DNA of 64,000 bases from Aureococcus anophagefferens (taxonomy: Eukaryota; Sar; Pelagophyceae; Pelagomonadales; Pelagomonadaceae), in NCBI RefSeq assembly GCF_000186865.1, contig NW_008705569.1, positions 625,307 through 689,306 on the forward strand, in the 5' to 3' direction. The notes below the pieces were generated by a model. It had not been told where the DNA came from and did no database searches. It saw nothing but the letters and a program-made list of their open reading frames with translations. How positions within the stretch are numbered: position 1 is the stretch's first letter; every line of letters starts with the position of its first letter. A program made the position numbers and the translations under genes. This document shows positions 1 to 64,000 of this stretch, in pieces.

Positions 1-147
1 CTGCTCTGCATCGCCCGGTGGCAGGCCGACCGCTTCTACGACGTCCCGGGCCACGTGAGCCTCGAGCTCGCTTCGGGCTACGAATCCATCGCCGCGGACA
101 TGTTCGAGCCCGAGTTCCTCGAGCTGCTCGCGCGGTCGGACCCGTAA
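1..147 (+). CDS. 3' end of an unidentified gene (partial)
   Basis: The first 147 bases read open in frame 1 and stop at TAA (145-147). They encode the last 48 residues of a protein that begins before the window. The tail is acidic and leucine-rich, with the end EFLELLARSDP. Codon use is as GC-rich as in the neighbouring genes, which supports real coding. I do not recognise the family. The next gene starts about 280 bp downstream on the same strand. Confidence 0.6.
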   Translation: MLCIARWQADRFYDVPGHVSLELASGYESIAADMFEPEFLELLARSDP

Positions 148-426
148 CTTGACGGTCGTGGTTGGAGTCGATTATGGAGCTGCTGGCGCATCGGAGTCGT
201 AAGTTGAAGACAAACGTGAGCTCAACCCCGGGCGCGGCACGATTGCGCTCCGATAGCTCGGCGCCGCAGCTCGTCGTCGGCACGCGCGCGTCCAGTTCTC
301 GATCGAGCACCGCCGCAGACCGTCGTCGGCACGCGCGCGTCGTTGCACCGCGACGTCGGCGAGCTTTTCGCTGCAGTTGAGCGTCGCGTGGCGCCGCAGA
401 ACTACGAGTGCGAACGAACACACGCC

Positions 427-873
427 ATGCGCTCCGCGCTCGCCCTGCTGCTCGTCGCCGGTTGCGACGCGCTCACGCTGCCCTCGCAGCCGCAGCTGAC
501 GCTCGAGGCTGCGACGGCAATCCTCCGGGCATCGCAGGCCGCCGCGCGCGAGAGCAACTGGCCCGTGAGCATCTGCGTCTGCGACGCCGGCGGCGCGCCC
601 GTCGCGCTGAGCCGCGACGACGGCGCGTTCGCCGCGTCCGCGGCCGTGGCCATGGGCAAGGCGTCGACCGCCGCGCAGTTCCGGAAACCGACGGACGCGC
701 TCGAGGCGTCGGCGAACGGCGGGCGCGCGGCGCTGCTCACGGCGGGCCACGTGCTCATGGGCGGCGGCGTGCCCCTCGTCGTCGACGGCTGCACCGTCGG
801 CGGCGTCGGCGTGAGCGGCGTCTTGCCGGACCAGGACGCGGCCGTCGCGGCCGCGGGCGCGGCGGCGCTCTAA
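427..873 (+). CDS. secreted GlcG/HbpS-like (DUF336) protein
   Basis: The product has 148 residues. Residues 1-17 (MRSALALLLVAGCDALT) look like a signal peptide, so I take the ATG at 427 and not the upstream in-frame ATG at 343. The rest matches the heme-binding HbpS/GlcG fold (PF03928): an early LTLEAATAIL helix, then WPVSICVCDAGGAPVALSR, a KASTAAQF segment, and a glycine-rich end with GGVPLV and VGGVGVSG. Family members bind heme or small molecules or sit beside oxidative enzymes; the substrate here is unknown. It ends six bases before the stop of the convergent seryl-tRNA synthetase gene. Family assignment is by motif only. Confidence 0.7.
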   Translation: MRSALALLLVAGCDALTLPSQPQLTLEAATAILRASQAAARESNWPVSICVCDAGGAPVALSRDDGAFAASAAVAMGKASTAAQFRKPTDALEASANGGRAALLTAGHVLMGGGVPLVVDGCTVGGVGVSGVLPDQDAAVAAAGAAAL

Positions 874-879
874 GGAAGT

Positions 880-2388
880 TTACTTCGCCTTCGGCGGGAT
901 GATGCTCTCGGCGCCGCCCATGTAGGGCCGGAGCGCGCGCGGGACGGTGACGGAGCCGTCCGGGTTCTGGTGGTTCTCGAGGACGGCGACGAGCGCGCGG
1001 CCGACGGCGAGGCCGCTGCCGTTCATCGTGTAGGGGAAGAGCGGCTTCGGCTTGCCCTTCTTCTTCTTGCCGCCGTCGTTGTCGTCCTTCGCCGGCTTCG
1101 GGCGGAAGCGGAGGCCCATGCGGCGCGCCTGGTAGTCGCCCATGAGCGAGCAGCTCGAGATCTCGCGGTACTCCTGCGGGCCCGGGAGCCAGACCTCGAG
1201 GTCGTAGCAGCGCCGCGCGGAGAAGCCGATGTCGCCCGCGCAGAGGGACACCTTCCGGTACGGCAGGTCGAGCATCTGGAGGCACTTCTCCGCGTCGGCG
1301 ACGAGCGCCTCGTGCTCCGCGACGCCGTCGTCCGGCGCGACGATCTTCACGAGCTCGACCTTGGCGAACTGGTGCTGGCGCACGAGGCCCCGCGTGTCCC
1401 GTCCGTAGGAGCCCGCCTCCGCGCGGAAGCAGTGGGTCAGCGCCGCGACGCGGATGGGCAGGTCCGATTCTTCGAGGATGTCGCCGGCGACGAGATTCGT
1501 CAGGGGCACCTCGGCCGTCGGGATGAGGAACGCGTCCTCGCCGCGGACCTTGTGGTTGTCGAGCTTGAAGAGGTCGTCCTCGAATTTCGGGAGCTGGCCC
1601 GTGCCCTCGAGCGCGGACCGCGCGACGATGACGGGGCTCGACACCTCCTCGTAGCCGCCGCCGTCCGTGTGCATGTCGAGGAAGAAGGCGCCGAGCGCGC
1701 GCTCGAGCCGCGCGACGCCGCCGCGGAGCACCGCGAAGCGCGCGCCCGAGACCTTGGACGCGGCCTCGGCGTCGAAGCCGCCGAGGCCCGCGGCGAGGTC
1801 GTCGTGCCAGAGGTAGTCGCCCTCGTCGCCGAGCTTGCGCGAGTCGGTCCCCCACTCGGCGACGACGACGTTTTCCGTTTCGCCCGCGCCGTCCGGCGTC
1901 GCGTCGTCGAGCAGATTTGGCAGCGCCGCGAAGAGCGCGTTGGCCTCCTCTTCCAGCGCCGCCATGGTCGCCTCGGCGCCCTCGGCGACGTCGGCGCTCG
2001 CGGCGACCTCGGCCTTGAGGGCCGCGACGTCGGCCTCGGCCGCGCCGGTTTTCATCGCCTTGCCGATGTCGCCCGACAGCGCCTTCCGCGTCGACAGCGC
2101 GGCGTCGCGCTCGCGCTGCGCCGCCGCGCGCTGCTCCGTGAGCGCGACCATGCGATCCACGGAGGCGACCGTCTCCTCCGACCCCTGGCGCGCGCGCACG
2201 TGCGCCTTGACCGTGTCCGCGTGGTCCTTGAGCGTGCGCAGCTCCAGGGACACGCCCGCGGCCGACGGCCGCGTCGAGACGGCGTCGGCGACGGCGGAGA
2301 AGCGCGCACTCGACGCGCGACCGCGGCGCGCGAGGCCGGACCACGCGCGGGCGGAGGCCGCGAGCATGGCGAGCGTGACAACACGCAT
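880..2388 (-). CDS. seryl-tRNA synthetase, organelle-targeted
   Basis: This 502-residue protein charges tRNA-Ser with serine. Residues 1-40 form a leader (hydrophobic stretch, SARAW, then Arg/Ser-rich) typical of stramenopile plastid or mitochondrial import. Residues about 50-165 are the alanine- and glutamate-rich coiled-coil arm that binds the tRNA variable loop. Class II motifs follow: TAEVPLTN, the motif 2 region FRAEAGSYGRDTRGL with QHQFAKVE, and the motif 3 region MNGSGLAVGRALVAVLENHQ. A lysine-rich insert (GGKKKKGKPKP) precedes motif 3. Length is normal for the family. It runs convergently into the HbpS-like gene. Confidence 0.93.
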   Translation of the reverse strand: MRVVTLAMLAASARAWSGLARRGRASSARFSAVADAVSTRPSAAGVSLELRTLKDHADTVKAHVRARQGSEETVASVDRMVALTEQRAAAQRERDAALSTRKALSGDIGKAMKTGAAEADVAALKAEVAASADVAEGAEATMAALEEEANALFAALPNLLDDATPDGAGETENVVVAEWGTDSRKLGDEGDYLWHDDLAAGLGGFDAEAASKVSGARFAVLRGGVARLERALGAFFLDMHTDGGGYEEVSSPVIVARSALEGTGQLPKFEDDLFKLDNHKVRGEDAFLIPTAEVPLTNLVAGDILEESDLPIRVAALTHCFRAEAGSYGRDTRGLVRQHQFAKVELVKIVAPDDGVAEHEALVADAEKCLQMLDLPYRKVSLCAGDIGFSARRCYDLEVWLPGPQEYREISSCSLMGDYQARRMGLRFRPKPAKDDNDGGKKKKGKPKPLFPYTMNGSGLAVGRALVAVLENHQNPDGSVTVPRALRPYMGGAESIIPPKAK

Positions 2389-2572
2389 CGGCTAGCTCTG
2401 CGTCACCTCGCTTGCCGGCGGCAACGTCTCGTCAACGAAGTGCTTGAAGTTCAATCAGCGCTGAAAACGATGCGCGCGGACCAGTCGTGATGACGACAAC
2501 GGCCGGCTTTCGCACAACGCCCCGAATAGAAAGAAAAGCACCGACGCGACCGAATTTACGCGACGCGCGCGC

Positions 2573-3658
2573 CTACCTCGTGAAGACGAACCAGGCCGTC
2601 GTGCCCTTCATGACGCGGAGGTCGTCGTCGATGTACTCGACGGCGAGGGAGTTCATGACGCGCATGGCCTTCCAGCCGCGCGTGACGCGCTGGCCGTCGA
2701 CGGACACGGGCCCGTACTTGACGGAGCGGCCGACGGCGTCCAGATAGACCTGGTCCTTGCGCGCGAGCGCGTCGAAGCGGCGCTTGAGCCCCCAGTCCGC
2801 CTGGACGTTGACGTCCAGCGGCGCGGCCGCCTGGCCCGGCAGCGCGACCTTGGGCAGCACGACCTCGACGTACGTCGCGGTGTTCGCGCCCTCGCCGTAC
2901 TCGACGGACTGCGTCAGCCCCTCGAACTCCGCGCCGCCGGGCAGCGTGCCCGCGACGCCCGTGAAGCCCTTGTTGAAGGCGAAGCTCGGGCTCGACGTGA
3001 AGCGCAGCGTCCACGGCCGGCCGCAGAGCATGTCGACGAGCTCGCCGTCGGTCCGCGCGGTCTCGTCCCGCAGGGCCGCGACGGCCTCGATCTTGCCCAC
3101 GAGCGACGTGTCGTAGGTCTCGCCCGACTCCTCGTCGGGGTAGGCGCAGCGCGCCGGGAGCGCCTCCACGAGCGCCTCGCGCGGGCTCAGCTGCTTCTTC
3201 GGCGGCTCCGGCGCCTTCGGCGTCGCCGCGGCCGCGGGCGCCGCGGCCGCGGGCGCCGGCGCCGCGGGCTTCTCCGCGCCCTTGCCGCGCGGGTAGGCCG
3301 GCACGACGACGGCCTCCTCCTCCTCGTCGTCGTCGTCCTCGAAGAGGTCGTCGATGTCGAGGCAGAGGCGGACGAAGCCGTCGACGTCGAGCGTCGCCGC
3401 CGCGTCCGCGTGCGCCGCGCCCAGGGCCTCGACCTCGGCGGGCTCCAGGTCCCCGTCGGCGACGAGCTCCGCGATCGCCGGCGCGCCGGAGCACGCGGCG
3501 ACGGCCACGCGGCCGCCGTCGGCGAGCTGGGCGTACTGCGCCTCGAGGACGTCGCGCGGCGCGAGGGCACAAGCCGTGGCGGGCACGCGCACGCTTCGCG
3601 GCGCCGGCCGCAGGGCGACGGCGATGGCGGCGCAGAGCAGCGCTGCCGGGAACCGCAT
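2573..3658 (-). CDS. PAP/fibrillin family plastid lipid-associated protein
   Basis: The product has 361 residues. It starts with a hydrophobic leader (MRFPAALLCAAIAVALRPAP) followed by a basic stretch, consistent with plastid import. Residues about 105-165 are a low-complexity linker: an acidic run (EDDDDEEEE) and then an Ala/Pro-rich part. Residues about 170-361 match the PAP/fibrillin domain: the DGELVDMLCGRPWTLRFTSS core, a central YGEGANTATYVEVV strand, and the terminal AVEYIDDDLRVMKGT ... FVFTR block typical of algal fibrillins. These proteins act at plastoglobules and thylakoids. The start was placed at the ATG that begins the leader; the open frame runs further upstream without protein-like sequence. 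Confidence 0.8.
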   Translation of the reverse strand: MRFPAALLCAAIAVALRPAPRSVRVPATACALAPRDVLEAQYAQLADGGRVAVAACSGAPAIAELVADGDLEPAEVEALGAAHADAAATLDVDGFVRLCLDIDDLFEDDDDEEEEAVVVPAYPRGKGAEKPAAPAPAAAAPAAAATPKAPEPPKKQLSPREALVEALPARCAYPDEESGETYDTSLVGKIEAVAALRDETARTDGELVDMLCGRPWTLRFTSSPSFAFNKGFTGVAGTLPGGAEFEGLTQSVEYGEGANTATYVEVVLPKVALPGQAAAPLDVNVQADWGLKRRFDALARKDQVYLDAVGRSVKYGPVSVDGQRVTRGWKAMRVMNSLAVEYIDDDLRVMKGTTAWFVFTR

Positions 3659-3849
3659 GGCTCGGCGCGTCGGCGCGGTGCAAGCAAGACTCGATCGAGC
3701 TGGCCCGGCAAAAGCGTCGCGCTTGAGGCCGGCATCATGAAGTGCATCATGGCTGCAACCAGAGTCTTCCGGTCGTCTTCGTCGTCGACGTGCTCCAGAA
3801 GCCCCCAAGAAAGAAGGACGAAAAGGCGCGCGGTAACGAGAGGGGCCCC

Positions 3850-6233
3850 TCACGCGTAGTTGCGGAAGAGCTCCTGGGCGATGAAGAGGAAGTAGAGGCC
3901 GAACATGGTGAAGCCGAGGCCCTTGGACATCTTCCAGCCGGACGCGGCGATGGAGATGATCACCGCGGCGACCATGGCGAGGAGGATGGCGACGCTCAGC
4001 GCGTTGCCGTTCGCGTGGCCGCCGACGGGCACCGGGCAGCCGTGGACGAGCGTGAACGCGAGCCAGGGGAGCGGGAGGCCGACGGCGACGTCGAAGATGT
4101 TGGAGCCTGGGCAGCAAAAGGGTGATTCAACGTCGCTTCAACGTGAGTGTTCCGCGCGCGCGCGTTCCGGAAAAAGCATCCACGCTTCGAGACCGTTCCG
4201 AGAGATGATCGCTCGTCCAAAAATCAGCCGAAACGAGTGGAAAACGGCCGAGATCGGAGCCTTTGAAATTGGGAATTTCGCTCTCTTTTGCTGCCCTGGT
4301 TGGAGCCGATGGACGAGGACACGGCCATGTCGCCCTTGCCCTGCTTCGCGACGGCGACGCTCGAGAGGAGGTCGGGCACGGACGTGCCCGCCGCGAGGAA
4401 GGTCAGCCCCATGATGAAAATCGGAATGCCCGTGAAGCAGCCGATGGACACGATGCACTCGACCATGCCGAAGCTGTACGCGCCGATCCACGCGATGGAG
4501 CAGACGAAGCTGAGGTAGCAGTAGTGCTCGTTGCCGATGACGCGGCAGTCCGGCACCGTCAGCGCCAGGGACCCGTTTAAAGGGAGGAGCAGGACCGTCG
4601 CGAGCGCGTCGCCGGGCGACGCGGTCGTCAAATCCCTGAGCGACGCGGCCACCGCGGCCCGCATGCCCGTCGCCGCCTCCTGGACCTCGTCGGCCTCCTG
4701 CTTCTGGGCGACCCAGAAGGGCGTGCCCTCGTACCAGCGCTGGAACTCGTCGTAGGACGCCTGCTCCTTGCCCGCGAGCACCGCCACGAAGTCGTCGACG
4801 GCGCCGTCGACGCGGTCGGCCAACAGCGCGTTCGCCGCCGTCAGGGAGCGCACGACCTCGCGCACCTCGGCGACGTCGACGGCCCCGGACTTGTCGAGGT
4901 CGAACTGGTCGAAGGCTTTTTTGGTCTCCGCGCGGAGCCGGCTCTCGGACGAGATGTACCACAGCGTGAACTCCTTGAAGTCGATGGTGTTCGAGTGGTC
5001 GATGTCCAATTCCTTGCGCAACGCTTCGAGCTCTGTCTCATCATAAGACGTCGCGTCGCCCAGCAGGCCCAGGATCTTGCGGAACTCGCCCGCGTCGAGG
5101 CTCCCGTTGCGGTCCGCGTCCAACGAGTCGAACGTCGCTCTCACGTCGCCCTTGATGCGCGCGACGACGGCGATGCCCGCGTTCATCTTGAGGTCCGCGT
5201 GCGTGAGGTTCCCGAGGAAGCCCGCGGAGAAGGTCGTGTGCTCCTCCTTGGCCTCGCCGTCCGACGGATCCGCGGCCGCGTCGCCCGGGCTCACCTTGTA
5301 GCGCTCCTCCTTCGCGAGCTTCCGCTTCACCCACGACTCGAGCTTCGCGTTCTGCGACATGAGGAAGACGTAGCCGAAGTACAACGAGAACTGGATGCCC
5401 GCCTCGGCGCCCGTGATGAGGCCCGTCGACGTCGTCGTGAAAAACGACGCGAGCGTCCCGAGCGTGAGGATGTAGTAGCAGCAGTCGCGGGCCAGGGGCC
5501 ACCACGTGAGCTTCAAAGGCCCCAGCTCCTTGGGCGTCGCCAGGGCGCACATGCCGATGACGAAGAGCACGTTGAAGACCGCGGAGCCGACGATGGTCCC
5601 GAGGCCGACCGTCGACCCCTGGAACGTGCCGATGAAGGACGTCGCGAGCTCCGGCGCCGAGCCGCCGGCGGCCATCAGCGTCGCGCCGGACACGTCGTCG
5701 CTCAGGCCCCAGTCCTCGGCGATCTGCTCGAGCGAGGGAACGAACAATTCGTCGCAGACGATCGCGATGCCCACGAAGAGGTAGATGACGCAGACGACGG
5801 ACACGGCGAAGATGCCAAACGTGGTCCGCGCCGCGTTGCAGCCGCCGCCCCCGCGCTTCTTCTCCTTCTCCCCGTCGCTGTAGCCCCGGCCCCGGACCTT
5901 GTTGGCGTTCGGGTGCACCTTCTCGTAGACGGACTTGCAGATGGACTTCTTCGCGCCGAGCCGCCGGCGCGCCGGCGTGTGTGTGAGCGCGGACCGCAGG
6001 GCGTCGACGGCGCCGGGGCCGTGGGCGTAGGTGACGCCGACGGCGCAGAGGGCGAGCACCGCCGACGCCTTCCAGAAGACCTTGCGCTTCTGGCGGTGGC
6101 GCCGCCGCCGGGGGACCGGGGGCTGCCCCCGGCTCAGCGCGCGCGCCGTCTCGACGGGCGACGGGTCCAACCCGGAGGCGTCGCCGCCCCCGGAGCTGCC
6201 CGAACACCGGGCCTCGACGTCCGTGATCTCCAT
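3850..6233 (-). CDS. NCKX-type cation/Ca2+ exchanger with EF-hands, interrupted by an introner
   Basis: Exons 6233-4307 and 4106-3850 give 727 residues; the 200-bp intron between them is an introner. It is a membrane antiporter exchanging Ca2+ for Na+/K+. The alpha-1 repeat has GATLMAAGGSAPELATSFIG and GSAVFNVLFVIG. The alpha-2 repeat has GLTFLAAGTSVPDLLSSVAV followed by SSSIGSN, which the splice joins to IFDVAVGLPLPW. The cytosolic loop holds three EF-hands (LDADRNGSLDAGEF, LDIDHSNTIDFKEF, FDLDKSGAVDVAEV), so transport is probably Ca2+-regulated, as in plant NCL proteins. An upstream in-frame ATG at 6317 is possible, but 6233 leaves room for the shared promoter with the divergent cyclophilin gene. 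Frame and length are consistent across the splice (phase 1). Confidence 0.92.
4107..4298 (-). mobile_element. Introner, family A copy 1 (in NCKX gene)
   Basis: This is a 192-bp non-autonomous DNA element read on the minus strand. It starts CAGGGCAGCAAAAG and ends CTTTTGCTGCCCAG, a 14-bp near-perfect terminal inverted repeat. It is flanked by the exact 8-bp duplication GCTCCAAC. The intron runs from 4306 to 4107: it begins with the GC of the upstream duplication and ends with the element's own CAG. Removal rejoins the conserved GSN-IFD motif of the exchanger. The ends and duplication length resemble hAT transposons; it carries no transposase. Confidence 0.95.
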
Positions 6234-6335
6234 CTGGGATGAACGCGTAGGAGAGTGCGCTGATCTCGGGGTTATTGCACTGCAATGTTGTCCTTCAGCG
6301 CTGGCGAGCTGTGGCAAGAGCTCTCTAGTGCGAGT

Positions 6336-6434
6336 CGTCTATCGAGCGCGCGCCGCCGCCGCCGTCGCAGCCGTCTATCGAGCGCGCGCGCGCCGCCGCC
6401 GCCGTCGCAGCCGTCTATCGACCGCGGTCGCAGC
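6336..6434. repeat. GC-rich tandem repeat in the NCKX/cyclophilin promoter
   Basis: About two and a half copies of a 36-40 bp unit that starts CGTCTATCGAGCGCGCG and contains a run of CCG triplets. The copies start at 6336, 6372 and 6412. They lie between the divergent starts of the exchanger (6233) and cyclophilin (6453), directly upstream of the cyclophilin ATG. They keep an open frame by chance, so the cyclophilin frame appears extended upstream. Confidence 0.8.
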
Positions 6435-6452
6435 GCTGTCCGCGGCGCGACC

Positions 6453-6971
6453 ATGAGCAACCCTTTGGTGTATTTCGACATGACCATCGGCGGCCTCGCC
6501 GCGGGCCGCATCGAGATGACGCTGCGCGCCGACGTCGTGCCCAAGACGGCGGAGAACTTCCGGTGCCTCTGCACGGGCGAGAAGGGCAACGCGCCGTCGG
6601 GCAAGTCGCTCCACTTCAAGGGCTCGTCGTTCCACCGCGTCATCACGGGCTTCATGTGCCAGGGCGGCGACTTCACGCGCGGCAACGGCACGGGCGGCGA
6701 GTCGATCTACGGCGCCAAGTTCGCCGACGAGAACTTCCAGCTCAAGCACACGGGGCCGGGCACGCTGTCCATGGCCAACGCCGGCCCGGGCACGAACGGC
6801 TCCCAGTTCTTCCTCTGCATCGTCGCCACGCCCTGGCTCGACGGCAAGCACGTCGTCTTCGGCTCCGTGACCAAGGGCATGGACGTCGTCCGCGCCATCG
6901 AGGCCGTCGGCTCGCAGCAGGGCAAGACGTCCAAGACGGTCCTCATCAACGACTGCGGCCAGATCGCGTAA
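6453..6971 (+). CDS. cyclophilin-type peptidyl-prolyl isomerase
   Basis: A 172-residue single-domain cyclophilin, the usual length of cytosolic cyclophilin A. It catalyses cis-trans isomerisation of proline bonds. Active-site and ligand residues are present: FHRVI with the catalytic Arg, [27 protein letters not shown], and the cyclosporin-contacting Trp in [12 protein letters not shown]. There is no targeting leader from ATG 6453. It shares a 219-bp promoter region with the divergent exchanger and is followed after only 40 bp by the next same-strand gene. Confidence 0.96.
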
Positions 6972-7011
6972 CACGTTAGTCGTCCGCGGCGGCGCGCGCG
7001 CTAGGTCCGCC

Positions 7012-7272
7012 GTGGCGAAGATCCCCCGCCGCGGCGACGCGCCGACGTTCGCGTTCCTCAACCTCGGGCTCCTCGCCTACGTCGGCGGCGGCGAGGCGTT
7101 AAGCCAGCTCCAGGTCGGCGACTTCCGCGTCGGCGCCTACACGGGGAGCGCCGCCTACCTCCTCTGGTGCTCCGTCTACATCGCCAAGCAGGTCGCGACG
7201 CGGAACCGCGTCCTCGTCACCTTCGACTGGATCAAGACGGCCATCTTCGGGCGGGACATCACGCGGCTCTAA
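7012..7272 (+). CDS. stand-alone C-terminal tail of a type II NAD(P)H dehydrogenase
   Basis: The product has only 86 residues. The stretch FAFLNLGLLAYVGGGEAL, then LLWCSVYIAKQV, then RNRVLVTFDWIK and FGRDITRL at the end, matches the membrane-anchoring C-terminal region of alternative (NDH-2) dehydrogenases. Full-length enzymes are about 450-600 residues and carry two dinucleotide-binding folds before this tail. None of that is present: cyclophilin ends 40 bp upstream. The ORF is intact, so it could be a small membrane protein derived from NDH-2, or a gene fragment. The resemblance is from memory of the family, not from a search. Confidence 0.6.
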   Translation: MAKIPRRGDAPTFAFLNLGLLAYVGGGEALSQLQVGDFRVGAYTGSAAYLLWCSVYIAKQVATRNRVLVTFDWIKTAIFGRDITRL

Positions 7273-7487
7273 GTTGCGAACCTCCTTACCGCCACCGTCG
7301 CAGCGGCGTGCCCGCGGGCGTGAAGCACCCGCCGCGCGCGGCGAGGGCAGCAGCGTCCGCGCGTGGCCGGCCGCGCCCTCGAGAGACGCGTCGAAGTCCC
7401 AGGGCGAAGCCTCAGTCACCCAAGCGTGGGCCGCTCCAGATCACTTCAACTTCGTATCGTTGAGTTGTTGCAGGCCGTCGTTGGAGG

Positions 7488-8996
7488 ATGGTGTCGGTGC
7501 TGCGGGAGTCGGGCCCCGCGCCGCGCCGCCCGGGCGACGTCCTCGTCGGGCACGCGCACCGGGACAGCCGCGTCACCGACACGGACGGCCACCTGATGTC
7601 GGGGACGAACGAGAACGGCTACAACCGCGTGTTGCTCAAGGGGAAGCGGTTCGGCCGGTCGCAGTTCATCGCCTTCGCCTTTGTCCTCGGCGCGTGCAGC
7701 CTGGCCAAGTTCCAGCTCACGGCCGTCGACCACCTCGACCGCTGCCGATTGAACAACGACCTCTCCAACCTCGAGGTGCTCTACGGCTTCGACGCGACGG
7801 CGGAGAACCTCCGGCGCGCGCGCGAGGCCGCGAAGCGCGCCGGCGAGGAGTCCGCGGGCATGAAGAGCGGCGTCAAGAGGGGCGCCGCCTGCGAGTGGCG
7901 GCGCGTCAAGAAGGACGGGACGGCCATCCGCGGCCAGTCCTGGACGCACGCGGCCGGGCGGCGCCAGGCCGCGCGCGCGACGGGCGTCGAGCACCACAGC
8001 ACGGTCGAGGACGCGATCGCGAGCGGCGACGTCATCAAGGGCGGGCGCCACTACTGGGTCTTCCGCGACGCGTCGGCGATGACGAAGATCAAGGGCGAGC
8101 GCTGGAAGCGCGCGCCGGCGCCCTGGGCGTCCGTCGAGGTCTCCAACATGGGCCGCGTGCGGGACTTCGCGACGAAGCAGGAGAGGATCCCGGGCCCGCA
8201 CTGCGGCTACCGAACCCTCAAGATCGCGGACAAGCAGATCTACCTCCACGTGCTCGTCATGCTAACCTTCAAGGGCCTCCCCCCCGTCGACTCGCCGCAC
8301 GTCATGCACCTCAACGGCGACGGCCACGACTGCCGGCTCAAGAATTTGCGCTACGGCACCGCGGCCGAGAACGCGGCCATGAAGAAGAAGCACGGCACGG
8401 CGACCGGCGGCGGCGCCAAGCGCGCCGTCGCCTACCGCGTCGTCGGCGCCGCGAACTGGATCGTCGTCGAGTCGCAGAACGCCGCGGCGACGGCGACGGG
8501 CGTGCACCGGAATAGCGTCCACAAGGCCTTCGAGTCCGGCAAGTCGAAGAAGGGCAAGGGCGGCGTGCTCTACGAGTTCGAGGACCGCTCCATCCCCGAC
8601 GACTTCGACGAGTTCGTCCCGATCTACCTCTCCAAGGAGGTGTACGAGCACTCGATCCCGGACCTGACCATCGTCCGCGCGTTCCTCGGCCGGACCATCA
8701 AGGACGTCACGACGGACGAGTACTTCAAGATCGTCTCCGTCTTCAACGACGACGAGCTCGGGCGGCTCTGCGTCGAGTACTTCGACAAGTCGCTCCTCGA
8801 CGACCCGGACCTCGACCTCGACGACCTCATCGCCGCCGACGACCTCGAGTTCAGCTACGTCTACCAGATGGACGACGAGCACCTCGTCGACGAGGTCGAG
8901 CAGACGAAGAAGCGCAAGCGCGAGAAGATCGACGACCTGCCCATCGACCCCCTGCCCATCAACAAGCGCTACGCGCTCAACTTCAACTTCGACTGA
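7488..8996 (+). CDS. NUMOD4/HNH endonuclease-like protein with two HNH-type modules
   Basis: The product has 502 residues in one exon. It holds two copies of the HNH_3-like pattern: GYNRVLLKGKRFGRSQFIAF followed by AVDHLDRCRLNNDLSNLEVL, and GYRTLKIADKQIYLHVLVML followed by VMHLNGDGHDCRLKNLRYGT. Between them, RWKRAPAPWASVEVSNMGRV resembles NUMOD4. A later stretch with ATATGVHRNSVHKAF resembles a NUMOD1-type DNA-binding helix. Such proteins are homing-type or viral nucleases, common in large DNA viruses and phages. The C-terminal 150 residues are acidic (DDPDLDLDDL) and unrecognised, ending with a basic KKRKREK patch. The first module reads VDHL where the second reads VMHL, so catalytic competence may differ between them. 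Confidence 0.75.
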   Translation: MVSVLRESGPAPRRPGDVLVGHAHRDSRVTDTDGHLMSGTNENGYNRVLLKGKRFGRSQFIAFAFVLGACSLAKFQLTAVDHLDRCRLNNDLSNLEVLYGFDATAENLRRAREAAKRAGEESAGMKSGVKRGAACEWRRVKKDGTAIRGQSWTHAAGRRQAARATGVEHHSTVEDAIASGDVIKGGRHYWVFRDASAMTKIKGERWKRAPAPWASVEVSNMGRVRDFATKQERIPGPHCGYRTLKIADKQIYLHVLVMLTFKGLPPVDSPHVMHLNGDGHDCRLKNLRYGTAAENAAMKKKHGTATGGGAKRAVAYRVVGAANWIVVESQNAAATATGVHRNSVHKAFESGKSKKGKGGVLYEFEDRSIPDDFDEFVPIYLSKEVYEHSIPDLTIVRAFLGRTIKDVTTDEYFKIVSVFNDDELGRLCVEYFDKSLLDDPDLDLDDLIAADDLEFSYVYQMDDEHLVDEVEQTKKRKREKIDDLPIDPLPINKRYALNFNFD

Positions 8997-9005
8997 ACGC
9001 GCGCA

Positions 9006-9042
9006 ACAGACACAGACACACAGACACACAGCACAGCACACA
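9006..9042. repeat. CA-rich microsatellite
   Basis: An imperfect CA/CAGA repeat lies just after the stop codon of the HNH gene. It is probably in its 3' untranslated region. Confidence 0.7.
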
Positions 9043-9182
9043 CGGACTCGACTGAGGCGCGCGTTTGGGAAACCCCGTGCGAGCCGGGCTCTTCAGCCCC
9101 GGTGTCGAGCCCATCCAAGAATTCACCGAGATACTCCTAGACGGCACCAAGGCCCAGTACTCAGTAAGCTACATCGTAGACT
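9043..9182 (+). other. short open stretch without a start codon; possible gene remnant or exon
   Basis: The frame ending at TGA 9180-9182 is open back into the CA repeat and reads like protein: GNPVRAGLFSPGVEPIQEF, then TEILLDGTKAQYSVSYIVD. Its base composition is lower in GC than the flanking genes. There is no ATG in the stretch and no clear acceptor site. It could be the end of a decayed gene or an unannotated last exon. I do not recognise the sequence. Confidence 0.25.
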
Positions 9183-9236
9183 GATCGGGGCCTCTCGCGC
9201 GGCGCGCGCCACACCGACACCCCGGCGCTCGTCGCA

Positions 9237-10577
9237 CTAACAACGAGACCAGAAGCGTCGGCGTGCGAAGAGCCCTCGTCGCCGCGGCGGCCGCGGCGGC
9301 CGCGGCAGCGCGTCCCACTCGGCCTTGAGGAACGCGGCGACGCACGGCGCGGCCTCGGGCGCGCCCGCGGCGTCCGTGAGCCGCGCGGCGAGCTCCGCGC
9401 GGCGCGCGTCGAGCAGCGCGGCGACGACGTCGCCGGGCAGCGCCGCGGCGTCGCCGTCGCCGGAGGCCGCGGCGAGCGCCTCGAGCGTCGCGAGCGTCGA
9501 CCGGAGCCGGTCGCCGGGCGCCGCGCCGGCGGCGACGTCGACGGTGTAGAGCCCGAGGCGCTGGGCGGCGCGCTCGCTCCGCCGCGCGGCTTCGTCGGCG
9601 AGTAGGCGCGCGCCGACGGAACGGACCGCGTCGCCGTCGAAGACCGCGGGCCGCGCGGCCGCGCAGGCCTCGACGACGTCGACCGCGTCGAAGCCGACGA
9701 CGCCGACGTCGTTGTCCGGCACGGCGAAGCCGTAGTGGAGCAGCAGCTCGAGGTTGCTCCGGTTCCCGTAGTCGTTGAAGACCTCGGCGCCGGCCGCGTA
9801 GCCCTCGGCCGACACGAGCTGCCACTTGGCCGCGTGGCGCTCGACGCGCACGCGCGCGCCGTGCTTGTGGTTCAGCAGGTCCAGCAGGGGCACGAGCGCG
9901 CGCCGCGTGCCCGGCGCCTGCAGCACGTCGGCGCTCGCCGGCTCGAGCCGGAAGACCTCCGCGTCGAGCGCGAACGACCTCGCGCGGACGTGCGCGAACG
10001 CCTCGACGAAGCGGTCCACCGGCACGCTGAGCACCGCGTTGCACTCGTCGTAGCGCGCGAGGACGTAGGCGCGCGTCGCCCGCGCGCACTCGGCGTAGCA
10101 CCGCGGGAGCAGCGCCAGGTCCTCGTCGCGGAGCGCGAGCGCGGACGCCGGCGCGGCGGGCAGCGTGTCGCGCCAGAGGAAGAAGCGGTCGTCCCTGCCG
10201 TCGCGCTCCTCGAGGACGATGTAGCAGGCGAGGACGGACTCGTCCGTGAGCGGCGCGCCGCGCGTCGAGGCCTCGGCGGCGGCGGCGGCGAGGTCGCCCC
10301 GCCGCGCGAGCGCGCGCTCCGCGAAGACCACCTCGCCGTCGCCCCAGGCGAAGACGCGCGCGGCCGGCGAACGCGCGCGCGTCGTGCGCACGCCGCGGCC
10401 CGTCGCCGCGAAGTCGTGGACGTCGAGGCCGAAGGGCTCGAGGCGGGCGTTCAAGTAGGCGCGCTGCCCCACGCCGTCGCCGCGTGCGGCGGCGAGCTGC
10501 AGCAGGAATGCGATCATCGTCGCATTCGCGATACGTTTGTGAACACCTGTCATCGTTGTCGCACTTGCCGTGCTCAT
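9237..10577 (-). CDS. SET-domain protein methyltransferase (SETD3/Rubisco LSMT-like)
   Basis: The product has 446 residues. It shows the SET core of the SETD3/LSMT group: an early GRGVRTTR segment, and RALVPLLDLLNHKHGARVRV leading to GAEVFNDYGNRSNLELLLHY with GFAVPDND. The NH and NDYG residues are the S-adenosylmethionine and catalytic contacts of the family. The C-terminal 150 residues correspond to the substrate-binding helical domain. Targets in the family are lysine (Rubisco, cytochrome c) or actin histidine; the target here is unknown. A hydrophobic MIAFLLQLAAARG segment near residue 21 could be a leader, in which case translation would start later than 10577. Confidence 0.85.
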   Translation of the reverse strand: MSTASATTMTGVHKRIANATMIAFLLQLAAARGDGVGQRAYLNARLEPFGLDVHDFAATGRGVRTTRARSPAARVFAWGDGEVVFAERALARRGDLAAAAAEASTRGAPLTDESVLACYIVLEERDGRDDRFFLWRDTLPAAPASALALRDEDLALLPRCYAECARATRAYVLARYDECNAVLSVPVDRFVEAFAHVRARSFALDAEVFRLEPASADVLQAPGTRRALVPLLDLLNHKHGARVRVERHAAKWQLVSAEGYAAGAEVFNDYGNRSNLELLLHYGFAVPDNDVGVVGFDAVDVVEACAAARPAVFDGDAVRSVGARLLADEAARRSERAAQRLGLYTVDVAAGAAPGDRLRSTLATLEALAAASGDGDAAALPGDVVAALLDARRAELAARLTDAAGAPEAAPCVAAFLKAEWDALPRPPRPPRRRGLFARRRFWSRC

Positions 10578-10652
10578 CGCGCGCCGGTGCGACTCATTGC
10601 GAGCGGCTCTGCAAGCACTGCAACAGCAAGTTCAACGAAACGGCCTCGGATC

Positions 10653-12350
10653 TCAACGAAGCAGGTTAGCCCGGCCTCCGCTGCCCGCGGGCACGGGGAA
10701 GGCGCCGGGCCAGGCGAGGATCTTGGGCCGCGGCGGCGCGTCGTCGGCGGGCCGCGCGTCGTCGCCGGGCGGCCGCGGCGGCGGCGGCCGCGTGGGCGGC
10801 GTCGCGCCGGACGCCGCGCGGTGCGCCGCGAGGCGCGACCGCGCGGACGGCGTGCGCGTCAGGGGCTTGCGCGCCGGGAGCGCGCCGAAGGCCGACGTCG
10901 CCGGCGCGTCGGCGCCGTACCGCCGCGGCGGCGGCGCCGCGAGCTCGGGCTGCCGGTACGTACCGGGGTCGGGCCAGTCGACGGCGCGCGCGCGGTGCGC
11001 GTTGAGCTTGCGCACGCGCTTCTCCCGGAGCGCGCGCGCCGCGGGGTCGGCGGCCTTGTCGGCCTTGGGCTTGCGCGCGGGCTTCGCGGGCGGCGTTTTT
11101 TTTTTTGCGGACGCGGCGGACGCGAGGGTCTGCTCGTCGAAGTGGGGGTTCACGCGCGCGCTCCTCGGCCGCTTGGTCTTGCGCCGCGCCTTCTTTTTGG
11201 GGGGGCGCGCGCTCTCGCGCCACTCGGCGCGCATCTTCCGGCGCAGCGATTTCAGCCGCTCGCTCTTCTCCGCGGCCTGCCTCACGACGCGGCGCAGGAA
11301 CTCGGACGGCGCCGCGGGCTTCGCCGGCGGCGGCGCCGGGGGCGCGCCGTCGCGCCGCGGCGACTTGGACGGCCGGCACGCGGACCCGCGCCGCTCCGCC
11401 TCCGCGGCCTTTTTCCGCTCGAGGCTCCGCGCGAGGTCCTCGAGGATCGCGGTGCTCTTCTTCGCGCTCAGCCGCAGGGTCTCGGGCTCCGACGCCGGCG
11501 GCGCCCGCGGCCGGGGCACGCCCAGGGCCCGGCAGAACGCGTCGAGCGTCGCGTGGGAGAGGCGCGCGTCGCCGCCTTTCGCGACGACGCCCTCGCCGGG
11601 CCGGCCGTAGGCCTTGACGCCCGGGAGGGGCACGAGGGGCCCGCCGCGGGGCACGTTGTCCGTCGCGCCGACGAGGAGCTGGGCGCCCTCGGCCATGCGG
11701 CCCTCGATGCGCTCGAGCGCGCGGCGCGCGCCCGCGGCGTCGCTGTACAAGAACGCGCTGTAGCGGCAGAGCACGAGGTCGAAGGTGCGGCCGGCGAGGG
11801 CGCTCTCCATGGCCTCGGCGGCGATGTCCTCGACCTTGAGCTCGAGGGCGTCGGCGACGGCCCGCGGCGCCCTGAGGCGCCGGGCCCGGCGGCCGACGTC
11901 GCCCCGGACGTCGACGAAGCGGTCCGCGAGCACGTCCGCCGGCACGGTCTTGAGCGCCGCCGCCGTCCAGACGCGGCCCGCGTCGCCGGCGAGGGCGATG
12001 AGCTCGGGCTTCATGTCCGTGCCGACGCTCTCGAGGGCCGGCGCGGCGCCGAGCGCGCGCCGGAGCGCCGGCGCGGCGCGGCTCTCGTAGAGCAGGGCCA
12101 GGCTGTAGAGCTCCTCGCCCGACGAGCAGCCGCAGCTCCAGACGCGCAGCGGCCGCCGCTCCCTGGCGGCGCGGCAGGCCGCGCGGAAGAGGCCCACGTT
12201 CTCGAGCCAGTCCCAGGCCTTGGCGTCGCGGAAGAAGGACGTGTGGGCGCGCCAGGTGTCGTTCTTCGGCGACGCCGGGAAGGGCGACCGCGCCGGCGAC
12301 GGCGACGACGCCGACGCCGGCTTCGGCGCCGGCGGGGGCTGCGGCTCCAT
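10653..12350 (-). CDS. CheR-type S-adenosylmethionine methyltransferase with long basic tail
   Basis: The product has 565 residues. Residues about 20-270 match the catalytic domain of bacterial chemotaxis CheR: HTSFFRDAKAWDWL, the SAM-binding LRVWSCGCSSGEELYSLALL, a VGTDMKPE acidic site, and FDLVLCRYSAFLY. CheR methylates chemoreceptor glutamates in bacteria. There is no regulatory N-terminal CheR domain here. The remaining 300 residues are disordered and Lys/Arg/Pro/Ala-rich (KKKARRKTKRPRSAR), as in nuclear or cytoskeletal proteins. I chose the ATG at 12350 because the 36 residues before it look like non-coding sequence. The divergent EF-hand gene begins 218 bp away. Confidence 0.75.
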   Translation of the reverse strand: MEPQPPPAPKPASASSPSPARSPFPASPKNDTWRAHTSFFRDAKAWDWLENVGLFRAACRAARERRPLRVWSCGCSSGEELYSLALLYESRAAPALRRALGAAPALESVGTDMKPELIALAGDAGRVWTAAALKTVPADVLADRFVDVRGDVGRRARRLRAPRAVADALELKVEDIAAEAMESALAGRTFDLVLCRYSAFLYSDAAGARRALERIEGRMAEGAQLLVGATDNVPRGGPLVPLPGVKAYGRPGEGVVAKGGDARLSHATLDAFCRALGVPRPRAPPASEPETLRLSAKKSTAILEDLARSLERKKAAEAERRGSACRPSKSPRRDGAPPAPPPAKPAAPSEFLRRVVRQAAEKSERLKSLRRKMRAEWRESARPPKKKARRKTKRPRSARVNPHFDEQTLASAASAKKKTPPAKPARKPKADKAADPAARALREKRVRKLNAHRARAVDWPDPGTYRQPELAAPPPRRYGADAPATSAFGALPARKPLTRTPSARSRLAAHRAASGATPPTRPPPPRPPGDDARPADDAPPRPKILAWPGAFPVPAGSGGRANLLR

Positions 12351-12568
12351 GGCTAGGCGAGGAGAACGCAGCAACCCATAGCGCGTCTTCGTAACGATAG
12401 AAATGTTTACGGTGAAGCTCAAGATATACTCGTATGCGGAGGCCCGTTCCCCGTACAACGGCGCGATCCCACGAGGAGAGCAGCCCTGTTCTTTTGCTCA
12501 CGCAAAACTTCTCGAAGGTCGCTTCGGGCCGGTGAAGGCGGGCCCGCAAAGCGCGGACGTCGCCGCTC

Positions 12569-13339
12569 ATGGCCGGCCTCGGCGCCACGGCGGCCTGCCT
12601 CGCTCGGAAGCGCCGCGGCAGCCGCGACCGCTCCAAGAGCCCCGTGCGCAAGGACTACGGCGCCCTGACGCCCGTCGTCTCGGCCACGACGACGGTCGAG
12701 GCGCTCTACGACCGCGTGCGCGGGGACCGGGCCGAGTGCGGCGTGTCGCGCGACGAGACGCGCTGCGTGCTCGCGGAGCTCACGAACTGCGAACCCGCCG
12801 CCGTCCGCGAGGACGACCTCGACATCGTCCGCCGCCGCGCGTGCAATCTGCGGACGTCGCCGCCGGCGCCCGGCCGCTCCCTGAGCGGCCTCGCCCCGGC
12901 GCCCGTCGCCGCCGTCGCGGCCGCGGGCGCCCCGGAATGCGACGCCGCGGAGGCCGCCGTCGTCGACGAGCGCGAGGCCCGGCTCGAGAAGCGGGCGCTG
13001 GTCGAGGCCACGCTGCTCTACACGAACTACCTCGACCACAAGGGCGCCGTCGACGCGCTCTACGCCAAGCACGCCAAAACCCGCGGCGGCCAGCTCTCGC
13101 CCGCGCAGCTCCGCGACGCGTTAGAAGCGCTCGAGCGCAAGCACGGCGGCCACGAGTGCTTCGGCATCTCCTTCTCCGTCATCCCGAGCAAGCGCGACGT
13201 CGTCGACATCATCGAGAAGTGCGACCTCGACCAGGACGGCTTCATCAACCGCATCGAGCTCATCCCCGCGCTCCAGGTGTGGAAGAAGATCGCGGACCGC
13301 CATGCGTCCGCGCAGACGTCCGTCTGCGCGATCATGTAG
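12569..13339 (+). CDS. EF-hand protein with C-terminal CaaX box
   Basis: The product has 256 residues. A canonical EF-hand sits near residues 210-240 (CDLDQDGFINRIEL). An upstream helix-rich segment (residues 140-200) with KHAKTRGGQLSPAQLRDAL may be a degenerate EF-hand. The N-terminus is basic with RDRSKSPVRK, a possible phosphorylation site. The protein ends in CAIM, a good CaaX box, so farnesylation and membrane attachment are likely. The partner is unknown. It shares a short promoter region with the CheR-like gene. Confidence 0.75.
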   Translation: MAGLGATAACLARKRRGSRDRSKSPVRKDYGALTPVVSATTTVEALYDRVRGDRAECGVSRDETRCVLAELTNCEPAAVREDDLDIVRRRACNLRTSPPAPGRSLSGLAPAPVAAVAAAGAPECDAAEAAVVDEREARLEKRALVEATLLYTNYLDHKGAVDALYAKHAKTRGGQLSPAQLRDALEALERKHGGHECFGISFSVIPSKRDVVDIIEKCDLDQDGFINRIELIPALQVWKKIADRHASAQTSVCAIM

Positions 13340-13597
13340 CGGCGTGCGTCTCCTTCGCGCCGTTCCCTGTCCTATACTTGTGTTCCTTTGCTTCCTGCCG
13401 AGGACGCTCCAAGGAGGTTCGAGGCGTCTCCGTCTTGGGAGATTGGGTAGCAATGGCCGAGAAAGCTTCAAGGAGTCGACCGTGCGGATGAGGTGCAGAT
13501 GAGGTTGTGATTACTCGCCGGCCGAGCGTGTGGCAAGAAGCTGGCAGCCATGCTCCTAGCCTAGAGCTAGCTCGCCGAAGCGTGTGGGCAAGAAGCA

Positions 13598-14689
13598 ATG
13601 GCAGCCATGCTCGGCCGCGCCGCGAGCACCCTCGCGCCGCTGTGCGCGTCGCTCGCTTCCTGCGGGTGCGACGCCGGCCGGACGGTGACGGACCACACGT
13701 CCTGCGAGTGGACGGCGGAGACCTGGGACGCGCACCGGCCGCCGACGCTGCGCCAGTGGCTCAGCGAGAAGCCCTTCGCGCTGGCCTGGAGCCAGGGCTT
13801 CGGCTGCGAGGTCGCGTCGCTGGGCGCGACGCTCGCGCTCGCCGACGGTCTAGGCTCCGAGGCCGCGCTCCGGAAGCAGGTGCTGGCGACGAGCGGCGCG
13901 AGCTCCGGCGCGAAGGTCGCCGCGGTCGTCGCGACGCCCGGCGCGTCGCTCGAGGCCATGGCCGCGAGCCTCAAGGGTTTACGGTTCCGCGACGTGCTCT
14001 GCGACTTCGGGGACACGGCGCTGTCGCGCGGCGGCTGGGTCCACGCGACGAAGATGCGCGCGCATTTGGCGCACTTCGTCGGCGAGGGCGCGCGGCTCGA
14101 GGATCTGGCAAAGCCGTTCAATACGACGGCCTTCGACTTGAAGAGCCTGCGCGTCGTCGCGATCGGCGCTCGGACGCCGCGCGACAAGGGCGACGTCGTC
14201 GACGCGTGCTTCGGCTCCGGCGCGTTCCCGCCGCTCTTCCCGCCGGTGGCCTTCGGCGACTGCCTGCTGACGGACCTCGCCTTCTTCACGGACGCCGCGG
14301 GGCTGCGCGGCATGGCGGGACGGCCCGGCCGCGTGCTCCAGATCGCCAACGCCGACTTTCCCATGAACGGCCCCTGGGTCGTCAAGGCGCCGTCGGACCT
14401 GGACCACCTGGGGCGGCCCGAGGTCGTCTCCGTCGTGCTCACGGGCATGACGCGCGTCATGCCCATCCCGCCGGGCGCCGGCGCGCGCGTGCCCGCGGCG
14501 CTCGACGGCGCGCGGGCGGGGGTCCGGGCCGCGCTCGACGCGCCGCTGGCCAAGGGGAGCGAGCCGGGCCACTACGTCGCGCGCGTCCGGGCCCGCGCCA
14601 CGCCCCGGGACGCGGAGATCCGCCGGGCCAACGCGGCCACGGCGCTCGGCCTCGTCGTTCTGGCGCTCGTCGCGGCGCGGCGCTCCTAA
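13598..14689 (+). CDS. patatin-like phospholipase, divergent, membrane-associated
   Basis: The product has 363 residues. The segment LATSGASSGAKVAAVVATPG contains a GxSxG nucleophile elbow (GASSG) in the position expected of patatin-like serine lipases. A downstream ACFGSGAFPPLFPPVAFGD and LLTDLAFF could supply the catalytic Asp region (the usual DGG is absent). An N-terminal hydrophobic segment and a C-terminal one (ALGLVVLALVAARRS) suggest a secretory or membrane protein. Assignment is moderate because the oxyanion-hole glycine motif is not obvious. It ends 4 bp before the stop of the convergent VASt gene. Confidence 0.5.
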   Translation: MAAMLGRAASTLAPLCASLASCGCDAGRTVTDHTSCEWTAETWDAHRPPTLRQWLSEKPFALAWSQGFGCEVASLGATLALADGLGSEAALRKQVLATSGASSGAKVAAVVATPGASLEAMAASLKGLRFRDVLCDFGDTALSRGGWVHATKMRAHLAHFVGEGARLEDLAKPFNTTAFDLKSLRVVAIGARTPRDKGDVVDACFGSGAFPPLFPPVAFGDCLLTDLAFFTDAAGLRGMAGRPGRVLQIANADFPMNGPWVVKAPSDLDHLGRPEVVSVVLTGMTRVMPIPPGAGARVPAALDGARAGVRAALDAPLAKGSEPGHYVARVRARATPRDAEIRRANAATALGLVVLALVAARRS

Positions 14690-14693
14690 CATT

Positions 14694-16457
14694 TTACTCC
14701 TCCGTCAGCGGGATTTCGTCGTCGTCGCCGCCGGGCAGCGTCGCCGCGTCGTCGGCGGCCTCGTCGTCGCAGCCCTTGAGCGGCACCGTCGGCGCGCTGT
14801 CCGCGAGCAGGTCCGCGGAGCACACGTAGAAGAGGAGCTTCGGCTCGGACTGGGACCGCGGGAGCGGCGCGTCCGCGGACAGCTCGACGTCCCGCGCCGG
14901 GCTCGGCGGCGTCGTCCAGCTCGGGAACCAGCTCTCCGCCGCCGCCTCGCGCCGCGTCGGGCTGTCCGCCGCGTCCGTCCAGCTCGGGCTCCAGGGCTCG
15001 GCCGCGGCGTCGTCGTCGTCCGCGAGGGCCAGCGCGAGGGCCAGCGACGCGTCGTCGTTCAAGGACACGTCGACCTCGCGCGCGACGGTTTCGCCGGCTT
15101 CGGGCGGCGGCGGCGCCGCGGCCGCGGCGCCGCCGCCGCGGAGCGCGGCCTCCGCGAGCGCGCGCCAGCCGCCGTAGACGCCCGCGAGCTCCGCCTCCGT
15201 CTTGTAGACGATGATGCCCGAGAGCCACGTCGGGAACGCGTCCGAGAGGACCACGCGGAACGCGACGCGGACGCGCGACCCGCCGCCCCTGTGGTCGACG
15301 CGGCACACGGTCTCGACGAAGAGCGTCTCGCCGTAGGGGATGCCCGTGAAGTGCGACGCCTCGTAGACGGCGAAGGGCGTGCCCTCGAAGTTCGCGAAGG
15401 CCCGCTGGTTCTTGACCGTGGGCACCGTGACGTCGGAGCCGACCCAGCGCGGCACGGGGATGCCCAGCGGGTGCCGGAGCTGGAAGTGGCGCGACCGCGA
15501 CGTCCCGGACGGCGCCCAGGGCTCGCCCTCGACGGACGCGTCGCCGCCGGCCTCTAGAAAAGCCTGGAAGAACGCCTCGTCCTCCCACAATTCGGCGAAG
15601 ACGTCCTCCGGCGCGCGCGGCGTCTCCAAGTCGACGAGCGGCCGGAAGACGCCGCCGCCGCCCCAGGCGCCGCCCCAGGACGCCCGGGGCTTCTCGGAGC
15701 GCAGGCACGCGCGCACGGCCGCGGCGGCGGCGGCCTCGTCGTCGGGGAGCGGCGGCGGCGGCGTCGTCGGCGTCGACGGCGCCGACGGCGGCGGCGGCGG
15801 CGGCTCCGCGGCGACGGCCGGCGGCGCGCTTTTGACCTTGGGGTGGCGCTTGAGGGCGCCGGCGAAGGCCGCGAGGCACTCGCTCAGGCCCCAGGCGACG
15901 ATGCGCACGACGGCGTAGAACAGCGTCACGCTCAGCAGCGGCGGCGGCTCCTCGTCGACGGCGGCGTCCTCGGAGGCCTCCGGAGGGGCGGCGCCCTCCG
16001 CCTCCGGCGCGTCGACGAGGCCGTGCATCTCCGCGGCGAGGCCGTGCACCTCCGCGGCGAGGCCGTGCGGCGCGTCAACGAGGCGCGCTTTGAGCTCCGG
16101 CGTCTTCGGCCGGCCGACGAGGCCGTCGAGCCAGCGCGACTCCGGCGGCGGCGCCGGCGGCGTCGCGGGCGGCGCCGCGGGCGCGTCGATGACGCGGGCG
16201 ACGACGCCGTCGCGCGTCTCGCGGCCCGCGAGCCACGCGGCGGCGTCGACGGCGGCGCCATCGCGCTTCTCGGCGTCGCGCCCCGCGAGCCAGGCGCGCT
16301 GCTCCGCCGTGAGGTCGTCCTCCGCCGGCGCGGCGGCCGCCGCCATGCGCTCGATGTCGGCGACGGCGAGGCGCTCGAGATCCCGGAGCGGCGGCGCTGT
16401 GGTGTTTGTCGTGTTGTTATCGTCCGATCCCATCGATGGACCCTCCAGTGCCATCAT
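14694..16457 (-). CDS. VASt-domain (StAR-related lipid-transfer-like) protein
   Basis: The product has up to 587 residues. Residues about 330-470 match the VASt domain: VFAELWEDEAFFQAFLEAGG, SRSRHFQLRHPLGIPVPRWV, FAVYEASHFTGIPYG, FVETVCRVDH, and a terminal SGIIVYKTEAELAGVYGGW. In GRAM-VASt proteins this domain binds sterol or lipid at membrane contacts. A hydrophobic LLSVTLFYAVVRIVAWGL segment (about residue 180) may be a membrane anchor. Flanking regions are acidic and Pro/Ala-rich, with a short HGLAAE repeat. The start is uncertain: ATGs at 16457, 16454 and 16433 are in frame; the open frame to 16667 overlaps the divergent cupin gene and is disregarded. Confidence 0.7.
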   Translation of the reverse strand: MMALEGPSMGSDDNNTTNTTAPPLRDLERLAVADIERMAAAAAPAEDDLTAEQRAWLAGRDAEKRDGAAVDAAAWLAGRETRDGVVARVIDAPAAPPATPPAPPPESRWLDGLVGRPKTPELKARLVDAPHGLAAEVHGLAAEMHGLVDAPEAEGAAPPEASEDAAVDEEPPPLLSVTLFYAVVRIVAWGLSECLAAFAGALKRHPKVKSAPPAVAAEPPPPPPSAPSTPTTPPPPLPDDEAAAAAAVRACLRSEKPRASWGGAWGGGGVFRPLVDLETPRAPEDVFAELWEDEAFFQAFLEAGGDASVEGEPWAPSGTSRSRHFQLRHPLGIPVPRWVGSDVTVPTVKNQRAFANFEGTPFAVYEASHFTGIPYGETLFVETVCRVDHRGGGSRVRVAFRVVLSDAFPTWLSGIIVYKTEAELAGVYGGWRALAEAALRGGGAAAAAPPPPEAGETVAREVDVSLNDDASLALALALADDDDAAAEPWSPSWTDAADSPTRREAAAESWFPSWTTPPSPARDVELSADAPLPRSQSEPKLLFYVCSADLLADSAPTVPLKGCDDEAADDAATLPGGDDDEIPLTEE

Positions 16458-16581
16458 GGCCGGCGTGGCATGCTTCGGAGGGCTGCCGAGGCCGTTGGGT
16501 TCGACCTTGCCGTCAATAAGCAGCTTTGTTGCGCCGCTCTCCGCGCTCTCGCACGGCGCCGCTCGAGCTCTCGCGCTGCCA

Positions 16582-17167
16582 ATGGCCGCCATGCAGGACG
16601 CGACCATGATCGACAAATTGAAGACGACGTACGACATGCAGCCGCACCCCGAGGGCGGCTTCTTCAAGGAGACCTACCGCGCCGAGTCGCGCATCACCTC
16701 GTCCTTCGGCGAGCGCAGCGCGTCGACGGCGATCTACTTCCTGATCACGCCCGGCTCCGTGTCGCGGCTGCACCGCATCCGCGCCGACGAGGTCTGGCAT
16801 TTCTCAGCGTCTTGCGGCCGTGACGAATTTTGAGAGATTTTGGCTGGGAAAACGATGAAAAATCGTCACCGACAGGCACTTTTATCTCGGCGGTCCCATG
16901 ACCGTCGTCGAGCTCGTCGACGGCGCGGCGAAGTGCACGACGCTCGGCCACGACGTGCTCGACGGCCAGCTCGTGCAGTACACGGTCAAAGCCGGCACGT
17001 GGTTCGGCTCCTTCCCCAACGCCGGGTCGGCCTACTCCTTCGTCGGCTGCACCGTCGCGCCGGGCTTCGAGTTCGAGGACTTCGAGTTGGGCTCGCGCGC
17101 CGCGCTCCTCGCCGAGTTCCCGGACGCCAGAGACCTCGTCGTCAAACTCACGGAGGGGCTTCCCTAA
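16582..17167 (+). CDS. DUF985 (cupin_5) family protein, interrupted by an introner
   Basis: Exons 16582-16796 and 16876-17167 give 168 residues. The sequence follows the DUF985 cupin pattern: HPEGGFFKETYRAESRI, then STAIYFLITPGSVSRLHRI, DEVWHFY restored by the splice, a central GTWFGSF and a terminal GFEFEDFELGSRAALLAEFP. Histidines of the cupin metal site (LHRI, VWHF) are present. The function of DUF985 proteins is poorly known. The intron is a 79-bp GC-AG introner at phase 2. The stop codon lies in the first copy of a 69-bp duplication shared with the convergent prolyl hydroxylase. Confidence 0.85.
16805..16875 (+). mobile_element. Introner, family C copy 1 (in DUF985 gene)
   Basis: A 71-bp element starting CAGCGTCTTGCGGCCGTGAC and ending CGTCACCGACAG, with a short imperfect inverted repeat (GTGACGA / TCGTCAC). 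It is flanked by GCATTTCT upstream and GCACTTTT downstream, an 8-bp duplication with two differences. The intron is 16797-16875, GC-AG, and splicing gives an uninterrupted VWHFYL in the cupin. Confidence 0.85.
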
Positions 17168-17227
17168 GTGTCGTTATAACAGTCGAGCTCCGTCGCGAGC
17201 AGCGCGGCTCCCCTAAGTGAGACGGGG
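17159..17227. repeat. 69-bp tandem duplication at a convergent gene end (first copy)
   Basis: The sequence starting CTTCCCTAAGTG at 17159 recurs at 17228. Both copies carry CGTTATAACAGTCGAGCTCC. The second copy encodes the true C-terminus of the prolyl hydroxylase. The first encodes an almost identical C-terminus (N-D-T for N-A-T) but lies beyond that gene's stop, in the cupin 3' region, where its TAA stops the cupin. Confidence 0.9.
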
Positions 17228-17232
17228 CTTCC

Positions 17233-18609
17233 CTAAGTGGCGTTATAACAGTCGAGCTCCGTCGCGAGCAGCAGCGCCTCGTCGGACACGCCCGCGACGT
17301 CCGGGTACTGCGCGAGGAACGGCACCAGGAGGCTGCAGATGTCGCGGACCTCGGCCGCGTCGTCGAGATCGCCCGTCTCGATGCGCACGTGGGCGAGGAC
17401 GATCAGCGCCGTGGCCAGGCCCGGCTGCCAGCTCAGCGCGGCCTCGAGCGCCTCGCGCGCGTCCGCCGCGCGCGCCGCGTCGCCGCCCTTGAAGGCGCCG
17501 AACGCCTCGAGGCCGTACGTCAGCGCGGCCGACGCCTTCCCCGCGGCCGCCGACGCGCAGTACGTGCGGCAGGACTCGACGACGCCGTCGTTGTCGAGGC
17601 CGCAGCGCGTCCAGGCCTCGTCGTGGGCGTTCGGCGGCGGCAGGAGCGGCTCCGCCTCGTACCATCGCTGGATCACCATCTTCGGCGGCGAGTCCCGCGG
17701 CACGGCCGCGGCCGCGTGCGTCGAGTAGTCGTCGCAGTAGGACTCCGTCGCCGCGTCGACGTTGCGCCAGGCGGCGAGGCGGCCGGCTTTTGGCGTGATT
17801 TTCGCGTCGTCGAGCTTCGGAAAGACCGTCTCGCCGCCGGCGTCGACGTCGTTGAGATACAACAGCGTCGTAAAGGGCCGCCGGTGCACGGCGCCCTGCT
17901 GTTGCCCTAAGGCCGCGCCGGCCTCGTCGAAGCGGCAGTCCGTGTGCGGCTCGTAGCCCCCAGCGCCGGACGGGTAGTAGAGGAACTGGAGAAAGAGGCC
18001 CGCGGAGCCCCGGAGTCCGGTCGCGGCCTCGACGGCCGCCTCCGCGGCGCGCGCGGCGGGGAGCTCGTCGCGCGAGACGACGTAGCTCACCGAGGCCTTC
18101 TCCCGCAGCGCCCGCGCCTCGGGCACGTCGCTCCGCACGCAGTGGTCCGCGCCGAGGCGCCGCACGCCCGTCCTCGGATCTCGGGAAGCCTTCAACACCC
18201 ACGCGGGCAGCGGGCTCCGAGCGTGGCGCGCGCCCGTCGCCGGGTCGACGTCGACGCGCGCCGGGTCGAAGCAGACGGGGCCCGGCGCGGCGCACTCGTC
18301 GGCGACGGCGCGCTCGAGCTCGGCGCGCAGCGCGGCGACGGTCTCGGGAGACGCGAGGCCGTCGACGACGACGCCGCCGACGCGCGCGAGGGTTGGTAGT
18401 GGTGCCGTGCGATTCAGTGCGGTTGTCCATTGTGGTTTGAAGGGGGTCGGCGGTGGTGGCTGCGATCGCCACCAGAGCGCCGCGGGCGCGAGCGGCAGCG
18501 CGGCGAGGAGGAGGAAAGGCCAGCGCCTGCTCGCTTTCGGTTGCTTCTGCTTCTGCGTTTTTCCTGCCTTGTCGGGACGAGGCGGCGCGCCTTTCTTCGA
18601 GGCCGCCAT
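17233..18609 (-). CDS. prolyl 4-hydroxylase-like 2OG-Fe(II) oxygenase, type II membrane
   Basis: The product has 458 residues. A basic N-terminus precedes one membrane anchor (FLLLAALPLAPAALWW), so the enzyme should face the ER or Golgi lumen. The 2OG-Fe(II) core is complete: YEPHTDCRFDE carries the HxD iron ligands, TTLLYLNDVDAGGETVFP is the jelly-roll core, and the third iron His is in STHAAAAVP with PKMVIQRWY after it. The last ~120 residues are helical and TPR-like. It would hydroxylate proline in secreted or wall proteins. The stop (TAG) lies in the second copy of the 69-bp duplication. It diverges from the plastid-protein gene 203 bp away. Confidence 0.9.
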   Translation of the reverse strand: MAASKKGAPPRPDKAGKTQKQKQPKASRRWPFLLLAALPLAPAALWWRSQPPPPTPFKPQWTTALNRTAPLPTLARVGGVVVDGLASPETVAALRAELERAVADECAAPGPVCFDPARVDVDPATGARHARSPLPAWVLKASRDPRTGVRRLGADHCVRSDVPEARALREKASVSYVVSRDELPAARAAEAAVEAATGLRGSAGLFLQFLYYPSGAGGYEPHTDCRFDEAGAALGQQQGAVHRRPFTTLLYLNDVDAGGETVFPKLDDAKITPKAGRLAAWRNVDAATESYCDDYSTHAAAAVPRDSPPKMVIQRWYEAEPLLPPPNAHDEAWTRCGLDNDGVVESCRTYCASAAAGKASAALTYGLEAFGAFKGGDAARAADAREALEAALSWQPGLATALIVLAHVRIETGDLDDAAEVRDICSLLVPFLAQYPDVAGVSDEALLLATELDCYNAT

Positions 18610-18734
18610 GGCACGTTTGCGGCCGGGGATAGGCCTGCTATATTGCGAGAAGCGCGGAGTTCATTGCGCTCAAGGAAGGCATGGATCGCCGATGCAGAGA
18701 TGATGCAGTTCTCGACAAACGCCGGAGTGGAGCC

Positions 18735-18798
18735 AGCCGCCGCTCTGGCCGAAGAAATCCAGCGCTAGCCGCCGCTCTGGCCGAAGAAATCCAGCGCT
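18735..18798. repeat. 32-bp tandem duplication upstream of the plastid-protein gene
   Basis: Two identical 32-bp copies (18735-18766 and 18767-18798) starting AGCCGCCGCTCTGGCCGAAG lie head to tail, 14 bp before the ATG at 18813. They fall in the 5' leader of the gene and may duplicate a promoter or leader element. Confidence 0.9.
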
Positions 18799-18812
18799 CT
18801 CGCAGCCAGACG

Positions 18813-19607
18813 ATGCGCGCCGCGATACTCCTTCTGCTGCTACGCAGCGCGAGCGCATTTTTATGCACTCAAACCACACACAACACTAAACTCCACGCCT
18901 CGGTCGCCGACGCCGTCCTCGCCGTCGACGCTCTGATCCAGACGCCGACGCAGCGCTTCGAGGCCGCCGCGCTCCTCCTCGTCGCCTCCTTCGCCTCGAA
19001 GGTCAGCCAGAGCCCGCTGCAGCGGCCCAAGGCGCGCGTCAAGCCCGCGAACGTGACCAAGGCCGCGTGGCGCAAGGGCGAGATCGCGCGGTGGCGATTG
19101 GAAGAATCCGTCGACTTTGGGTTCGCCGTCGCGTTCCTCAACGAGTGGGCGACGCGGAGCGTCGAGGTCGGCTTCCTGCGCGCGCGCGCGCGGTGCGCGC
19201 CGTTGGACAACGGCGTCCGCGTGCTCTGGGCGTCGCGGGGTCCCAGGTACCTCTCGGCGGCCGAGGAGCGGTCGCTCGAGGCGGACTTCGAGCGGCTGCC
19301 GAGCCCGAAGCGCGACGAGGCGGACCGGGCGAAGTCGACGTACCAGTACGCGGCGCGGGCCTCGACGAGCCAGGTCGGCGGCGTCGACGTGCTCTTCCTC
19401 CCGGGCGATGGCGCCGAACCGCCGACGCTCTCCGTCGTGCGCTGCGGCTACGCGACGGACGAGGTCGTCAAGGAGGGCTCGGAGCGCGCGCTCCAGAGCG
19501 GCATCCTCCGCGATCTGCCCTGCGCGTTCGGCGCGATGGAGCCCGTCCGGGACGACAGGACGCCGCCGTTCACCATCGACAAGTACGGCCGCCGGACGGA
19601 GAACTAG
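18813..19607 (+). CDS. plastid-targeted protein of unknown function
   Basis: The product has 264 residues. MRAAILLLLLRSASAFL is a bipartite plastid leader with the stramenopile ASAF motif at the signal cleavage site, which fixes the start at 18813. The mature part has a helical hydrophobic segment (AALLLVASFASKVSQ), then an alpha/beta region with WRLEESVDFGFAVAFLNEWA and a C-terminal FTIDKYGRRTEN. I do not recognise the family. The gene abuts the convergent FAM221 gene with no intervening base between the two stop codons. Confidence 0.75.
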   Translation: MRAAILLLLLRSASAFLCTQTTHNTKLHASVADAVLAVDALIQTPTQRFEAAALLLVASFASKVSQSPLQRPKARVKPANVTKAAWRKGEIARWRLEESVDFGFAVAFLNEWATRSVEVGFLRARARCAPLDNGVRVLWASRGPRYLSAAEERSLEADFERLPSPKRDEADRAKSTYQYAARASTSQVGGVDVLFLPGDGAEPPTLSVVRCGYATDEVVKEGSERALQSGILRDLPCAFGAMEPVRDDRTPPFTIDKYGRRTEN

Positions 19608-20585
19608 CTAGTCGCCGAGGGAGTTAATGAAGTCCTCGTAGCCCTGGGCGCGGTCCGCCGGCGACGGCGCGGGGAGCGCGCGGCGCCCGCGGCCCCGGCC
19701 CGGCCGGCGCGGCGGCGCCGCGCCGTAGGGCGACGGGATGTCGTCGGGCCGCGGCAGCGCGAGGGACGGGTGGAGCGCCGCGCGGTCGACGCCCGGCGCG
19801 AGGGACGCGAAGCTCGTGAGCCCGCCGGCGACCGCGTGCGTCTCCGACCGCTCGTCCCAGAGCGGCTCCGTGGACCGGCCGGCCGCGCGCCGGTCGTGGA
19901 CCGTCTCGACGATCGTCGCGTGGTCGCCGTAGGGGGCGCCGCAGGCGCAGCGCGCCGCGGGCGCGAAGCACTTGCAGGCGCACTTGGAGCACTTCGCGGG
20001 CAGGCCGCGCGCCGACCGGTGGTCCTCGGGCAGGTGCTTGCAGCTGCACCGCGCGTGCTGCGCGCCGCGGCCCGGCAGGTAGCTGAAGCTCGGGCAGGCG
20101 CAGCCCTTGCAGCGGCAGCGGGGCTTCTTCGATTTGTTCTCCCACCAGGCGTGCGCCTTGTACGAGTGGCCGCAGAAGCAGCGCGAGTGCGGCCCGACGT
20201 TGACGCAGTCCATGCCCGTGCTCAGGTTCCGCCAGGTCACGAAGAGGCGGCCGGATTCGAGCACCTCGTGGGCCTTGCGCTTCAGGCTGTCGAACTCGCG
20301 CTGGGGGAGCGCCGCGCCGCCGTCGGATTCTCCCACGAGCAGGTTGTACTCCTCGAAGGCGTCGATGTGCGCGCCCACCGTCGCGCCGCCGACGACGGCG
20401 GCGAAGTCGAGGCCGCCGCCCGTCTCCACGGCGGCGCGGCGCGGCAGCCGCGGCTCGAGCGTGCCGCCGGAGACGGCGCCGCCGCGCTGCAGGAGGCCCT
20501 GCGCCTCGTAGTGGTGGGCGAAGGGCACGGCGCGGCCCCGCCCGCGACCCCGCGACACGCCGCGCCCGCGGCCGGTGGGCTTCAT
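19608..20585 (-). CDS. FAM221-family cysteine-rich protein
   Basis: The product has 325 residues. The N-terminus is an RGG-rich stretch (GRGRGVSRGRGRGRAVPF). Residues about 125-225 form a cysteine/histidine-rich domain with CFCGHSYKAHAWW, CRCKGCACPSFSYLP, a repeated CSCKHLPEDH and CSKCACKCF, and CACGAPYGDHATI. This matches the FAM221A/B domain found in animals and protists, whose function is unknown and which probably binds zinc. The C-terminus is Pro/Arg-rich. The gene is head-to-head with the ankyrin gene (99 bp apart). Confidence 0.8.
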   Translation of the reverse strand: MKPTGRGRGVSRGRGRGRAVPFAHHYEAQGLLQRGGAVSGGTLEPRLPRRAAVETGGGLDFAAVVGGATVGAHIDAFEEYNLLVGESDGGAALPQREFDSLKRKAHEVLESGRLFVTWRNLSTGMDCVNVGPHSRCFCGHSYKAHAWWENKSKKPRCRCKGCACPSFSYLPGRGAQHARCSCKHLPEDHRSARGLPAKCSKCACKCFAPAARCACGAPYGDHATIVETVHDRRAAGRSTEPLWDERSETHAVAGGLTSFASLAPGVDRAALHPSLALPRPDDIPSPYGAAPPRRPGRGRGRRALPAPSPADRAQGYEDFINSLGD

Positions 20586-20684
20586 GCCTGGCTCGGCACG
20601 TCGGGGCAGCCCATCGTATTTTCTTCAATGAGCGGTTCAAGAACAAGTCTAAACAACTTTTTACCCTAAGTTACCCGGGTCGCG

Positions 20685-21395
20685 ATGGCCGGCAGCACTC
20701 GAGAATGGTGCTTAATCGACCAAACTGCGCACTATCACGCGTCGGGCGGCAACCTTGACGCGCTCGTTGAGATGACATACCCCAGAACTGGTGGTGTGCT
20801 CATCTCGGATGCACCGGAGGATGGGACGACGCGACTGCGTTATGCAGCTCGTTATGGTTGGTGCTCGGCAATTAAAAGCCTCTTGGAACAGGGCGCCGAC
20901 GTCCACTTGGGTCGGCCATCCCGCGGCAGGACGCCACTGCACGCCGCCGCTGGTTGGGACTGTCGCGACGCAGCAGTCCTGCTGCTCGACGCCGGTGCGC
21001 GAGTCCATGACAGCAACTCGGATGGCAGGACCGCGCTCCACTTGGCAGCCGCGAACGGCAACTCCAAGATGTGCAAGCTGCTCCTGAGCCGCGGCGCGTC
21101 GCTCGACCCGCGCGCTAACGACGGCAACGACCCCGAGGCCGTCGCGCGATACTATTGCAACACCACCCTGGCCAACTTCCTCGCCGCCGTCCGCGCCGCG
21201 GGCGGCTGGCAGCCATACGTCGACGCGCCGCGCAAGGAACTGCTCGCCCTCCGCCAACGCCTCCCGGCCCTCCGCGACCGCGGCCGCGCGGCGCCGTCGT
21301 CGAGCGTGCGCGCGCACGAGCGGCTCTTCCTGAAGACGCCCGACGACGTCTTCTCGCACGTCCTCACCTTCTGGCGCAGCGACCGCGACGACTAA
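20685..21395 (+). CDS. ankyrin-repeat protein with conserved C-terminal module (paralogue 1)
   Basis: The product has 236 residues. Three ankyrin repeats are visible: TTRLRYAARYGWCSAIKSLL, RTPLHAAAGWDCRDAAVLLL and RTALHLAAANGNSKMCKLLL. After them comes a module shared with the protein at 49947-50750: GGWQPYVDAPRKELLALRQR, a GRAAPSSSV loop, and PDDVFSHVLTFWRSDRD at the end. The first half of the gene is clearly lower in GC than the second. Ankyrin repeats bind proteins; the C-terminal module may be a second binding surface. No catalytic domain is present. Confidence 0.85.
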   Translation: MAGSTREWCLIDQTAHYHASGGNLDALVEMTYPRTGGVLISDAPEDGTTRLRYAARYGWCSAIKSLLEQGADVHLGRPSRGRTPLHAAAGWDCRDAAVLLLDAGARVHDSNSDGRTALHLAAANGNSKMCKLLLSRGASLDPRANDGNDPEAVARYYCNTTLANFLAAVRAAGGWQPYVDAPRKELLALRQRLPALRDRGRAAPSSSVRAHERLFLKTPDDVFSHVLTFWRSDRDD

Positions 21396-21518
21396 AAACA
21401 AAAGAAAGGCCGACGCCACGTCCTCCCCGCGACTCAGGAGCGGCGCGTTAGCTCGACGCGCGGCCCGCGGCGTCGCGGGCGGCGGAGCGGCGCCCCCGGG
21501 AGCGCGCCCCCGCCGTCC

Positions 21519-22214
21519 TCAGGGCGACGGCGGCGGCGTCGTCGCCTCGGACGCCGCGGCCGCGGCCTTGCCCTTCTTGCCCTTGGCGGCCTTGGCCGGC
21601 TTCTCCTTCTTCTCCGGGGGCTTCCACTCCTTCTTCTCCTTCTTGCCGCCGCCCTTCTTGTTCTTGTTCGCGAGCTTCTCCGCGAGCGCGGATTTCGCGC
21701 CCGCCTTGGCGGCGATGGTGGCCTTCTTCTCCGCGGCGGCGGCGGCCGCGGCCTCGCGCTCGGCGCGGAGCTGGACGAGGCGCTCGCGGTCCGCGGCGCC
21801 GCTGCCCTTGATGCGCTCCTTGATGTCGACGAGCTCCATGTCGAAGACCAAGGTCGCGCCCGGCGGCACGTCGTCCTCGGAGCCCTCGGCGCCGTAGCCG
21901 TAGTCCGGCGCGAGCTCGACGACGGCGGCGTCGCCGACCTTGAGCACCTTGATGGCCTCGTCCCAGCCCTTGACGACCTTGCCCGCGCCGACCGTGAACT
22001 CGAAGGGGTAGCCCCCGTGGTTCCGGTCGAACTCGTCCTCCTTGCCCTTGACGCGCCCCACATAGTTCACCTGCACGTGGTCGCCCTCCTCGGGCGAGTC
22101 GCCCGCGCCGCGCTTGCTTAGCTTCTTGATGACGACGCCGCCGTCGCCGAGCACGTCCAACGGAAAGGTCCGATCATCCAAAGGCGGAGGCGTCGCTTGC
22201 ACGAGTGAGCTCAT
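21519..22214 (-). CDS. FKBP-type peptidyl-prolyl isomerase with lysine-rich tail
   Basis: The product has 231 residues. Residues about 20-125 are one FKBP domain: GDHVQVNYVGRVKG, FTVGAGKVVKGWDEAIKVLK with the binding-site VKGWDEA, LAPDYGYGAEG and PPGATLVFDMELVDI. The rest is an Ala/Lys-rich coiled-coil-like tail with KKEKKEWKPPEKKEKP, resembling basic tails of nuclear or ribosome-associated FKBPs. It is the second immunophilin in the window. A 464-bp GC-rich interval separates it from the divergent CS-domain gene. Confidence 0.93.
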   Translation of the reverse strand: MSSLVQATPPPLDDRTFPLDVLGDGGVVIKKLSKRGAGDSPEEGDHVQVNYVGRVKGKEDEFDRNHGGYPFEFTVGAGKVVKGWDEAIKVLKVGDAAVVELAPDYGYGAEGSEDDVPPGATLVFDMELVDIKERIKGSGAADRERLVQLRAEREAAAAAAAEKKATIAAKAGAKSALAEKLANKNKKGGGKKEKKEWKPPEKKEKPAKAAKGKKGKAAAAASEATTPPPSP

Positions 22215-22678
22215 ACAACGGCGGGGTGGTCGGGCCTAAAGGGTTTGCACGGTTCTTCGCGCGGCGGGGGGCGCGGGGCGGGGGCGGCGGGGGGTCGAGG
22301 GGGGCGGGGACGAGCGAGAAGCGGGGCGGCCGACGGCGGAGCCGACGGCCGCGGCGGCCGGGCGCGCTGGACAGCCCCGCGGCGGCACGGGGCCGCCGCG
22401 GTCGGCCCGCCGCGGCCGCGCGCCGTCGCCGCGGCAGAAGCATTGCCGCAGTTCAGCGAGCGCCCGGCGACCGCCGCAGCGGCCCCGGCGCGTCACGGCT
22501 GGCTTCCGGGCCGTGCCGCAGCGGTCAAGGCGCTCGCGAAGGGCGTCAGGGGGGCATGGTGGGGGACAGAACTGGGACAGCGAGGGACCCCACCTTGGAT
22601 GGACTCAGGGGCCCCAAAAAGATTTGCCACAAAGTTGCCACAAGCAGACATCATCGGCCCGCGCGCCGCGCAGGCGCG
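22215..22678. other. gene-free interval, divergent promoter region with G-quadruplex-like runs
   Basis: This 464-bp interval lies between the divergent FKBP and CS-domain genes. No protein-like frame is evident. Positions 22265-22309 hold six runs of four to six guanines on the plus strand, a pattern that can fold as a G-quadruplex. From about 22540 to 22640 the composition is closer to 55% GC and precedes the CS-gene start. Confidence 0.5.
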
Positions 22679-23908
22679 ATGGCCAAGCCATTGGGCCGCG
22701 TCGTCGGCATCTCGAAGGACGGCAAGTCCGTCGTCCGCGAGAACTCGCCGGAAGCGCTCGCCGCCAACTTCGCGCCCGTGATCCGCGGCTCCAAAGCGCT
22801 CATCGACGAAGAGACGGCGCTGCGCCGGCCCAGCGAGCACAAGCCCGCGCGGCGCCCGCCGAAGCAGGCGCCCGCGCCGAAATTGAAACCCGCGAAGCTC
22901 TTCGACGGATTTTTGCGCCACGCCGACGGCGAGGCCTACGGGCCCTGCCGCGAGGCCTACGGCGGCCCCGACGGCGACCGGCTCCCGTCGGCGCCGGCCC
23001 AGCTCCTGCGGCGCCTCGTCTACTACGGCGCGCTCTTCCCGCGGCCGCCGCGCTGCGGCCGCCACGTGGCGTTTTTGCTGCTGTCCAAGGTCCCGGCGCT
23101 CGTCGTCGTCGGCCGCTGGTTCGCCACGGACGAGATCGCGCACCGGCGGAACCGCTACCGCCGCTGCCGCGCGCCGGCCGTGCCGCCCTGGGCCGCGCGG
23201 GGCCGGCCGCCGCCGCACGCGCCCGCAGCTCCATCTTTAAAACGCCTCGACGGGCCGTCGGCCCTCGTCGACGACGCCGACGGCCTCGAGGACGACTGGG
23301 CCGACTACGACGATTTGGACGCGTCGCCGCCGCGGCGCGCGCGGTTCTCCAGGTGCCGGCACGCGGCGCGCTGGGTGCCGGCGCCGGCGCCCCCCGCGAG
23401 CAGCGTCCGGGTTTTACGATTGCTCGGCGCGCTGCGGCCGTCGGCGCTCGAGAGCGGCCAGTTCACCGTGCGGGGCGGCGCCGCGCTCGACGCGTACGGC
23501 TACGCGTGGGGCCAGTCGCTGACGGACGCCTGGGCCTTCGTGCCGCTGCCGCCGGGCAGCTCGCGGCGCCACGTCTCCGCCAAGGTCGAGCGGCTCGGCC
23601 TGCGGGCGACCGTGCGGGAGGAAGTCGCGGCGACGCCGTTCGGGCGCGCCGTGCTCCCCGACGCCAGTGCGCTGCGGGAGCCCGTGCTCGAGGCCGCGTT
23701 CCACGCGCCCGTCGACACGGAGGGCGCGACGGTCTGGTGCATGGACGAGCAGAAGATGTTGGGGATCAAAGGGCCCCTGGCCATGGTCCACAAGGTCCTC
23801 ATCATCACGTGCCACAAGGCGGCGCCGGCCTGGTGGCCGCGCTTCGTCAAGGACCACCCGGAGATCCGCCGCCGCGACTTCGCCTTCATGACCGACGACG
23901 ACACGTAA
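22679..23908 (+). CDS. CS-domain (NudC/p23-like) protein, tentative
   Basis: The product has 409 residues. Residues about 265-395 resemble a CS domain: YAWGQSLTDAWAFVPLPPGS, VSAKVERLGLRATV, an acidic TVWCMDEQKMLGI strand, and WWPRFVKDHPEI, which matches the WW region after the NudC CS fold. CS proteins act as HSP90 co-chaperones or dynein regulators. The N-terminal 260 residues are unrecognised, with a basic Pro-rich part and an acidic DDADGLEDDWADYDD stretch. The ATG at 22679 was chosen because the open frame upstream is GC-rich non-coding sequence. Confidence 0.5.
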   Translation: MAKPLGRVVGISKDGKSVVRENSPEALAANFAPVIRGSKALIDEETALRRPSEHKPARRPPKQAPAPKLKPAKLFDGFLRHADGEAYGPCREAYGGPDGDRLPSAPAQLLRRLVYYGALFPRPPRCGRHVAFLLLSKVPALVVVGRWFATDEIAHRRNRYRRCRAPAVPPWAARGRPPPHAPAAPSLKRLDGPSALVDDADGLEDDWADYDDLDASPPRRARFSRCRHAARWVPAPAPPASSVRVLRLLGALRPSALESGQFTVRGGAALDAYGYAWGQSLTDAWAFVPLPPGSSRRHVSAKVERLGLRATVREEVAATPFGRAVLPDASALREPVLEAAFHAPVDTEGATVWCMDEQKMLGIKGPLAMVHKVLIITCHKAAPAWWPRFVKDHPEIRRRDFAFMTDDDT

Positions 23909-23930
23909 CTCGTGATGACCGCGTGGCAGT

Positions 23931-26019
23931 TTAGTTGAGCGCGGCGAGCGCCGCGCGGAGCTCGGACGGCGCCGGCGGCCGGCCGGAGAAGTGGACGACC
24001 GTGTCCGCCCGGGAGAAGCCGAAGTGCACGGCGTCGCAGGGCTCGAGGCTCTCGGCCTGGGCGTCTTTCGCGCCGCCGCAGGTGTAGACCGTGAGCGCCG
24101 CGCGCGCGAGCGTCGACTCGAGCGTCGCCGCGAGATCCGCGGGCGGCAGGTCGGACGACGCCCGGCGCACGTTCGCCGCCAACGCCTTGGTCACGCGCGC
24201 CTGCCAGCCGCGCTCCACGGGCAGGACGTGGCGGCCCGCCGGGTTCGTCGAGCCCAGCGCCATCTCGAGGTACGTCGTGATGCGGCTCGGCACCTTGAGC
24301 ACGGACGCGACGCGCGCGAGCACGTCGGCCACGAGGCTGCGCGACTTGAAGGTCGGCATGTTGACCCAGCACTCGCAGCCATCGGGCTTCTGCACGGCGA
24401 CGCCGCAGAAGCCCGCCCAGAACTGGCCCGGGCCCGACCCGAGCGCGTCCGCGCACGCGCCGTCGGGGAACGCGAGCTTGGCGACGGCGAAGGGCAGGTA
24501 CTCGAGGGGCATGTCGGCTTCGAGGGTCGGGAACCAGGGCGCGGCGACGGTCGGCAGCAGGTCCTCGGCGCCGGACGCGTTCGGCACGGGCTTGAGGTCC
24601 CCGGGCGCCCACGCCTTCCGCTTCAGCTCCCGCGTCGCGACGCCGTCGAGCGCCACCGAGTCGCTGGAGAAGTAGCCCGCCTGCTTCGCCTCGTAGGCGC
24701 CGCTGTCGAGCTCCATGAGCAGGTCGACGTACGTCCGCGTCCGCCCCCCGACGGCGTAGCGGTTGAAGCCCGCCATCTGGAAGAAGCCGAGGAAGAGGGA
24801 CGCCTGCTGCTTCCAGGGCAGCACGGAGATCTCCGACGCCGGGTACTCGTGGGACTCGACGATCGTGTACTTGATGTAGGTCCAGAAGCCCGTGTTGGGG
24901 AACTTTGCGCGCCATTTCGCCGCGAGGTAGTCCCGCGTGCCGTGGCACGTGGCCTCGCTGCGCTTGTACATGAAGTAGGGCACGTCGCGCCAGGAGAACT
25001 CGGCGATGCGGAACTCGAGGCGCGCCGACGGCACGAAGAGCACCTTCCATTTGTTCGCCTTCAGCGACAGGATCATGTCGATGTACTCCAAAGTATAGGA
25101 CGCGTGGGGGTCGATGATGCCCGCGATGGCCTGCGTCTTGATGACGAAGCCGTGGTCCTCGAGGAAGTCGGCCTGGTCGCCCTCGGGGATGTCGCCGCCG
25201 CGGTTTAAAGCCTTCGCCACCGAGTGGTCGTGGCGGACGTGGCCGCCCTGGAGGCGCAGCCGGCTCTGCGTCGCGTGGGCGGCGAGGGAGCCGTCGGCCT
25301 TGGACTCGTAGAGCATGGGCGCCGCGACGACGTAGGACGCGTCGCGCGCCTTGAGCGACTGCACGAGTTCGCACGCGAAGAACGAATCGAGCGCGTAGCC
25401 GTCGTTGTGGAGCAGGAGCGCGTACTCGGTCCTGATCAGCGGCACGGCGTCGAGCCAGCCGCGCATGGGCGAGCTGCTCGGCGGCAGCGGGATCGTCTGC
25501 CAGGACCGCCAGGGGCCGAAGTCGACGCCTACGAATCGCGATTCGGGAAAACGAATCTCGCGCGGTCGCGGGGCGCGGCGCGCGCGCCGAGGTCCAGCGG
25601 GTCGCAGGAGTCGAACTTGGGGTAGGTCACGATGAGCGCCTAGGCGGGGCGCGGCGTGGTGTTCCTTTGGTTCCGCGCGCGGCGCGCCCCGACGAAAAAA
25701 CGCGCGGCCGCGCGTCGAAACCGGGCGCGGGCGGACGCGCCGTGTCCGTGCCGACGACGTCCTCGAGCGCCCTGACGAAGCCCGGCATCTGGCTGCAGGC
25801 GTCCTTGACGGTGACGACGACCGTGAGCTCCTTCGCGAGCGCGCCGTCGGCGCACGTGTAGACGGGGCAGTGCTTCGCCTCCACGGGCGGCGGCGTCGCC
25901 GACGAGAAGACGTTGCGCGCGATCTTCGTCACGGGGATGTCGAGCTTCGTGCACATCATCTGGAGGCCCACGGCCGCCACGAGGGCGAACGCAGCGCTCG
26001 AGCGCTTTATCGTTTGCAT
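23931..26019 (-). CDS. GT2-like (GT-A fold) glycosyltransferase, multi-exon
   Basis: The N-terminal exon (26019 to about 25756) starts with a signal anchor (AAFALVAAVGLQMM) and reads LTVVVTVKDACSQMPGF, the first strand of a GT-A fold. An intron of about 116 bp probably runs from 25755 to 25640 (GT to CTAG). The next exon begins ALIVTYPKFDSCDPLDLG. Near 25560-25600 the frame must shift to reach VDFGPWRSWQTIPLP and the main frame, where SPMRGWLDAVPLIRTEYALL is followed by LLHNDGYALD (DxD-like) and FLEDHGFVIKTQ. The shift may be a small intron or a sequence error. About 650 residues in total. The main C-terminal frame is 23931 to about 25560. The substrate is unknown. Confidence 0.65.
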
Positions 26020-26253
26020 CGTGTGCGCGCGGGCTTATGTGAAGCCAGTGTTGCACCCAGGCAACTGATGTGTATCTGTATCTGCTGCCAGGGAGTTGGA
26101 ACGAAGAGGCTGCTCGATGGCCGCCGTCGCGTCGTGAGGTCCGGCGCTCGGGCGGTCCCCAACGTCCCGGGGGCGGGCGTCGCCGCCGGCGCGCGCCCTT
26201 CTTAGAACCACCGCCGCCCCGCCGCTCGCCGGCGGGCGGCGCGCGCACGTTCC

Positions 26254-28600
26254 ATGGCGATGGCCTCCGGGGTGCGCGTGTCGCAGGCGCGCACGCAGGA
26301 GAAGGAGCGGTGGGAGCGCCAGGCGACGGAGCGGGCGCGGGCGTCGACGCCCGACGCGCACGGGGGCCGGGGCAGCCGCCCGAACAGCGCCACGAAGCGG
26401 CCGGGCTCCGCGACGAAGCGGCCGGCGACCGCGGACGATGCTTCGTCGTCGTCGTCGAAGCAGTCCATGGTCCCCCGCATCAACCACGGCGAGGGGCGCC
26501 AGGAGGGCGACGGGCGGGACCAGCTCTGCGTGTCGGCGACGCCGCGGGCGCAGCTGAAGATCGTCCACGACCACCCGGATGATCCTCGGACGAAGAAGAA
26601 CACGAAGGCGAACATGCTGAGCCGCAAGGAGAGCTCCTGGAAGCGCGACCTCCAGGTGTTTTTAGATGATCCCAACAGCACGAACGCGGCCATGGGCTTC
26701 GCCGTGGCCATGGTCATCCTCATTTTGGTGTCGGCGTTCATTTTGGTCTTCCACGAGTCGGACTGCAAGGGCGCGATCTTCGGCCACTGGCTGGGCTACT
26801 TCGAGGTCATCGCCTGCGTCATCTTCTCCCTGGAGATCGTGGCGCGCTTCGCCGTGTCGCAGAACGTGTGCAAGGCCATCCAGGACCCCTACCTCATCTT
26901 CGACATCCTGGCCGTGCTGCCGTGCTGGCTCATGCCGCTGCGGTCCTGCGGCCAGTTCCTGAAGATGCTCAAGACGCTGCGCATGTTCCGGCTGCTGAAG
27001 CTCGCGCGGCGCTACGAGGGGTCCGTCGTCATCGTGCGGGCCATGAAGCTGTCCATGCCCGCGCTGACCGTCGCGTTCTTCTTCCTGTTCACGGCGCTGA
27101 CGGTCTTCGCGACGTTCCTCTACTTCACGGAGCGCCTGGGCAAGGGCGAGAGCGGCGCCTTCCGGTCCATCCCCCACACGATGTGGTTCATGGCCGTGAC
27201 GATGACGACGGTGGGCTACGGCGACGTCACGCCGCTGACGGACGGAGGGCGCATCGTCACGGTCATGGCCATGCTCTTCGGCGTGCTCTTCATCTCCATG
27301 CCGTTGGCCATCGTCGGCAACAACTTCTGCCTCGTCTGGGACGACAAGGAGCGCGTGATTTTTGTGGAGAAGCTCAAGGAGCAGCTGGCGTTACGGGGCA
27401 TGGGGCCCTCGGACATGCTCGCGACGGTCGAGGCCATGGACGCGGACGGGTCGGGCATGTTATCTTTTCGCGAATTCCTCGCGGCGCTGAACTTGCTGGA
27501 GATCAAGATGAGCGCGAACCGGCTCGCGGTGCTCTGGCGCACGTTGGACACGGACCACAGCGGCGACGTGTCGCTGATCAACTTCATGGAGGTCATCCAC
27601 CGCGACGACCCGGCCCAGCTGGAAATTTTACGATCCCAGTTCCCCTCGCTCCAGGAGCCGTCGGCCGCCGACGGCGACGACGACGCCGAGGAGGAGGCCC
27701 CGGAGCCCGCGGCGCCGCCGCCAAAGCCGTCCCCCAGACAATCGCCGCGGAAATCCGCGGCGCCCGCCGCGGGCCCGCCCCAGCTCTCCGCGGGCAACGC
27801 GCGCTACTCGACGCGCGCCGGCGCGAACCGCAAATCCGCGCGGCGCACGTCCATGTCCGGCACGGCGACGGCCTACGACCTCGCGGCGGAATACCGCGCG
27901 CTCCACGGCGGCGCGACGCCCGACCCGACGCAGCGGCGCATGTCCGTGCGCCGCCCGACGCGGCCGCTGCAGCCCTACGTGCGCCGCGGGTCGTCGGCCG
28001 GTGCGACGCCGCCGGACGAGTCCTCGCGCGGCGGCGAGGACGGTGCGCCCGCGGCGCGGAAGTCGCAGATCGTGCCCTTCGAGGACGGCGACCGTCCGCC
28101 CAATCGGCTCGCGCCGGCCTCGCCGGAGAAAGCGCCGAGCGACGGCGCGGCGCCGACGACGCCCGTGACGCCCGACGCGAAGAAGGAGGCCGCGTCCGCG
28201 ATCCTGTCCTCGGGCCGGAAGCCGCCGCCGCCGAGCCGGCCGCCGCCGCCGCTGCCGTCGTCGACGCCCGTGAGCCCCTTCCGCGAGCTCGGCGCCGTCC
28301 AGCTCCCCGCGTCCCACGCCGAGGCGCCGCCGAGCGACGCGGACCTCGAGGCGTCGCTGGCCACGCTCGAGGACATCGCGCGCGCGCTGCGCCAGATCCG
28401 CGCGCAGCAGACGGCGCTGGGCAAGGCCCAGGGCGACGCCATGCGCGAGCTCGAGGGTGCGCTTGCTCGGCGTCCGTTGTTTTTTGCTTTCGTGGTCGTT
28501 GATGTGCCGTGTCGTAGGCATCGAGCGCATCGAGGGCGGCCACCCGCCCGACGGCCTCACGGAGCTCCTCGCCGACGACCGCCTCTTCACGAAGCCGTGA
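26254..28600 (+). CDS. voltage-gated K+ channel subunit with C-terminal EF-hands
   Basis: Exons 26254-28456 and 28518-28600 give 761 residues; a 61-bp GT-AG intron separates them. Six membrane segments lie at about 145-365: S1 (AVAMVILILVSAFILVF), S2 (YFEVIACVIFSLEIVARF), S3 (YLIFDILAVLPCWLM), S4 (LKTLRMFRLLKLARR), S5, and S6 (VTVMAMLFGVLFISMPLAIV). The pore has the K+ filter TVGYGDV. Two EF-hands follow (MDADGSGMLSFREF, LDTDHSGDVSLINF), so gating may respond to Ca2+. The last ~270 residues are Pro/Ala-rich and disordered, ending in a spliced segment GLTELLADDRLFTKP. S4 has few basic residues. It is head-to-head with the glycosyltransferase. Confidence 0.9.
28457..28517 (+). other. ordinary 61-bp spliceosomal intron in the K+ channel gene
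   Basis: It begins GTGCGC and ends TCGTAG, with a T-rich tract (GTTTTTTGCTTT) inside. Removal keeps the frame to a stop at 28598-28600. There is no flanking duplication, unlike the introners. Confidence 0.75.
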
Positions 28601-28896
28601 AGGGAATTCGCTTCCTCGGCGCCGCGTCCCCCGCGCCGCCGCTCCCCGGGAGCGCCTGTAGTGGAGCCCGCGCAGGGCTCGCCCCATCCTGTCTGGGCGT
28701 CTTAAGCTTCTAAATCATGGGAGTAACTTCTAGCTAGAGGGCTTACGTCAACCACGGTTGAATAATTAATTAAATCTTCAAGCATCGGGCTTGTTTGAAG
28801 CTTGTATATTTTCAGACAGTGGCGCGGGCAGAGTACGAACATCACCCGTAGTGCTCCGCTGCACTCCCCGCGTGACAACCCCCGCACCGGGGCGTC
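28601..28896. other. gene-free, partly AT-rich interval
   Basis: This 296-bp stretch lies between two same-strand genes. Positions 28710-28820 are AT-rich by local standards (AATAATTAATTAAATC) and probably hold the terminator of the channel gene and promoter of the RING gene. I see no RNA gene in it. Confidence 0.45.
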
Positions 28897-30264
28897 ATGT
28901 TCAGCTTTCGGTCCCGCGGCGGCCCCGTGGCCACCCCTCCCCCGGTCGACGACCTCAGCCAGGCGCCCCTGGCCCTGCTGCCGGCCAAGAGCACCTCCTT
29001 CCTTGGGGAGAATCTCGAGATCGACGCCCAGCTCCGCAACTCGATCCTCGTCGCCGGCGCCGGCGACGCGCGGGCCAACGGGCTCTACCGGCGGTGCGGG
29101 ACCCAGAACGACGCGCCGCGAGCCGCGGCGTCCGGGGCGCGCGCGCGCCGTCGCCGCCGCGAAAGGCTTTGGATACCGAGAGCGCAGAACCCCCCGCCCC
29201 GCGCGCGGTCGCCGGGCCCGCCGACCGGGGCAGCGCGTCGGGCCGCACGGAACCGCCCCACCCCGCATCAGGCGCTGGCGACACGTCGACCGGAGCTGGC
29301 TCTGCATCCTCCGCGACGGGTCGAGCGCGTCGGCCCGCGTTTCGCCCCGCGCGCTATGCCGAACCCCATCTCGCGCCCCGCAGGCTGGTGGATCGGCGCG
29401 GAGAAGGCCGCGCGCGAGGACCTCTACTGGTGCGACGCCGTCAAGGCCGCGCCGCCCCGGGAGGAGCAGGCCGCGGCGGGCGGCCTCCGGAGCTGGCGCG
29501 TCTGCAGCTGCGACGACCGCGCGCACCGCCACTTCCGGGGCAGCGCGCCCATCCCGGCCCTGAGCTGGCGCGACGCGGCGGCGGCGCCGCCGGAGGCGGA
29601 GCCCCTGGGCCACTACGCGGCCGAGGAGTGCCCCATCTGCCTCTGCGAGCCCGAGGGCGACGCGGCGCGCATGCCCTGCGGCCACGTGGCCTGCGCGCTG
29701 TGCCTCAGCCGGGCCAAGGCCATGTCGCCGCGCTACGTCGTGAGCGACGACTGCGCGCGCTGCCCGCTCTGCCGCGCGCCGTTCGCGCTCGCGGGCGCGA
29801 CGCACCTCGCGACGAAACAGCCCCTCCTGGAGGCGCTGCCGAACCTCGTCAAGGACGGCGAGAAGCCCATGGAGCGCGAGGCTTCCGCGCCCCGCGGCGG
29901 CATCCGCCGCTCCTTCGTCTCCGTGCGGTCCAACCCGCTGAGCCCGTCGACGCGCGCCGCGCAGCGCCGGCCGCAGGCGCCCGACAGGGCAGGACAAGAG
30001 AGCGAAATTCCAAACTTCAAAGCTTCATATCTCGGCCGTTCGTTTTCCACTCGTTTCGGCTGATTTTTGGACGAGCGATCATCTATCGGAGCGCTCTCGA
30101 AGCGTGGGTGCTTTTTCCGGGACGCGCGCGCGCGGAACACTCACGTTGAAGCGACGTTGAATCACCCTTATCCTGCCCAGGCGCCCGACGAGCACCAGCC
30201 CACGCGGACGCGCTCCAACTCCGGGAGCTGGCGGTCCCGCGTCGCGTCCATCTTCTTCTCCTAG
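28897..30264 (+). CDS. RING-finger protein (probable E3 ubiquitin ligase), interrupted by an introner
   Basis: Exons 28897-29976 and 30181-30264 give 387 residues. The RING domain (residues about 245-290) reads CPICLCEPEGDAARMPCGHV, then CALCLSRAK and CPLCRAPF, a C3HC4 pattern. Upstream are two conserved-looking blocks, NGLYRRCGTQNDAP and MPNPISRPAGWWIGAEKAA. Between them (about 29110-29350) the sequence is Arg/Pro/Ala-rich and unlike protein; it may be an unrecognised intron. The introner-derived intron (29977-30180, GC-AG, phase 0) joins RRPQ to APDEHQPTRTRSNSG. Without splicing a short foreign tail and stop would follow. Confidence 0.8.
29985..30180 (+). mobile_element. Introner, family A copy 2 (in RING gene)
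   Basis: A 196-bp element starting CAGGGCAGGACAAG and ending CTTATCCTGCCCAG, with the internal sequence shared with the other three A copies (CACTCGTTTCGGCTGATTTT and others). The flanking duplication GCGCCCGA is exact on both sides. The intron is 29977-30180, GC-AG, phase 0. Confidence 0.95.
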
Positions 30265-30451
30265 AACCCCTCGAGATGGCCGCCCCGCCCCCTTTGTATG
30301 CAGAGCCGCCGAGCGCGACGCACCGAAGACGCGTCCGCCCGCGCCGAACCCCCCCGCCCGACCCCCCTCTCCCGCGCCCGATCCAGCCGCCGGACCCTCG
30401 ACCGCGTCGCCGGCGGCATCGCGGGCGCCCTATACATAACGACACCGCCTG

Positions 30452-31759
30452 TTAGAGCGCCTTCCGCTTGTGGCCGAAGAGCCGCGGCTGGACGCCGTCG
30501 ACGTAGGCCGCGGAACACGCGACGAGGGCCGCGAGGAACGCCGCGGTCTTCGGCGGGAAGCGCTCGAAGGTGAAGAGGGACGCGCCCGGGTCCGGGTCGA
30601 AGGCGTTCTTCCAGAGCCGCGCGAGCGGGAACTCGAGGAGGTAGACGACGGACGCGTAGGAGCCGAGCGCGGCGACGGGCCGCCGCGCGAGGCACCGCGC
30701 GACGCGGCCGGCGACGCCCCCGCCGGCCGTCGACGCGACGATGAAGGCGAGGTGCAGCGGCACGAGGGCGTGGGTCCCCACTCTTCGCTTCGACACGTCC
30801 GACGGCATGAGGACGACGGCGAGGAGCACCGCGGCGGCCGCGGCGTCCGCGACGAGCCCCCGGCGCGCGTCCCGCCCGTCGAGCGACGCCGCGAGGGCCG
30901 CGGCAAGCACGCCCACGACGAAGTTCAGGGGCACGGACAGCGGGAAGCAGGCCCGGTCGCGCGGCGCGGCGTCCGGCGGGATGCCGGACAGGCCGCACCA
31001 GAGCGCGTACTGGAGCGCGTCCTCGCCGGCGCTCGGCGCGCGGTCCGCCCAGCCCTGGCGCGCGAGCTCCGCCGGCAGGCACAGGACGACGGGCGCGAGC
31101 GCGACCGCGACCGCGGCGGCCGCCGTGGCGCGCGCGGGCCGCCGCGTCGCCGCGAGCGCGTCCGCGAGGCGCCGCGCGGCGGGGTAGACGAGGCACCAGC
31201 AGGGCACGAGGGCCCCGACGGTCCAGGACGAGTTGTTCGGGCAGAGCGTGTGGGGCTCGACCCACCAGTTGACGAGCGCGACGCAGCGCGCGGCCCGGAC
31301 GAGGCCGCCGCCGCCGAACCAGAGCCAGCCCGAGCCCGCCCAGTTCTCGTAGCGGAGGAACACGGCGGCGTCGAGCGCCATCGTGCACCAGACCGCCGCG
31401 ACGGCCTTGCGCGCGCGCCGCAGGCACCAGCCGAGCCAGCGCTCCGGCGGCGACAGCTCGAGCCGTTTGCGCCGGTTCGACCAGTGCGTCGCGAAGCCGG
31501 ACAGCACGACGAAGAAGTCGACGGCGGCGAGGCCGTTGCGGCCCCAGAAGCTCCGCGCGCCGCCGGAGAAGTACCAGTCGTGGTGGTAGAGCACGAAGAT
31601 CGTCGCCACGCAGCGGGCGCCCTGCAGGTGCTCGAGCTTGCCGCTGGACGCGCCGAAGCCCTCGACGCCGCGCACGTAGGGCGACGCCGGCTCCTCCGCG
31701 GCGCCGGCGCTGCGCAGGGGCTGCGGCGCGCCGCCATCGTCGCTGGGCTCGGCGCGCAT
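30452..31759 (-). CDS. acyltransferase-3 family membrane protein
   Basis: The product has 435 residues with about ten hydrophobic segments. It begins after a disordered N-terminus with LEHLQGARCVATIFVLYHHD and GLAAVDFFVVLSGFATHW, the signature of the acyltransferase-3 (OafA/NolL) family, which moves acyl groups onto sugars or lipids at membranes; the YHH pair is in the place of the conserved catalytic His. Later segments (FVVGVLAAALAASL, YASVVYLLEFPLARLW) fit the family's length of 350-450. The ATG at 31759 is preferred over 31864, since only 83 bp then separate it from the divergent GH18 gene. Confidence 0.8.
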   Translation of the reverse strand: MRAEPSDDGGAPQPLRSAGAAEEPASPYVRGVEGFGASSGKLEHLQGARCVATIFVLYHHDWYFSGGARSFWGRNGLAAVDFFVVLSGFATHWSNRRKRLELSPPERWLGWCLRRARKAVAAVWCTMALDAAVFLRYENWAGSGWLWFGGGGLVRAARCVALVNWWVEPHTLCPNNSSWTVGALVPCWCLVYPAARRLADALAATRRPARATAAAAVAVALAPVVLCLPAELARQGWADRAPSAGEDALQYALWCGLSGIPPDAAPRDRACFPLSVPLNFVVGVLAAALAASLDGRDARRGLVADAAAAAVLLAVVLMPSDVSKRRVGTHALVPLHLAFIVASTAGGGVAGRVARCLARRPVAALGSYASVVYLLEFPLARLWKNAFDPDPGASLFTFERFPPKTAAFLAALVACSAAYVDGVQPRLFGHKRKAL

Positions 31760-31842
31760 TCGGGGCTGCCGTCTCAGCGCATGTTGCTCGCCGGTGAGCG
31801 AGGCCGATGCTGAAGAGATGCTGCAGTCGAATTTGTGGCGCA

Positions 31843-32919
31843 ATGGCTCCGCCGCGCCTCGCATGGCTGCTCTGCACCATCCTGCGCCTCTGCAGCGCCC
31901 TCGACGACACCTTCGCCGTCGCCGCCTACCTGCCGGAGTGGCGCTACGACGGCGCGAACTGGGAGAGCATCTCCGAGCACGTGACGCACCTCATCCTCTT
32001 CTCCCTCGAGCCCACGCCCAGCGGCGAGATCACGGCGCTCGAGCGGCTCCCGCGCCCCGCGCTCCTGAAGCGCGCGCGCAGGGCGACGGCCGCCGAGGGC
32101 GCGAAGCTGCTGCTGTGCTTCGGCGGCAACGGCCGCTCGAGCGGCTTCGGGCCCATGAGCCGGTCGCCGAGGGCGCGCAAGGCCTTCGTCGCGAACCTCG
32201 TGGCGCTCCTCGACAAGTGGAAGCTCGACGGCGTCGACTACAACTGGGAGTATCCCGGCTACGTCATGGGCCGCGGCTACGGCAGCGACGCGGAGATCGC
32301 GGCGGACTACGCGGGATTGAAGGCGCTCGTACAAGAGACGGCCGCGGCGTTCGAGGCCGGCGGCCGCGTCATCACCGCGGCCTACTACCCCGACGGGAAG
32401 CAGGAGTCGCTCTTCCGGGAGTACGGCATCGACGGCGACGTCGACCTGCTCCACGCCATGTCCTACGACCAGTCGGGACCGCAGCACTCGCCGTTCTCCC
32501 TGGCCGAGAAGGCCGTCGCGCTCGCGAAACAGCACCTCCCGCCGAAGAAGTGCACGCTCGGCGTGCCCTTCTACGGCCGCGACGGCGCGCGGGGGGACTG
32601 GACGACCTACGAGGACCTGCAGAAGGACCACTGGGACGTGTTGAGGGATCCGTCCGTCGACGCGGTCCGACACAACGGCGCGGCGGTCGGCTTCAACGGC
32701 GCGGCGACCATCGAGCGCAAGACGACGCTGGCGCTCGAGCAGGGCCTCGGCGGCGTCATGATCTGGGAGGTGGGCCAGGACTGCCGCCTCGCGGAGACGT
32801 CCGGCAAGCTCACGCACGGCGCGACGGTGCACCCGCGGACGTGCCGGTCCGACGACGCGTCGCTCCTCCTCGCCATCGGCCGGGCCCGGGCGGCCTTCGC
32901 CGCGACACCGGAGCTCTAG
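31843..32919 (+). CDS. secreted GH18 chitinase-like protein
   Basis: The product has 358 residues. MAPPRLAWLLCTILRLCSAL is a signal peptide, which supports the start at 31843. The GH18 barrel is evident: FAVAAYLPEWRYDGANW (strand 1), KLLLCFGGNG (strand 3), DGVDYNWEYPGY (strand 4), LLHAMSYDQSGP (strand 6), LGVPFYGRDG (strand 7) and GGVMIWEVGQD (strand 8). The catalytic acid Glu is present, but the middle Asp of DxxDxDxE is Asn. Chitinase activity may therefore be changed, or the enzyme may act on another N-acetylglucosamine polymer. Confidence 0.88.
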   Translation: MAPPRLAWLLCTILRLCSALDDTFAVAAYLPEWRYDGANWESISEHVTHLILFSLEPTPSGEITALERLPRPALLKRARRATAAEGAKLLLCFGGNGRSSGFGPMSRSPRARKAFVANLVALLDKWKLDGVDYNWEYPGYVMGRGYGSDAEIAADYAGLKALVQETAAAFEAGGRVITAAYYPDGKQESLFREYGIDGDVDLLHAMSYDQSGPQHSPFSLAEKAVALAKQHLPPKKCTLGVPFYGRDGARGDWTTYEDLQKDHWDVLRDPSVDAVRHNGAAVGFNGAATIERKTTLALEQGLGGVMIWEVGQDCRLAETSGKLTHGATVHPRTCRSDDASLLLAIGRARAAFAATPEL

Positions 32920-33020
32920 ACTTTCGTTTTTGACGAGACTCGGTTTATGGGGAGGGGGCGCGCGAGTCGAGCGCGGGGCGGGTCGTTCGGGCAAAATGCG
33001 GCCGCGGCGCGCGCGCGGCA

Positions 33021-35877
33021 TCAGGACGCGTTGGAGAGGTCGTCGGTCTGGCGCTTGCGGTCGCTGGATGACGGCGTGCGGTCGCGGGGCGTGTTCGTGG
33101 AGAAGGAGCCGTCGCCCTCGTTGCTCGCGGTCTCGTCGTCGCCGCCGCCGCCGCCGTCGCTCTGAAACAGGATGCGGTTGAAGGGCTGCTCGCCCGCGCG
33201 CGCGTCCGTCTTCAGGGGCTTGGCGCAGAAGGGGCAGATGGGCCGGTACCGCGCGTTCGGCGGCGCGTTGTCCGGCAGCGCCAGCGACGCCCACTTGCGC
33301 GCGACGCGCTCGCTCACGATGTGGCCGCACGGGTTGAACGCGACCTCGGGCTCGTCGTCGCAGATCGCCGGCTCCCACTCGAGCTTGAGCTCGACGAAGG
33401 GGCCCCGCGTCCGGCAGAGCGGGCAGGGCATGCGCCTAGGGAGACGTACGGGTCGCGATTCGTTCCCGGGGGACACGCGCTCGAGAAACGGGCGCTTTCG
33501 CGAGGGTCGGCATTGCAGAATCGGTGTACTCTCAGCGCCGCGCAAGGACATCACTCCGGCGCGCGGCTCGACAAGAACGCAGCGATGTGTTCGAATAGAC
33601 GTGTCTCGTCATCCCCTCGAAAGAAACGACCCCCGAAGGGACGCGGCGACTCGCTGGAGCTCCGGCGCGAAGGCGTGGACGTGGCCGCAGGCCGGGAAGA
33701 TGTAGGGCCGGCGGTCCTGGGCGAGCGCTCGTCGCTTGTCGTCGTCGTACTCGAGGCGGATCGTGTGGAGCTGGACCGGGCACTGGGGCCGCCGCGCGTT
33801 GAAGCGCGCGACGATGCGCGCGGGCGCCGCCGCGTTCGGGTCGCCGGGGATCTGCCGCGACCGCTCGCCGGACTGGGAGAGCTCGCGGCGGTCGCCGGCG
33901 CGCGCCGCGCGCTCGTGGGCGCGCATGGACGCGGCGGACTCGTAGAGGAGCTGGATGCCCGCGAGGTCGACGATGGTCCCGTTCGTGAGCGTCGAGTTCT
34001 CCAACGCGAAGCGCTTGCCCGCGACGTCCGCCCGAGCTCGCGGCTCGTGGACGCCGCCGTGGACGGAGACTTCCCTCCAGGCGCCGATCTCGGGCTTCCA
34101 GATGCGCACGCCAAAGGTCGTCAGCGCGTCCCACTGCGCGCCGTCGGGCTCGCCGCCGTCCTTGCCCTCGTCGTCGAGCGGCGGCGCGTCCGCGGCCCGT
34201 TCCCCGGGCGCGAGCTGCCACTTGGGCGCCTGCTCCGAGAGGAAGATGTCGCGCTCGTTGTTGAAGCCCGCGGCGTAGAGCGTGCACTCGTAGGGCGGCC
34301 GCCGGGAACACGTGAGGCGGCACGCGTACCGGCTCACGGGCCCGCACAAGACGCCGCCCGAGTCGAGGTGCAGCGGCCCCCGGACCACAAAGTCGTTCTG
34401 GGGCACGATCATGCGGCCCAGCTGGAACATGTCCTCGCGCGCGTCGGGCACGTACTCGACCGTGACGCGCTTCGGCGCGGACACGGGCTTGCCGTCGGCG
34501 CCGCGCGCGCCCGCGGCGACGGACATGGTCACGGAGTGCGACGCGGCCGCGGACCGGTACTTGCCGTGGTGCGCGTCCTTCTTGTCCGGCGGCGCGCTGG
34601 AGAGGTAGACGGCGTCGCGGCGGATGCCGTTGGCGACGTCGCGGCGCCGGAGCGCGAACTTCTCGTTCCGCGCGCCGACGGGGTGCCACGTCGACCCCTC
34701 GACGCGGTACTCCTTGTAGCCGAGCACGATGAGCTGCCCGTAGACGGCGCCCTCGCCCGTCTCCGCGGCGACGTCGTCGGCCTGGCGCAGCGACGCGATC
34801 TCCTCGTCCGTGAGCCGCGGGCCCGCCTGTGTGGAAATCAACCAGTGGAATGGACGCGTCCAGCAAAACTTCAAACCTCTCTATCTCGGCCAAATCGAAG
34901 TCGATTCGGCTGATTTTTGGACGAATCGATCGCTCTCGTCGAGTTCTCGAAGCAGAGCCGAAGAGCTTGTGTCCACCTCTTCGAATACGCGCACATTGAA
35001 GTCTGGTTGAAGATTTGATTTGCACACAGGGGCCCGCGGCTTCGCGCGGGTCGACGACCCACAGCGGCGCGCCGAACGCGCCCTTCACGGCCTTGGCGAC
35101 GCAGCACAGCACGACGGCGTGGTCCCGCTTCATGCCGATCTCGCAGTAGTCCTCCCACTCGTCGATCTCCGCGAAGACCCAGCCGTCGAGCGCGTTGTCG
35201 CCGAAGAGGCCGCGGTACGTCTCCACGTCCGCCGCGTCGAACCCCAACTCGCCGCACAAATCCGCGAGCTGGGGCACGCGCATGGCCGTCAGGTCCGCCG
35301 GCGACACGCGCGCGCAGACGTCGACGACGGCGGGCGCGTAGGCGCCGACGCCCTCCATGCGCATGTGGCGCTCCAACTCGGGCATCTTGACGCGGGGCCG
35401 CGCGTCGCTAACCTTCGCGCCGGGCCGGCCCGCCGCGAGGGGCGAAGGCTTGTCGTCGTCCTCGCCGCCCTTGGCCGCGGGCTCGGCCGGCGCGGCGATG
35501 CGCTCCGTGGCGCCGCGGTCCAGCTTGGCCTCGGCGACGGCCGGCGGCGCTTCTTTCGCTTCGTCGCGGCCGGCGACGGCGGCCGTCGCGCGGCGCGGGG
35601 CCGCGTCGGCCTCCGGGCCGGGGGCGGCCTTGTGGTCGCCGTCCTTGGACTCGTCGTGCTTCGACTCCGCACCCTCGGACCGCTTGGCCTCGCCCGCGTC
35701 GGGGCACGGGGTCGCGGCCTCGGCCTTGGCGTCGGCGTTCGCGCTCCGCCGCCGGCCGAAGTAGCCGCGGCTCGGCGCCCGCGGCGTCGTCGCCGGGTCC
35801 TCGACCCGCGGCGCGCTCGACGTCTCCGGCCGGGCCGACTGCGTCGCGCCCAGGTTCCGCGCCAGCCGCGAAAGCAT
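33021..35877 (-). CDS. SAM-domain plus Pellino-like E3 ubiquitin ligase, three exons
   Basis: Exons 35877-35038, 34826-33655 and 33435-33021 give 808 residues in one frame. Residues 1-165 are disordered. Residues about 195-270 resemble a SAM domain (GLFGDNALDGWVFAEIDEWE, then IGMKRDHAVVL). The rest follows Pellino: YGQLIVLGYKEY, VTVEYVPDAREDMFQLGRMI, DFVVRGPL, SRYACRLTC, YAAGFNNERDIFLSEQAPKW, TTFGVRIWKP, REVSVHGGV, IVDLAGIQLLY, NARRPQCPVQLHTI, then the RING-like zinc residues ACGHVHAF, MPCPLCRTRGPF, FNPCGHIVSE and CPFCAKPL. Intron 1 is introner B (34827-35037). Intron 2 (33436-33654) is inferred as GC-AG with donor GCGAGT. Animal Pellinos act in Toll/IL-1 receptor signalling; the role here is unknown. 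Confidence 0.88.
34827..35029 (-). mobile_element. Introner, family B (in Pellino gene)
   Basis: A 203-bp element read on the minus strand starting CTGTGTGCAAATCAA and ending TTGATTTCCACACAG, a 15-bp inverted repeat with one mismatch. The flanking duplication GCGGGCCC is exact. The intron is 35037-34827, GC-AG, phase 0, and splicing gives DPREAAGPRLTDEE. Internally it shares TCGTCCAAAAATCAGCCGAA with the reverse complement of family A, so it is a relative inserted the other way round. Confidence 0.93.
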
Positions 35878-36060
35878 GGCCGCCTGTCCCGCGGGGTTCG
35901 GCGTCCGGGCCCCGGCCCGCGGGGGGGGGAGGCTGCGCGCGCCGCCGGGCTAGGTGTCCGGCGGGCGGTCAGGGAGGAACCGGGGACCCTGATCAGAAGG
36001 GGGCGGCGGCCGAGGGCTTGGGGCGAGACCAGCCGCGTCCTTGCCCAGCCGATTTTATAC

Positions 36061-36220
36061 GGCACTTCAAACCGTACTTTTACGTTGAAGCAGCACGATG
36101 GGCGCATCGTCTCGCCGGGCAGCCCTGCTGCTCGTGCTCAGGCACTTCTAACCGTACTTTTGACGTTGCACGGGCCGATGGGCGCGATGTCTCGACGGGC
36201 AGCCCTGCTGCTCGTGCTCA
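36061..36220. repeat. 80-bp tandem duplication spanning the start of a small secreted-protein gene
   Basis: Two copies, 36061-36140 and 36141-36220, each start GGCACTTC and end GCCCTGCTGCTCGTGCTCA. Each carries an ATG and the first half of a signal peptide. The first copy opens a 17-codon frame ending at a TAA in the second copy; the second leads into the real gene. About 85% identity. Confidence 0.92.
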
Positions 36221-36561
36221 TCCTGAATAGAATAGCGTCCGCGGCGTCGGAGACGGAGCGCGAGTGGTTCATGCGCGAGGGCGCGCAGCGCGGCGAGGCG
36301 AAGAAGCGCCGCGGGCGCATGGGCGACGAGATGATGAAGATGCGCGAGTATTACTGTGCTCAGGAGCCCGCGGCGACCATCTGCGCGACGCTCCGCGGCG
36401 ACGCGACCGAGGGCCGCCGGCGCATGCCGCGCCACCCGCCCAAGCTCGAGGACATCCAGGCGATGCACCGCGTCTACTGCGCGGTCGCCGAGCACGCGGC
36501 GACGCACCCGTGCCAGCAGTACGCGAAGCGCGCCATCCGGGCCGTGGACCCGGGCGTCTAG
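36178..36561 (+). CDS. small secreted cysteine-containing protein
   Basis: The product has 127 residues. MGAMSRRAALLLVLILNRIA is a signal peptide, with cleavage likely after ASA. The mature part has two related helices: MREYYCAQEPAATICATL and MHRVYCAVAEHAATHPCQQY, each with a YCA...AAT...C pattern, which suggests a disulfide-linked helical hairpin. A basic Arg/Lys region lies between leader and helices. I do not recognise the family. The start lies in the second copy of an 80-bp duplication. It converges on the gene at 36592. Confidence 0.65.
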   Translation: MGAMSRRAALLLVLILNRIASAASETEREWFMREGAQRGEAKKRRGRMGDEMMKMREYYCAQEPAATICATLRGDATEGRRRMPRHPPKLEDIQAMHRVYCAVAEHAATHPCQQYAKRAIRAVDPGV

Positions 36562-36591
36562 GCGTGGGATATGGTAGGCCTTAGGGGCATG

Positions 36592-37053
36592 TTAGACCGA
36601 CGTATCATAGGCGTCCATGCGCATCACCGACGTGCCAAAGTCCATGCGCATCCCGTCGTGCCAACGCCTTCGCTCGCGCCACGCGAGGAACCGCGTCACG
36701 CAAGCGGCGGCCTCGGCGGTATCGAGAAGGTGTGCGAGCATGCCGATGACGTCGGAATGCCCCTCGGGCTGCAGACGAGCGGCGAGCCTGACTTCGGAGA
36801 GCACCGACAGGTAGACGTCGCGCGCGCAGCGGCGCCAATGCCGCTTGTCCGGATCCAACGGAGTATCCGCAGCGTCCGCGTCGTTGCGGCAAATCTCCGC
36901 GATCGCCACGAGGCGCTCGACGTTTTGGCGTCGGAGGAAGACCTCGCGGATGGGCTGGCAATCGGCGGCGCGCACGGAGAAGAAAGGGAGCGGGCAGGCA
37001 TAACTCATCTGATCCTCCGGATCCTCGCCGCTCTGGAAGCTGTCGATGAGCAA
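36592..37053 (-). CDS. hypothetical protein, 153 aa
   Basis: An uninterrupted 153-residue frame with lower GC than the neighbours. It is mostly helical: VFLRRQNVERLVAIAEICRN and DVYLSVLSEVRLAARL, then VIGMLAHLLDTAEAAACVTR. No domain is recognised. The composition looks like real protein rather than a shadow frame. No signal peptide or membrane segment is seen. Confidence 0.45.
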   Translation of the reverse strand: MLIDSFQSGEDPEDQMSYACPLPFFSVRAADCQPIREVFLRRQNVERLVAIAEICRNDADAADTPLDPDKRHWRRCARDVYLSVLSEVRLAARLQPEGHSDVIGMLAHLLDTAEAAACVTRFLAWRERRRWHDGMRMDFGTSVMRMDAYDTSV

Positions 37054-37289
37054 TTGAAGGCAGCCGGCGCGGGTCAGGGCCTCGGCGCGGTCGTGCTCAT
37101 CGCTATTCGTGCCCGCGGCGCTCGTCCGACTCGCTCGAGGCGCGCGGCTCGCAGTGGGCGGGAGCGGGGGTTTTGGGATTCGACCTCAGGCTCAGCCGGA
37201 GCTGGCCTGTAGCCCCGGGCAGCCGAGGGAAGTTTGGGTTGGGTCTTTTGCCACTCTGGAATAAAAAATTGGTCTCTAATAGGCTTAGG

Positions 37290-38036
37290 CTAAGAGGCGC
37301 CCCCTCTCAAAACCCCCCACCCTTTTTGCGCCGAGCTCCCAGAGGCGGCGGCGGCGGCGAACTCGTCGTCGGCGAGCTCGAGCATCATGAAAAACGTGCG
37401 GAAGCCGACCAGCGGCTCGCAATCGGCGAACTAGTCGTCGATCTCCGGGCTTGAGAAGGTCGTCAAAGAGCGTCGTTCCGCGAACTGGTAGGCGAGGCCG
37501 TGGGCGCGGCGACGACGTCCGTGTAGCGGTCGGGGACCTCCGCGACGATGGTGTTCGTCGTCGAGACGGTCGAGCTCGTCGCGTGCGCGCCGACGGCGAG
37601 CGCGCTCGTCGCGCCGAGACGGTCGGCCGAGCGCGCAGCGTCGACGGCGTCCGCCGCGCGCGTTTCAGGGCTCCCGCGAGCAGCCGACGCGTTCAGCGCC
37701 CGCGTAGGGTCTGTCGGCGCCTAGGAGAGCGGCTCCGTGCCGCCGGAGCGGCTCGCGCGGACCGGGTCCGCCGAGGTTGACGCTCGGAACACGTTCCGGC
37801 CCGAGGCCGTGCCCGTACGCCGACGCCGTCGTCACACTCGACGCAGCGCCCAACGTAGGGGCGGGGGGTGCCGGGGCGCCCGGCGACGGGGTCGCAGGCG
37901 CCCGAGAGGGCCAGGGGTCGCGGCCAGCGACGTGCGCACGATCCGCTTCCACGGCTTCGGCGTCCGCTTCAAGCCGGCTGACCAAAAACCCCCCCACAAA
38001 AAAGGGGGGGGGTAAGACGTTTTTAGCGGGCGGCAA
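37290..38036 (-). pseudogene. decayed or heavily interrupted protein-coding gene
   Basis: Three protein-like stretches lie in different frames on the minus strand. About 38036-37700 reads VNLGGPGPREPLRRHGAALL. About 37730-37510 reads RLGATSALAVGAHATSSTVS and TNTIVAEVPDRYTDVVAAP. About 37510-37290 reads HGLAYQFAERRSLTTF, then a TAG at 37431-37433, then FADCEPLVGFRTFFMMLELA. The codon composition fits coding DNA, but at least one frameshift and one in-frame stop intervene. It may be a pseudogene or a multi-exon gene whose splice sites I cannot place. Family unknown. Confidence 0.35.
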
Positions 38037-38056
38037 ATACTCTGGTCCGTCAAGCG

Positions 38057-38905
38057 ATGGTCGAAGACGATGAAGACGATGAAGCGTCGTTGCTATTCAA
38101 GCGCGTGAAGGTCGGTGCGACGGTGTTCGTCCCTCACCGCGGGTCTCTCGTCGAGGGCAAGATTACTCACCGTAACCCCGGAGACTCTGGAATCTCTGCT
38201 CGATGGACGGCCTCATTCCCCGGTATCGGCGCGGACGGGGGGGCGTGTGTATTGACGAAGTCGGCAAGAAGATGGACGCGCCACTTGAAGGATCGCCCGC
38301 GGGCGGACCCGCCGGCCAACGTTCTCGCGGATCTCGCCGCGGCGCGCGCGGAGGAGAACGCGGCGCGGTGCGCGAACGACGGACTGCGCGAGGTCCGCGC
38401 GGCCGTCGCGTATTCAGATCGTTTCATGCGCTGGCTGTATGAAGAGATAAATGAGCGCGGAATCAATTTGAATTTTATACAACATAATTCGAACCAATGG
38501 AATGGAGCTATGAACGGCATACAAGGTTTCTTTTCCACTCAGATCAAAGATGTCGCGCGCGACCTCAGCGACTTGCTCGTGCTGATGTCTGGCCTGCCTC
38601 TGCCGCGGAATTCGATGGACTCTGAAGATGTCTTGATGGTCCGATTGCGCCAGCAAAAGGCGCATATCAAATTCAAACACTCTAAGGGATCATATTACAC
38701 GGACCTCCAATCGCTGAAACTCTCAAGCGAATCAATTGATCTACTCGTCGAGCTGGGACTGGAGATCCCCCCCCCGCCGCGCCGGTCGGCGCGCTCCGCG
38801 AAGAAACCGAAGACGGATGTCGTGGAGCGCCCCAGCAACCGCAGATTGAAGTCTGTCGACGTGCAGATGCTCGCAATCATCAAAGTGAACATGGCGCGCG
38901 AGTAG
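38057..38905 (+). CDS. hypothetical protein, 282 aa, unusually AT-rich gene
   Basis: A 282-residue frame. Residues about 18-65 (VGATVFVPHRGSLVEGKITH) resemble a small beta-barrel of the Tudor or chromo-barrel type. A helical middle has FMRWLYEEINERGINLNFIQ. A basic end (RRSARSAKKPKTD) could be a nuclear signal. The stretch 38420-38760 is about 45-50% GC, far below the rest of the window, which suggests recent arrival or unusual constraint. No family is recognised. Confidence 0.6.
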   Translation: MVEDDEDDEASLLFKRVKVGATVFVPHRGSLVEGKITHRNPGDSGISARWTASFPGIGADGGACVLTKSARRWTRHLKDRPRADPPANVLADLAAARAEENAARCANDGLREVRAAVAYSDRFMRWLYEEINERGINLNFIQHNSNQWNGAMNGIQGFFSTQIKDVARDLSDLLVLMSGLPLPRNSMDSEDVLMVRLRQQKAHIKFKHSKGSYYTDLQSLKLSSESIDLLVELGLEIPPPPRRSARSAKKPKTDVVERPSNRRLKSVDVQMLAIIKVNMARE

Positions 38906-38923
38906 AGATCATAATTTGTATAT

Positions 38924-40806
38924 CTACGGGCGAGGAGCGCCGTCGGCGCCGCACACGGCGTCGCGGGCGCAGGCCGCGACGACGCCGCCGATCTTCGCGC
39001 CGCGGTCCAGCACGTCCGCCCCGTCGGCCGCGGCGGCCGCGGCCGTGCAGGCCGCGCAGGCGTCGCCCCCCTCCCAGGCCGCGCCCGGCGCGCCGTCGAG
39101 GGCGCAGGCCGCCGCGGCGGCAACGGCGGGCGCGACGAGGCGCCGCGACGAGGCGCCGCGAAACCGCGGCGAGGGCCGCCGCGCGCCGCGCGACGGCGAC
39201 CAGGGGCGCGCGGCCGCACGCGGCGCCGCCGCGGTCGAGCTCGCGGCCCACGGCGGCGACGACGAAGCCGATGATCACGCCGCCGCAGGGGCAGCGCCGC
39301 CCGGGGCCACGGGCTCCCCGCGGCGAGGCCGTCGCAGAGCGCGCCGAGCGCCGCGCCCGCGGCGGCGCCGCGGCCCGCGCGGCCGTCGTCCGCGAGGGCG
39401 ACGAGCCAGGGCGCGACGGCGGCCAGGGCGCCGACGACGCGCGCCGGGTCGAGGGCGCCCCCCGTCTGGGGCGCGGCTTTCGGGTCCCGCGCCTTGGGGC
39501 GGTTCGCGAGGAGCCGCGCGGCGCCCGCGGCGTCCGCGGCCGCGGCCTCGGCCGCGGCCGGCGGCGCGCCGCGGAGGCAGGCCGGCGGCAGGAACCGCAG
39601 GGCCGCATCCACCGACGCCAAGGCGTCGGACGCCATGCGGCCGGCGCCCAGCGCGCCCGACGCGTCCGCGGCCGCGGGCTCGACGCGGCGGCGCCACTCC
39701 GCGTAGACGTGGCCGCCGATCGTCTCGCGCACGGGCGCGTCGTCGCCCGGCGCCGCGGCGTCCGGGTCGACGCCCGCGCCGTCGCTCGCGAGGTTCGCGG
39801 CCCAGCGCGCGCACCAGTCCCGCGACTCCGGGCCCGGCCGCGCGAGCAGGACGCGGAACGCGCAGCGCACCGCGAGCGGCGCCGTCGCCACGAGGGCCAG
39901 GGGGCAGCGGCGCCGGTGCGCGACCGCGCCGGCGACGTCGACGACGCGCCGGACCTTGTCGCGGAGCGCGGCCCAGCGCGCGTCGTCGCCGTCGCCGTCG
40001 CCGTCGCGAGGACGACGGCCGCGTCCTCTGCGAGGCCCAGCGCCAGCGCGGCGAGCGTCCGGCGGCCGTGGGGCGCCAGGCGCGCGGCGACGCCGGGCGC
40101 GTAGGCGCCGTCGAGGGCGAGGGCCGCGTGCGCGAGGGAGCCATCGCGTCGCTCCGCCTCGCAGAGCGCGGCGCCGCCGGGCACGCGCCGCGCGTCGGCC
40201 GCGAAGGTGCGGAAGCTCGACGGTCTCAACGCAGGCGTCGCCGAAGGCCGGGTCCTCCTCGACGCCCTCGTCGGCGTCGTCGCCGGACCCGGCGGACGCC
40301 GCGAGCTCCTCGAGCGGCGCGCGCAGGAGCGCATCGAACCGGGCGCCCGCGGCGTCGGCGAGGAGCGCGTCGCAGAGCATCTGCCGCAGCCAGCCGTGGG
40401 CCGCGAGGACGACCTTGAGCCCGTCGTCTTCGTCGACGGCGCCGAGCCACGTCGGCAGCAGGTCCGCGACGACGTCCGCCCAGTGGCCGAAGCGGCGCCG
40501 GCGCCGCGCGTCCGCCGCCGCGCGCGCGGCCGGCGCCTCGCCGTCCTTGGGCGCGCCCGGGCTCGGGACGCTGTCGCCGTAGCCCGCGCGCAGCGAGCTC
40601 GCGCGGTCGCCGCCGCGGCCCGCCTGGCCGCTCGTGCGCCGCGCCGCGCGGTCGCCGGCCGCGGTCCGCTCGAGGGGCCGTCCGTCGGGCGCGCGCGCGG
40701 CGAGCGCCACGTCGTCGATGCGGCTCTTGCCGTGCGCCGCCGCCTCAAAGGCGGCGCGATCCGCGTCGACGTCGAGCGACGCGGCCCTGGAGCGCGAGGG
40801 AGCCAC
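38924..40806 (-). pseudogene. Ala/Arg-rich gene with several frame changes
   Basis: A coding signal runs from an ATG at 40806 to a TAG at 38924-38926, but the protein-like frame changes about four times. It starts GHWADVVADLLPTWLGAVDE and EELAASAGSGDDADEG; shifts near 40215 to RVPGGAALCEAERRDGSLAH; back near 40000 at a GACGGC repeat to WAALRDKVRRVVDVAGAVAH; again near 39290 to GGVIIGFVVAAVGREL; and last at a 13-bp duplication (39132-39157) to a cysteine-bearing end (GGDACAACTAA, AACARDAVCGADG). Short introns, assembly errors in GC-rich repeats, or a pseudogene would each explain this. Function unknown. Confidence 0.45.
39132..39157. repeat. 13-bp tandem duplication causing a frame change
   Basis: GCGACGAGGCGCC occurs twice in a row (39132-39144, 39145-39157). 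Thirteen is not a multiple of three, and the protein-like frame of the surrounding gene changes exactly here. Confidence 0.85.
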
Positions 40807-41047
40807 GCGAGCGCCGCGGTCCGCTCGACCCCGACGAGTAGTCAGATCCGCATCCGCGGTCGCGCGGTGTGCAGCGCGCAGGCTTCATCCGTGCCGCGAG
40901 TCTTTAAGGCTTGTGGCGCTGCGCCGGGCGCACGCGCCGCGGAACTTGGCGGCGCCGCGCTGCCGATTCGGGGTGCCATGTCTGCCACAAGGGGCAACAT
41001 CGTGTTCAATTCGTGTTCACCTAAAAGTAGACTCGTAACAAACGCCG

Positions 41048-42847
41048 ATGAACTCTAACTCTGATCATCTGAAGCTGAACGCGAATGACGCGCTTGTTGC
41101 GCAAACAGCGCAGATGGGCGTCTTCCGCGCGCATCTGACGCCAGCAAAATCCGCCTACGACGCCCGCTCCCGGCACCCGCCGCTGCCGCTGTTTTGGCAG
41201 CGACCCCAGCCCTTCGCGATCTGGAACGCCGGCGGCAACGCGGGCGTGGCCATCCACGCGGCGACGATCTGCATCAATTCGCTCCAGAACCCCACGGCGC
41301 AGTACCCGCTGGCCGGCGGCGCGCCGAGCGGCGACTGCTTCGACCCCGCGAACCTCCTCGCCGAAGACTCGCGCGCGAACGGCACCGCGCTTCGTCCGCC
41401 GCCCGCGTCCGAAAGCGCGCGCCGCGCGCCGACGCGCGCCGACGCGCGCCTCCCCGCAGGTCCCGACGGCACGAACTGCTTCGACTGCACCCAGCAGTTC
41501 AACGCGGCCACCAAGGCGGGGCTCGCCGGGTCCATGATCCGCAGCTACGTGCGCGACCCCTACGACGAACGGCCCGGCATGTTCAACGGCGGGCGCCATC
41601 GGCCGTCGGCGCCGGGCGGCCACGAGCTGCCGGAGCAGTTTGCGGGGCGGAAGTTGATGGACCCGCCGGCGGCGACGCTCGCCCAGCGGCAGGCCCAGGA
41701 GTGGCCCGGCGACGGCAGCCAGTACTACCTCGAGCTGAACGCGTACAACGCGCCCCTCAACCAGCTCCTCGCGCGGTGTCTGGGCGTGCTGGCGCCGGGC
41801 GACGCCGACCGGCGCATCACGAGGGCGGCCGCCCTCGGCTTCATCATGTTCGACGGCTGCACGTCCCGGTGGGTCCAGCAGCTCGGCGGCACGCCGACGG
41901 TGCACATCGGATTTGAGCGGTCGAATCGCGATTTCGGCGTCGCCTCGATCGGCTCCGACGTCATCGACACGTACCTGGCGTCGGGGGTCGCTCCCCTGCC
42001 CGTGACGATGAACCTCGCGGGCCTGCCGTACAACAACGCGGGCTCCATCGTCACCGTCGCGCGGTCGCACGGCGCCGCGGGCCTGCCGAGCATGAAGCAC
42101 GACGCCTACAACACCATGGAGACGCGCGGGAACGCGGTCACCGACACGCACAACGCGACGCCGCCGTCCTCCCGGTCGACGGTGGACCTCTACGAGGACA
42201 GTCGGGGCTGGTTCGACACCACGACCGGCGTCTTCACGCCGACCCTGCGGCACGGCACGCAGGCCGAGTTCATGGAGACCCCCAAGAAGAACCTCGAGTA
42301 CATCCGCCAGCACCTCTGGGCGACCTGGACCGACGATCAGAAGTCCGTGTTCCTGAACGCCGCGCACCTCGACGACGGTAGTCTCCACCACTCCGGCGGC
42401 ATCCTCGTCGCGGTCGGGGCGTGCTGGTCCGACCTGTGGTTCGGGAGGAGGCTCACGAGGGCGGCCGCCCTCGCCGAGGCGAACCAGGTCGCGGACGACT
42501 TCTTCAACACGCCCCTGTTCGGCGCGCCGCTCTCCGGCGCGCCGGCGGCGGCGGGGCCGCGCTTCAAGGCCTACGTCCAGCAGAACGGCGACGCCCTCAT
42601 GACGGACACGGCCCTCGCCGTCGCCGCGACGGCCACCTCCCCCGCCATCCCCGCGCACCCCGGCACCGTCAAGATCGAGATCGAGATGCGGTGCGACGAC
42701 GCGGACACGTCCGGCCTCGCCGCGGCGGACCACGCGCTCTTCGCCGAGCGCGTGGTCCGCTTCTTCGACTACATCGGCCCCTGCGTGGCGCCCGCGAAGA
42801 TGCACCGCTGGACGGTCGGCTTCGGCTGGTCCGGCCAGCGCTTGTAA
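41048..42847 (+). CDS. orphan protein, 599 aa
   Basis: One uninterrupted frame of 599 residues, with normal coding composition and no membrane segment or signal peptide. Distinctive stretches are LPLFWQRPQPFAIWNAGGNA, DGTNCFDCTQQFNAATKAGL, DGSQYYLELNAYNAPLNQLL, DGCTSRWVQQLGG and the end RWTVGFGWSGQRL. The frequent beta-type segments and a terminal aromatic strand recall a structural or binding protein, but I recognise no family. The gene precedes the GH3 gene on the same strand by 121 bp. Confidence 0.7.
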   Translation: MNSNSDHLKLNANDALVAQTAQMGVFRAHLTPAKSAYDARSRHPPLPLFWQRPQPFAIWNAGGNAGVAIHAATICINSLQNPTAQYPLAGGAPSGDCFDPANLLAEDSRANGTALRPPPASESARRAPTRADARLPAGPDGTNCFDCTQQFNAATKAGLAGSMIRSYVRDPYDERPGMFNGGRHRPSAPGGHELPEQFAGRKLMDPPAATLAQRQAQEWPGDGSQYYLELNAYNAPLNQLLARCLGVLAPGDADRRITRAAALGFIMFDGCTSRWVQQLGGTPTVHIGFERSNRDFGVASIGSDVIDTYLASGVAPLPVTMNLAGLPYNNAGSIVTVARSHGAAGLPSMKHDAYNTMETRGNAVTDTHNATPPSSRSTVDLYEDSRGWFDTTTGVFTPTLRHGTQAEFMETPKKNLEYIRQHLWATWTDDQKSVFLNAAHLDDGSLHHSGGILVAVGACWSDLWFGRRLTRAAALAEANQVADDFFNTPLFGAPLSGAPAAAGPRFKAYVQQNGDALMTDTALAVAATATSPAIPAHPGTVKIEIEMRCDDADTSGLAAADHALFAERVVRFFDYIGPCVAPAKMHRWTVGFGWSGQRL

Positions 42848-42968
42848 GGCTAAGCCTCATAAGCTGCCCTTTGAAAAGGCATCGCAGCAGCATCGACCTG
42901 TCGTCGAACGCGCCCTGATAGGCGTGCTCATCAACCTCCGCACGCTGGGGCTGCTCTTCTACGCAAGC

Positions 42969-45865
42969 ATGCGGCTCCGTCTCGGCGCGCCCGTCGTCGT
43001 CGCGCACCTGCTGCTCGCGGCCGCTGCCGTGCGCGCCGACGGCGACGGCCCCATCGTCGCCCGCGGCGTGCCCTGCTACGACAGCGACCCCGCCTACGCA
43101 GCGCTCATGCCGCGGCAGCAGTTCCTCGTCAACGGCGACCACACCGTCGAGAGCGTCGCGGCGTCGGGCTCGTGCCTCCGCGTCAACGGGACGCGGACGC
43201 TGGGCCTCGGCGCGTGCTCCGACAGCGGCAATTGGTCCGTGGGCGCCGACGGCGTCGCGGTCGACGGGCGGCCCCTGGGCTTTCGCTCGAATTCCATCCG
43301 GTCGAACCTCGAGGTCTGGGTCTCGACGACGAAAGGCGCCCAGATCGCCTACGAGTCCGTGAGCAAGACGTTCCGGCTGAAGCCGAAAGGCGGCTTCAAT
43401 CGGCTTGCGGCGGCGGACCTCTGCCTGGACCTCTCGCCCCACCCCGTGACGCCCTGCACGCCCGCGTCGCCGGCGTCGAGCCTGCCCTTCTGTCGGGGCG
43501 ACCTGCCGCGGGCGAAGCGCGTCGCGGACCTCGTGGATCGAGTCGAGCCGGACGAGGTGCAGAAGCTGCTCGTCAACGGCGCCGCGGGCCTGCCCCGGCT
43601 CTGGCTCCAGCCGCACAACTGGTGGAGCGAGGCGCTCCACGGCGTCCAGGCCGGCTGCGCGCAGGCCGACGACGGCTCGAGCCGCTGCCCCACGGGGTTC
43701 CCCGCGGCGATCTCGACGGCGGCGTCGTTCAACGCGACGCTCTTCCGCGCGGTCGGCTCGGTCATCGGCGCGGAGGCGCGCGCGCTGGCCAACGAGGGCG
43801 TCACGAACGGCTTCACGTTCTGGTCGCCGAACCTGAACATCCTCCGGGACCCGCGGTGGGGCCGGGGCCAGGAGACGCCCGGCGAGGACCCGCTCCTCAA
43901 CGGCAAGTACGGCGAGAACTTCGTCTTGGGCTTCGAGCACCCGGACGGGTCCAGCGGCGACGCCATCGCCGCGTCGGCCTGCCCGAAGCACTTTTTTGCC
44001 TACAACCTCGAGAACTGCTTCAAGGTCAAGGACAACTGCCGCCACACCTTCGACATGGCGAACCTGAGCCAGGGCGAGCTCGAGGCCACGTACCTGCCGC
44101 CCTTCGAGCAGGCCATCAGCTCGGGCAAAGCGTCGGGCCTCATGTGTTCCTACAACGCCGTCAACGGGACGCCGTCCTGCGCCAACGCCTGGGGCATCGA
44201 GACGCTCGCGCGCGGCAAGTGGGGCTTCGAGGGCTACGTGACGTCCGACTGCCACGCGGTCGTCGCCGTGGAGCTGCCGTTTCCCACGTCCCACACCTGG
44301 GACCCGCAGCGCTCGGGCCACGGCTTCGATTTGAAGGGGGCGTCGCTCGCGAGCCTCGGCGTCGACCTGAACTGCAACCTCGGCGGCGGCTCGGTGGTCC
44401 GCGCGAACGCGACGGCCGTGAGCCCCGACGCCAAACAAGCGCTGACGCACCTCTTCGACGTGCTCTTCCGTCTCGGCGTGTTCGACCCGACGTCCGACGA
44501 CGTCTTCTCGAACTACGACTCGTTCACGGTCGGCAAGCCCGACCCAGCGTCCGGTTTTCGAGAGATTTCGACCGAGGAAACGATGAGACATCTCACCGAC
44601 GTGTTTGTAGGCCCGATCACTTGGCGATCGCGCGCGACGCCGCGGACCAGAGCTTGGTGCTGCTCGAGAATGGCGGCGCGCTCCCTTTGACCGCGGGCGC
44701 GAACGTGGCGGTGCTGGGCCCCTGCGGCGACGTCTTCAAGGGCGGCTATTCCGGCAATTTCCCCACGACGTCGGTGGCCGACGCGCTCCGGGCGCTGGAC
44801 TTTCGAGTGGCCGAGTCCCCCGGCTGCGTCGCGGACTCGCGGCTCGCGGGCAACGCGGCGAAGATCGCCTGCGTCGCCGACGCCAACGCGACGGCGGACG
44901 CCGTCGCGGCGGCGCGCGCGGCCGACGTCGTCGTCCTGGCGCTCGGCGTGTCCCAGGATCTGGAACAGGAGAACTTCGACTTCCGGGCGTTCGCGGACTT
45001 TGGCCTCGGCCTGCCCCCGGGCCAGCTCGCCGCGGCCCGGGCCGTCCTGAAGCTGGGAAAGCCCACGGTGCTCCTCCTCACGGGCGCGTCCGTCGACGCG
45101 TCGCCGATCCTGCGAGACGTGGACGCCGTCTTGTGGGCGGGCTACGCGGGCCAATTCGGCGGCGAGGCCGTCGCCGCCGCGCTCGCGGGGCACGCGAACC
45201 CCTCGGGGCGCTTGCCCATGACCTGGTACGCGCAAAACTTCTACGAGGCCTGGACGGCGCCGGCGCTGGACCCCTACACGGGCGCGGTCAACGCGTCTTC
45301 CGCGAACGCTTCCTACTTCGACGCGAGCCTGCTGCCCAACAACGCGACGGGCAACCCGGGCCGCACCTATCGATACTACACGAAGACTCCCGTCTACGCC
45401 TTCGGCGCCGGGCGGAGCTACTCGAACGTGACGTCGGCGCTCGCGTCGCCCGCGGACGCCGCCGTCGACGTCGCGGCCGTCGCGGCGCACGCGGCCGAGG
45501 CCGCGCGGGAGAGCGTCTTCGTCCGGGCCTCGCCGCGCGTCGCGACGGACGTCGTCGTCTACACGCTCGAGGTCGTGGTGACGAACGAGGGCCCCTACGC
45601 CGGCGCGCAGACGCTCCTAGTCTTCGCGGCGCCGCCGGCGCCCGGCGTCGACGGCGCGCCCCTGGAGCAGCTCATCGATTTCGCCAAAACCAAAACCCTC
45701 GCCGTCGGCGCGTCGATGACGCTGCGCGTGCCGATCCACGCCCACGACCTCACGCTCGTCGACGCGGTGCGCGGCGGCCGCGCGGCCGCGCCGGGCCTGT
45801 GGACGCTCCGCGCGTCCGTCGCGGGCCGCGAGCGCGACGTGCGCGTGCGCCTCCGCGTGCGCTAA
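42969..45865 (+). CDS. secreted GH3 beta-xylosidase-like enzyme, interrupted by an introner
   Basis: Exons 42969-44536 and 44611-45865 give 940 residues. MRLRLGAPVVVAHLLLAAAA is a signal peptide. Residues about 20-180 are an extra N-terminal domain, perhaps lectin-like (SCLRVNGTRTLGLGACSDSG). The GH3 barrel follows: NWWSEALHGVQ, FWSPNLNILRDPRWGRGQET, PGEDPLLNGKYGENFV, CPKHFFAYNLEN and GFEGYVTSDCHAV with the nucleophile Asp. The second GH3 domain has DAADQSLVLLENGGALPLT, ANPSGRLPMTWY and YRYYTKTPVYAFGAGRSYSN, and a FnIII-like end. The gene would release xylose or similar sugars outside the cell. The intron (44537-44610) is a GC-AG introner at phase 2. Confidence 0.92.
44545..44610 (+). mobile_element. 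Introner, family C copy 2 (in GH3 gene)
   Basis: A 66-bp element starting CAGCGTCCGGTTTTCGAGAG and ending GTGTTTGTAG. It is flanked by GCCCGACC upstream and GCCCGATC downstream, one difference in eight. The intron is 44537-44610, GC-AG, phase 2; splicing gives VGKPDHLAIARDAADQS. It lacks the GCGGCCGTGAC block found in the other two C copies. Confidence 0.88.
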
Positions 45866-45971
45866 GAGCTAGATAGTGTGCTAGTTTTAGGTCTGGCCAG
45901 GAGACACGGAGAACAAAGACGGAAGCGCGCGGGCGGTCGAAGGTCGAAACACGGGAACGGCCGGCGGCGGC

Positions 45972-46862
45972 TCACCCGGAGAGCGGCGCGCCGCCCGCGG
46001 AGCCGTTGTTCGCGCCGGCGGCGTCGATGACGGCCTGCTCGGAGATGTTGTAGAGGAGGGAGCTGAGCCAGCGCTTGACCGTGAGGTCGTCCTTGATGTG
46101 TCCCGCGAACGTATGGTCGCGGAGGCTCTCGGGGAGGCACTGGCGCAGGGCCTCCCGCGCCCTTAGGTTGTCGCTGAGGCGCAGGTAGCAGCGCACGATG
46201 TGCTTGAGGAGGCGGATCGACGGCTGCTCGACGAGCGTGAGCACCATGTTCGCCAGGACCGTGGACACGGCGTAGAAGCGCTCGGCCGTCGCGCAGACGT
46301 AGTTGAGGCCCATGTCGTCGAGGAGGATCTTCTGGACGATGAAGGTCGCCACGGTCTTCGACAGCTCGCTGCCCGTCTCCATGATGCGGAGGCACAGCGG
46401 GATGATCTCGGTCTGCAGCAGGAAGTTGATGACGTCACTGTCGTCCATCTTCACGAGCGCGCCGACGACGCCCAACGACGTCAGCCGCAGGTACTCGAAG
46501 GGCCGGTTCTTGGACACCGTGTTCAGGAAGGGGTAGAGGTAGAGGGGCACGTGCGCGTTGAGGAAGAGGCCCCGCGTCTCCGGGTGCGACGCGACGCACT
46601 GCAAGAGCGCCAAGGCGTTGCAGACCCGGTTCGACGCGTGGGCCGTCAGGTTCGGCGGGCTCAGCATGGGGTAGATGGACACGATCTCCTGGAGCAGCGT
46701 GCCCATGGTCCCGAAGCTGTGCCACAAGATCGGCGCGAGGTCCGTGAACGTCTCGCGCTTCTTGCTCAGCTCGAGGAGCGCCGACTCGCGGTGCTCCGGC
46801 GAGTCGGGCACCGTCAGCTGGAGCACCAGCGGGTACAGCTCCTCGACGGACTTCTCCCCCAT
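45972..46862 (-). CDS. CNOT9: CCR4-NOT complex subunit 9 (Rcd1/CAF40)
   Basis: The product has 296 residues, the normal family length. It is an armadillo-type scaffold of the CCR4-NOT deadenylase that binds mRNA-decay factors. The sequence is strongly conserved: [80 protein letters not shown] and the later [20 protein letters not shown]. The start is the Met before [15 protein letters not shown]; the open frame continues upstream without similarity. It is divergent from the importin-like gene. Confidence 0.96.
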
Positions 46863-47321
46863 GTCGACGCGCCTGTGCCGCGAGGCGTGAATCCCGGGGC
46901 CGCGCGACCGGGGCGCGCGCGCGGCCCTCCCTTTGTACTTCTCGCGATTCCGGACGCGCCGGGCGGTCGGTCGTATAGACCGGCGGCGCGCGCTTCGCAG
47001 CGCGCGCCCCCCCCAGCGCGCCGGCCTCTCTCGCGCGCCATAGGAAAACCATCCGCAGGACTGGGCATGCGGGGGCCTAGTAAGGGCGCTCTCGGACACC
47101 CGCGGACGCCGCGCCGCGCGTCTAGCTAGTGGGGCGTCACCAAGGACCTCCGGGGGGCGCAGCGCGCGACTCAACCACCCGACCGGCTTGATCAAGATGG
47201 ACTGGCCGTGCTCGCGAGCACAGCACGGACGACTGATGAGCGGCAACGAGCTCCGCCTGCGAGCTCCGCCCCCGCGCCCGGCATCGCGCAGTGGCAGCGG
47301 CGCACGGCGCTGGCCACAGCG
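46863..47321. other. gene-free divergent promoter interval
   Basis: 459 bp between the starts of CNOT9 and the importin-like gene. I see no conserved reading frame, RNA gene or repeat in it, apart from GC-rich low-complexity sequence near 46910-47020. Confidence 0.4.
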
Positions 47322-48893
47322 ATGACCGATGCGCAGGCGATCGCGCAGCAGCTCGACGAGGCGACGACGGCCTTGCAGGGCGACGACGCGCAGCGCGACG
47401 CGGCGAACCGGTGGCTCGTCGCCTTCAGCGGTGAGTCGAGCTCGAAGCAGGCCTGCGCGCTCATCATCGAGGGCGGCCTCGCGCGGCGGGAGGCGTCCTA
47501 CGTGACCGCCGCGGGCATCGTCGCCGCGGCGGCCGTGAGGCACGCCGGCAGCAACGCCGCGGCGCGCCTGCTCGAGCTCGCGGCGAAGGCGCCCGCGGGC
47601 GCCGCGAGCCGACGCCTCGCCGACGCCGCGTGCGAGATCGCCGTCGCGGACGGCCGGGAAGCCGACGTCGTGCGCGCGCTCATGGCCGCCCGGGCGGGCG
47701 ACTTCGAGCTGGCGGAGCGCGTCGCGACGCTCCGGTTCTCCGCGCTCGAAGCGCTCGCGGCGACGCTCTCGGGCGCCGCGGCGCCCGAGGAGCTCTTCTA
47801 CCGGCCCGGCGCCAGGGAGGGCTGCGCCGCCGCGGCGCAGCTCGTCGAGGCCTACTTCTTCGCGTCGGCGAACGCCTGGCCCGCGGACGCGGGGCGCCTG
47901 CTGGCCGCGTGGGCCGAGTGCGGCCTGTTGACGTTGAACGCGCTCCACCGCTACGTGCTCGACCGCGTGTTGAAGCACGTCCTGGAGGCGTCGGCGCCCG
48001 CGGCGGAGGCCCTGCGCCGCTGCGTCGAGGCGTCGCTCGCCGCCGCGGAGACCGTGGACGGCGACGCGCTCGCGGCCGTGGGCGCCGCGTGCTGCGCGGG
48101 CTGCGCGGCGCGCGCGTTCGACGCCGAGGACATCGGCGCGTCCGCGGCCGCCGTCGTCTTCGGGGTCCTGGAGTGCGCCTGGGACGACGCGGCCTGGTTC
48201 CAGCGGCACGCGCGCGTCGGCGAGAGCCTCCTGGGCTCCGCGCTCCAATTCCTCGCGCACGCGTCGCCCGTCGTCGGCGCCGTCGCGGCCGACGGCGTCG
48301 CGCGCGTCGCGTCGTCGGGCGCGCCCTGGAAGGTCGCCTTCTGCGCCGAGGCCTGGGACCGGGCCCTGGCCTGCGCGTCCTTCCGGCGCGTCCGCGAGAA
48401 CGACTTCGAGGACGACGGCGATTTGAGGTGCTTCCGCGACCGGGACCTCTGCCCGCTGTTCGCGGCGCTCGGCGACGCGCTCGGCGGCGAGGCGATCGAT
48501 GCCAAGTTCCCGACGGTCGACGGGCTCCGGGAGCGCGGCGACTACGAGCGCGTCGAGGCCGCGCTCTTCGCGGCGGCGTGTTTGTCCGACGACGCCGCGC
48601 GCTTCGTGTGCTTGAGGGACGGCGACCGGCGCCGCGTGGACCTGCGGCTGCCGCCGAGCGTCGTCGACGACCCCGACGGCGACCCCCTCGCCTACTCCCT
48701 CGCCGTGCAGGCCGAGGTCTGCCTCTTCCGGAGCGCGGAGGTCGTCAGCGACGGCGCCGCGCTCCGGGCCTTCGACCTCGCCGCGCCGCCCGCGCTCCCG
48801 GGCATGAAGCGCCGCGGCCCGAAGCCGGACCTCGACGACGAGGCGCCCAAGGCCAAGGCGGCCTGGGGGGACCGTTCCACCCCGAGTCGGTGA
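47322..48893 (+). CDS. importin-beta/transportin-3-like protein, short
   Basis: The product has 523 residues made almost wholly of alpha-helical repeats. The start ([20 protein letters not shown], then [13 protein letters not shown]) matches the importin-beta N-terminal domain of the transportin-3/importin-13 group, which carries cargo across the nuclear pore. Those proteins have about 900-1000 residues, so this one is about half-length. Its last 28 residues ([20 protein letters not shown]) fall within an 83-bp sequence repeated 1,021 bp downstream, and may not be original. The gene could be truncated by the insertion described there. Confidence 0.65.
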
Positions 48894-48894
48894 G
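48812..48894. repeat. 83-bp direct repeat, left copy
   Basis: Starts CCGCGGCCCGAAGCCGGACC and ends GAGTCGGTGAG. It contains the end of the importin-like gene, including the TGA. The right copy is at 49833-49915 in the same orientation, with about seven differences. Confidence 0.92.
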
Positions 48895-48944
48895 CTTACG
48901 GGTAACGTCGATGGGGTATTCTTGCGGGGCGCTCGGGCTCTTCC

Positions 48945-49736
48945 CTAGAAGATGAGCGGCTGGATCCAGTACTCGAGGATGATCTTGAAGACGCTGTCGG
49001 GCAGGTTCGTCGGCTCGCGCGTGTCGCGCATGAAGAGTCGCTTGAAGGGGCCCAGCGGCGGCTTGGGCAGGCAGTTCGAGGAGAAGAGGCGCGTCAGTTC
49101 CGGCGGCGGAACCGCGCGGCCGCGGTGGCAGAGAGCGCGCAGGACGAAGAGGCTCGCGATGGAGATGCGGCGCTGTTTGAGTGGTTTGATGAGGTACGCC
49201 ATCCAACACGTCTCCAGCATGAGAGCAGCGAGGGGGTTCATCTCATGGCCCTCGCGGAAGTGCACCGGCGAACCGATCAGGGCTCGCGGGCCGGCCACGA
49301 TCTCAAAGTCCAGAATCTTGAGGCTCGTGCGCGCCTGGTACCTGAGGAGCACGGTCGGTACCGTACCGAAGAACAGTGCCGGACGCGGCGACCTGCTCCG
49401 TGATTTTCAAGAGACACCCGAGGCGGAACTGCGGCGATTCGACGAGCTCGCGCATGCGCACGTGGCGTCGCTGCGACGTGACCGCCGTGAACCAGCTCCG
49501 TCCGTCCGACACGATCATTTTGAACCTATGCAGACATCCCGCACGGCATAGAAGCGGGTACGCACGCATCAATGCCGCTGCCAAAAACCTCATCCGACTC
49601 ATCAGAGTAGCTGATCATCTGTAGCACTGGCGTGTGCGTGCCGCCGAAGTACCGCGCGCCGTCACGGTCACGCAGTATGAACATCGTAGCGATTGCGTTG
49701 CTTTCAATCGGCGTCATGTTCACCATCGAAGACATC
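48945..49736 (-). pseudogene. low-GC gene remnants between direct repeats
   Basis: Three minus-strand stretches read like protein but in different frames: about 49718-49526 (NMTPIESNAIATMFILRDRD, GTHTPVLQMISYSDES), 49602-about 49380 (MRFLAAALMRAYPLLCRAGC, VTSQRRHVRMRELVESPQFR) and about 49390-48945 (ALFFGTVPTVLLRYQARTSL, LFVLRALCHRGRAV, PDSVFKIILEYWIQPLIF). The last ends like SOCS-box or F-box type binding tails. GC is near 55%. Either unseen introns or decay break the frame. No family is assigned. Confidence 0.35.
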
Positions 49737-49832
49737 CTGCGACGCACAAGGCGAGAGGCGAACCAGCGGCAGAATCGTCGGCAACACCACTGCATCCACT
49801 GCAATAGCCTTGCAATGTTGCGGCACCTGAAG

Positions 49833-49915
49833 CCGCGGCCCGCAGCCGGACCTCGACGATGAGGCGCCGAAGGCCAAGGCGGCCTGGGGGGAGCGTTCCA
49901 TCCCGAGTCGGTGAG
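49833..49915. repeat. 83-bp direct repeat, right copy
   Basis: Second copy of the repeat at 48812-48894, in the same orientation. Here it is not part of a gene and lies 32 bp before the stop of the ankyrin gene. The two copies enclose a segment of lower GC. Confidence 0.92.
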
Positions 49916-49946
49916 GGAGCCGCCGTTTCTTAGATGACGCGCGCGC

Positions 49947-50750
49947 TCAATAGTCGCGCGGGGTGCGCCAGAACGCGAGCACGTGCGAGAAGACGTCGTC
50001 GGGGACGTCCGCGCGGAGGAAGAGCGTTTCGTGCAGGGGCACGCTGCTCGACGGGCTCGCGCGCCCCCGCTCGCGGAGCGAGGGGAGCTCCCGCCGGAGG
50101 GCGAGCAGTTCCGCGCGCGGCGCGTCGACGTACGGCCGCCAGCCGCCGGCCGCGCGAACCTCGGCGAGCAGGTCGGCCGACGCCGAACCTTTTTCGCGCG
50201 CGCGGGCCTCGGGGTCCTGACCACTCTCAGTAAGAGCGTCGAGCGACGCGCCTCGACTCATGAGGAGCTTGCTCATTCTTGACAGACCGTTCGTAGCACA
50301 GTAGTGTAGGATTGTGATTCCCTCTCCGCGGCCGCCGGGAGCGTTGATCCGCCCGCCTGCATCTAGCAGGAGGAGCACTGCTTCGTGGTGATCCTCGACA
50401 GCGGCGGCGTGCAGCGGCGCCCATTCATAATAGGGCGCGCCGAGATGCACGTCGGCGCCTGACGCGATGAGCCATTTCAAGGCCGACAACCAGCCTTCAC
50501 GCGCTGCGTGAAACAGGCGCGTTATTGCGTCTTTCCAATTACCATGCGGGTCAATGTACCCAGCGTCAAGCGCATTATCGCAAATGAGCTGGTCTAGATT
50601 GCCGCCGGAAGCGAGGTGGCGCACGTTCTCCTCATGGAACGAGCGCTCCGTGAATGGGGTCGGCTCCGCGTCGCTTGCGTCCGAGTCGCTTGCGTAATCC
50701 GGCCCCGCGTCGCTTTCGTCCGAGTCGCTTGCGTAATCGGTCGGCTCCAT
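49947..50750 (-). CDS. ankyrin-repeat protein with conserved C-terminal module (paralogue 2)
   Basis: The product has 267 residues. The N-terminus has a Ser/Asp repeat (YASDSDESDAGPDYASDSDA). Ankyrin repeats follow: ITRLFHAAREGWLSALKWLI, WAPLHAAAVEDHHEAVLLLL and ITILHYCATNGLSRMSKLLM. The C-terminal module aligns throughout with the protein at 20685-21395: VRAAGGWRPYVDAPRAELLA, GRASPSSSV, and PDDVFSHVLAFWRTPRD. The N-terminal half is lower in GC than the C-terminal half, as in the paralogue. Confidence 0.85.
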   Translation of the reverse strand: MEPTDYASDSDESDAGPDYASDSDASDAEPTPFTERSFHEENVRHLASGGNLDQLICDNALDAGYIDPHGNWKDAITRLFHAAREGWLSALKWLIASGADVHLGAPYYEWAPLHAAAVEDHHEAVLLLLDAGGRINAPGGRGEGITILHYCATNGLSRMSKLLMSRGASLDALTESGQDPEARAREKGSASADLLAEVRAAGGWRPYVDAPRAELLALRRELPSLRERGRASPSSSVPLHETLFLRADVPDDVFSHVLAFWRTPRDY

Positions 50751-50890
50751 GCCCTCGACCCGAGGCCAACATTGAAGTGGTCAACATAGGCATGATGCCG
50801 CAAGTATCATCCTGCGATTTTCCAAGTTTCGACCACCATCTCGATAGGGCTGCCTGCGCCCCGAACCGGGCGGCGTCGTCGGGCCTTGCG

Positions 50891-51319
50891 ATGGCCGAGT
50901 CCTTCTTCGCGTCGGTGGGGGCCTACCTGGGCACGGGGGCGACGGTCGTCGGCAACGGCCTCGCCGCGTGCTCCTGCGGCGTCGTGACGGCCGTCGGCGC
51001 CGTGACGGCCCCCTACTGGATCGGCGCCGCGGCGGGCGCGGGCGCCTGCATCTGCGGCACGGTCGCCTGCTACGAGTGCGGCTGCTGCGGCGCGATCCAG
51101 CGGCGGCGGCAGCAGCGCGCCGAGACCCGCGGCGCGCGCGCGGGCGCGGCGACCGCCGGCGTCGTGTCGAAAAAGACGGGCGCGAAGACGGCGCCCGTGG
51201 CGCGGCGCCCCGCGCCGCTCCGGCGGCTGCGCATGCCCAAGAAGAAGGCACGCTCCGTGGGCAAGGGCCCCCAGACCATCCAGAAGAACCCGCTCCGCTC
51301 CGTGGAGGCGTCCGCGTGA
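50891..51319 (+). CDS. small cysteine- and glycine-rich protein with basic tail
   Basis: The product has 142 residues. The first 70 residues are hydrophobic and rich in Gly, Ala and Cys (GVVTAVGAVTAPYWIGAAAG, CICGTVACYECGCCGAI), which could insert in a membrane or bind metal. The rest is strongly basic (RRRQQRAETRGARAG, MPKKKARSVGKGPQ). I do not recognise the family. It lies head-to-head with the ankyrin gene, 140 bp apart. Confidence 0.5.
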   Translation: MAESFFASVGAYLGTGATVVGNGLAACSCGVVTAVGAVTAPYWIGAAAGAGACICGTVACYECGCCGAIQRRRQQRAETRGARAGAATAGVVSKKTGAKTAPVARRPAPLRRLRMPKKKARSVGKGPQTIQKNPLRSVEASA

Positions 51320-51395
51320 GCGCGCGGGCCTCCTAATTGTGAAGAAGACCTAGAGGCGGGGGCGGGGACTAGGGGGCGCGGCGCGCGCGCCGGCC

Positions 51396-54133
51396 CTAGT
51401 TCTTGTGGAGGAGGCTCTTGAGGCTCACGGGCGTCGCGCCCTGCTTCTTCGCCGCCGCGGCGGCCGGTTCCGGGTCCGCGCCGTACGGGCAGCCGCGGTT
51501 CCAGTTCGCGGCCTGCTGCGGGTGCTGGGCCCGCTCGCGGAGCTCGAGGGGGTGCGCGGAGAAGGTGCCGCTGCCGCCGCCGGCGGCCCCGGAGACGTCG
51601 GCCCGGGGCACGGGCGGCGGCGGCGCCGACGCCGCGAGGCGCTCGGATTCGTCGCGCGGCGCGTACCACTTGAGGATGCCGCCCTCGCCGGCGGCGTGGG
51701 CCAGCGTCAGCGCCGAGGACCGCTTGACGCCGAACTGCTGGTCCATCTCCGACACGGCCTCGTCGAGGGAGACCTTGCCGAAGTCGCGCGCGAAGTGGAA
51801 GTTTTGCCGCTCGACGCGCGACTGGCCGCGCTTGACCGCGTGGGCGTCGTCGCGCCGTTCGAGATGGCTCTTCTCCTGGTTCCAGGCGACGATGTCGCCG
51901 TGGCACTGGCCGCTCATGGGCTTGGGCACGGCGAACGTGGGGTCGTCGCTGTTCTTCGCGCCGCCCCGCAGGCCCCGGCGGCAGAACTCCTTGGGCGCGG
52001 GCGGCGCGTCGGGCACGCGCCAGGGGCCCTTGACCCAGCGCAGGAAGGACACGTCGCCGGGGCCTAGGGCCGCCGACACCTGGCAGTAGTAGGCCTCCCA
52101 GTCGTCGGCCGTGATCGCGCCGTGCCGATTCGCCGGCAGGTACAACGCGAAGTCCTTCCGGACCGCCGTCGCGTCGGCGACGCCGTCCAACACGAGGGGA
52201 TGCTTGTGGGCGTCGAAGGCGCGCCGCACCTCGTTGGCGTCCGCGAGGCCGTCGCCGACGCGGTCGAACTTCTGGAACGCCGCCCGCACGGCCGCCAGAC
52301 GCTTCGGCGGGAAGCCGCCGACGTCCCCCGGGAAGGCGACGTTGCAGCAGTACTGGACGAGCTGCGTCGGGCTCAGCATGCCGTTCTTCATCATGTCGAA
52401 GCGCGCGAAGAAGGCGCGGCGCTCCGGGAGGTCCAACGTCGCGGGAGAGGCGTGCGCGTCGAGCGCGGAGCAGAACTGCGCGAAGTCGACCGCGGGCTCC
52501 GCGTCGTGGGCGTCGCCGTCGAGGGGCAGCGTCGCGACGCGCCCGAGCCCGAGGAACAGGGCCCGCAGGCCGTGGGCGCCCTTGCGCCGCAGCGCCGCGA
52601 GCACCTTCGACGCGAGTTCCGTGTCGACGTCGACGGCGTTGATGCCGAAGTCGCGCTGCCGCGCGTCGAAGTAGCGCTCGAAGGCGGACACGAACTTGGA
52701 CAGGTTCGCCTCGCCGGAGGCCTCGCAGTCCGTGAGGAGCTTGAGCACCGCCGGCGGGATCTCGACGCCCATGGCGAACATGCGGTCCTGGAACGCGCGC
52801 GCGGACATGTCGCCGTGGCCGAGCTTGCGCACCGCGGCGTAGATCTGCTGGCGCTGGAGCGCCTGCTCGCTGTTGCGGATGCCGACGACCTCGGGCTCGC
52901 CCAAACCCGCGCGCATGGCGACCTTGGTCGCCGTCGCGAAGCGCGCGTCCGTCGACGTCTCCTTCCGCTTCACCTCGCCGTCCTTGTAGGACCACGCCTG
53001 GGCAGCACAAGGGTGATTCAACGTCGCTTCAACGTGAGTGTTCCGCGCGCGAGAGTTCCGGAATAAGCATCCACGCTTCGAGGCCGTTCCGAGAGATGAT
53101 CGCCCGTCCAAAAATCAGCCGAAACGAGTGGAAACCGGCCGAGATCGGAGCCTTTGAAGTTGGGAATTTCGCTCTCTTGTGCTGCCCCGGACCACGCGAG
53201 CTGCGATCCGACCTGCGACGACCCCTGGAGCTCGCGGCTGCGGCTGCCGAAGAGCTTGCGGCCCGTGAGCGATTTCTTGGGCGACCCGTCGGCGCCCATG
53301 CCCTCGTCCCGGGGCAGCTCGCCGAGGAGCTCGTCCTCCAGCGACTGGCCCTGGAGCGCGAGGCTCCGGCCGAAGATGGACGCGTTGCGCGCCGGGTTCG
53401 TGCGCTTCCGCGCGCCGTAGAAGGACATGAACTCCTCGACGACGTCCTCGTCGACCTCCGCGTAGGTCTGGGGCCGCCGGCCGCCGGCGGCCGCGTGGTC
53501 GCGGACGCTGACCGTGGCCGCGTGGCCCTTGTAGCGCCCCTCCGTGGGCGCGAGGGGCGGGCCGCCGGAGTCGCGCGCCACCAAGGCGCGGTAGAACTTG
53601 TGGAACACCAGATCGTTGCCCCCGCGGGCCTTGGCGAGCGCCGCGTCCAGGTCCGCGGTGACCTGGAGACCTAGATCCCGCAGCTCCGCCTTCAATCCCG
53701 CGTCGTCGGAGAAGCCCCGGGAGTAGCGCTCGAAGACGACCTGCAGCTCGCGCCGCTTCTCCCGGGCGACGCGCTGCTGGTGCTCCGCCTCGACGGTCGC
53801 CGCGTGGGCCTGGAAGGGCCGCACGGGCGCGTCGACGTAGCCGTGCGACATCTTCTTCGCGGACCGCGGCGCGGGCTGCCGCGGCTCCAGCTCCGCGAGC
53901 GCCGCCTCGCGGCCCTCGGCGGAGACGGCGTCGCGGAACTCGCGGTAGTCGACGTAGCCCTCCTCGGAGATGGCGCACTCGCACATGATGTCGTCGACGA
54001 CGCGCATGCCGTACTTGAGGCCCAGGCCCTCGATGGCCTGGAGGAAGAGGCTCGCGTGGATGCTGCCCGTGCCGTCGCCGTCGTAGCGCTCGACGGCGCC
54101 GAGCACGACGGACCGCAGCTCGAGCTGGTCCAT
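51396..54133 (-). CDS. multi-EF-hand protein, interrupted by an introner
   Basis: Exons 54133-53198 and 52997-51396 give 845 residues. EF-hand-like loops recur: YDGDGTGSIHASLF and CAISEEGYVDYREF near the start, FDMMKNGMLSPTQL and FDRVGDGLADANEV in the second exon, plus degenerate ones around ERYFDARQRDFGINAVDVD. The layout resembles long calcyphosin-like or ciliary EF-hand proteins, but I cannot name an orthologue. The intron (52998-53197, GC-AG, phase 0) is a family A introner and rejoins SQLAWSYKDGEVK. Without splicing the frame stops soon after the junction. Confidence 0.85.
52998..53189 (-). mobile_element. Introner, family A copy 3 (in EF-hand gene)
   Basis: A 192-bp element read on the minus strand starting CGGGGCAGCACAAG and ending CTTGTGCTGCCCAG. 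The duplication GCGTGGTC is exact on both sides. The intron is 53197-52998. Internal sequence matches copies 1, 2 and 4. Both ends have AGCACAAG where copy 1 has AGCAAAAG, so the two termini vary together. Confidence 0.95.
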
Positions 54134-54314
54134 GGCGCTAAGGCGGATCGAGCTTCAGTGGCTGCCTGTTGCCCACCTCGCGCTCTCACGTCCGAGAGCC
54201 GCGTTACGGCGCGCTTCGGAGAGCGCCGGATATGGTTTGGCGTGCCGGCGCGCTTGCACGGCTCTCTTGCCGCCGCCGACCTCTTTCGTCGCGCGCCGCC
54301 GCGGCGGCGGCGCC

Positions 54315-55541
54315 ATGCGCGCGTCGGTCGGTGCGTGGCTCGCCGTCGCCGCCGCCGCGGCGCGGTCCTTCGACGGCGCCATCGACCACGCCGGCCGCGA
54401 GCAGGTGATCCACTTCTTCCGCGGCAACAGCAGCGCCCGCTACTTTAGCATCGTCGAGGCCTGGGGCGGCGAGATCGTCGTCTTCGCCAAGGAGGCCGTG
54501 CCGGGCCACCGGGGCCACGAGCACGACCGCGTGAGCTTCTGGACCAACTGCCGCGGCGTGCTCAAGGATCGCAAGGACATCGCGGGCAGGTGCTTCCGCG
54601 CGCCGATCAAGCATTTGACGGACTACCGGAGCGCGCGCGACGCGAACTGGGCCCACAACACGGCGTCGCTCTTCGAGGACGGCGTCCTCCACATGATCGG
54701 CGGGCGCGACGGCCGGCGCCGCGTCGCGCACCACCACGTCGCGCGCGACGGCGTCTACCGGCGCGAGTTCCGGTCGCTGCGCGAGCTCGACGCGCGCGCG
54801 GCGCGCGTCGCGCGGGACACGGCCACGCTCGACGCGGCGCCCCACCCGACGGACCTCGCGCCGGCCTTCTACGGCAACCACTCGAACTGCACGGAGCGGC
54901 GGCCCCACTTCGCGCCGAACTGCGAATTCGACGGCCGCTTTTCGCTCGCGCGGCACGGCGACAAAGTGCTGGCCTTCGCGCGGGCCAACGTCGTCGGCCT
55001 CGAGCACGCGGCGGCCCCGGGGTCGGCATCAACATCAAAAATGCTCGTCTTCGGCGGGCGCTTCGTGCAGGTCGCGGCCGCGCCGGCCGCCGCGGGGCCC
55101 TTCGGGCCCTTCGCGCTGCTCCGCGTCGCCGGCTACGCGGCGGCGCGCGACGCGAACATCTACTTCGCGAGCGTCGGCGCGAACCCGGCGGACGCCGATT
55201 CGCTGCTGGCGCTCTTCCCCGTGCTCTCCGAGGCGGGCGCGGCCATCGCGGTCGCGGCGTCGTGCGACGGCGAGCGATGGTCCGCGCTCGCGGTGCTCGC
55301 GAACACGACGGACGCGGGCGGCGGCCGCACGCTCGACCACCCGGCCGACGGCTGGCTCGTCGACGGCGCGACGGGCACCGTCTACTTCTTCCTCCACCGC
55401 AACGTGCCCTTCATCCGCGAGGACGAGCAGCTCGGCGACGCGGCCTTCGGGCCGCGGAGCGCGCTCACGCGCGTGCCCGTCGCCCTCGCGACGCTCGCCG
55501 CCTTCACGGAGCGGCACCTGCCGGGCGGCTGCGGGCGATGA
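54315..55541 (+). CDS. secreted protein of unknown function, possibly beta-propeller
   Basis: The product has 408 residues. MRASVGAWLAVAAAAARS is a signal peptide, and the start at 54315 fits it; the in-frame ATG at 54132 overlaps the divergent EF-hand gene start. The mature part shows repeated short strands: YFSIVEAWGGEIVVFAKEAV, WAHNTASLFEDGVLHMIGGR, MLVFGGRFVQVA, ANIYFASVGANPADADSLLA and GTVYFFLHRNVPFI. This recalls a five-bladed propeller such as glycoside hydrolase families 32/43/68, but no catalytic signature is certain. Confidence 0.6.
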   Translation: MRASVGAWLAVAAAAARSFDGAIDHAGREQVIHFFRGNSSARYFSIVEAWGGEIVVFAKEAVPGHRGHEHDRVSFWTNCRGVLKDRKDIAGRCFRAPIKHLTDYRSARDANWAHNTASLFEDGVLHMIGGRDGRRRVAHHHVARDGVYRREFRSLRELDARAARVARDTATLDAAPHPTDLAPAFYGNHSNCTERRPHFAPNCEFDGRFSLARHGDKVLAFARANVVGLEHAAAPGSASTSKMLVFGGRFVQVAAAPAAAGPFGPFALLRVAGYAAARDANIYFASVGANPADADSLLALFPVLSEAGAAIAVAASCDGERWSALAVLANTTDAGGGRTLDHPADGWLVDGATGTVYFFLHRNVPFIREDEQLGDAAFGPRSALTRVPVALATLAAFTERHLPGGCGR

Positions 55542-55600
55542 CGGGGCCGCGCGCGAGATGCGCGCCGCGCGAGAGCGCTCTAAACGGCCGTTAATTCGTC

Positions 55601-56461
55601 CTAGCAGAGGCCGAGCTCCGCCTCGATCTCGACCTCGATGATGGCCTCGTTGACGATGACGTCGAGGAGCACGTGCTCGACGGCCTCGACGGCGCGCCGC
55701 GGCGCGAGGTCCTCCTCCGTCGTCCCGCTCGCCGCGGCGGCGGCGCGCGCCGGCGGCATGGACCGACAACGGCGCGCCTGCTTCTTGCGCCGGAGCCGCG
55801 ACAGCCGGTCCATCTCCGCCCGGAGCGCCTCGACGCGCCGGTCGATGTCGTCGAGCTCGGCGGCGTCGTCGGCGTCCTCCGCGGACATCGGAGGCGGCGC
55901 GGTCGGGAGCTCCGCGGTCGTCGGAGGCGGCGCGGTCGCGGCCGCCGGGGGCGTCGCGATCGCGGCCGCCGGGGGCGCCGGCGCCTCTTCCCCGGGGAGC
56001 TCGCGTACCATCTCGCACCAATCGTCGTCCGGCTCGCGCCAGCGCGTCGGCCCCGTCCAGTCGATGGGCCGCTCCACGGCGAAGCGCGTCGGCGAGGGCA
56101 GCGGCGACCGCGGCGGCGCGCGCTCGGGCGTCGCGGACCGCTCGCGCGCGGGCATCGACCGGCCGCGCGGCGCCGCGGCGCGGCCCCGGGGCTGCTTCTT
56201 ACGGCGCGCGCGCCCGCGATTCTCCTTCTCCGACGCGCCGGGGCCCTCCCAGTCCGCGTGCTCGTCGTTCCGCGTCCGGTCTTTCTCTTTCACGGACAGC
56301 GTCTGCAAGTAGTCGTTGAAATTCGCCGGCTTCGACGCGCCCCGCTTCTGGAGGGGCGACACGATCTTGTTCCACGTGTCGCCGTCGGCGTTTTCCAGGA
56401 AGGCCTTGGCCTGCTTCGGGCCCTGGATCTGGTGCCGGTTCGTCGCATCGCGGAGCGCCAT
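55601..56461 (-). CDS. hypothetical protein with disordered centre, 286 aa
   Basis: The N-terminal 60 residues look structured (NRHQIQGPKQAKAFLENADG, DTWNKIVSPLQKRG, NFNDYLQTLSV). A long basic, Pro/Ala-rich linker follows. Then comes a coiled coil (DDIDRRVEALRAEMDRLSRL) and a hydrophobic end (VEHVLLDVIVNEAIIEVEIE). No family is recognised. An in-frame ATG at 56494 would add 11 residues. The glycosyltransferase gene starts 79 bp away on the other strand. Confidence 0.55.
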   Translation of the reverse strand: MALRDATNRHQIQGPKQAKAFLENADGDTWNKIVSPLQKRGASKPANFNDYLQTLSVKEKDRTRNDEHADWEGPGASEKENRGRARRKKQPRGRAAAPRGRSMPARERSATPERAPPRSPLPSPTRFAVERPIDWTGPTRWREPDDDWCEMVRELPGEEAPAPPAAAIATPPAAATAPPPTTAELPTAPPPMSAEDADDAAELDDIDRRVEALRAEMDRLSRLRRKKQARRCRSMPPARAAAAASGTTEEDLAPRRAVEAVEHVLLDVIVNEAIIEVEIEAELGLC

Positions 56462-56540
56462 GCTGTCCAAAGCCAACGACGATGGGTAAATCATCCAACT
56501 TGAAGTGACTTGCCGCGCTTTACCAAAAATCGACGAGAGC

Positions 56541-57874
56541 ATGAGCGCGCTCGCGCAGTCGACGAGCCTGCTGCGGCGCGCCCCGAGCAGGTACGAGGAG
56601 GAGAAGGAGATCTGGGAGCACACGGGCGACGACGTCGAGGACGTGCTCGGCGCGGCGCTGGAGCCCGAGTCGCTGTCGCTGGAGCTGCCCAAGCACAACG
56701 CGCGCGCCGAGGTGCGCCTCATCGGCGGCTTCGTCGTCGGCCTCGTCTTCATGCTCGCCATCCTGTTGCGGCACACGGACACGACGGGCCGGCGCGCCAT
56801 CGGCGAGTTCGGGAAGCTCGACCGCGCGTTCGTGCTGTCGACGCGGGGCAAGAACAACACGAACAGCCCGGAGATGGACCGCCTGAAGCTGCAGCTCGCG
56901 GCCCTGCACCTGAGCAGCGACGACGTCCAGGTCATCTACGCGCCGGAGCGCGTCGCGCTCGACGAGCGCACGTTCCAGCGGCCGAAGAAGGCCTCGGACC
57001 GGGGCGCGTGGGACCGGCGCGTGGCCTCCAAGGCCATGGGCATGCGCCACCTCGTCCACAGCCTCGTCGCCTGGGCGGGCAAGTCGCCGAAGCGGCACCC
57101 CATCGCTTTGGTGCTCGAGGACGACGCGGTGTTGCTGCCGGGGGCCGTGAGCGTGCTCAACGACGCGCTCCGCTTCCTGGAATCCGCGGAGGGCGTCTTC
57201 GGGAACTGGGACCTGCTCTACGCGGCGCACTGCGGCGAATGTCTGTGGTGGGCCGACGCGCTGACGGCGTCGTCGACGGCGCGGCTCGGCGGCGGCCTCA
57301 ACGAGGACGAGATCGGTTTGGCGGACTACGCGTACAACCGGAGCCACGACCCGGGCTGCACGGCGGACTACGCGGAGTTCCGGCGGCGCAAGGGCCGCGT
57401 GGGGACGACGGTCGGGACGACGAAGCTGCCGCGGACGCGCCAGCGCGACGTCGCCGTCGCCGTCGAGCGGCGGACGGTGACGAAGCTGTCCGGCGACACC
57501 GCGGCGCTCGCGACGGCGGTGGACCCGCGGTGCAGCGACGCGCTCGTCGTCCGCGACACGCCGGGGCTGCGGAAGCTGCTGCTGGGCGTCGTCGACGGCG
57601 ACGAGGGCCTGCGGGGGCTCATCGAGGAGCAGTTCGACCTGAGCCTCGCGCGGCTCTCCGCGGACAAGCTCCTCCGGAGCTACGTCATCTGGCCGCCGGT
57701 GGTTCATCGGTGCCACGCAGCGTCCTGCGGCCGTGACGATTTTCGAGAGATTTCGGGAGGGAAAACAATGAGAAATTTGGTAGGTTCCACGACGGCTACG
57801 GGCGGCCCGACGACGGCTACGGCATGAACTCGTCCCAGTTCATCACGTCCTGGCTCGAGCTCCAGACGAACTAA
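56541..57874 (+). CDS. GT25-like type II membrane glycosyltransferase, interrupted by an introner
   Basis: Exons 56541-57709 and 57784-57874 give 419 residues. One membrane anchor (IGGFVVGLVFMLAILL) at about residue 75 precedes the catalytic domain, which begins LDRAFVLSTRG and contains MGMRHLVHSLVAWAGKSPKR and ALVLEDDAVLLPGAVSVL with the EDD metal-binding motif, as in family 25 transferases. It probably works in the Golgi. The intron (57710-57783, GT-AG, phase 2) is a family C introner; splicing gives VVHRFHDGYGRPDDGYG and a stop at 57872-57874. Confidence 0.85.
57718..57783 (+). mobile_element. Introner, family C copy 3 (in GT25-like gene)
   Basis: A 66-bp element starting CAGCGTCCTGCGGCCGTGAC and ending AGAAATTTGGTAG. 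It is flanked by GTGCCACG upstream and GTTCCACG downstream, one difference in eight. The intron is 57710-57783, GT-AG, phase 2. Its first 50 bases are close to copy 1; the 3' end differs. Confidence 0.88.
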
Positions 57875-57883
57875 GAGGGTACC

Positions 57884-59317
57884 TTAGAAGATGCTCGGGC
57901 CGTCCAACACGCCGAAGCGGGGCGTGCCGCTCGGGCACGCGGCCTCGCCGTCGCCGCTCACCAAGCTCAGGTTCGTCCGCGCCTCGAGGCAGCCCGGGTC
58001 GAGCTCGAGGGCTTTCCGCCAGCAGGCCCGCGCGGCGTCGACGTCGCCCAGACGCGCGCGCTCGAGGCCCAGCCGCACGCGCGTCTGGACGTCGCCCGGG
58101 TCGCGCCAGAGGATCGTAGAGAAGACCTCCGCCGCGCCCGCGTGGTCGCCGCCGTCGCTGAGCAACGCGCCCAGGTTGTAGGCCGCGCCGAGGTCCGAAG
58201 CGTCGCGCGCGACGCGGCTCCGGAGCACGTCGACGGCGCCCGGCGCGTCGCCGAGCGCCTCGAGCGCGAGCGCGAGCTCCGTCGCCGCGGCGCCGTCCTC
58301 CGGCGACCGGTCCACGGCCTGCTTCAGGCAGGCCGCGGCGCCGCGGCAGTCGCCGGCGAGGCGGAGGCAGCGGCCGCGGTTGAAGAGCACGTTCGTCCGC
58401 TCGCCGTCGCGCGCGCCGACCTTCTCGAGCGCCGCGCCGTAGGCCGCGGCGGCCTCGCCGTAGCGCTCGAGCTTGTCGAGGGCGGACCCGAGCGTGTAGG
58501 GCGTCTGCCAGGCGCCGCCGGGCAAAGCCGTCGCGGTCTTCGCGGCGTCCGCGGCGCCCGCGTAGTCCCGCAGCTCGAGCCGGGCCCGCGCCAGATTCGT
58601 CCAGAGCAGCGCGGACTGCGGCGGCAGCGTCCCGCCCGCCGCGGCGCGCTGGAGCGCGAGCCCCCGCTCGAGCGCGGCCGCGGCGCCCTTGAAGTCGCCG
58701 AGGCCGAGGAGCGCTTTCCCGAGCTCCAGGCGCCCGAGCGCCTCGTAGCGCCGCGGCGCCGCGGCGCGGCCCGCGACCTTGGCGTCGCGCGCGGACTCGA
58801 CGGCGTCCACGGCGAGCGCCGTGTGGCACCGCGCCGCGACGCGCTCGAGGAGCCGCCGGCCCTCGGCCGGGCGCCGCGCGGCGACGGCGCCGTAGCGCCG
58901 CAGCAGCAGCGGCACCTCGTCCTCGAGGATTGCGCCGGCCGCGGGCTGCTCCGGGTCCCGGCAGGCCGGGCACCGCGGGCGCGACGCGACGCGCGCCACG
59001 GCGGGCGCACTCGCGAGCGCCGCGTCGCAGGCCGAGCACAGGCCGTGGCCGCACGGCGGCGCCGTCGCGGTCTCGGGCGCCGCGCAGACGGCGCAGCGCG
59101 CCGGCCGCGTCGTCTGGCACCGGGCCTTGTGGGAGGCCCAGTCGGCCTTCTGGCAGGCGACGCCGCAGTAGGCGCGCTTGCCGCAGCGGCCGCAGTGCTT
59201 CGGTTTGCAGGTCGCGTGGCAGACGTCGCACGGTTTCAATTGCGTCTCCTGCGCGAGCTCGGCGCCGCGCCCCGCCTGCAGGGAGGCCTTGAGCGACTGG
59301 GAGGCCTTGAGGGCCAT
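57884..59317 (-). CDS. MYND zinc finger, RING-like and TPR protein
   Basis: The product has 477 residues. Residues about 30-67 are a MYND finger (CDVCHATCKPKHCGRCGKRA, then YCGVACQKADWASHKARC). Residues about 74-120 have a RING-like pattern (CAVCAAPETATAPPCGHGLC, RCPACRDP). From about 190 on are at least six TPR units (GKALLGLGDFKGAAAALERG, NLARARLELRDYAGAADAAK, LGSALDKLERYGEAAAAYGA). Such proteins bind peptide motifs through TPR and MYND; a ubiquitin-ligase or chaperone-adaptor role is possible. It converges on the GT25-like gene 9 bp away. Confidence 0.85.
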   Translation of the reverse strand: MALKASQSLKASLQAGRGAELAQETQLKPCDVCHATCKPKHCGRCGKRAYCGVACQKADWASHKARCQTTRPARCAVCAAPETATAPPCGHGLCSACDAALASAPAVARVASRPRCPACRDPEQPAAGAILEDEVPLLLRRYGAVAARRPAEGRRLLERVAARCHTALAVDAVESARDAKVAGRAAAPRRYEALGRLELGKALLGLGDFKGAAAALERGLALQRAAAGGTLPPQSALLWTNLARARLELRDYAGAADAAKTATALPGGAWQTPYTLGSALDKLERYGEAAAAYGAALEKVGARDGERTNVLFNRGRCLRLAGDCRGAAACLKQAVDRSPEDGAAATELALALEALGDAPGAVDVLRSRVARDASDLGAAYNLGALLSDGGDHAGAAEVFSTILWRDPGDVQTRVRLGLERARLGDVDAARACWRKALELDPGCLEARTNLSLVSGDGEAACPSGTPRFGVLDGPSIF

Positions 59318-59483
59318 GGTGTGTCGACCTTATCGCCTGATCAATCGACGAGCCATCGCGCGCTGTGACAGAAGTGCAGCTCGCTTTACGTCAACATGCT
59401 GCTCTCCGAACAGCTCGAAGCTCGAGGCTGCCCCAGGCGTCTTTCTGGAGGTGGTCGGCGGCCCCAGCTTCCGAGCCGCCACC

Positions 59484-61793
59484 ATGGCCGAGTTCCTCGG
59501 CACGCCCGAGGTCGGCGACCTCGCCGAGTTCAAGAAGACCATCGTCGCGTCGACGGAGTGGGAGGCCTTCGCGGACCTCGTCGTCGCGTCGGAGCGCGAC
59601 GCCTTTTTGTCGGCGGACACGCCCGTGGAGTCGCGGCCCGGCCCGCTGACGCACGGGAGGCTCCGGGCCTTCGTGGACGCGCTCGACCTCAACGAGCGCT
59701 TCGGGCTGAAGCGCACGGACAACGTCTGCACGGCCATCCCCAACGGGCCCGAGGCCGCGGTCTTGTTCGTCGGCGTCGCGACGCAGTGCGTCTTCGCGCC
59801 GCTGAACCCGCAGCTCACGGCGCCGGAGATCGAGTTCGAGCTCGAGGACCTGCCGGCGCACGCCATGATCCTGATGGAGGCGCGCCTGCCGGCCCAGAAG
59901 GGCAACGCGCTCTACGAGTCGCCCAAGCTCGTGCTCGAGTGCTGCGACGCGAACTCCGTGCCCGTCATCACGTTACTCCCCGACGCCTCCGTCGCCGGTC
60001 TATTTACGCTCGACTCGGAACTGTCGAAGACCCCGGGCCCCGCGGTGCCCAAGGCCACGAAGGACGATTTGGCGCTCGTGCTCCACACGTCCGGAACGAC
60101 GAAGAAGCCCAAGATCGTCCCTTTGACCCACGGCAACATCGGCCACGGCGTCCAGTTCGTCGCGCGGACGCTGCGGCGCCAGCCAGACGACGTCTGCATC
60201 AACATCATGCCCCTCTTCCACATCCACGGCGTCATCGCGAACATCATGGTGACTTTGTATTCGGGATCGCGCGTCGTCTGCACGCGCGGCTTCCAGGGCG
60301 GCGACGACTTCCTCGACAAGCTCGCGGACGACTCGCTGGGCCCGCCGACGTGGTACAGTGCCGTGCCGACGATGCACGAGGCGATTTTGTTGGCGGCCGA
60401 GGACCGGGGTAGCAAGGGGCCCTGGGTCCATTCCTTGCAGATGCTGCGGAACTGCTCCGCGGCGCTGCTGCCGCCCGTGTCCGAGCGCTTCATCAACGCC
60501 TTCGGGACGAAGCTCAAGAAGGAGTTCACGGTCGTGCCGACCTACGCCATGACCGAGTCGTTCCCCATCTGCTCGAACCCGCCCCACCTGGAGTGCAAGC
60601 TGTCCACGGTGGGCCCCGCGATGGGCCCCGAGATCAAGATCTTGAAGGGCCACCCGGAAGACGAGGAGGTCGCGCCGGGCGAGGAGGGCGAGGTCTGCGT
60701 CTTCGGCGGCTGCGTCACGGCGGGCTACCTCATCCGGCCCCACATGGACTGCGACCCGAACGTCGAGGCGCTGACGAAGCCGGGCACGGTCGCGGCCGCG
60801 CCGCTGCTGCGGACGGGCGACAAGGGCTACATCGACGAGGACGGCTACCTCCAGCTCCTGGGCCGCTTCAAGGAGATCATCAACCGCGGCGGCGAGAAGA
60901 TCTCGCCCCTGGAGATCGAGGAGCGGCTTTTGAAGTGCGACGGCGTCGAGACGTGCGTCTGCTTCGCGGTGCCCTGCGAACTGCTGGGCGAGGTCGTCGG
61001 CGTGGCGCTCGTCTGCACGGCGGAGGTCAAGGCCGCGGCGGAGGCCCTGGAGGCCGACGACCACAAGCTGAGCCGCTTCCTGCGCAAGGGCGAGGAGAAG
61101 GACTGGGCGGACCCGCGGCCGCAGCTGTCGCAGCTCCGCGGCGCGCTCAAGGACCTGAGCCCCCAGTGGCGGCCCCAGTGCGTCGTCTACATGGACGCGA
61201 TCCCCAAGGGCCCCACGGGCAAGCCCAAGCGCATCGGGCTCGCGAAGCTTTTGAAGATGCCGCTGCTGTCCATCGAGGACCAGGAGCACTTCCAGGTCGC
61301 GGGCGTCGGCGAGAAGAACCTGGAGAAGCTCACCTACGCCGACGGCCGCTACCTCTTCCCGCCCCACATCTCCATCACCCTGTCCATGAACGACGACCTG
61401 AGCGACTTCTGGTTCCAGCAACACGCGCTCCACTACGAGGACGAGCGCCACGCGCTCCACAAGCTCGTGATGACGTCCCATGCCTGCGGCATCCCCATGG
61501 ACACGGACTGGTGGACCGTGACGCCCGAGGACATGCGCCGCACGCTCAAGGAGCTCATGCGGCGCCGCAAGCTCTACGGCAAGGAGTGGGAGTCGCCCCT
61601 CGAGCTCGGCGACGGCCTCATGAAGTACGACTGGCACGGCGACCTCGTCGTCCGCGACCTGTCCCTCTTCGACCCGGACCGCCCCATCCGGGACCAGGAC
61701 GCCGAGGTCATCATCATGCACCACAAGTGGCGCAAGAACTGCCGCGTGCCGCCGCCGGGGCTCATCATGGAGCTCCTCAAGATGCTCGACTAG
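59484..61793 (+). CDS. AMP-forming acyl-CoA synthetase (AAE3/Pcs60-like) with a C-terminal extension
   Basis: The product has 769 residues from an ATG in the context GCCACCATGG. The ANL signatures are complete: the P-loop LVLHTSGTTKKPKIVPLTHG, NIMPLFHIHGVIANIM, TYAMTESFPICSN, and RTGDKGYIDEDGYLQLLGRF followed by KEIINRGGEKISPLEIEE with the adenylation lysines; KGPTGKPKRI holds the C-terminal catalytic Lys. The closest group is probably the peroxisomal oxalate/short-acyl ligases. Residues about 600-769 are an extra domain (ISITLSMNDDLSDFWF, MTSHACGIPMDTDWW, VIIMHHKWRKNCR) not seen in that group. No peroxisomal SKL ending is present. Confidence 0.88.
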   Translation: MAEFLGTPEVGDLAEFKKTIVASTEWEAFADLVVASERDAFLSADTPVESRPGPLTHGRLRAFVDALDLNERFGLKRTDNVCTAIPNGPEAAVLFVGVATQCVFAPLNPQLTAPEIEFELEDLPAHAMILMEARLPAQKGNALYESPKLVLECCDANSVPVITLLPDASVAGLFTLDSELSKTPGPAVPKATKDDLALVLHTSGTTKKPKIVPLTHGNIGHGVQFVARTLRRQPDDVCINIMPLFHIHGVIANIMVTLYSGSRVVCTRGFQGGDDFLDKLADDSLGPPTWYSAVPTMHEAILLAAEDRGSKGPWVHSLQMLRNCSAALLPPVSERFINAFGTKLKKEFTVVPTYAMTESFPICSNPPHLECKLSTVGPAMGPEIKILKGHPEDEEVAPGEEGEVCVFGGCVTAGYLIRPHMDCDPNVEALTKPGTVAAAPLLRTGDKGYIDEDGYLQLLGRFKEIINRGGEKISPLEIEERLLKCDGVETCVCFAVPCELLGEVVGVALVCTAEVKAAAEALEADDHKLSRFLRKGEEKDWADPRPQLSQLRGALKDLSPQWRPQCVVYMDAIPKGPTGKPKRIGLAKLLKMPLLSIEDQEHFQVAGVGEKNLEKLTYADGRYLFPPHISITLSMNDDLSDFWFQQHALHYEDERHALHKLVMTSHACGIPMDTDWWTVTPEDMRRTLKELMRRRKLYGKEWESPLELGDGLMKYDWHGDLVVRDLSLFDPDRPIRDQDAEVIIMHHKWRKNCRVPPPGLIMELLKMLD

Positions 61794-61816
61794 GGAACGA
61801 GCGTAAGGAAGACCTA

Positions 61817-62875
61817 TTACTGGCGCTTGTTGATGAAGGAGTCCGTGCGGAGGCCCGTCGCCGCCTTCTTCTCCGCGTCCATCGCGCGCTTGACGAGCTG
61901 GGGCGGCGCCGTGAGCTCGTAGAGGCGGAACTTGGCGTCGCCCGATTTCCGCAGGTCCACCACGTGGTGCTGGGACCGCTTCAGACTCTCGTTGGCGCGC
62001 CTCAAATCCTCCGCGTGCACCGTGAAGACCTCCTTGACGGTCCAGTCCTGCAATTTGATGACGTCGACGCACTCGAGCGTCGACCAGCGCTCCTCGATGC
62101 ACACTAAGATCTTCACCTTGGGGCTCTTCTTCGCGATCGCGAGGCACGCCGCGAGGAACGAGCCCGTGCCCGGGAGCGAGTAGAGCGCGTCCGCCGCGAC
62201 GACCAAATCGACGGTTTCGTCCGCGACCTCCCGGGGCAGGTCGCCGCTCCACGAGAGATAGGCGCACTTCACGGTCCGTAACTCGTTGGCCAGCGCCGAC
62301 GCCCGCAGCCCCTGCAAGATCTCCCTGTGCTTGTCCGTGAGGACGACGCGGAACGCGCCCAGTTTCGCGCACGTGAGCCCCGCGGCGCCGCAGCCCGCGC
62401 CGAGCTCGACCTGGGCAGCACAAGAGAGATGCAACGTCGCTTCAACGTGAGTGTTTCGCGCGCACGCGTTCCGGAAAAGCATCCATGCTTCGAGACCGTT
62501 CCGAGAGATGATCGCTCGTCCAAAAATCAGCCGAAACGAGTGGAAAACGGCCGAGATATCAGTCTTCAATGTTGGGAATTTCGCTCTCTTTTGCTGCCCT
62601 GAGCTCGACGACCGTGCTCTTGTGCACGACGTGGTGGTAGTGGCGGTGGAGCGTCAGGGCGAGCACGTGGCCCGCGGTCCAGCAGACGCCGCCGTGGAGG
62701 TGTCCCAGGCCCTCGTACTCGCGGAGCACGAGGTCGTTGCAGTGGATGGGCTGGTAGAACCTAGAGAGTGGTTCGTCATTTTTTCCCGCGACGACGACGA
62801 CGCGGGGCCGGACCAGCCCAGCTGGGAGCACCGCGGCCGGTCGCTGCGGTTCTCCGTGTTCAGAGGCTGCGACAT
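61817..62875 (-). CDS. METTL21/methyltransferase-16-like protein methyltransferase, interrupted by an introner
   Basis: Exons 62875-62814, 62760-62610 and 62410-61817 give 268 residues. The introner splice creates motif I, STVVELGAGCGAAGLTCAKL, followed by VVLTDKHREILQGLRA (motif II) and ETVDLVVAADALYSLPGTG, as in family-16 protein methyltransferases, which modify lysines on chaperones and translation factors. Upstream, REYEGLGHLHGGVCWTAGHV is the family's W-x-A-G block. The first exon and the 53-bp intron 62761-62813 (GT-AG, joining QLG to WFYQPIHCNDL) are inferred; the junction at 62410/62610 is firm. It is divergent from the 2OG oxygenase. Confidence 0.85.
62411..62601 (-). mobile_element. 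Introner, family A copy 4 (in methyltransferase gene)
   Basis: A 191-bp element read on the minus strand starting CAGGGCAGCAAAAG and ending CTCTTGTGCTGCCCAG. The duplication GTCGAGCT is exact on both sides. The intron is 62609-62411, GT-AG, phase 0. It is the only A copy here with a GT donor, because the duplicated target begins GT. Confidence 0.95.
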
Positions 62876-63108
62876 CGTGAGAAGCCGGCGCTGCCCCGCG
62901 GCCTTGGGAGTTTTTTGCGATGATGCTGCCCTTCACGATCCCTAACCGAGCCAGTTGTGCAGGCCACGCCAGCGCTTGAAGATTCGCCACCGAGTGGCGA
63001 CGTCTCGAGCTTTGCGCTCGTGCAATAGAAGCCTTGCCGAGTTGCCGGCGTAGCTGGCATCCACGAGCGCCGCTAAACAACACTCGACGATGCGCCGCTG
63101 ACGCCAAA

Positions 63109-64000
63109 ATGGCCGAACTGGACGAGTCGAGCGCCGCGACGCGGCCGCCGCCGGAGCGGAGCGACGAAGGCAGCGGCACGAAGCGCCCGCGCGTCGACGA
63201 GGCCCCGAGCGTCGTCGAGGTGCACGTCGCGGCCATGCTGGCGACGCGCACGGGCCCCGAGCGCGCGACGGCGGCGCACGTCGTGAGCCTGCTCCACGTC
63301 GCCGAGGGCGTCGACACCGTCGCTTCCGAGCCGACGGCCGACGGGCGCACGCTCACGCTGCGGAGCGGCCCCTTCTTCCTGCGGCCGGCGACGGCGCCCG
63401 AGGGCCCGCTGCCGCCGGCGTTGTTGTGGTGCTTCGCCTGCCTGGCCTGCGGCGCCGGCGAGGAGCCCGAGGTCACGTTCGACGAGGCGGAGTCGTGCCT
63501 CGACTTCCTGCGGGCGCTCGCGGCGAAGCACGTCGACGGCGAGCGCGCCATCGTCGACGGCGCCATCGACGCCGTCGAGGCCATGATCCGGGATTCCGCG
63601 CCCCTCGACGAGGCGGCGAAGACGGTCCACGTGCTCGCGAACTTCCTCTCGCCCGACGAGTGCGCCGCGGTCGTCGCCGGCGCCGAGGCCCACGCGGCGG
63701 CGCGCGGCGGCTGGACGTCGGCGCGGCACGCGGCGCACGCGACGACGGACGTGCCCGCGGGCGACGTGCCCGGCGTCGCCGACTGGATCTTCGCCGCCGC
63801 GCGGACGCGGCTGCTGCCGCGGTTGGAGGAAGTGTTCGGCCTCGAGGACGCGCTCATCGTCGACGACCTCTTCGTCGCCAAGTACGACGCCGACGGCCAG
63901 CGCGAGCTGCCGGAGCACGAGGACGGGTCGCCCTTCTCCTTCGTCGCGCCGCTCAACGGCGGCGGCGACTTCGACGGCGGCGGCACGCAATTCGTGGACC
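63109..64000 (+). CDS. 2OG-Fe(II) oxygenase, prolyl hydroxylase-like (partial, runs off the window)
   Basis: The frame is open from ATG 63109 to the end of the window (297 codons). The N-terminal 190 residues are unrecognised, with SGPFFLRPATAPEGPLPPAL and two Cys (CFACLACG). The oxygenase part starts LANFLSPDECAAVVAGAEAH and includes VDDLFVAKYDADGQRELPEH followed by EDGSPFSFVAPL, with the HxD iron ligands in PEHEDG, and GGGDFDGGGTQFVD. The third ligand lies beyond the window. It is the second oxygenase of this class here, unlike the first in having no membrane anchor. Confidence 0.85.
   Translation, partial: MAELDESSAATRPPPERSDEGSGTKRPRVDEAPSVVEVHVAAMLATRTGPERATAAHVVSLLHVAEGVDTVASEPTADGRTLTLRSGPFFLRPATAPEGPLPPALLWCFACLACGAGEEPEVTFDEAESCLDFLRALAAKHVDGERAIVDGAIDAVEAMIRDSAPLDEAAKTVHVLANFLSPDECAAVVAGAEAHAAARGGWTSARHAAHATTDVPAGDVPGVADWIFAAARTRLLPRLEEVFGLEDALIVDDLFVAKYDADGQRELPEHEDGSPFSFVAPLNGGGDFDGGGTQFVD

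Follow-up and report, generated by a model that had tools for sequence, protein, structure and literature searches.

Candidate introners of one inverted-repeat family carry the splice acceptor at either end of a shared body in Aureococcus anophagefferens

Four near-identical elements of 191–196 bp (family 1) interrupt four unrelated genes in the 64 000 nt stretch of the genome of the brown-tide alga A. anophagefferens analysed here (the window), and each is very probably an introner: an inverted-repeat DNA transposon of the non-autonomous kind (MITE) that becomes a spliceosomal intron when it lands in an exon. On landing it would duplicate 8 bp of exonic sequence, of which the upstream copy would supply the 5' splice site, since the surviving sites start with GC or GT, and the element would supply a pyrimidine-rich tract and CAG at the 3' end, so that excision of duplicate plus element would return an uninterrupted mRNA. 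Introners are a leading explanation for the rapid gain of many introns by genomes. That DNA transposons make introns in A. anophagefferens is not a new claim, because introners are already known in this species; additional to an earlier note on this DNA are the predominance of GC donors, the acceptor formed by a single base at position 2 and the use of one body in both orientations. As family 1 is large, apparently young and used both ways, it can separate the choice of the transposase from what splicing permits, and its copies are predicted to show how one end base makes splicing work in either direction.

Copies in the window and in the genome

The four elements were located where the earlier note had placed them, each between exact 8-bp duplications (Table 1). 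The inverted ends, given there as 14 bp long, agree over 14 positions except position 2, and the copies at 29985 and 62411 also disagree at position 11. The note had denied coding capacity to all four; copies 1–3 have a stop in every frame, and copy 4 has one stop-free frame. RING matches in the host gene of copy 2 score below the Pfam cut-offs.

Table 1. Predicted introners of the window, their flanking duplications and predicted introns
Feature	Position	Strand	Length (bp)	Ends or duplication	Predicted intron	Host gene and remarks
Family 1 copy 1	4107..4298	-	192	CAGGGCAG...CTGCCCAG	200 bp (upstream duplicate + element), GC-AG, phase 1	Na+/Ca2+ exchanger gene with EF hands
Copy 1 downstream duplicate	4099..4106	-	8	GCTCCAAC (gene strand)		predicted to stay in mRNA
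Copy 1 upstream duplicate	4299..4306	-	8	GCTCCAAC (gene strand)		source of GC donor
Family 1 copy 2	29985..30180	+	196		204 bp, GC-AG, phase 0	RING-finger-like gene, close to 3' end
Copy 2 upstream duplicate	29977..29984	+	8	GCGCCCGA		GC donor
Copy 2 downstream duplicate	30181..30188	+	8	GCGCCCGA		
Family 1 copy 3	52998..53189	-	192	5' end CGGGGCAG	200 bp, GC-AG, phase 0	EF-hand protein gene
Copy 3 downstream duplicate	52990..52997	-	8	GCGTGGTC (gene strand)		
Copy 3 upstream duplicate	53190..53197	-	8	GCGTGGTC (gene strand)		GC donor
Family 1 copy 4	62411..62601	-	191		199 bp, GT-AG, phase 0	METTL21-like lysine methyltransferase gene; junction within VVELGAGCG
Copy 4 downstream duplicate	62403..62410	-	8	GTCGAGCT (gene strand)		
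Copy 4 upstream duplicate	62602..62609	-	8	GTCGAGCT (gene strand)		GT donor
Second-family introner	34827..35029	-	203	CTGTGTG...CACACAG; exact duplication GCGGGCCC (gene strand)	GC-AG, phase 0	AG readable on both strands
Short decayed introner	16805..16875	+	71	CAGCGTC...ACAG; GCATTTCT/GCACTTTT (6/8)	GC-AG	Cupin_5 (DUF985) gene; predicted splice rebuilds DEV/WHFYLGG
Short decayed introner	44545..44610	+	66	GCCCGACC/GCCCGATC (7/8)	GC-AG	glycosyl hydrolase family 3 gene, between two domains
Short decayed introner	57718..57783	+	66	GTGCCACG/GTTCCACG (7/8)	GT-AG	gene without Pfam match, close to 3' end

Excision of one duplicate together with the element regained the frame in all four genes, as the earlier note had proposed, and the motifs it had described as rebuilt in the exchanger and the methyltransferase lie within Pfam matches that cross the junctions: PF01699 (574–719) spans the exchanger junction (~643) and PF10294 (28–170) the methyltransferase junction (62). 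Eight of the 11 exchangers aligned with P0001 read SSSIGSN, gapless at the exchanger junction. P0001 is a protein model whose join coincides with the predicted splice; the spliced exchanger was listed as 100 % identical to an A. anophagefferens protein, with two residue differences on direct reading. Support was weaker for the copy at 29985, where the frame stops 27 codons on, the junction lies in no domain and another frame is also open, and for the copy at 52998, whose junction is not spanned by any Pfam match. Gene models can misread introner-bearing genes (P0003, P0005).

A genome search by the ends, which the earlier note had recommended, returned 1135 places matching both ends at the right spacing, with 0 and 2 matches for the reversed control pattern. 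Family 1 is therefore present as many near-identical, full-length copies at unrelated intron positions. At least 40 copies were scored among 2080 first-look candidates, and the best 40 are 97–100 % like copy 1, a likeness that suggests a young family.

Sixty-seven distinct copies, not a random sample, were read. They comprised the four window copies, 32 loci retrieved for their likeness to a single forward-body copy, one separate copy and 30 end-pattern loci (16 forward, with two neighbours counted, and 14 reverse). A consecutive set of 30, the first matches on contig 1 to a pattern that fixes the ends, has two members (L015 and L023) that also belong to the similarity-fetched set.

Ends, duplications and the mobilising enzyme

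The duplication was perfect (8/8) in 57 of the 67 copies. The hallmarks from which the earlier note had argued for hAT-type movement, CAG-type (CAGGG) ends and an 8-bp target duplication, are present in family 1 and would fit cut-and-paste movement driven in trans by a hAT-type transposase; the transposase itself was not found. Genome searches gave no matches for the hAT dimerisation domain (PF05699) or the KDZ transposase domain, the control of each search also matching nowhere, and none for the IS1595/Merlin-type domain PF12762 or the MULE transposase domain, for which the controls were detected. A search for an autonomous partner, with the same 14-bp end but other bases at the next four positions, found no copies, nor did the exact end pattern, queried with viral spread in mind, match in viral_contigs.

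P, Zisupton-like KDZ and Merlin transposases also make target duplications of ~8 bp. A non-hAT enzyme, either one of these or a MULE-like one, is the less likely source of family 1 but a serious competitor: the genome is without a Dimer_Tnp_hAT match (in the search whose control was also unmatched), and the duplications carry G as their first base and are enriched in C at the eighth. Against it, CAGGG ends together with an 8-bp duplication are as described for hAT Tip100 (PMC12511174), and the searches for the KDZ (control unmatched), PF12762 and MULE domains likewise gave no match. Family 1 differs from Tip100 in having no transposase gene, none being found in the genome either, and in ends that are asymmetric at position 2, the site of the splice acceptor.

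The target preference of hAT elements is nTnnnnAn, a preference that is not strictly defining. Among duplications matching at 7/8 or better (49 forward and 12 reverse copies), T occupied position 2 in 17 and seven, respectively, and A occupied position 7 in 11 and one; splicing constrains positions 1–2 and masks the target signal elsewhere.

Reading frame and splice sites

A copy was scored as passing the frame test when, after its removal, the sequence around the cut formed an open frame whose third-position GC was 0.85 or more on either side. Exact removal on the sense strand passed in 63/67 copies, compared with 13/67 for the antisense strand and 3/67 each for cuts shifted by 1 or 2; for the consecutive 30 the corresponding numbers were 29, 9, 1 and 2. 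With the copy left in place, none of the 63 was both open and in frame. One of the four failures was the window copy at 29985, which lies shortly before the end of its gene. Passing is in itself common in so dense a genome: 504 of 1460 random points fell in an open, GC3-rich frame on a given strand.

The upstream duplicate began with GC in 38 copies, GT in 28 and GA in one, so that a GC or GT donor was present in 66/67 (and in 30/30 of the consecutive set), against a background of 19.9 % in the window (p ~2e-45). Part of this bias may reflect target preference, since the other end of the duplication, read on the opposite strand, was also enriched in GC/GT (28/67, p 4e-5; 12/30, p 0.01). Three of the four window copies have GC donors, a feature absent from the earlier note, and family 1 explains the frequency of GC donors here.

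All 67 copies end in a CAG acceptor. The two ends differ at base 2, and it is this base that creates the AG. With the acceptor base changed (CTGCCCTG) there were no matches in the genome, versus 1135 with the AG-bearing end, counts restricted to copies whose remaining end bases are intact. The pattern CTGCCC[CG]G had six matches, five without the family body in the listed stretch and a sixth that retains AG on reading; the genome pattern searches thus found no copy of the family in which the acceptor base had changed and the ends were otherwise intact. Pyrimidines made up 0.68 of the 25 bases before the AG in one polarity and 0.69 in the other, compared with 0.50 for the window. The restored frame, the constrained donor and the conserved acceptor together back the identification of the elements as introners made in the earlier note, and we infer from them that the copies are spliced in the cell.

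Copying of the introns through RNA, by reverse splicing rather than as DNA transposons, would agree with the coding, splice-sense position of nearly all read copies (63/67) and with PMC3443670, where earlier Micromonas and fungal introners are described as co-linear with transcription. It is nevertheless very improbable, given the inverted ends, the exact duplications and the service of one body as an intron both ways (16 + 14 of 30), which copying of spliced RNA would not yield; the splice-sense bias is expected because only spliceable insertions survive. Least probable is that ordinary MITE insertions disrupt these genes (as pseudogenes or retained insertions) and that the frame is restored by chance, a view that accommodates the MITE anatomy (inverted ends, target duplication, a length too short for a transposase) but not the contrast between exact and shifted cuts, the near-universal GC/GT donor or the invariant acceptor base.

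In A. anophagefferens, introners are said by Huff, Zilberman and Roy 2016 (Nature 538:533) to be small DNA transposons that are not autonomous and have inverted ends as well as direct duplications, reportedly carrying one splice site and taking the other from duplicated exon; family 1 shows no difference from that description. That study is cited in PMC9481584 and in PMC7789003, the latter of which speaks of canonical splicing motifs, compared with 38/67 GC donors in family 1. The presence of introners in Aureococcus, as the earlier note had it, is borne out by PMC9481584, which gives a characteristic length of ~210 bp for this species, similar to the 199–204 bp introns here. According to Gozashti et al. 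2022 (PMC9860276), whose search allows insertions in opposite orientation, GC donors make up 0 to 50 % per family, and in some families, as in family 1, the element brings the 3' splice site and the duplication provides the 5' site (their Fig. 2B); the Aureococcus sp. family 4 illustrated there carries both sites and lengthens the mRNA by 12 bp, whereas family 1 would add nothing. The Amoebophrya introners (PMC7789003) likewise have inverted and direct repeats at the intron ends, but they use numerous non-canonical splice motifs and their direct repeats measure 3–5 nt.

Two orientations of one body and other families

In either orientation of the family 1 body, donor and frame follow the AG-bearing end. 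On the tree, polarity changed four times compared with 12.9 after shuffling, and FastTree gave three changes; strongly supported branches force two, the bootstrap not being settled. A single-clade test on the reverse polarity did not reject one origin (p 0.27), so repeated switching of polarity is not shown.

An acceptor at both ends was matched at 14 places (reversed control, six). From a reading of the list, seven are an offset artefact in which CTGGG precedes a normal end. The other seven were treated as ordinary copies with an altered 5' end: four have a 7/8 or 8/8 duplication and GC/GT on one strand, three of them matching the coding frame; a further two are shifted by a single base and one has a 5/8 duplication and no clear frame.

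A perfect CAGGG-type inverted repeat may have become an acceptor through one base change at one end or the other. The evidence is finely balanced on a wider reading, in which a single base separates the repeat from a 3' splice site, replacement of CAGGG by CTGGG at one end or the other makes the terminal CCCTG into CCCAG, this has happened at both ends, and CAGGG-type MITEs are near-introns in general. On the same even footing, the two polarities would be inherited, opposite states of one body, perhaps with more than one switch, the purine-rich inner part of the repeat being read as the pyrimidine-rich tract at the 3' end; the acceptor base would be held by selection (1135 versus 0, with other end bases intact) while the matching base at the opposite end varies; and the second family, with CTGTGTG ends, would bear its acceptor on both strands. 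If this is correct, copy polarity is a natural test that parts selection for splicing from target choice by the transposase.

The window holds four further introners from two other families (Table 1). A window scan for introns with exact duplications gave one extra candidate, at 59306-59558, which looks like chance. Part of the centre of the introner at 34827..35029 is ~75 % like family 1, but runs the opposite way with respect to the gene.

Family 1 introners and the exchanger site

The four family 1 elements lie where the earlier note had placed them, each with the exact 8-bp flanking duplication it described. Removing the whole upstream duplicate together with the element, through its final CAG, regained an open frame in all four host genes, as it had also claimed. 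On the gene strand, every copy reads 8-bp duplicate, CAGGGCAG ... CTGCCCAG, 8-bp duplicate, with CGGGGCAG in place of CAGGGCAG at the start of the 52998 copy. A Pfam domain covers the predicted junction in two of the genes: PF01699 in the exchanger and PF10294 in the methyltransferase.

Introners in the window
Position	Strand	Type	Host gene	Element (bp)	Predicted intron (bp)	Duplication	Remarks
4107-4298	-	Family 1	Na+/Ca2+ exchanger	192	200	exact	
29985-30180	+	Family 1	RING-finger-like	196	204	exact	
52998-53189	-	Family 1	EF-hand protein	192	200	exact	
62411-62601	-	Family 1	METTL21-like lysine methyltransferase	191	199	exact	
34827-35029	-	Second family		203		exact	ends CTGTGTG...CACACAG; GC donor
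16805-16875		Short				decayed, 6/8	
44545-44610		Short				decayed, 7/8	
57718-57783		Short				decayed, 7/8	

The spliced exchanger was listed as 100 % identical to a 727-residue A. anophagefferens protein, two residues differing on reading. Eleven exchangers were aligned with P0001 (the A. anophagefferens protein joined at the predicted junction), and in eight of them, including proteins of Pelagophyceae sp. CCMP2097 and Chrysophaeum taylorii, the motif SSSIGSN was gap-free at the junction; the remaining three were A. anophagefferens gene models. Of these three, P0002 skips the stretch preceding the junction, P0003 contains the translated 3' end of the element (DVESPFCCPG) and P0005 its translated 5' end (QGSKRERNSQFQRLRSRPFSTR); in the last two the GC donor at this site is unused, so that pieces of the introner are translated. 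Since P0003 and P0005 lie on contigs of 1,602,328 and 279,644 bases, different from that of the window (1,572,790 bases), two further records carry the element at the exchanger site. Gene-model errors of this kind may be frequent in A. anophagefferens.

Copies across the genome

The genome searched comprised 49.05 Mb in 86 contigs. A DNA search gave 2080 first-look candidates, among which the best 40 family 1 copies were scored, and both family 1 ends occurred at the right spacing at 1135 places (578 + 557; reversed control, 0 and 2). Sixty-seven distinct full copies were read, a mixed, non-random set; the consecutive sample consisted of the first 30 end-pattern matches on contig 1. The duplication was exact in 57 of the 67 and matched at 7/8 or better in 61 (exact in 24 of the consecutive 30), and the donors were GC (38), GT (28) and GA (1), or GC (16) and GT (14) in the consecutive sample. 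The GA donor belongs to locus L033, with the exact duplication GACCCCAT. At locus L031 the upstream 8 bp, GTCGTGTT, closely resemble the reverse complement of the downstream 8 bp, GACACGAC, perhaps through inversion between copies.

Exact removal left an open frame rich in third-position GC in 63/67 copies (29/30 consecutive). The same test passed in 13/67 (9/30) on the antisense strand, in 3/67 (1/30) with the cut shifted by one base and in 3/67 (2/30) with a shift of two, and random points passed it on a given strand in 504 of 1460 cases. It is the moved-cut comparison that carries most weight, since it shows a base-exact join.

The acceptor base, the two polarities and mobilization

The inverted ends of family 1 mismatch at position 2. 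A perfect repeat of CAGGGCAG would terminate in CTGCCCTG, which lacks AG, whilst the actual 3' end is CTGCCCAG; as read from the sequence, the predicted acceptor AG is thus made by this single base. In genome pattern searches, which detect only copies with the other end bases intact, CAGGGCAG paired with CTGCCCTG occurred nowhere (control, 2). The pattern CTGCCC[CG]G gave six matches: five had no family body within the stretch listed; the sixth retains its own AG, the match arising from the adjoining duplication. The counterpart base at the 5' end is variable (A in 64 and G in three of the 67 copies; T at seven places).

Of the 67 copies, 53 carried the AG at one end of the body and 14 at the opposite end (16 versus 14 in the consecutive sample). 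GC or GT in the duplicate tracked the AG end in both polarities (52/53 and 14/14), which argues for splicing selection, rather than a body-linked choice of target, as the main source of the donor bias. The far end of the duplication is skewed less strongly (28/67 versus 20 %), which suggests a degree of symmetric target preference in addition. The use of both polarities argues for copying at the DNA level. Polarity was clustered on the tree (4 changes versus 12.9 when shuffled), and the tree test did not reject a single origin of the reverse form. The 3' ends were pyrimidine-rich in both polarities (0.68 and 0.69). A CTNAY branch-site-like motif preceded the 3' end by 41 bases in 52/53 forward copies and was found in none of the 14 reverse copies, so that the reverse form, if spliced, must use another branch site.

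Family 1 is most likely a MITE mobilized in trans by a hAT-like transposase. Coding-exon insertions would persist where the strand that gives the element its terminal CAG also has GC or GT at the start of the duplicated target. The hAT-type transposition proposed in the earlier note agrees with the ends and the duplication, which fit hAT (Tip100), whereas genome searches found neither a transposase nor a longer partner element, the control of the hAT search giving no signal.

Huff et al. 2016 is reportedly the primary paper on A. anophagefferens introners. The species is already known for such introners, as PMC9481584 states, and PMC7789003 says that they always have direct repeats, inverted ends and canonical splicing motifs there. 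PMC9860276 describes introner families that bring their own 3' splice site and take the 5' one from the target; its GC donors range from 0 to 50 % per family, and its introner search permits insertions in opposite orientation. No statement on a single-base acceptor or on opposite polarities of one body was found in the literature searched, seen in part and exclusive of the primary paper and supplements, and absence from print is not claimed.

Other introners and repeats in the window

Eight introners of three families were counted in the window. In the second-family element an AG can be read on either strand, and a section of its centre resembles family 1 at ~75 %, in opposite orientation. The best 40 of 1757 candidates for this family, which may include family 1, were scored; six copies read, including that of the window, all had exact duplications, and GC or GT was present on one strand in four and on both in two. 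Predicted splicing of the 16805 element regains DEV|WHFYLGG within Cupin_5, and that of the 44545 element joins the segment between the two GH3 domains.

An 84-bp direct repeat (94 % identical) occupies 48811-48894 and 49832-49915, 1021 bp apart. Positions 20929-21389 and 49953-50422 show piecewise inverted similarity (71-86 %), and are perhaps paralogous genes on opposite strands.
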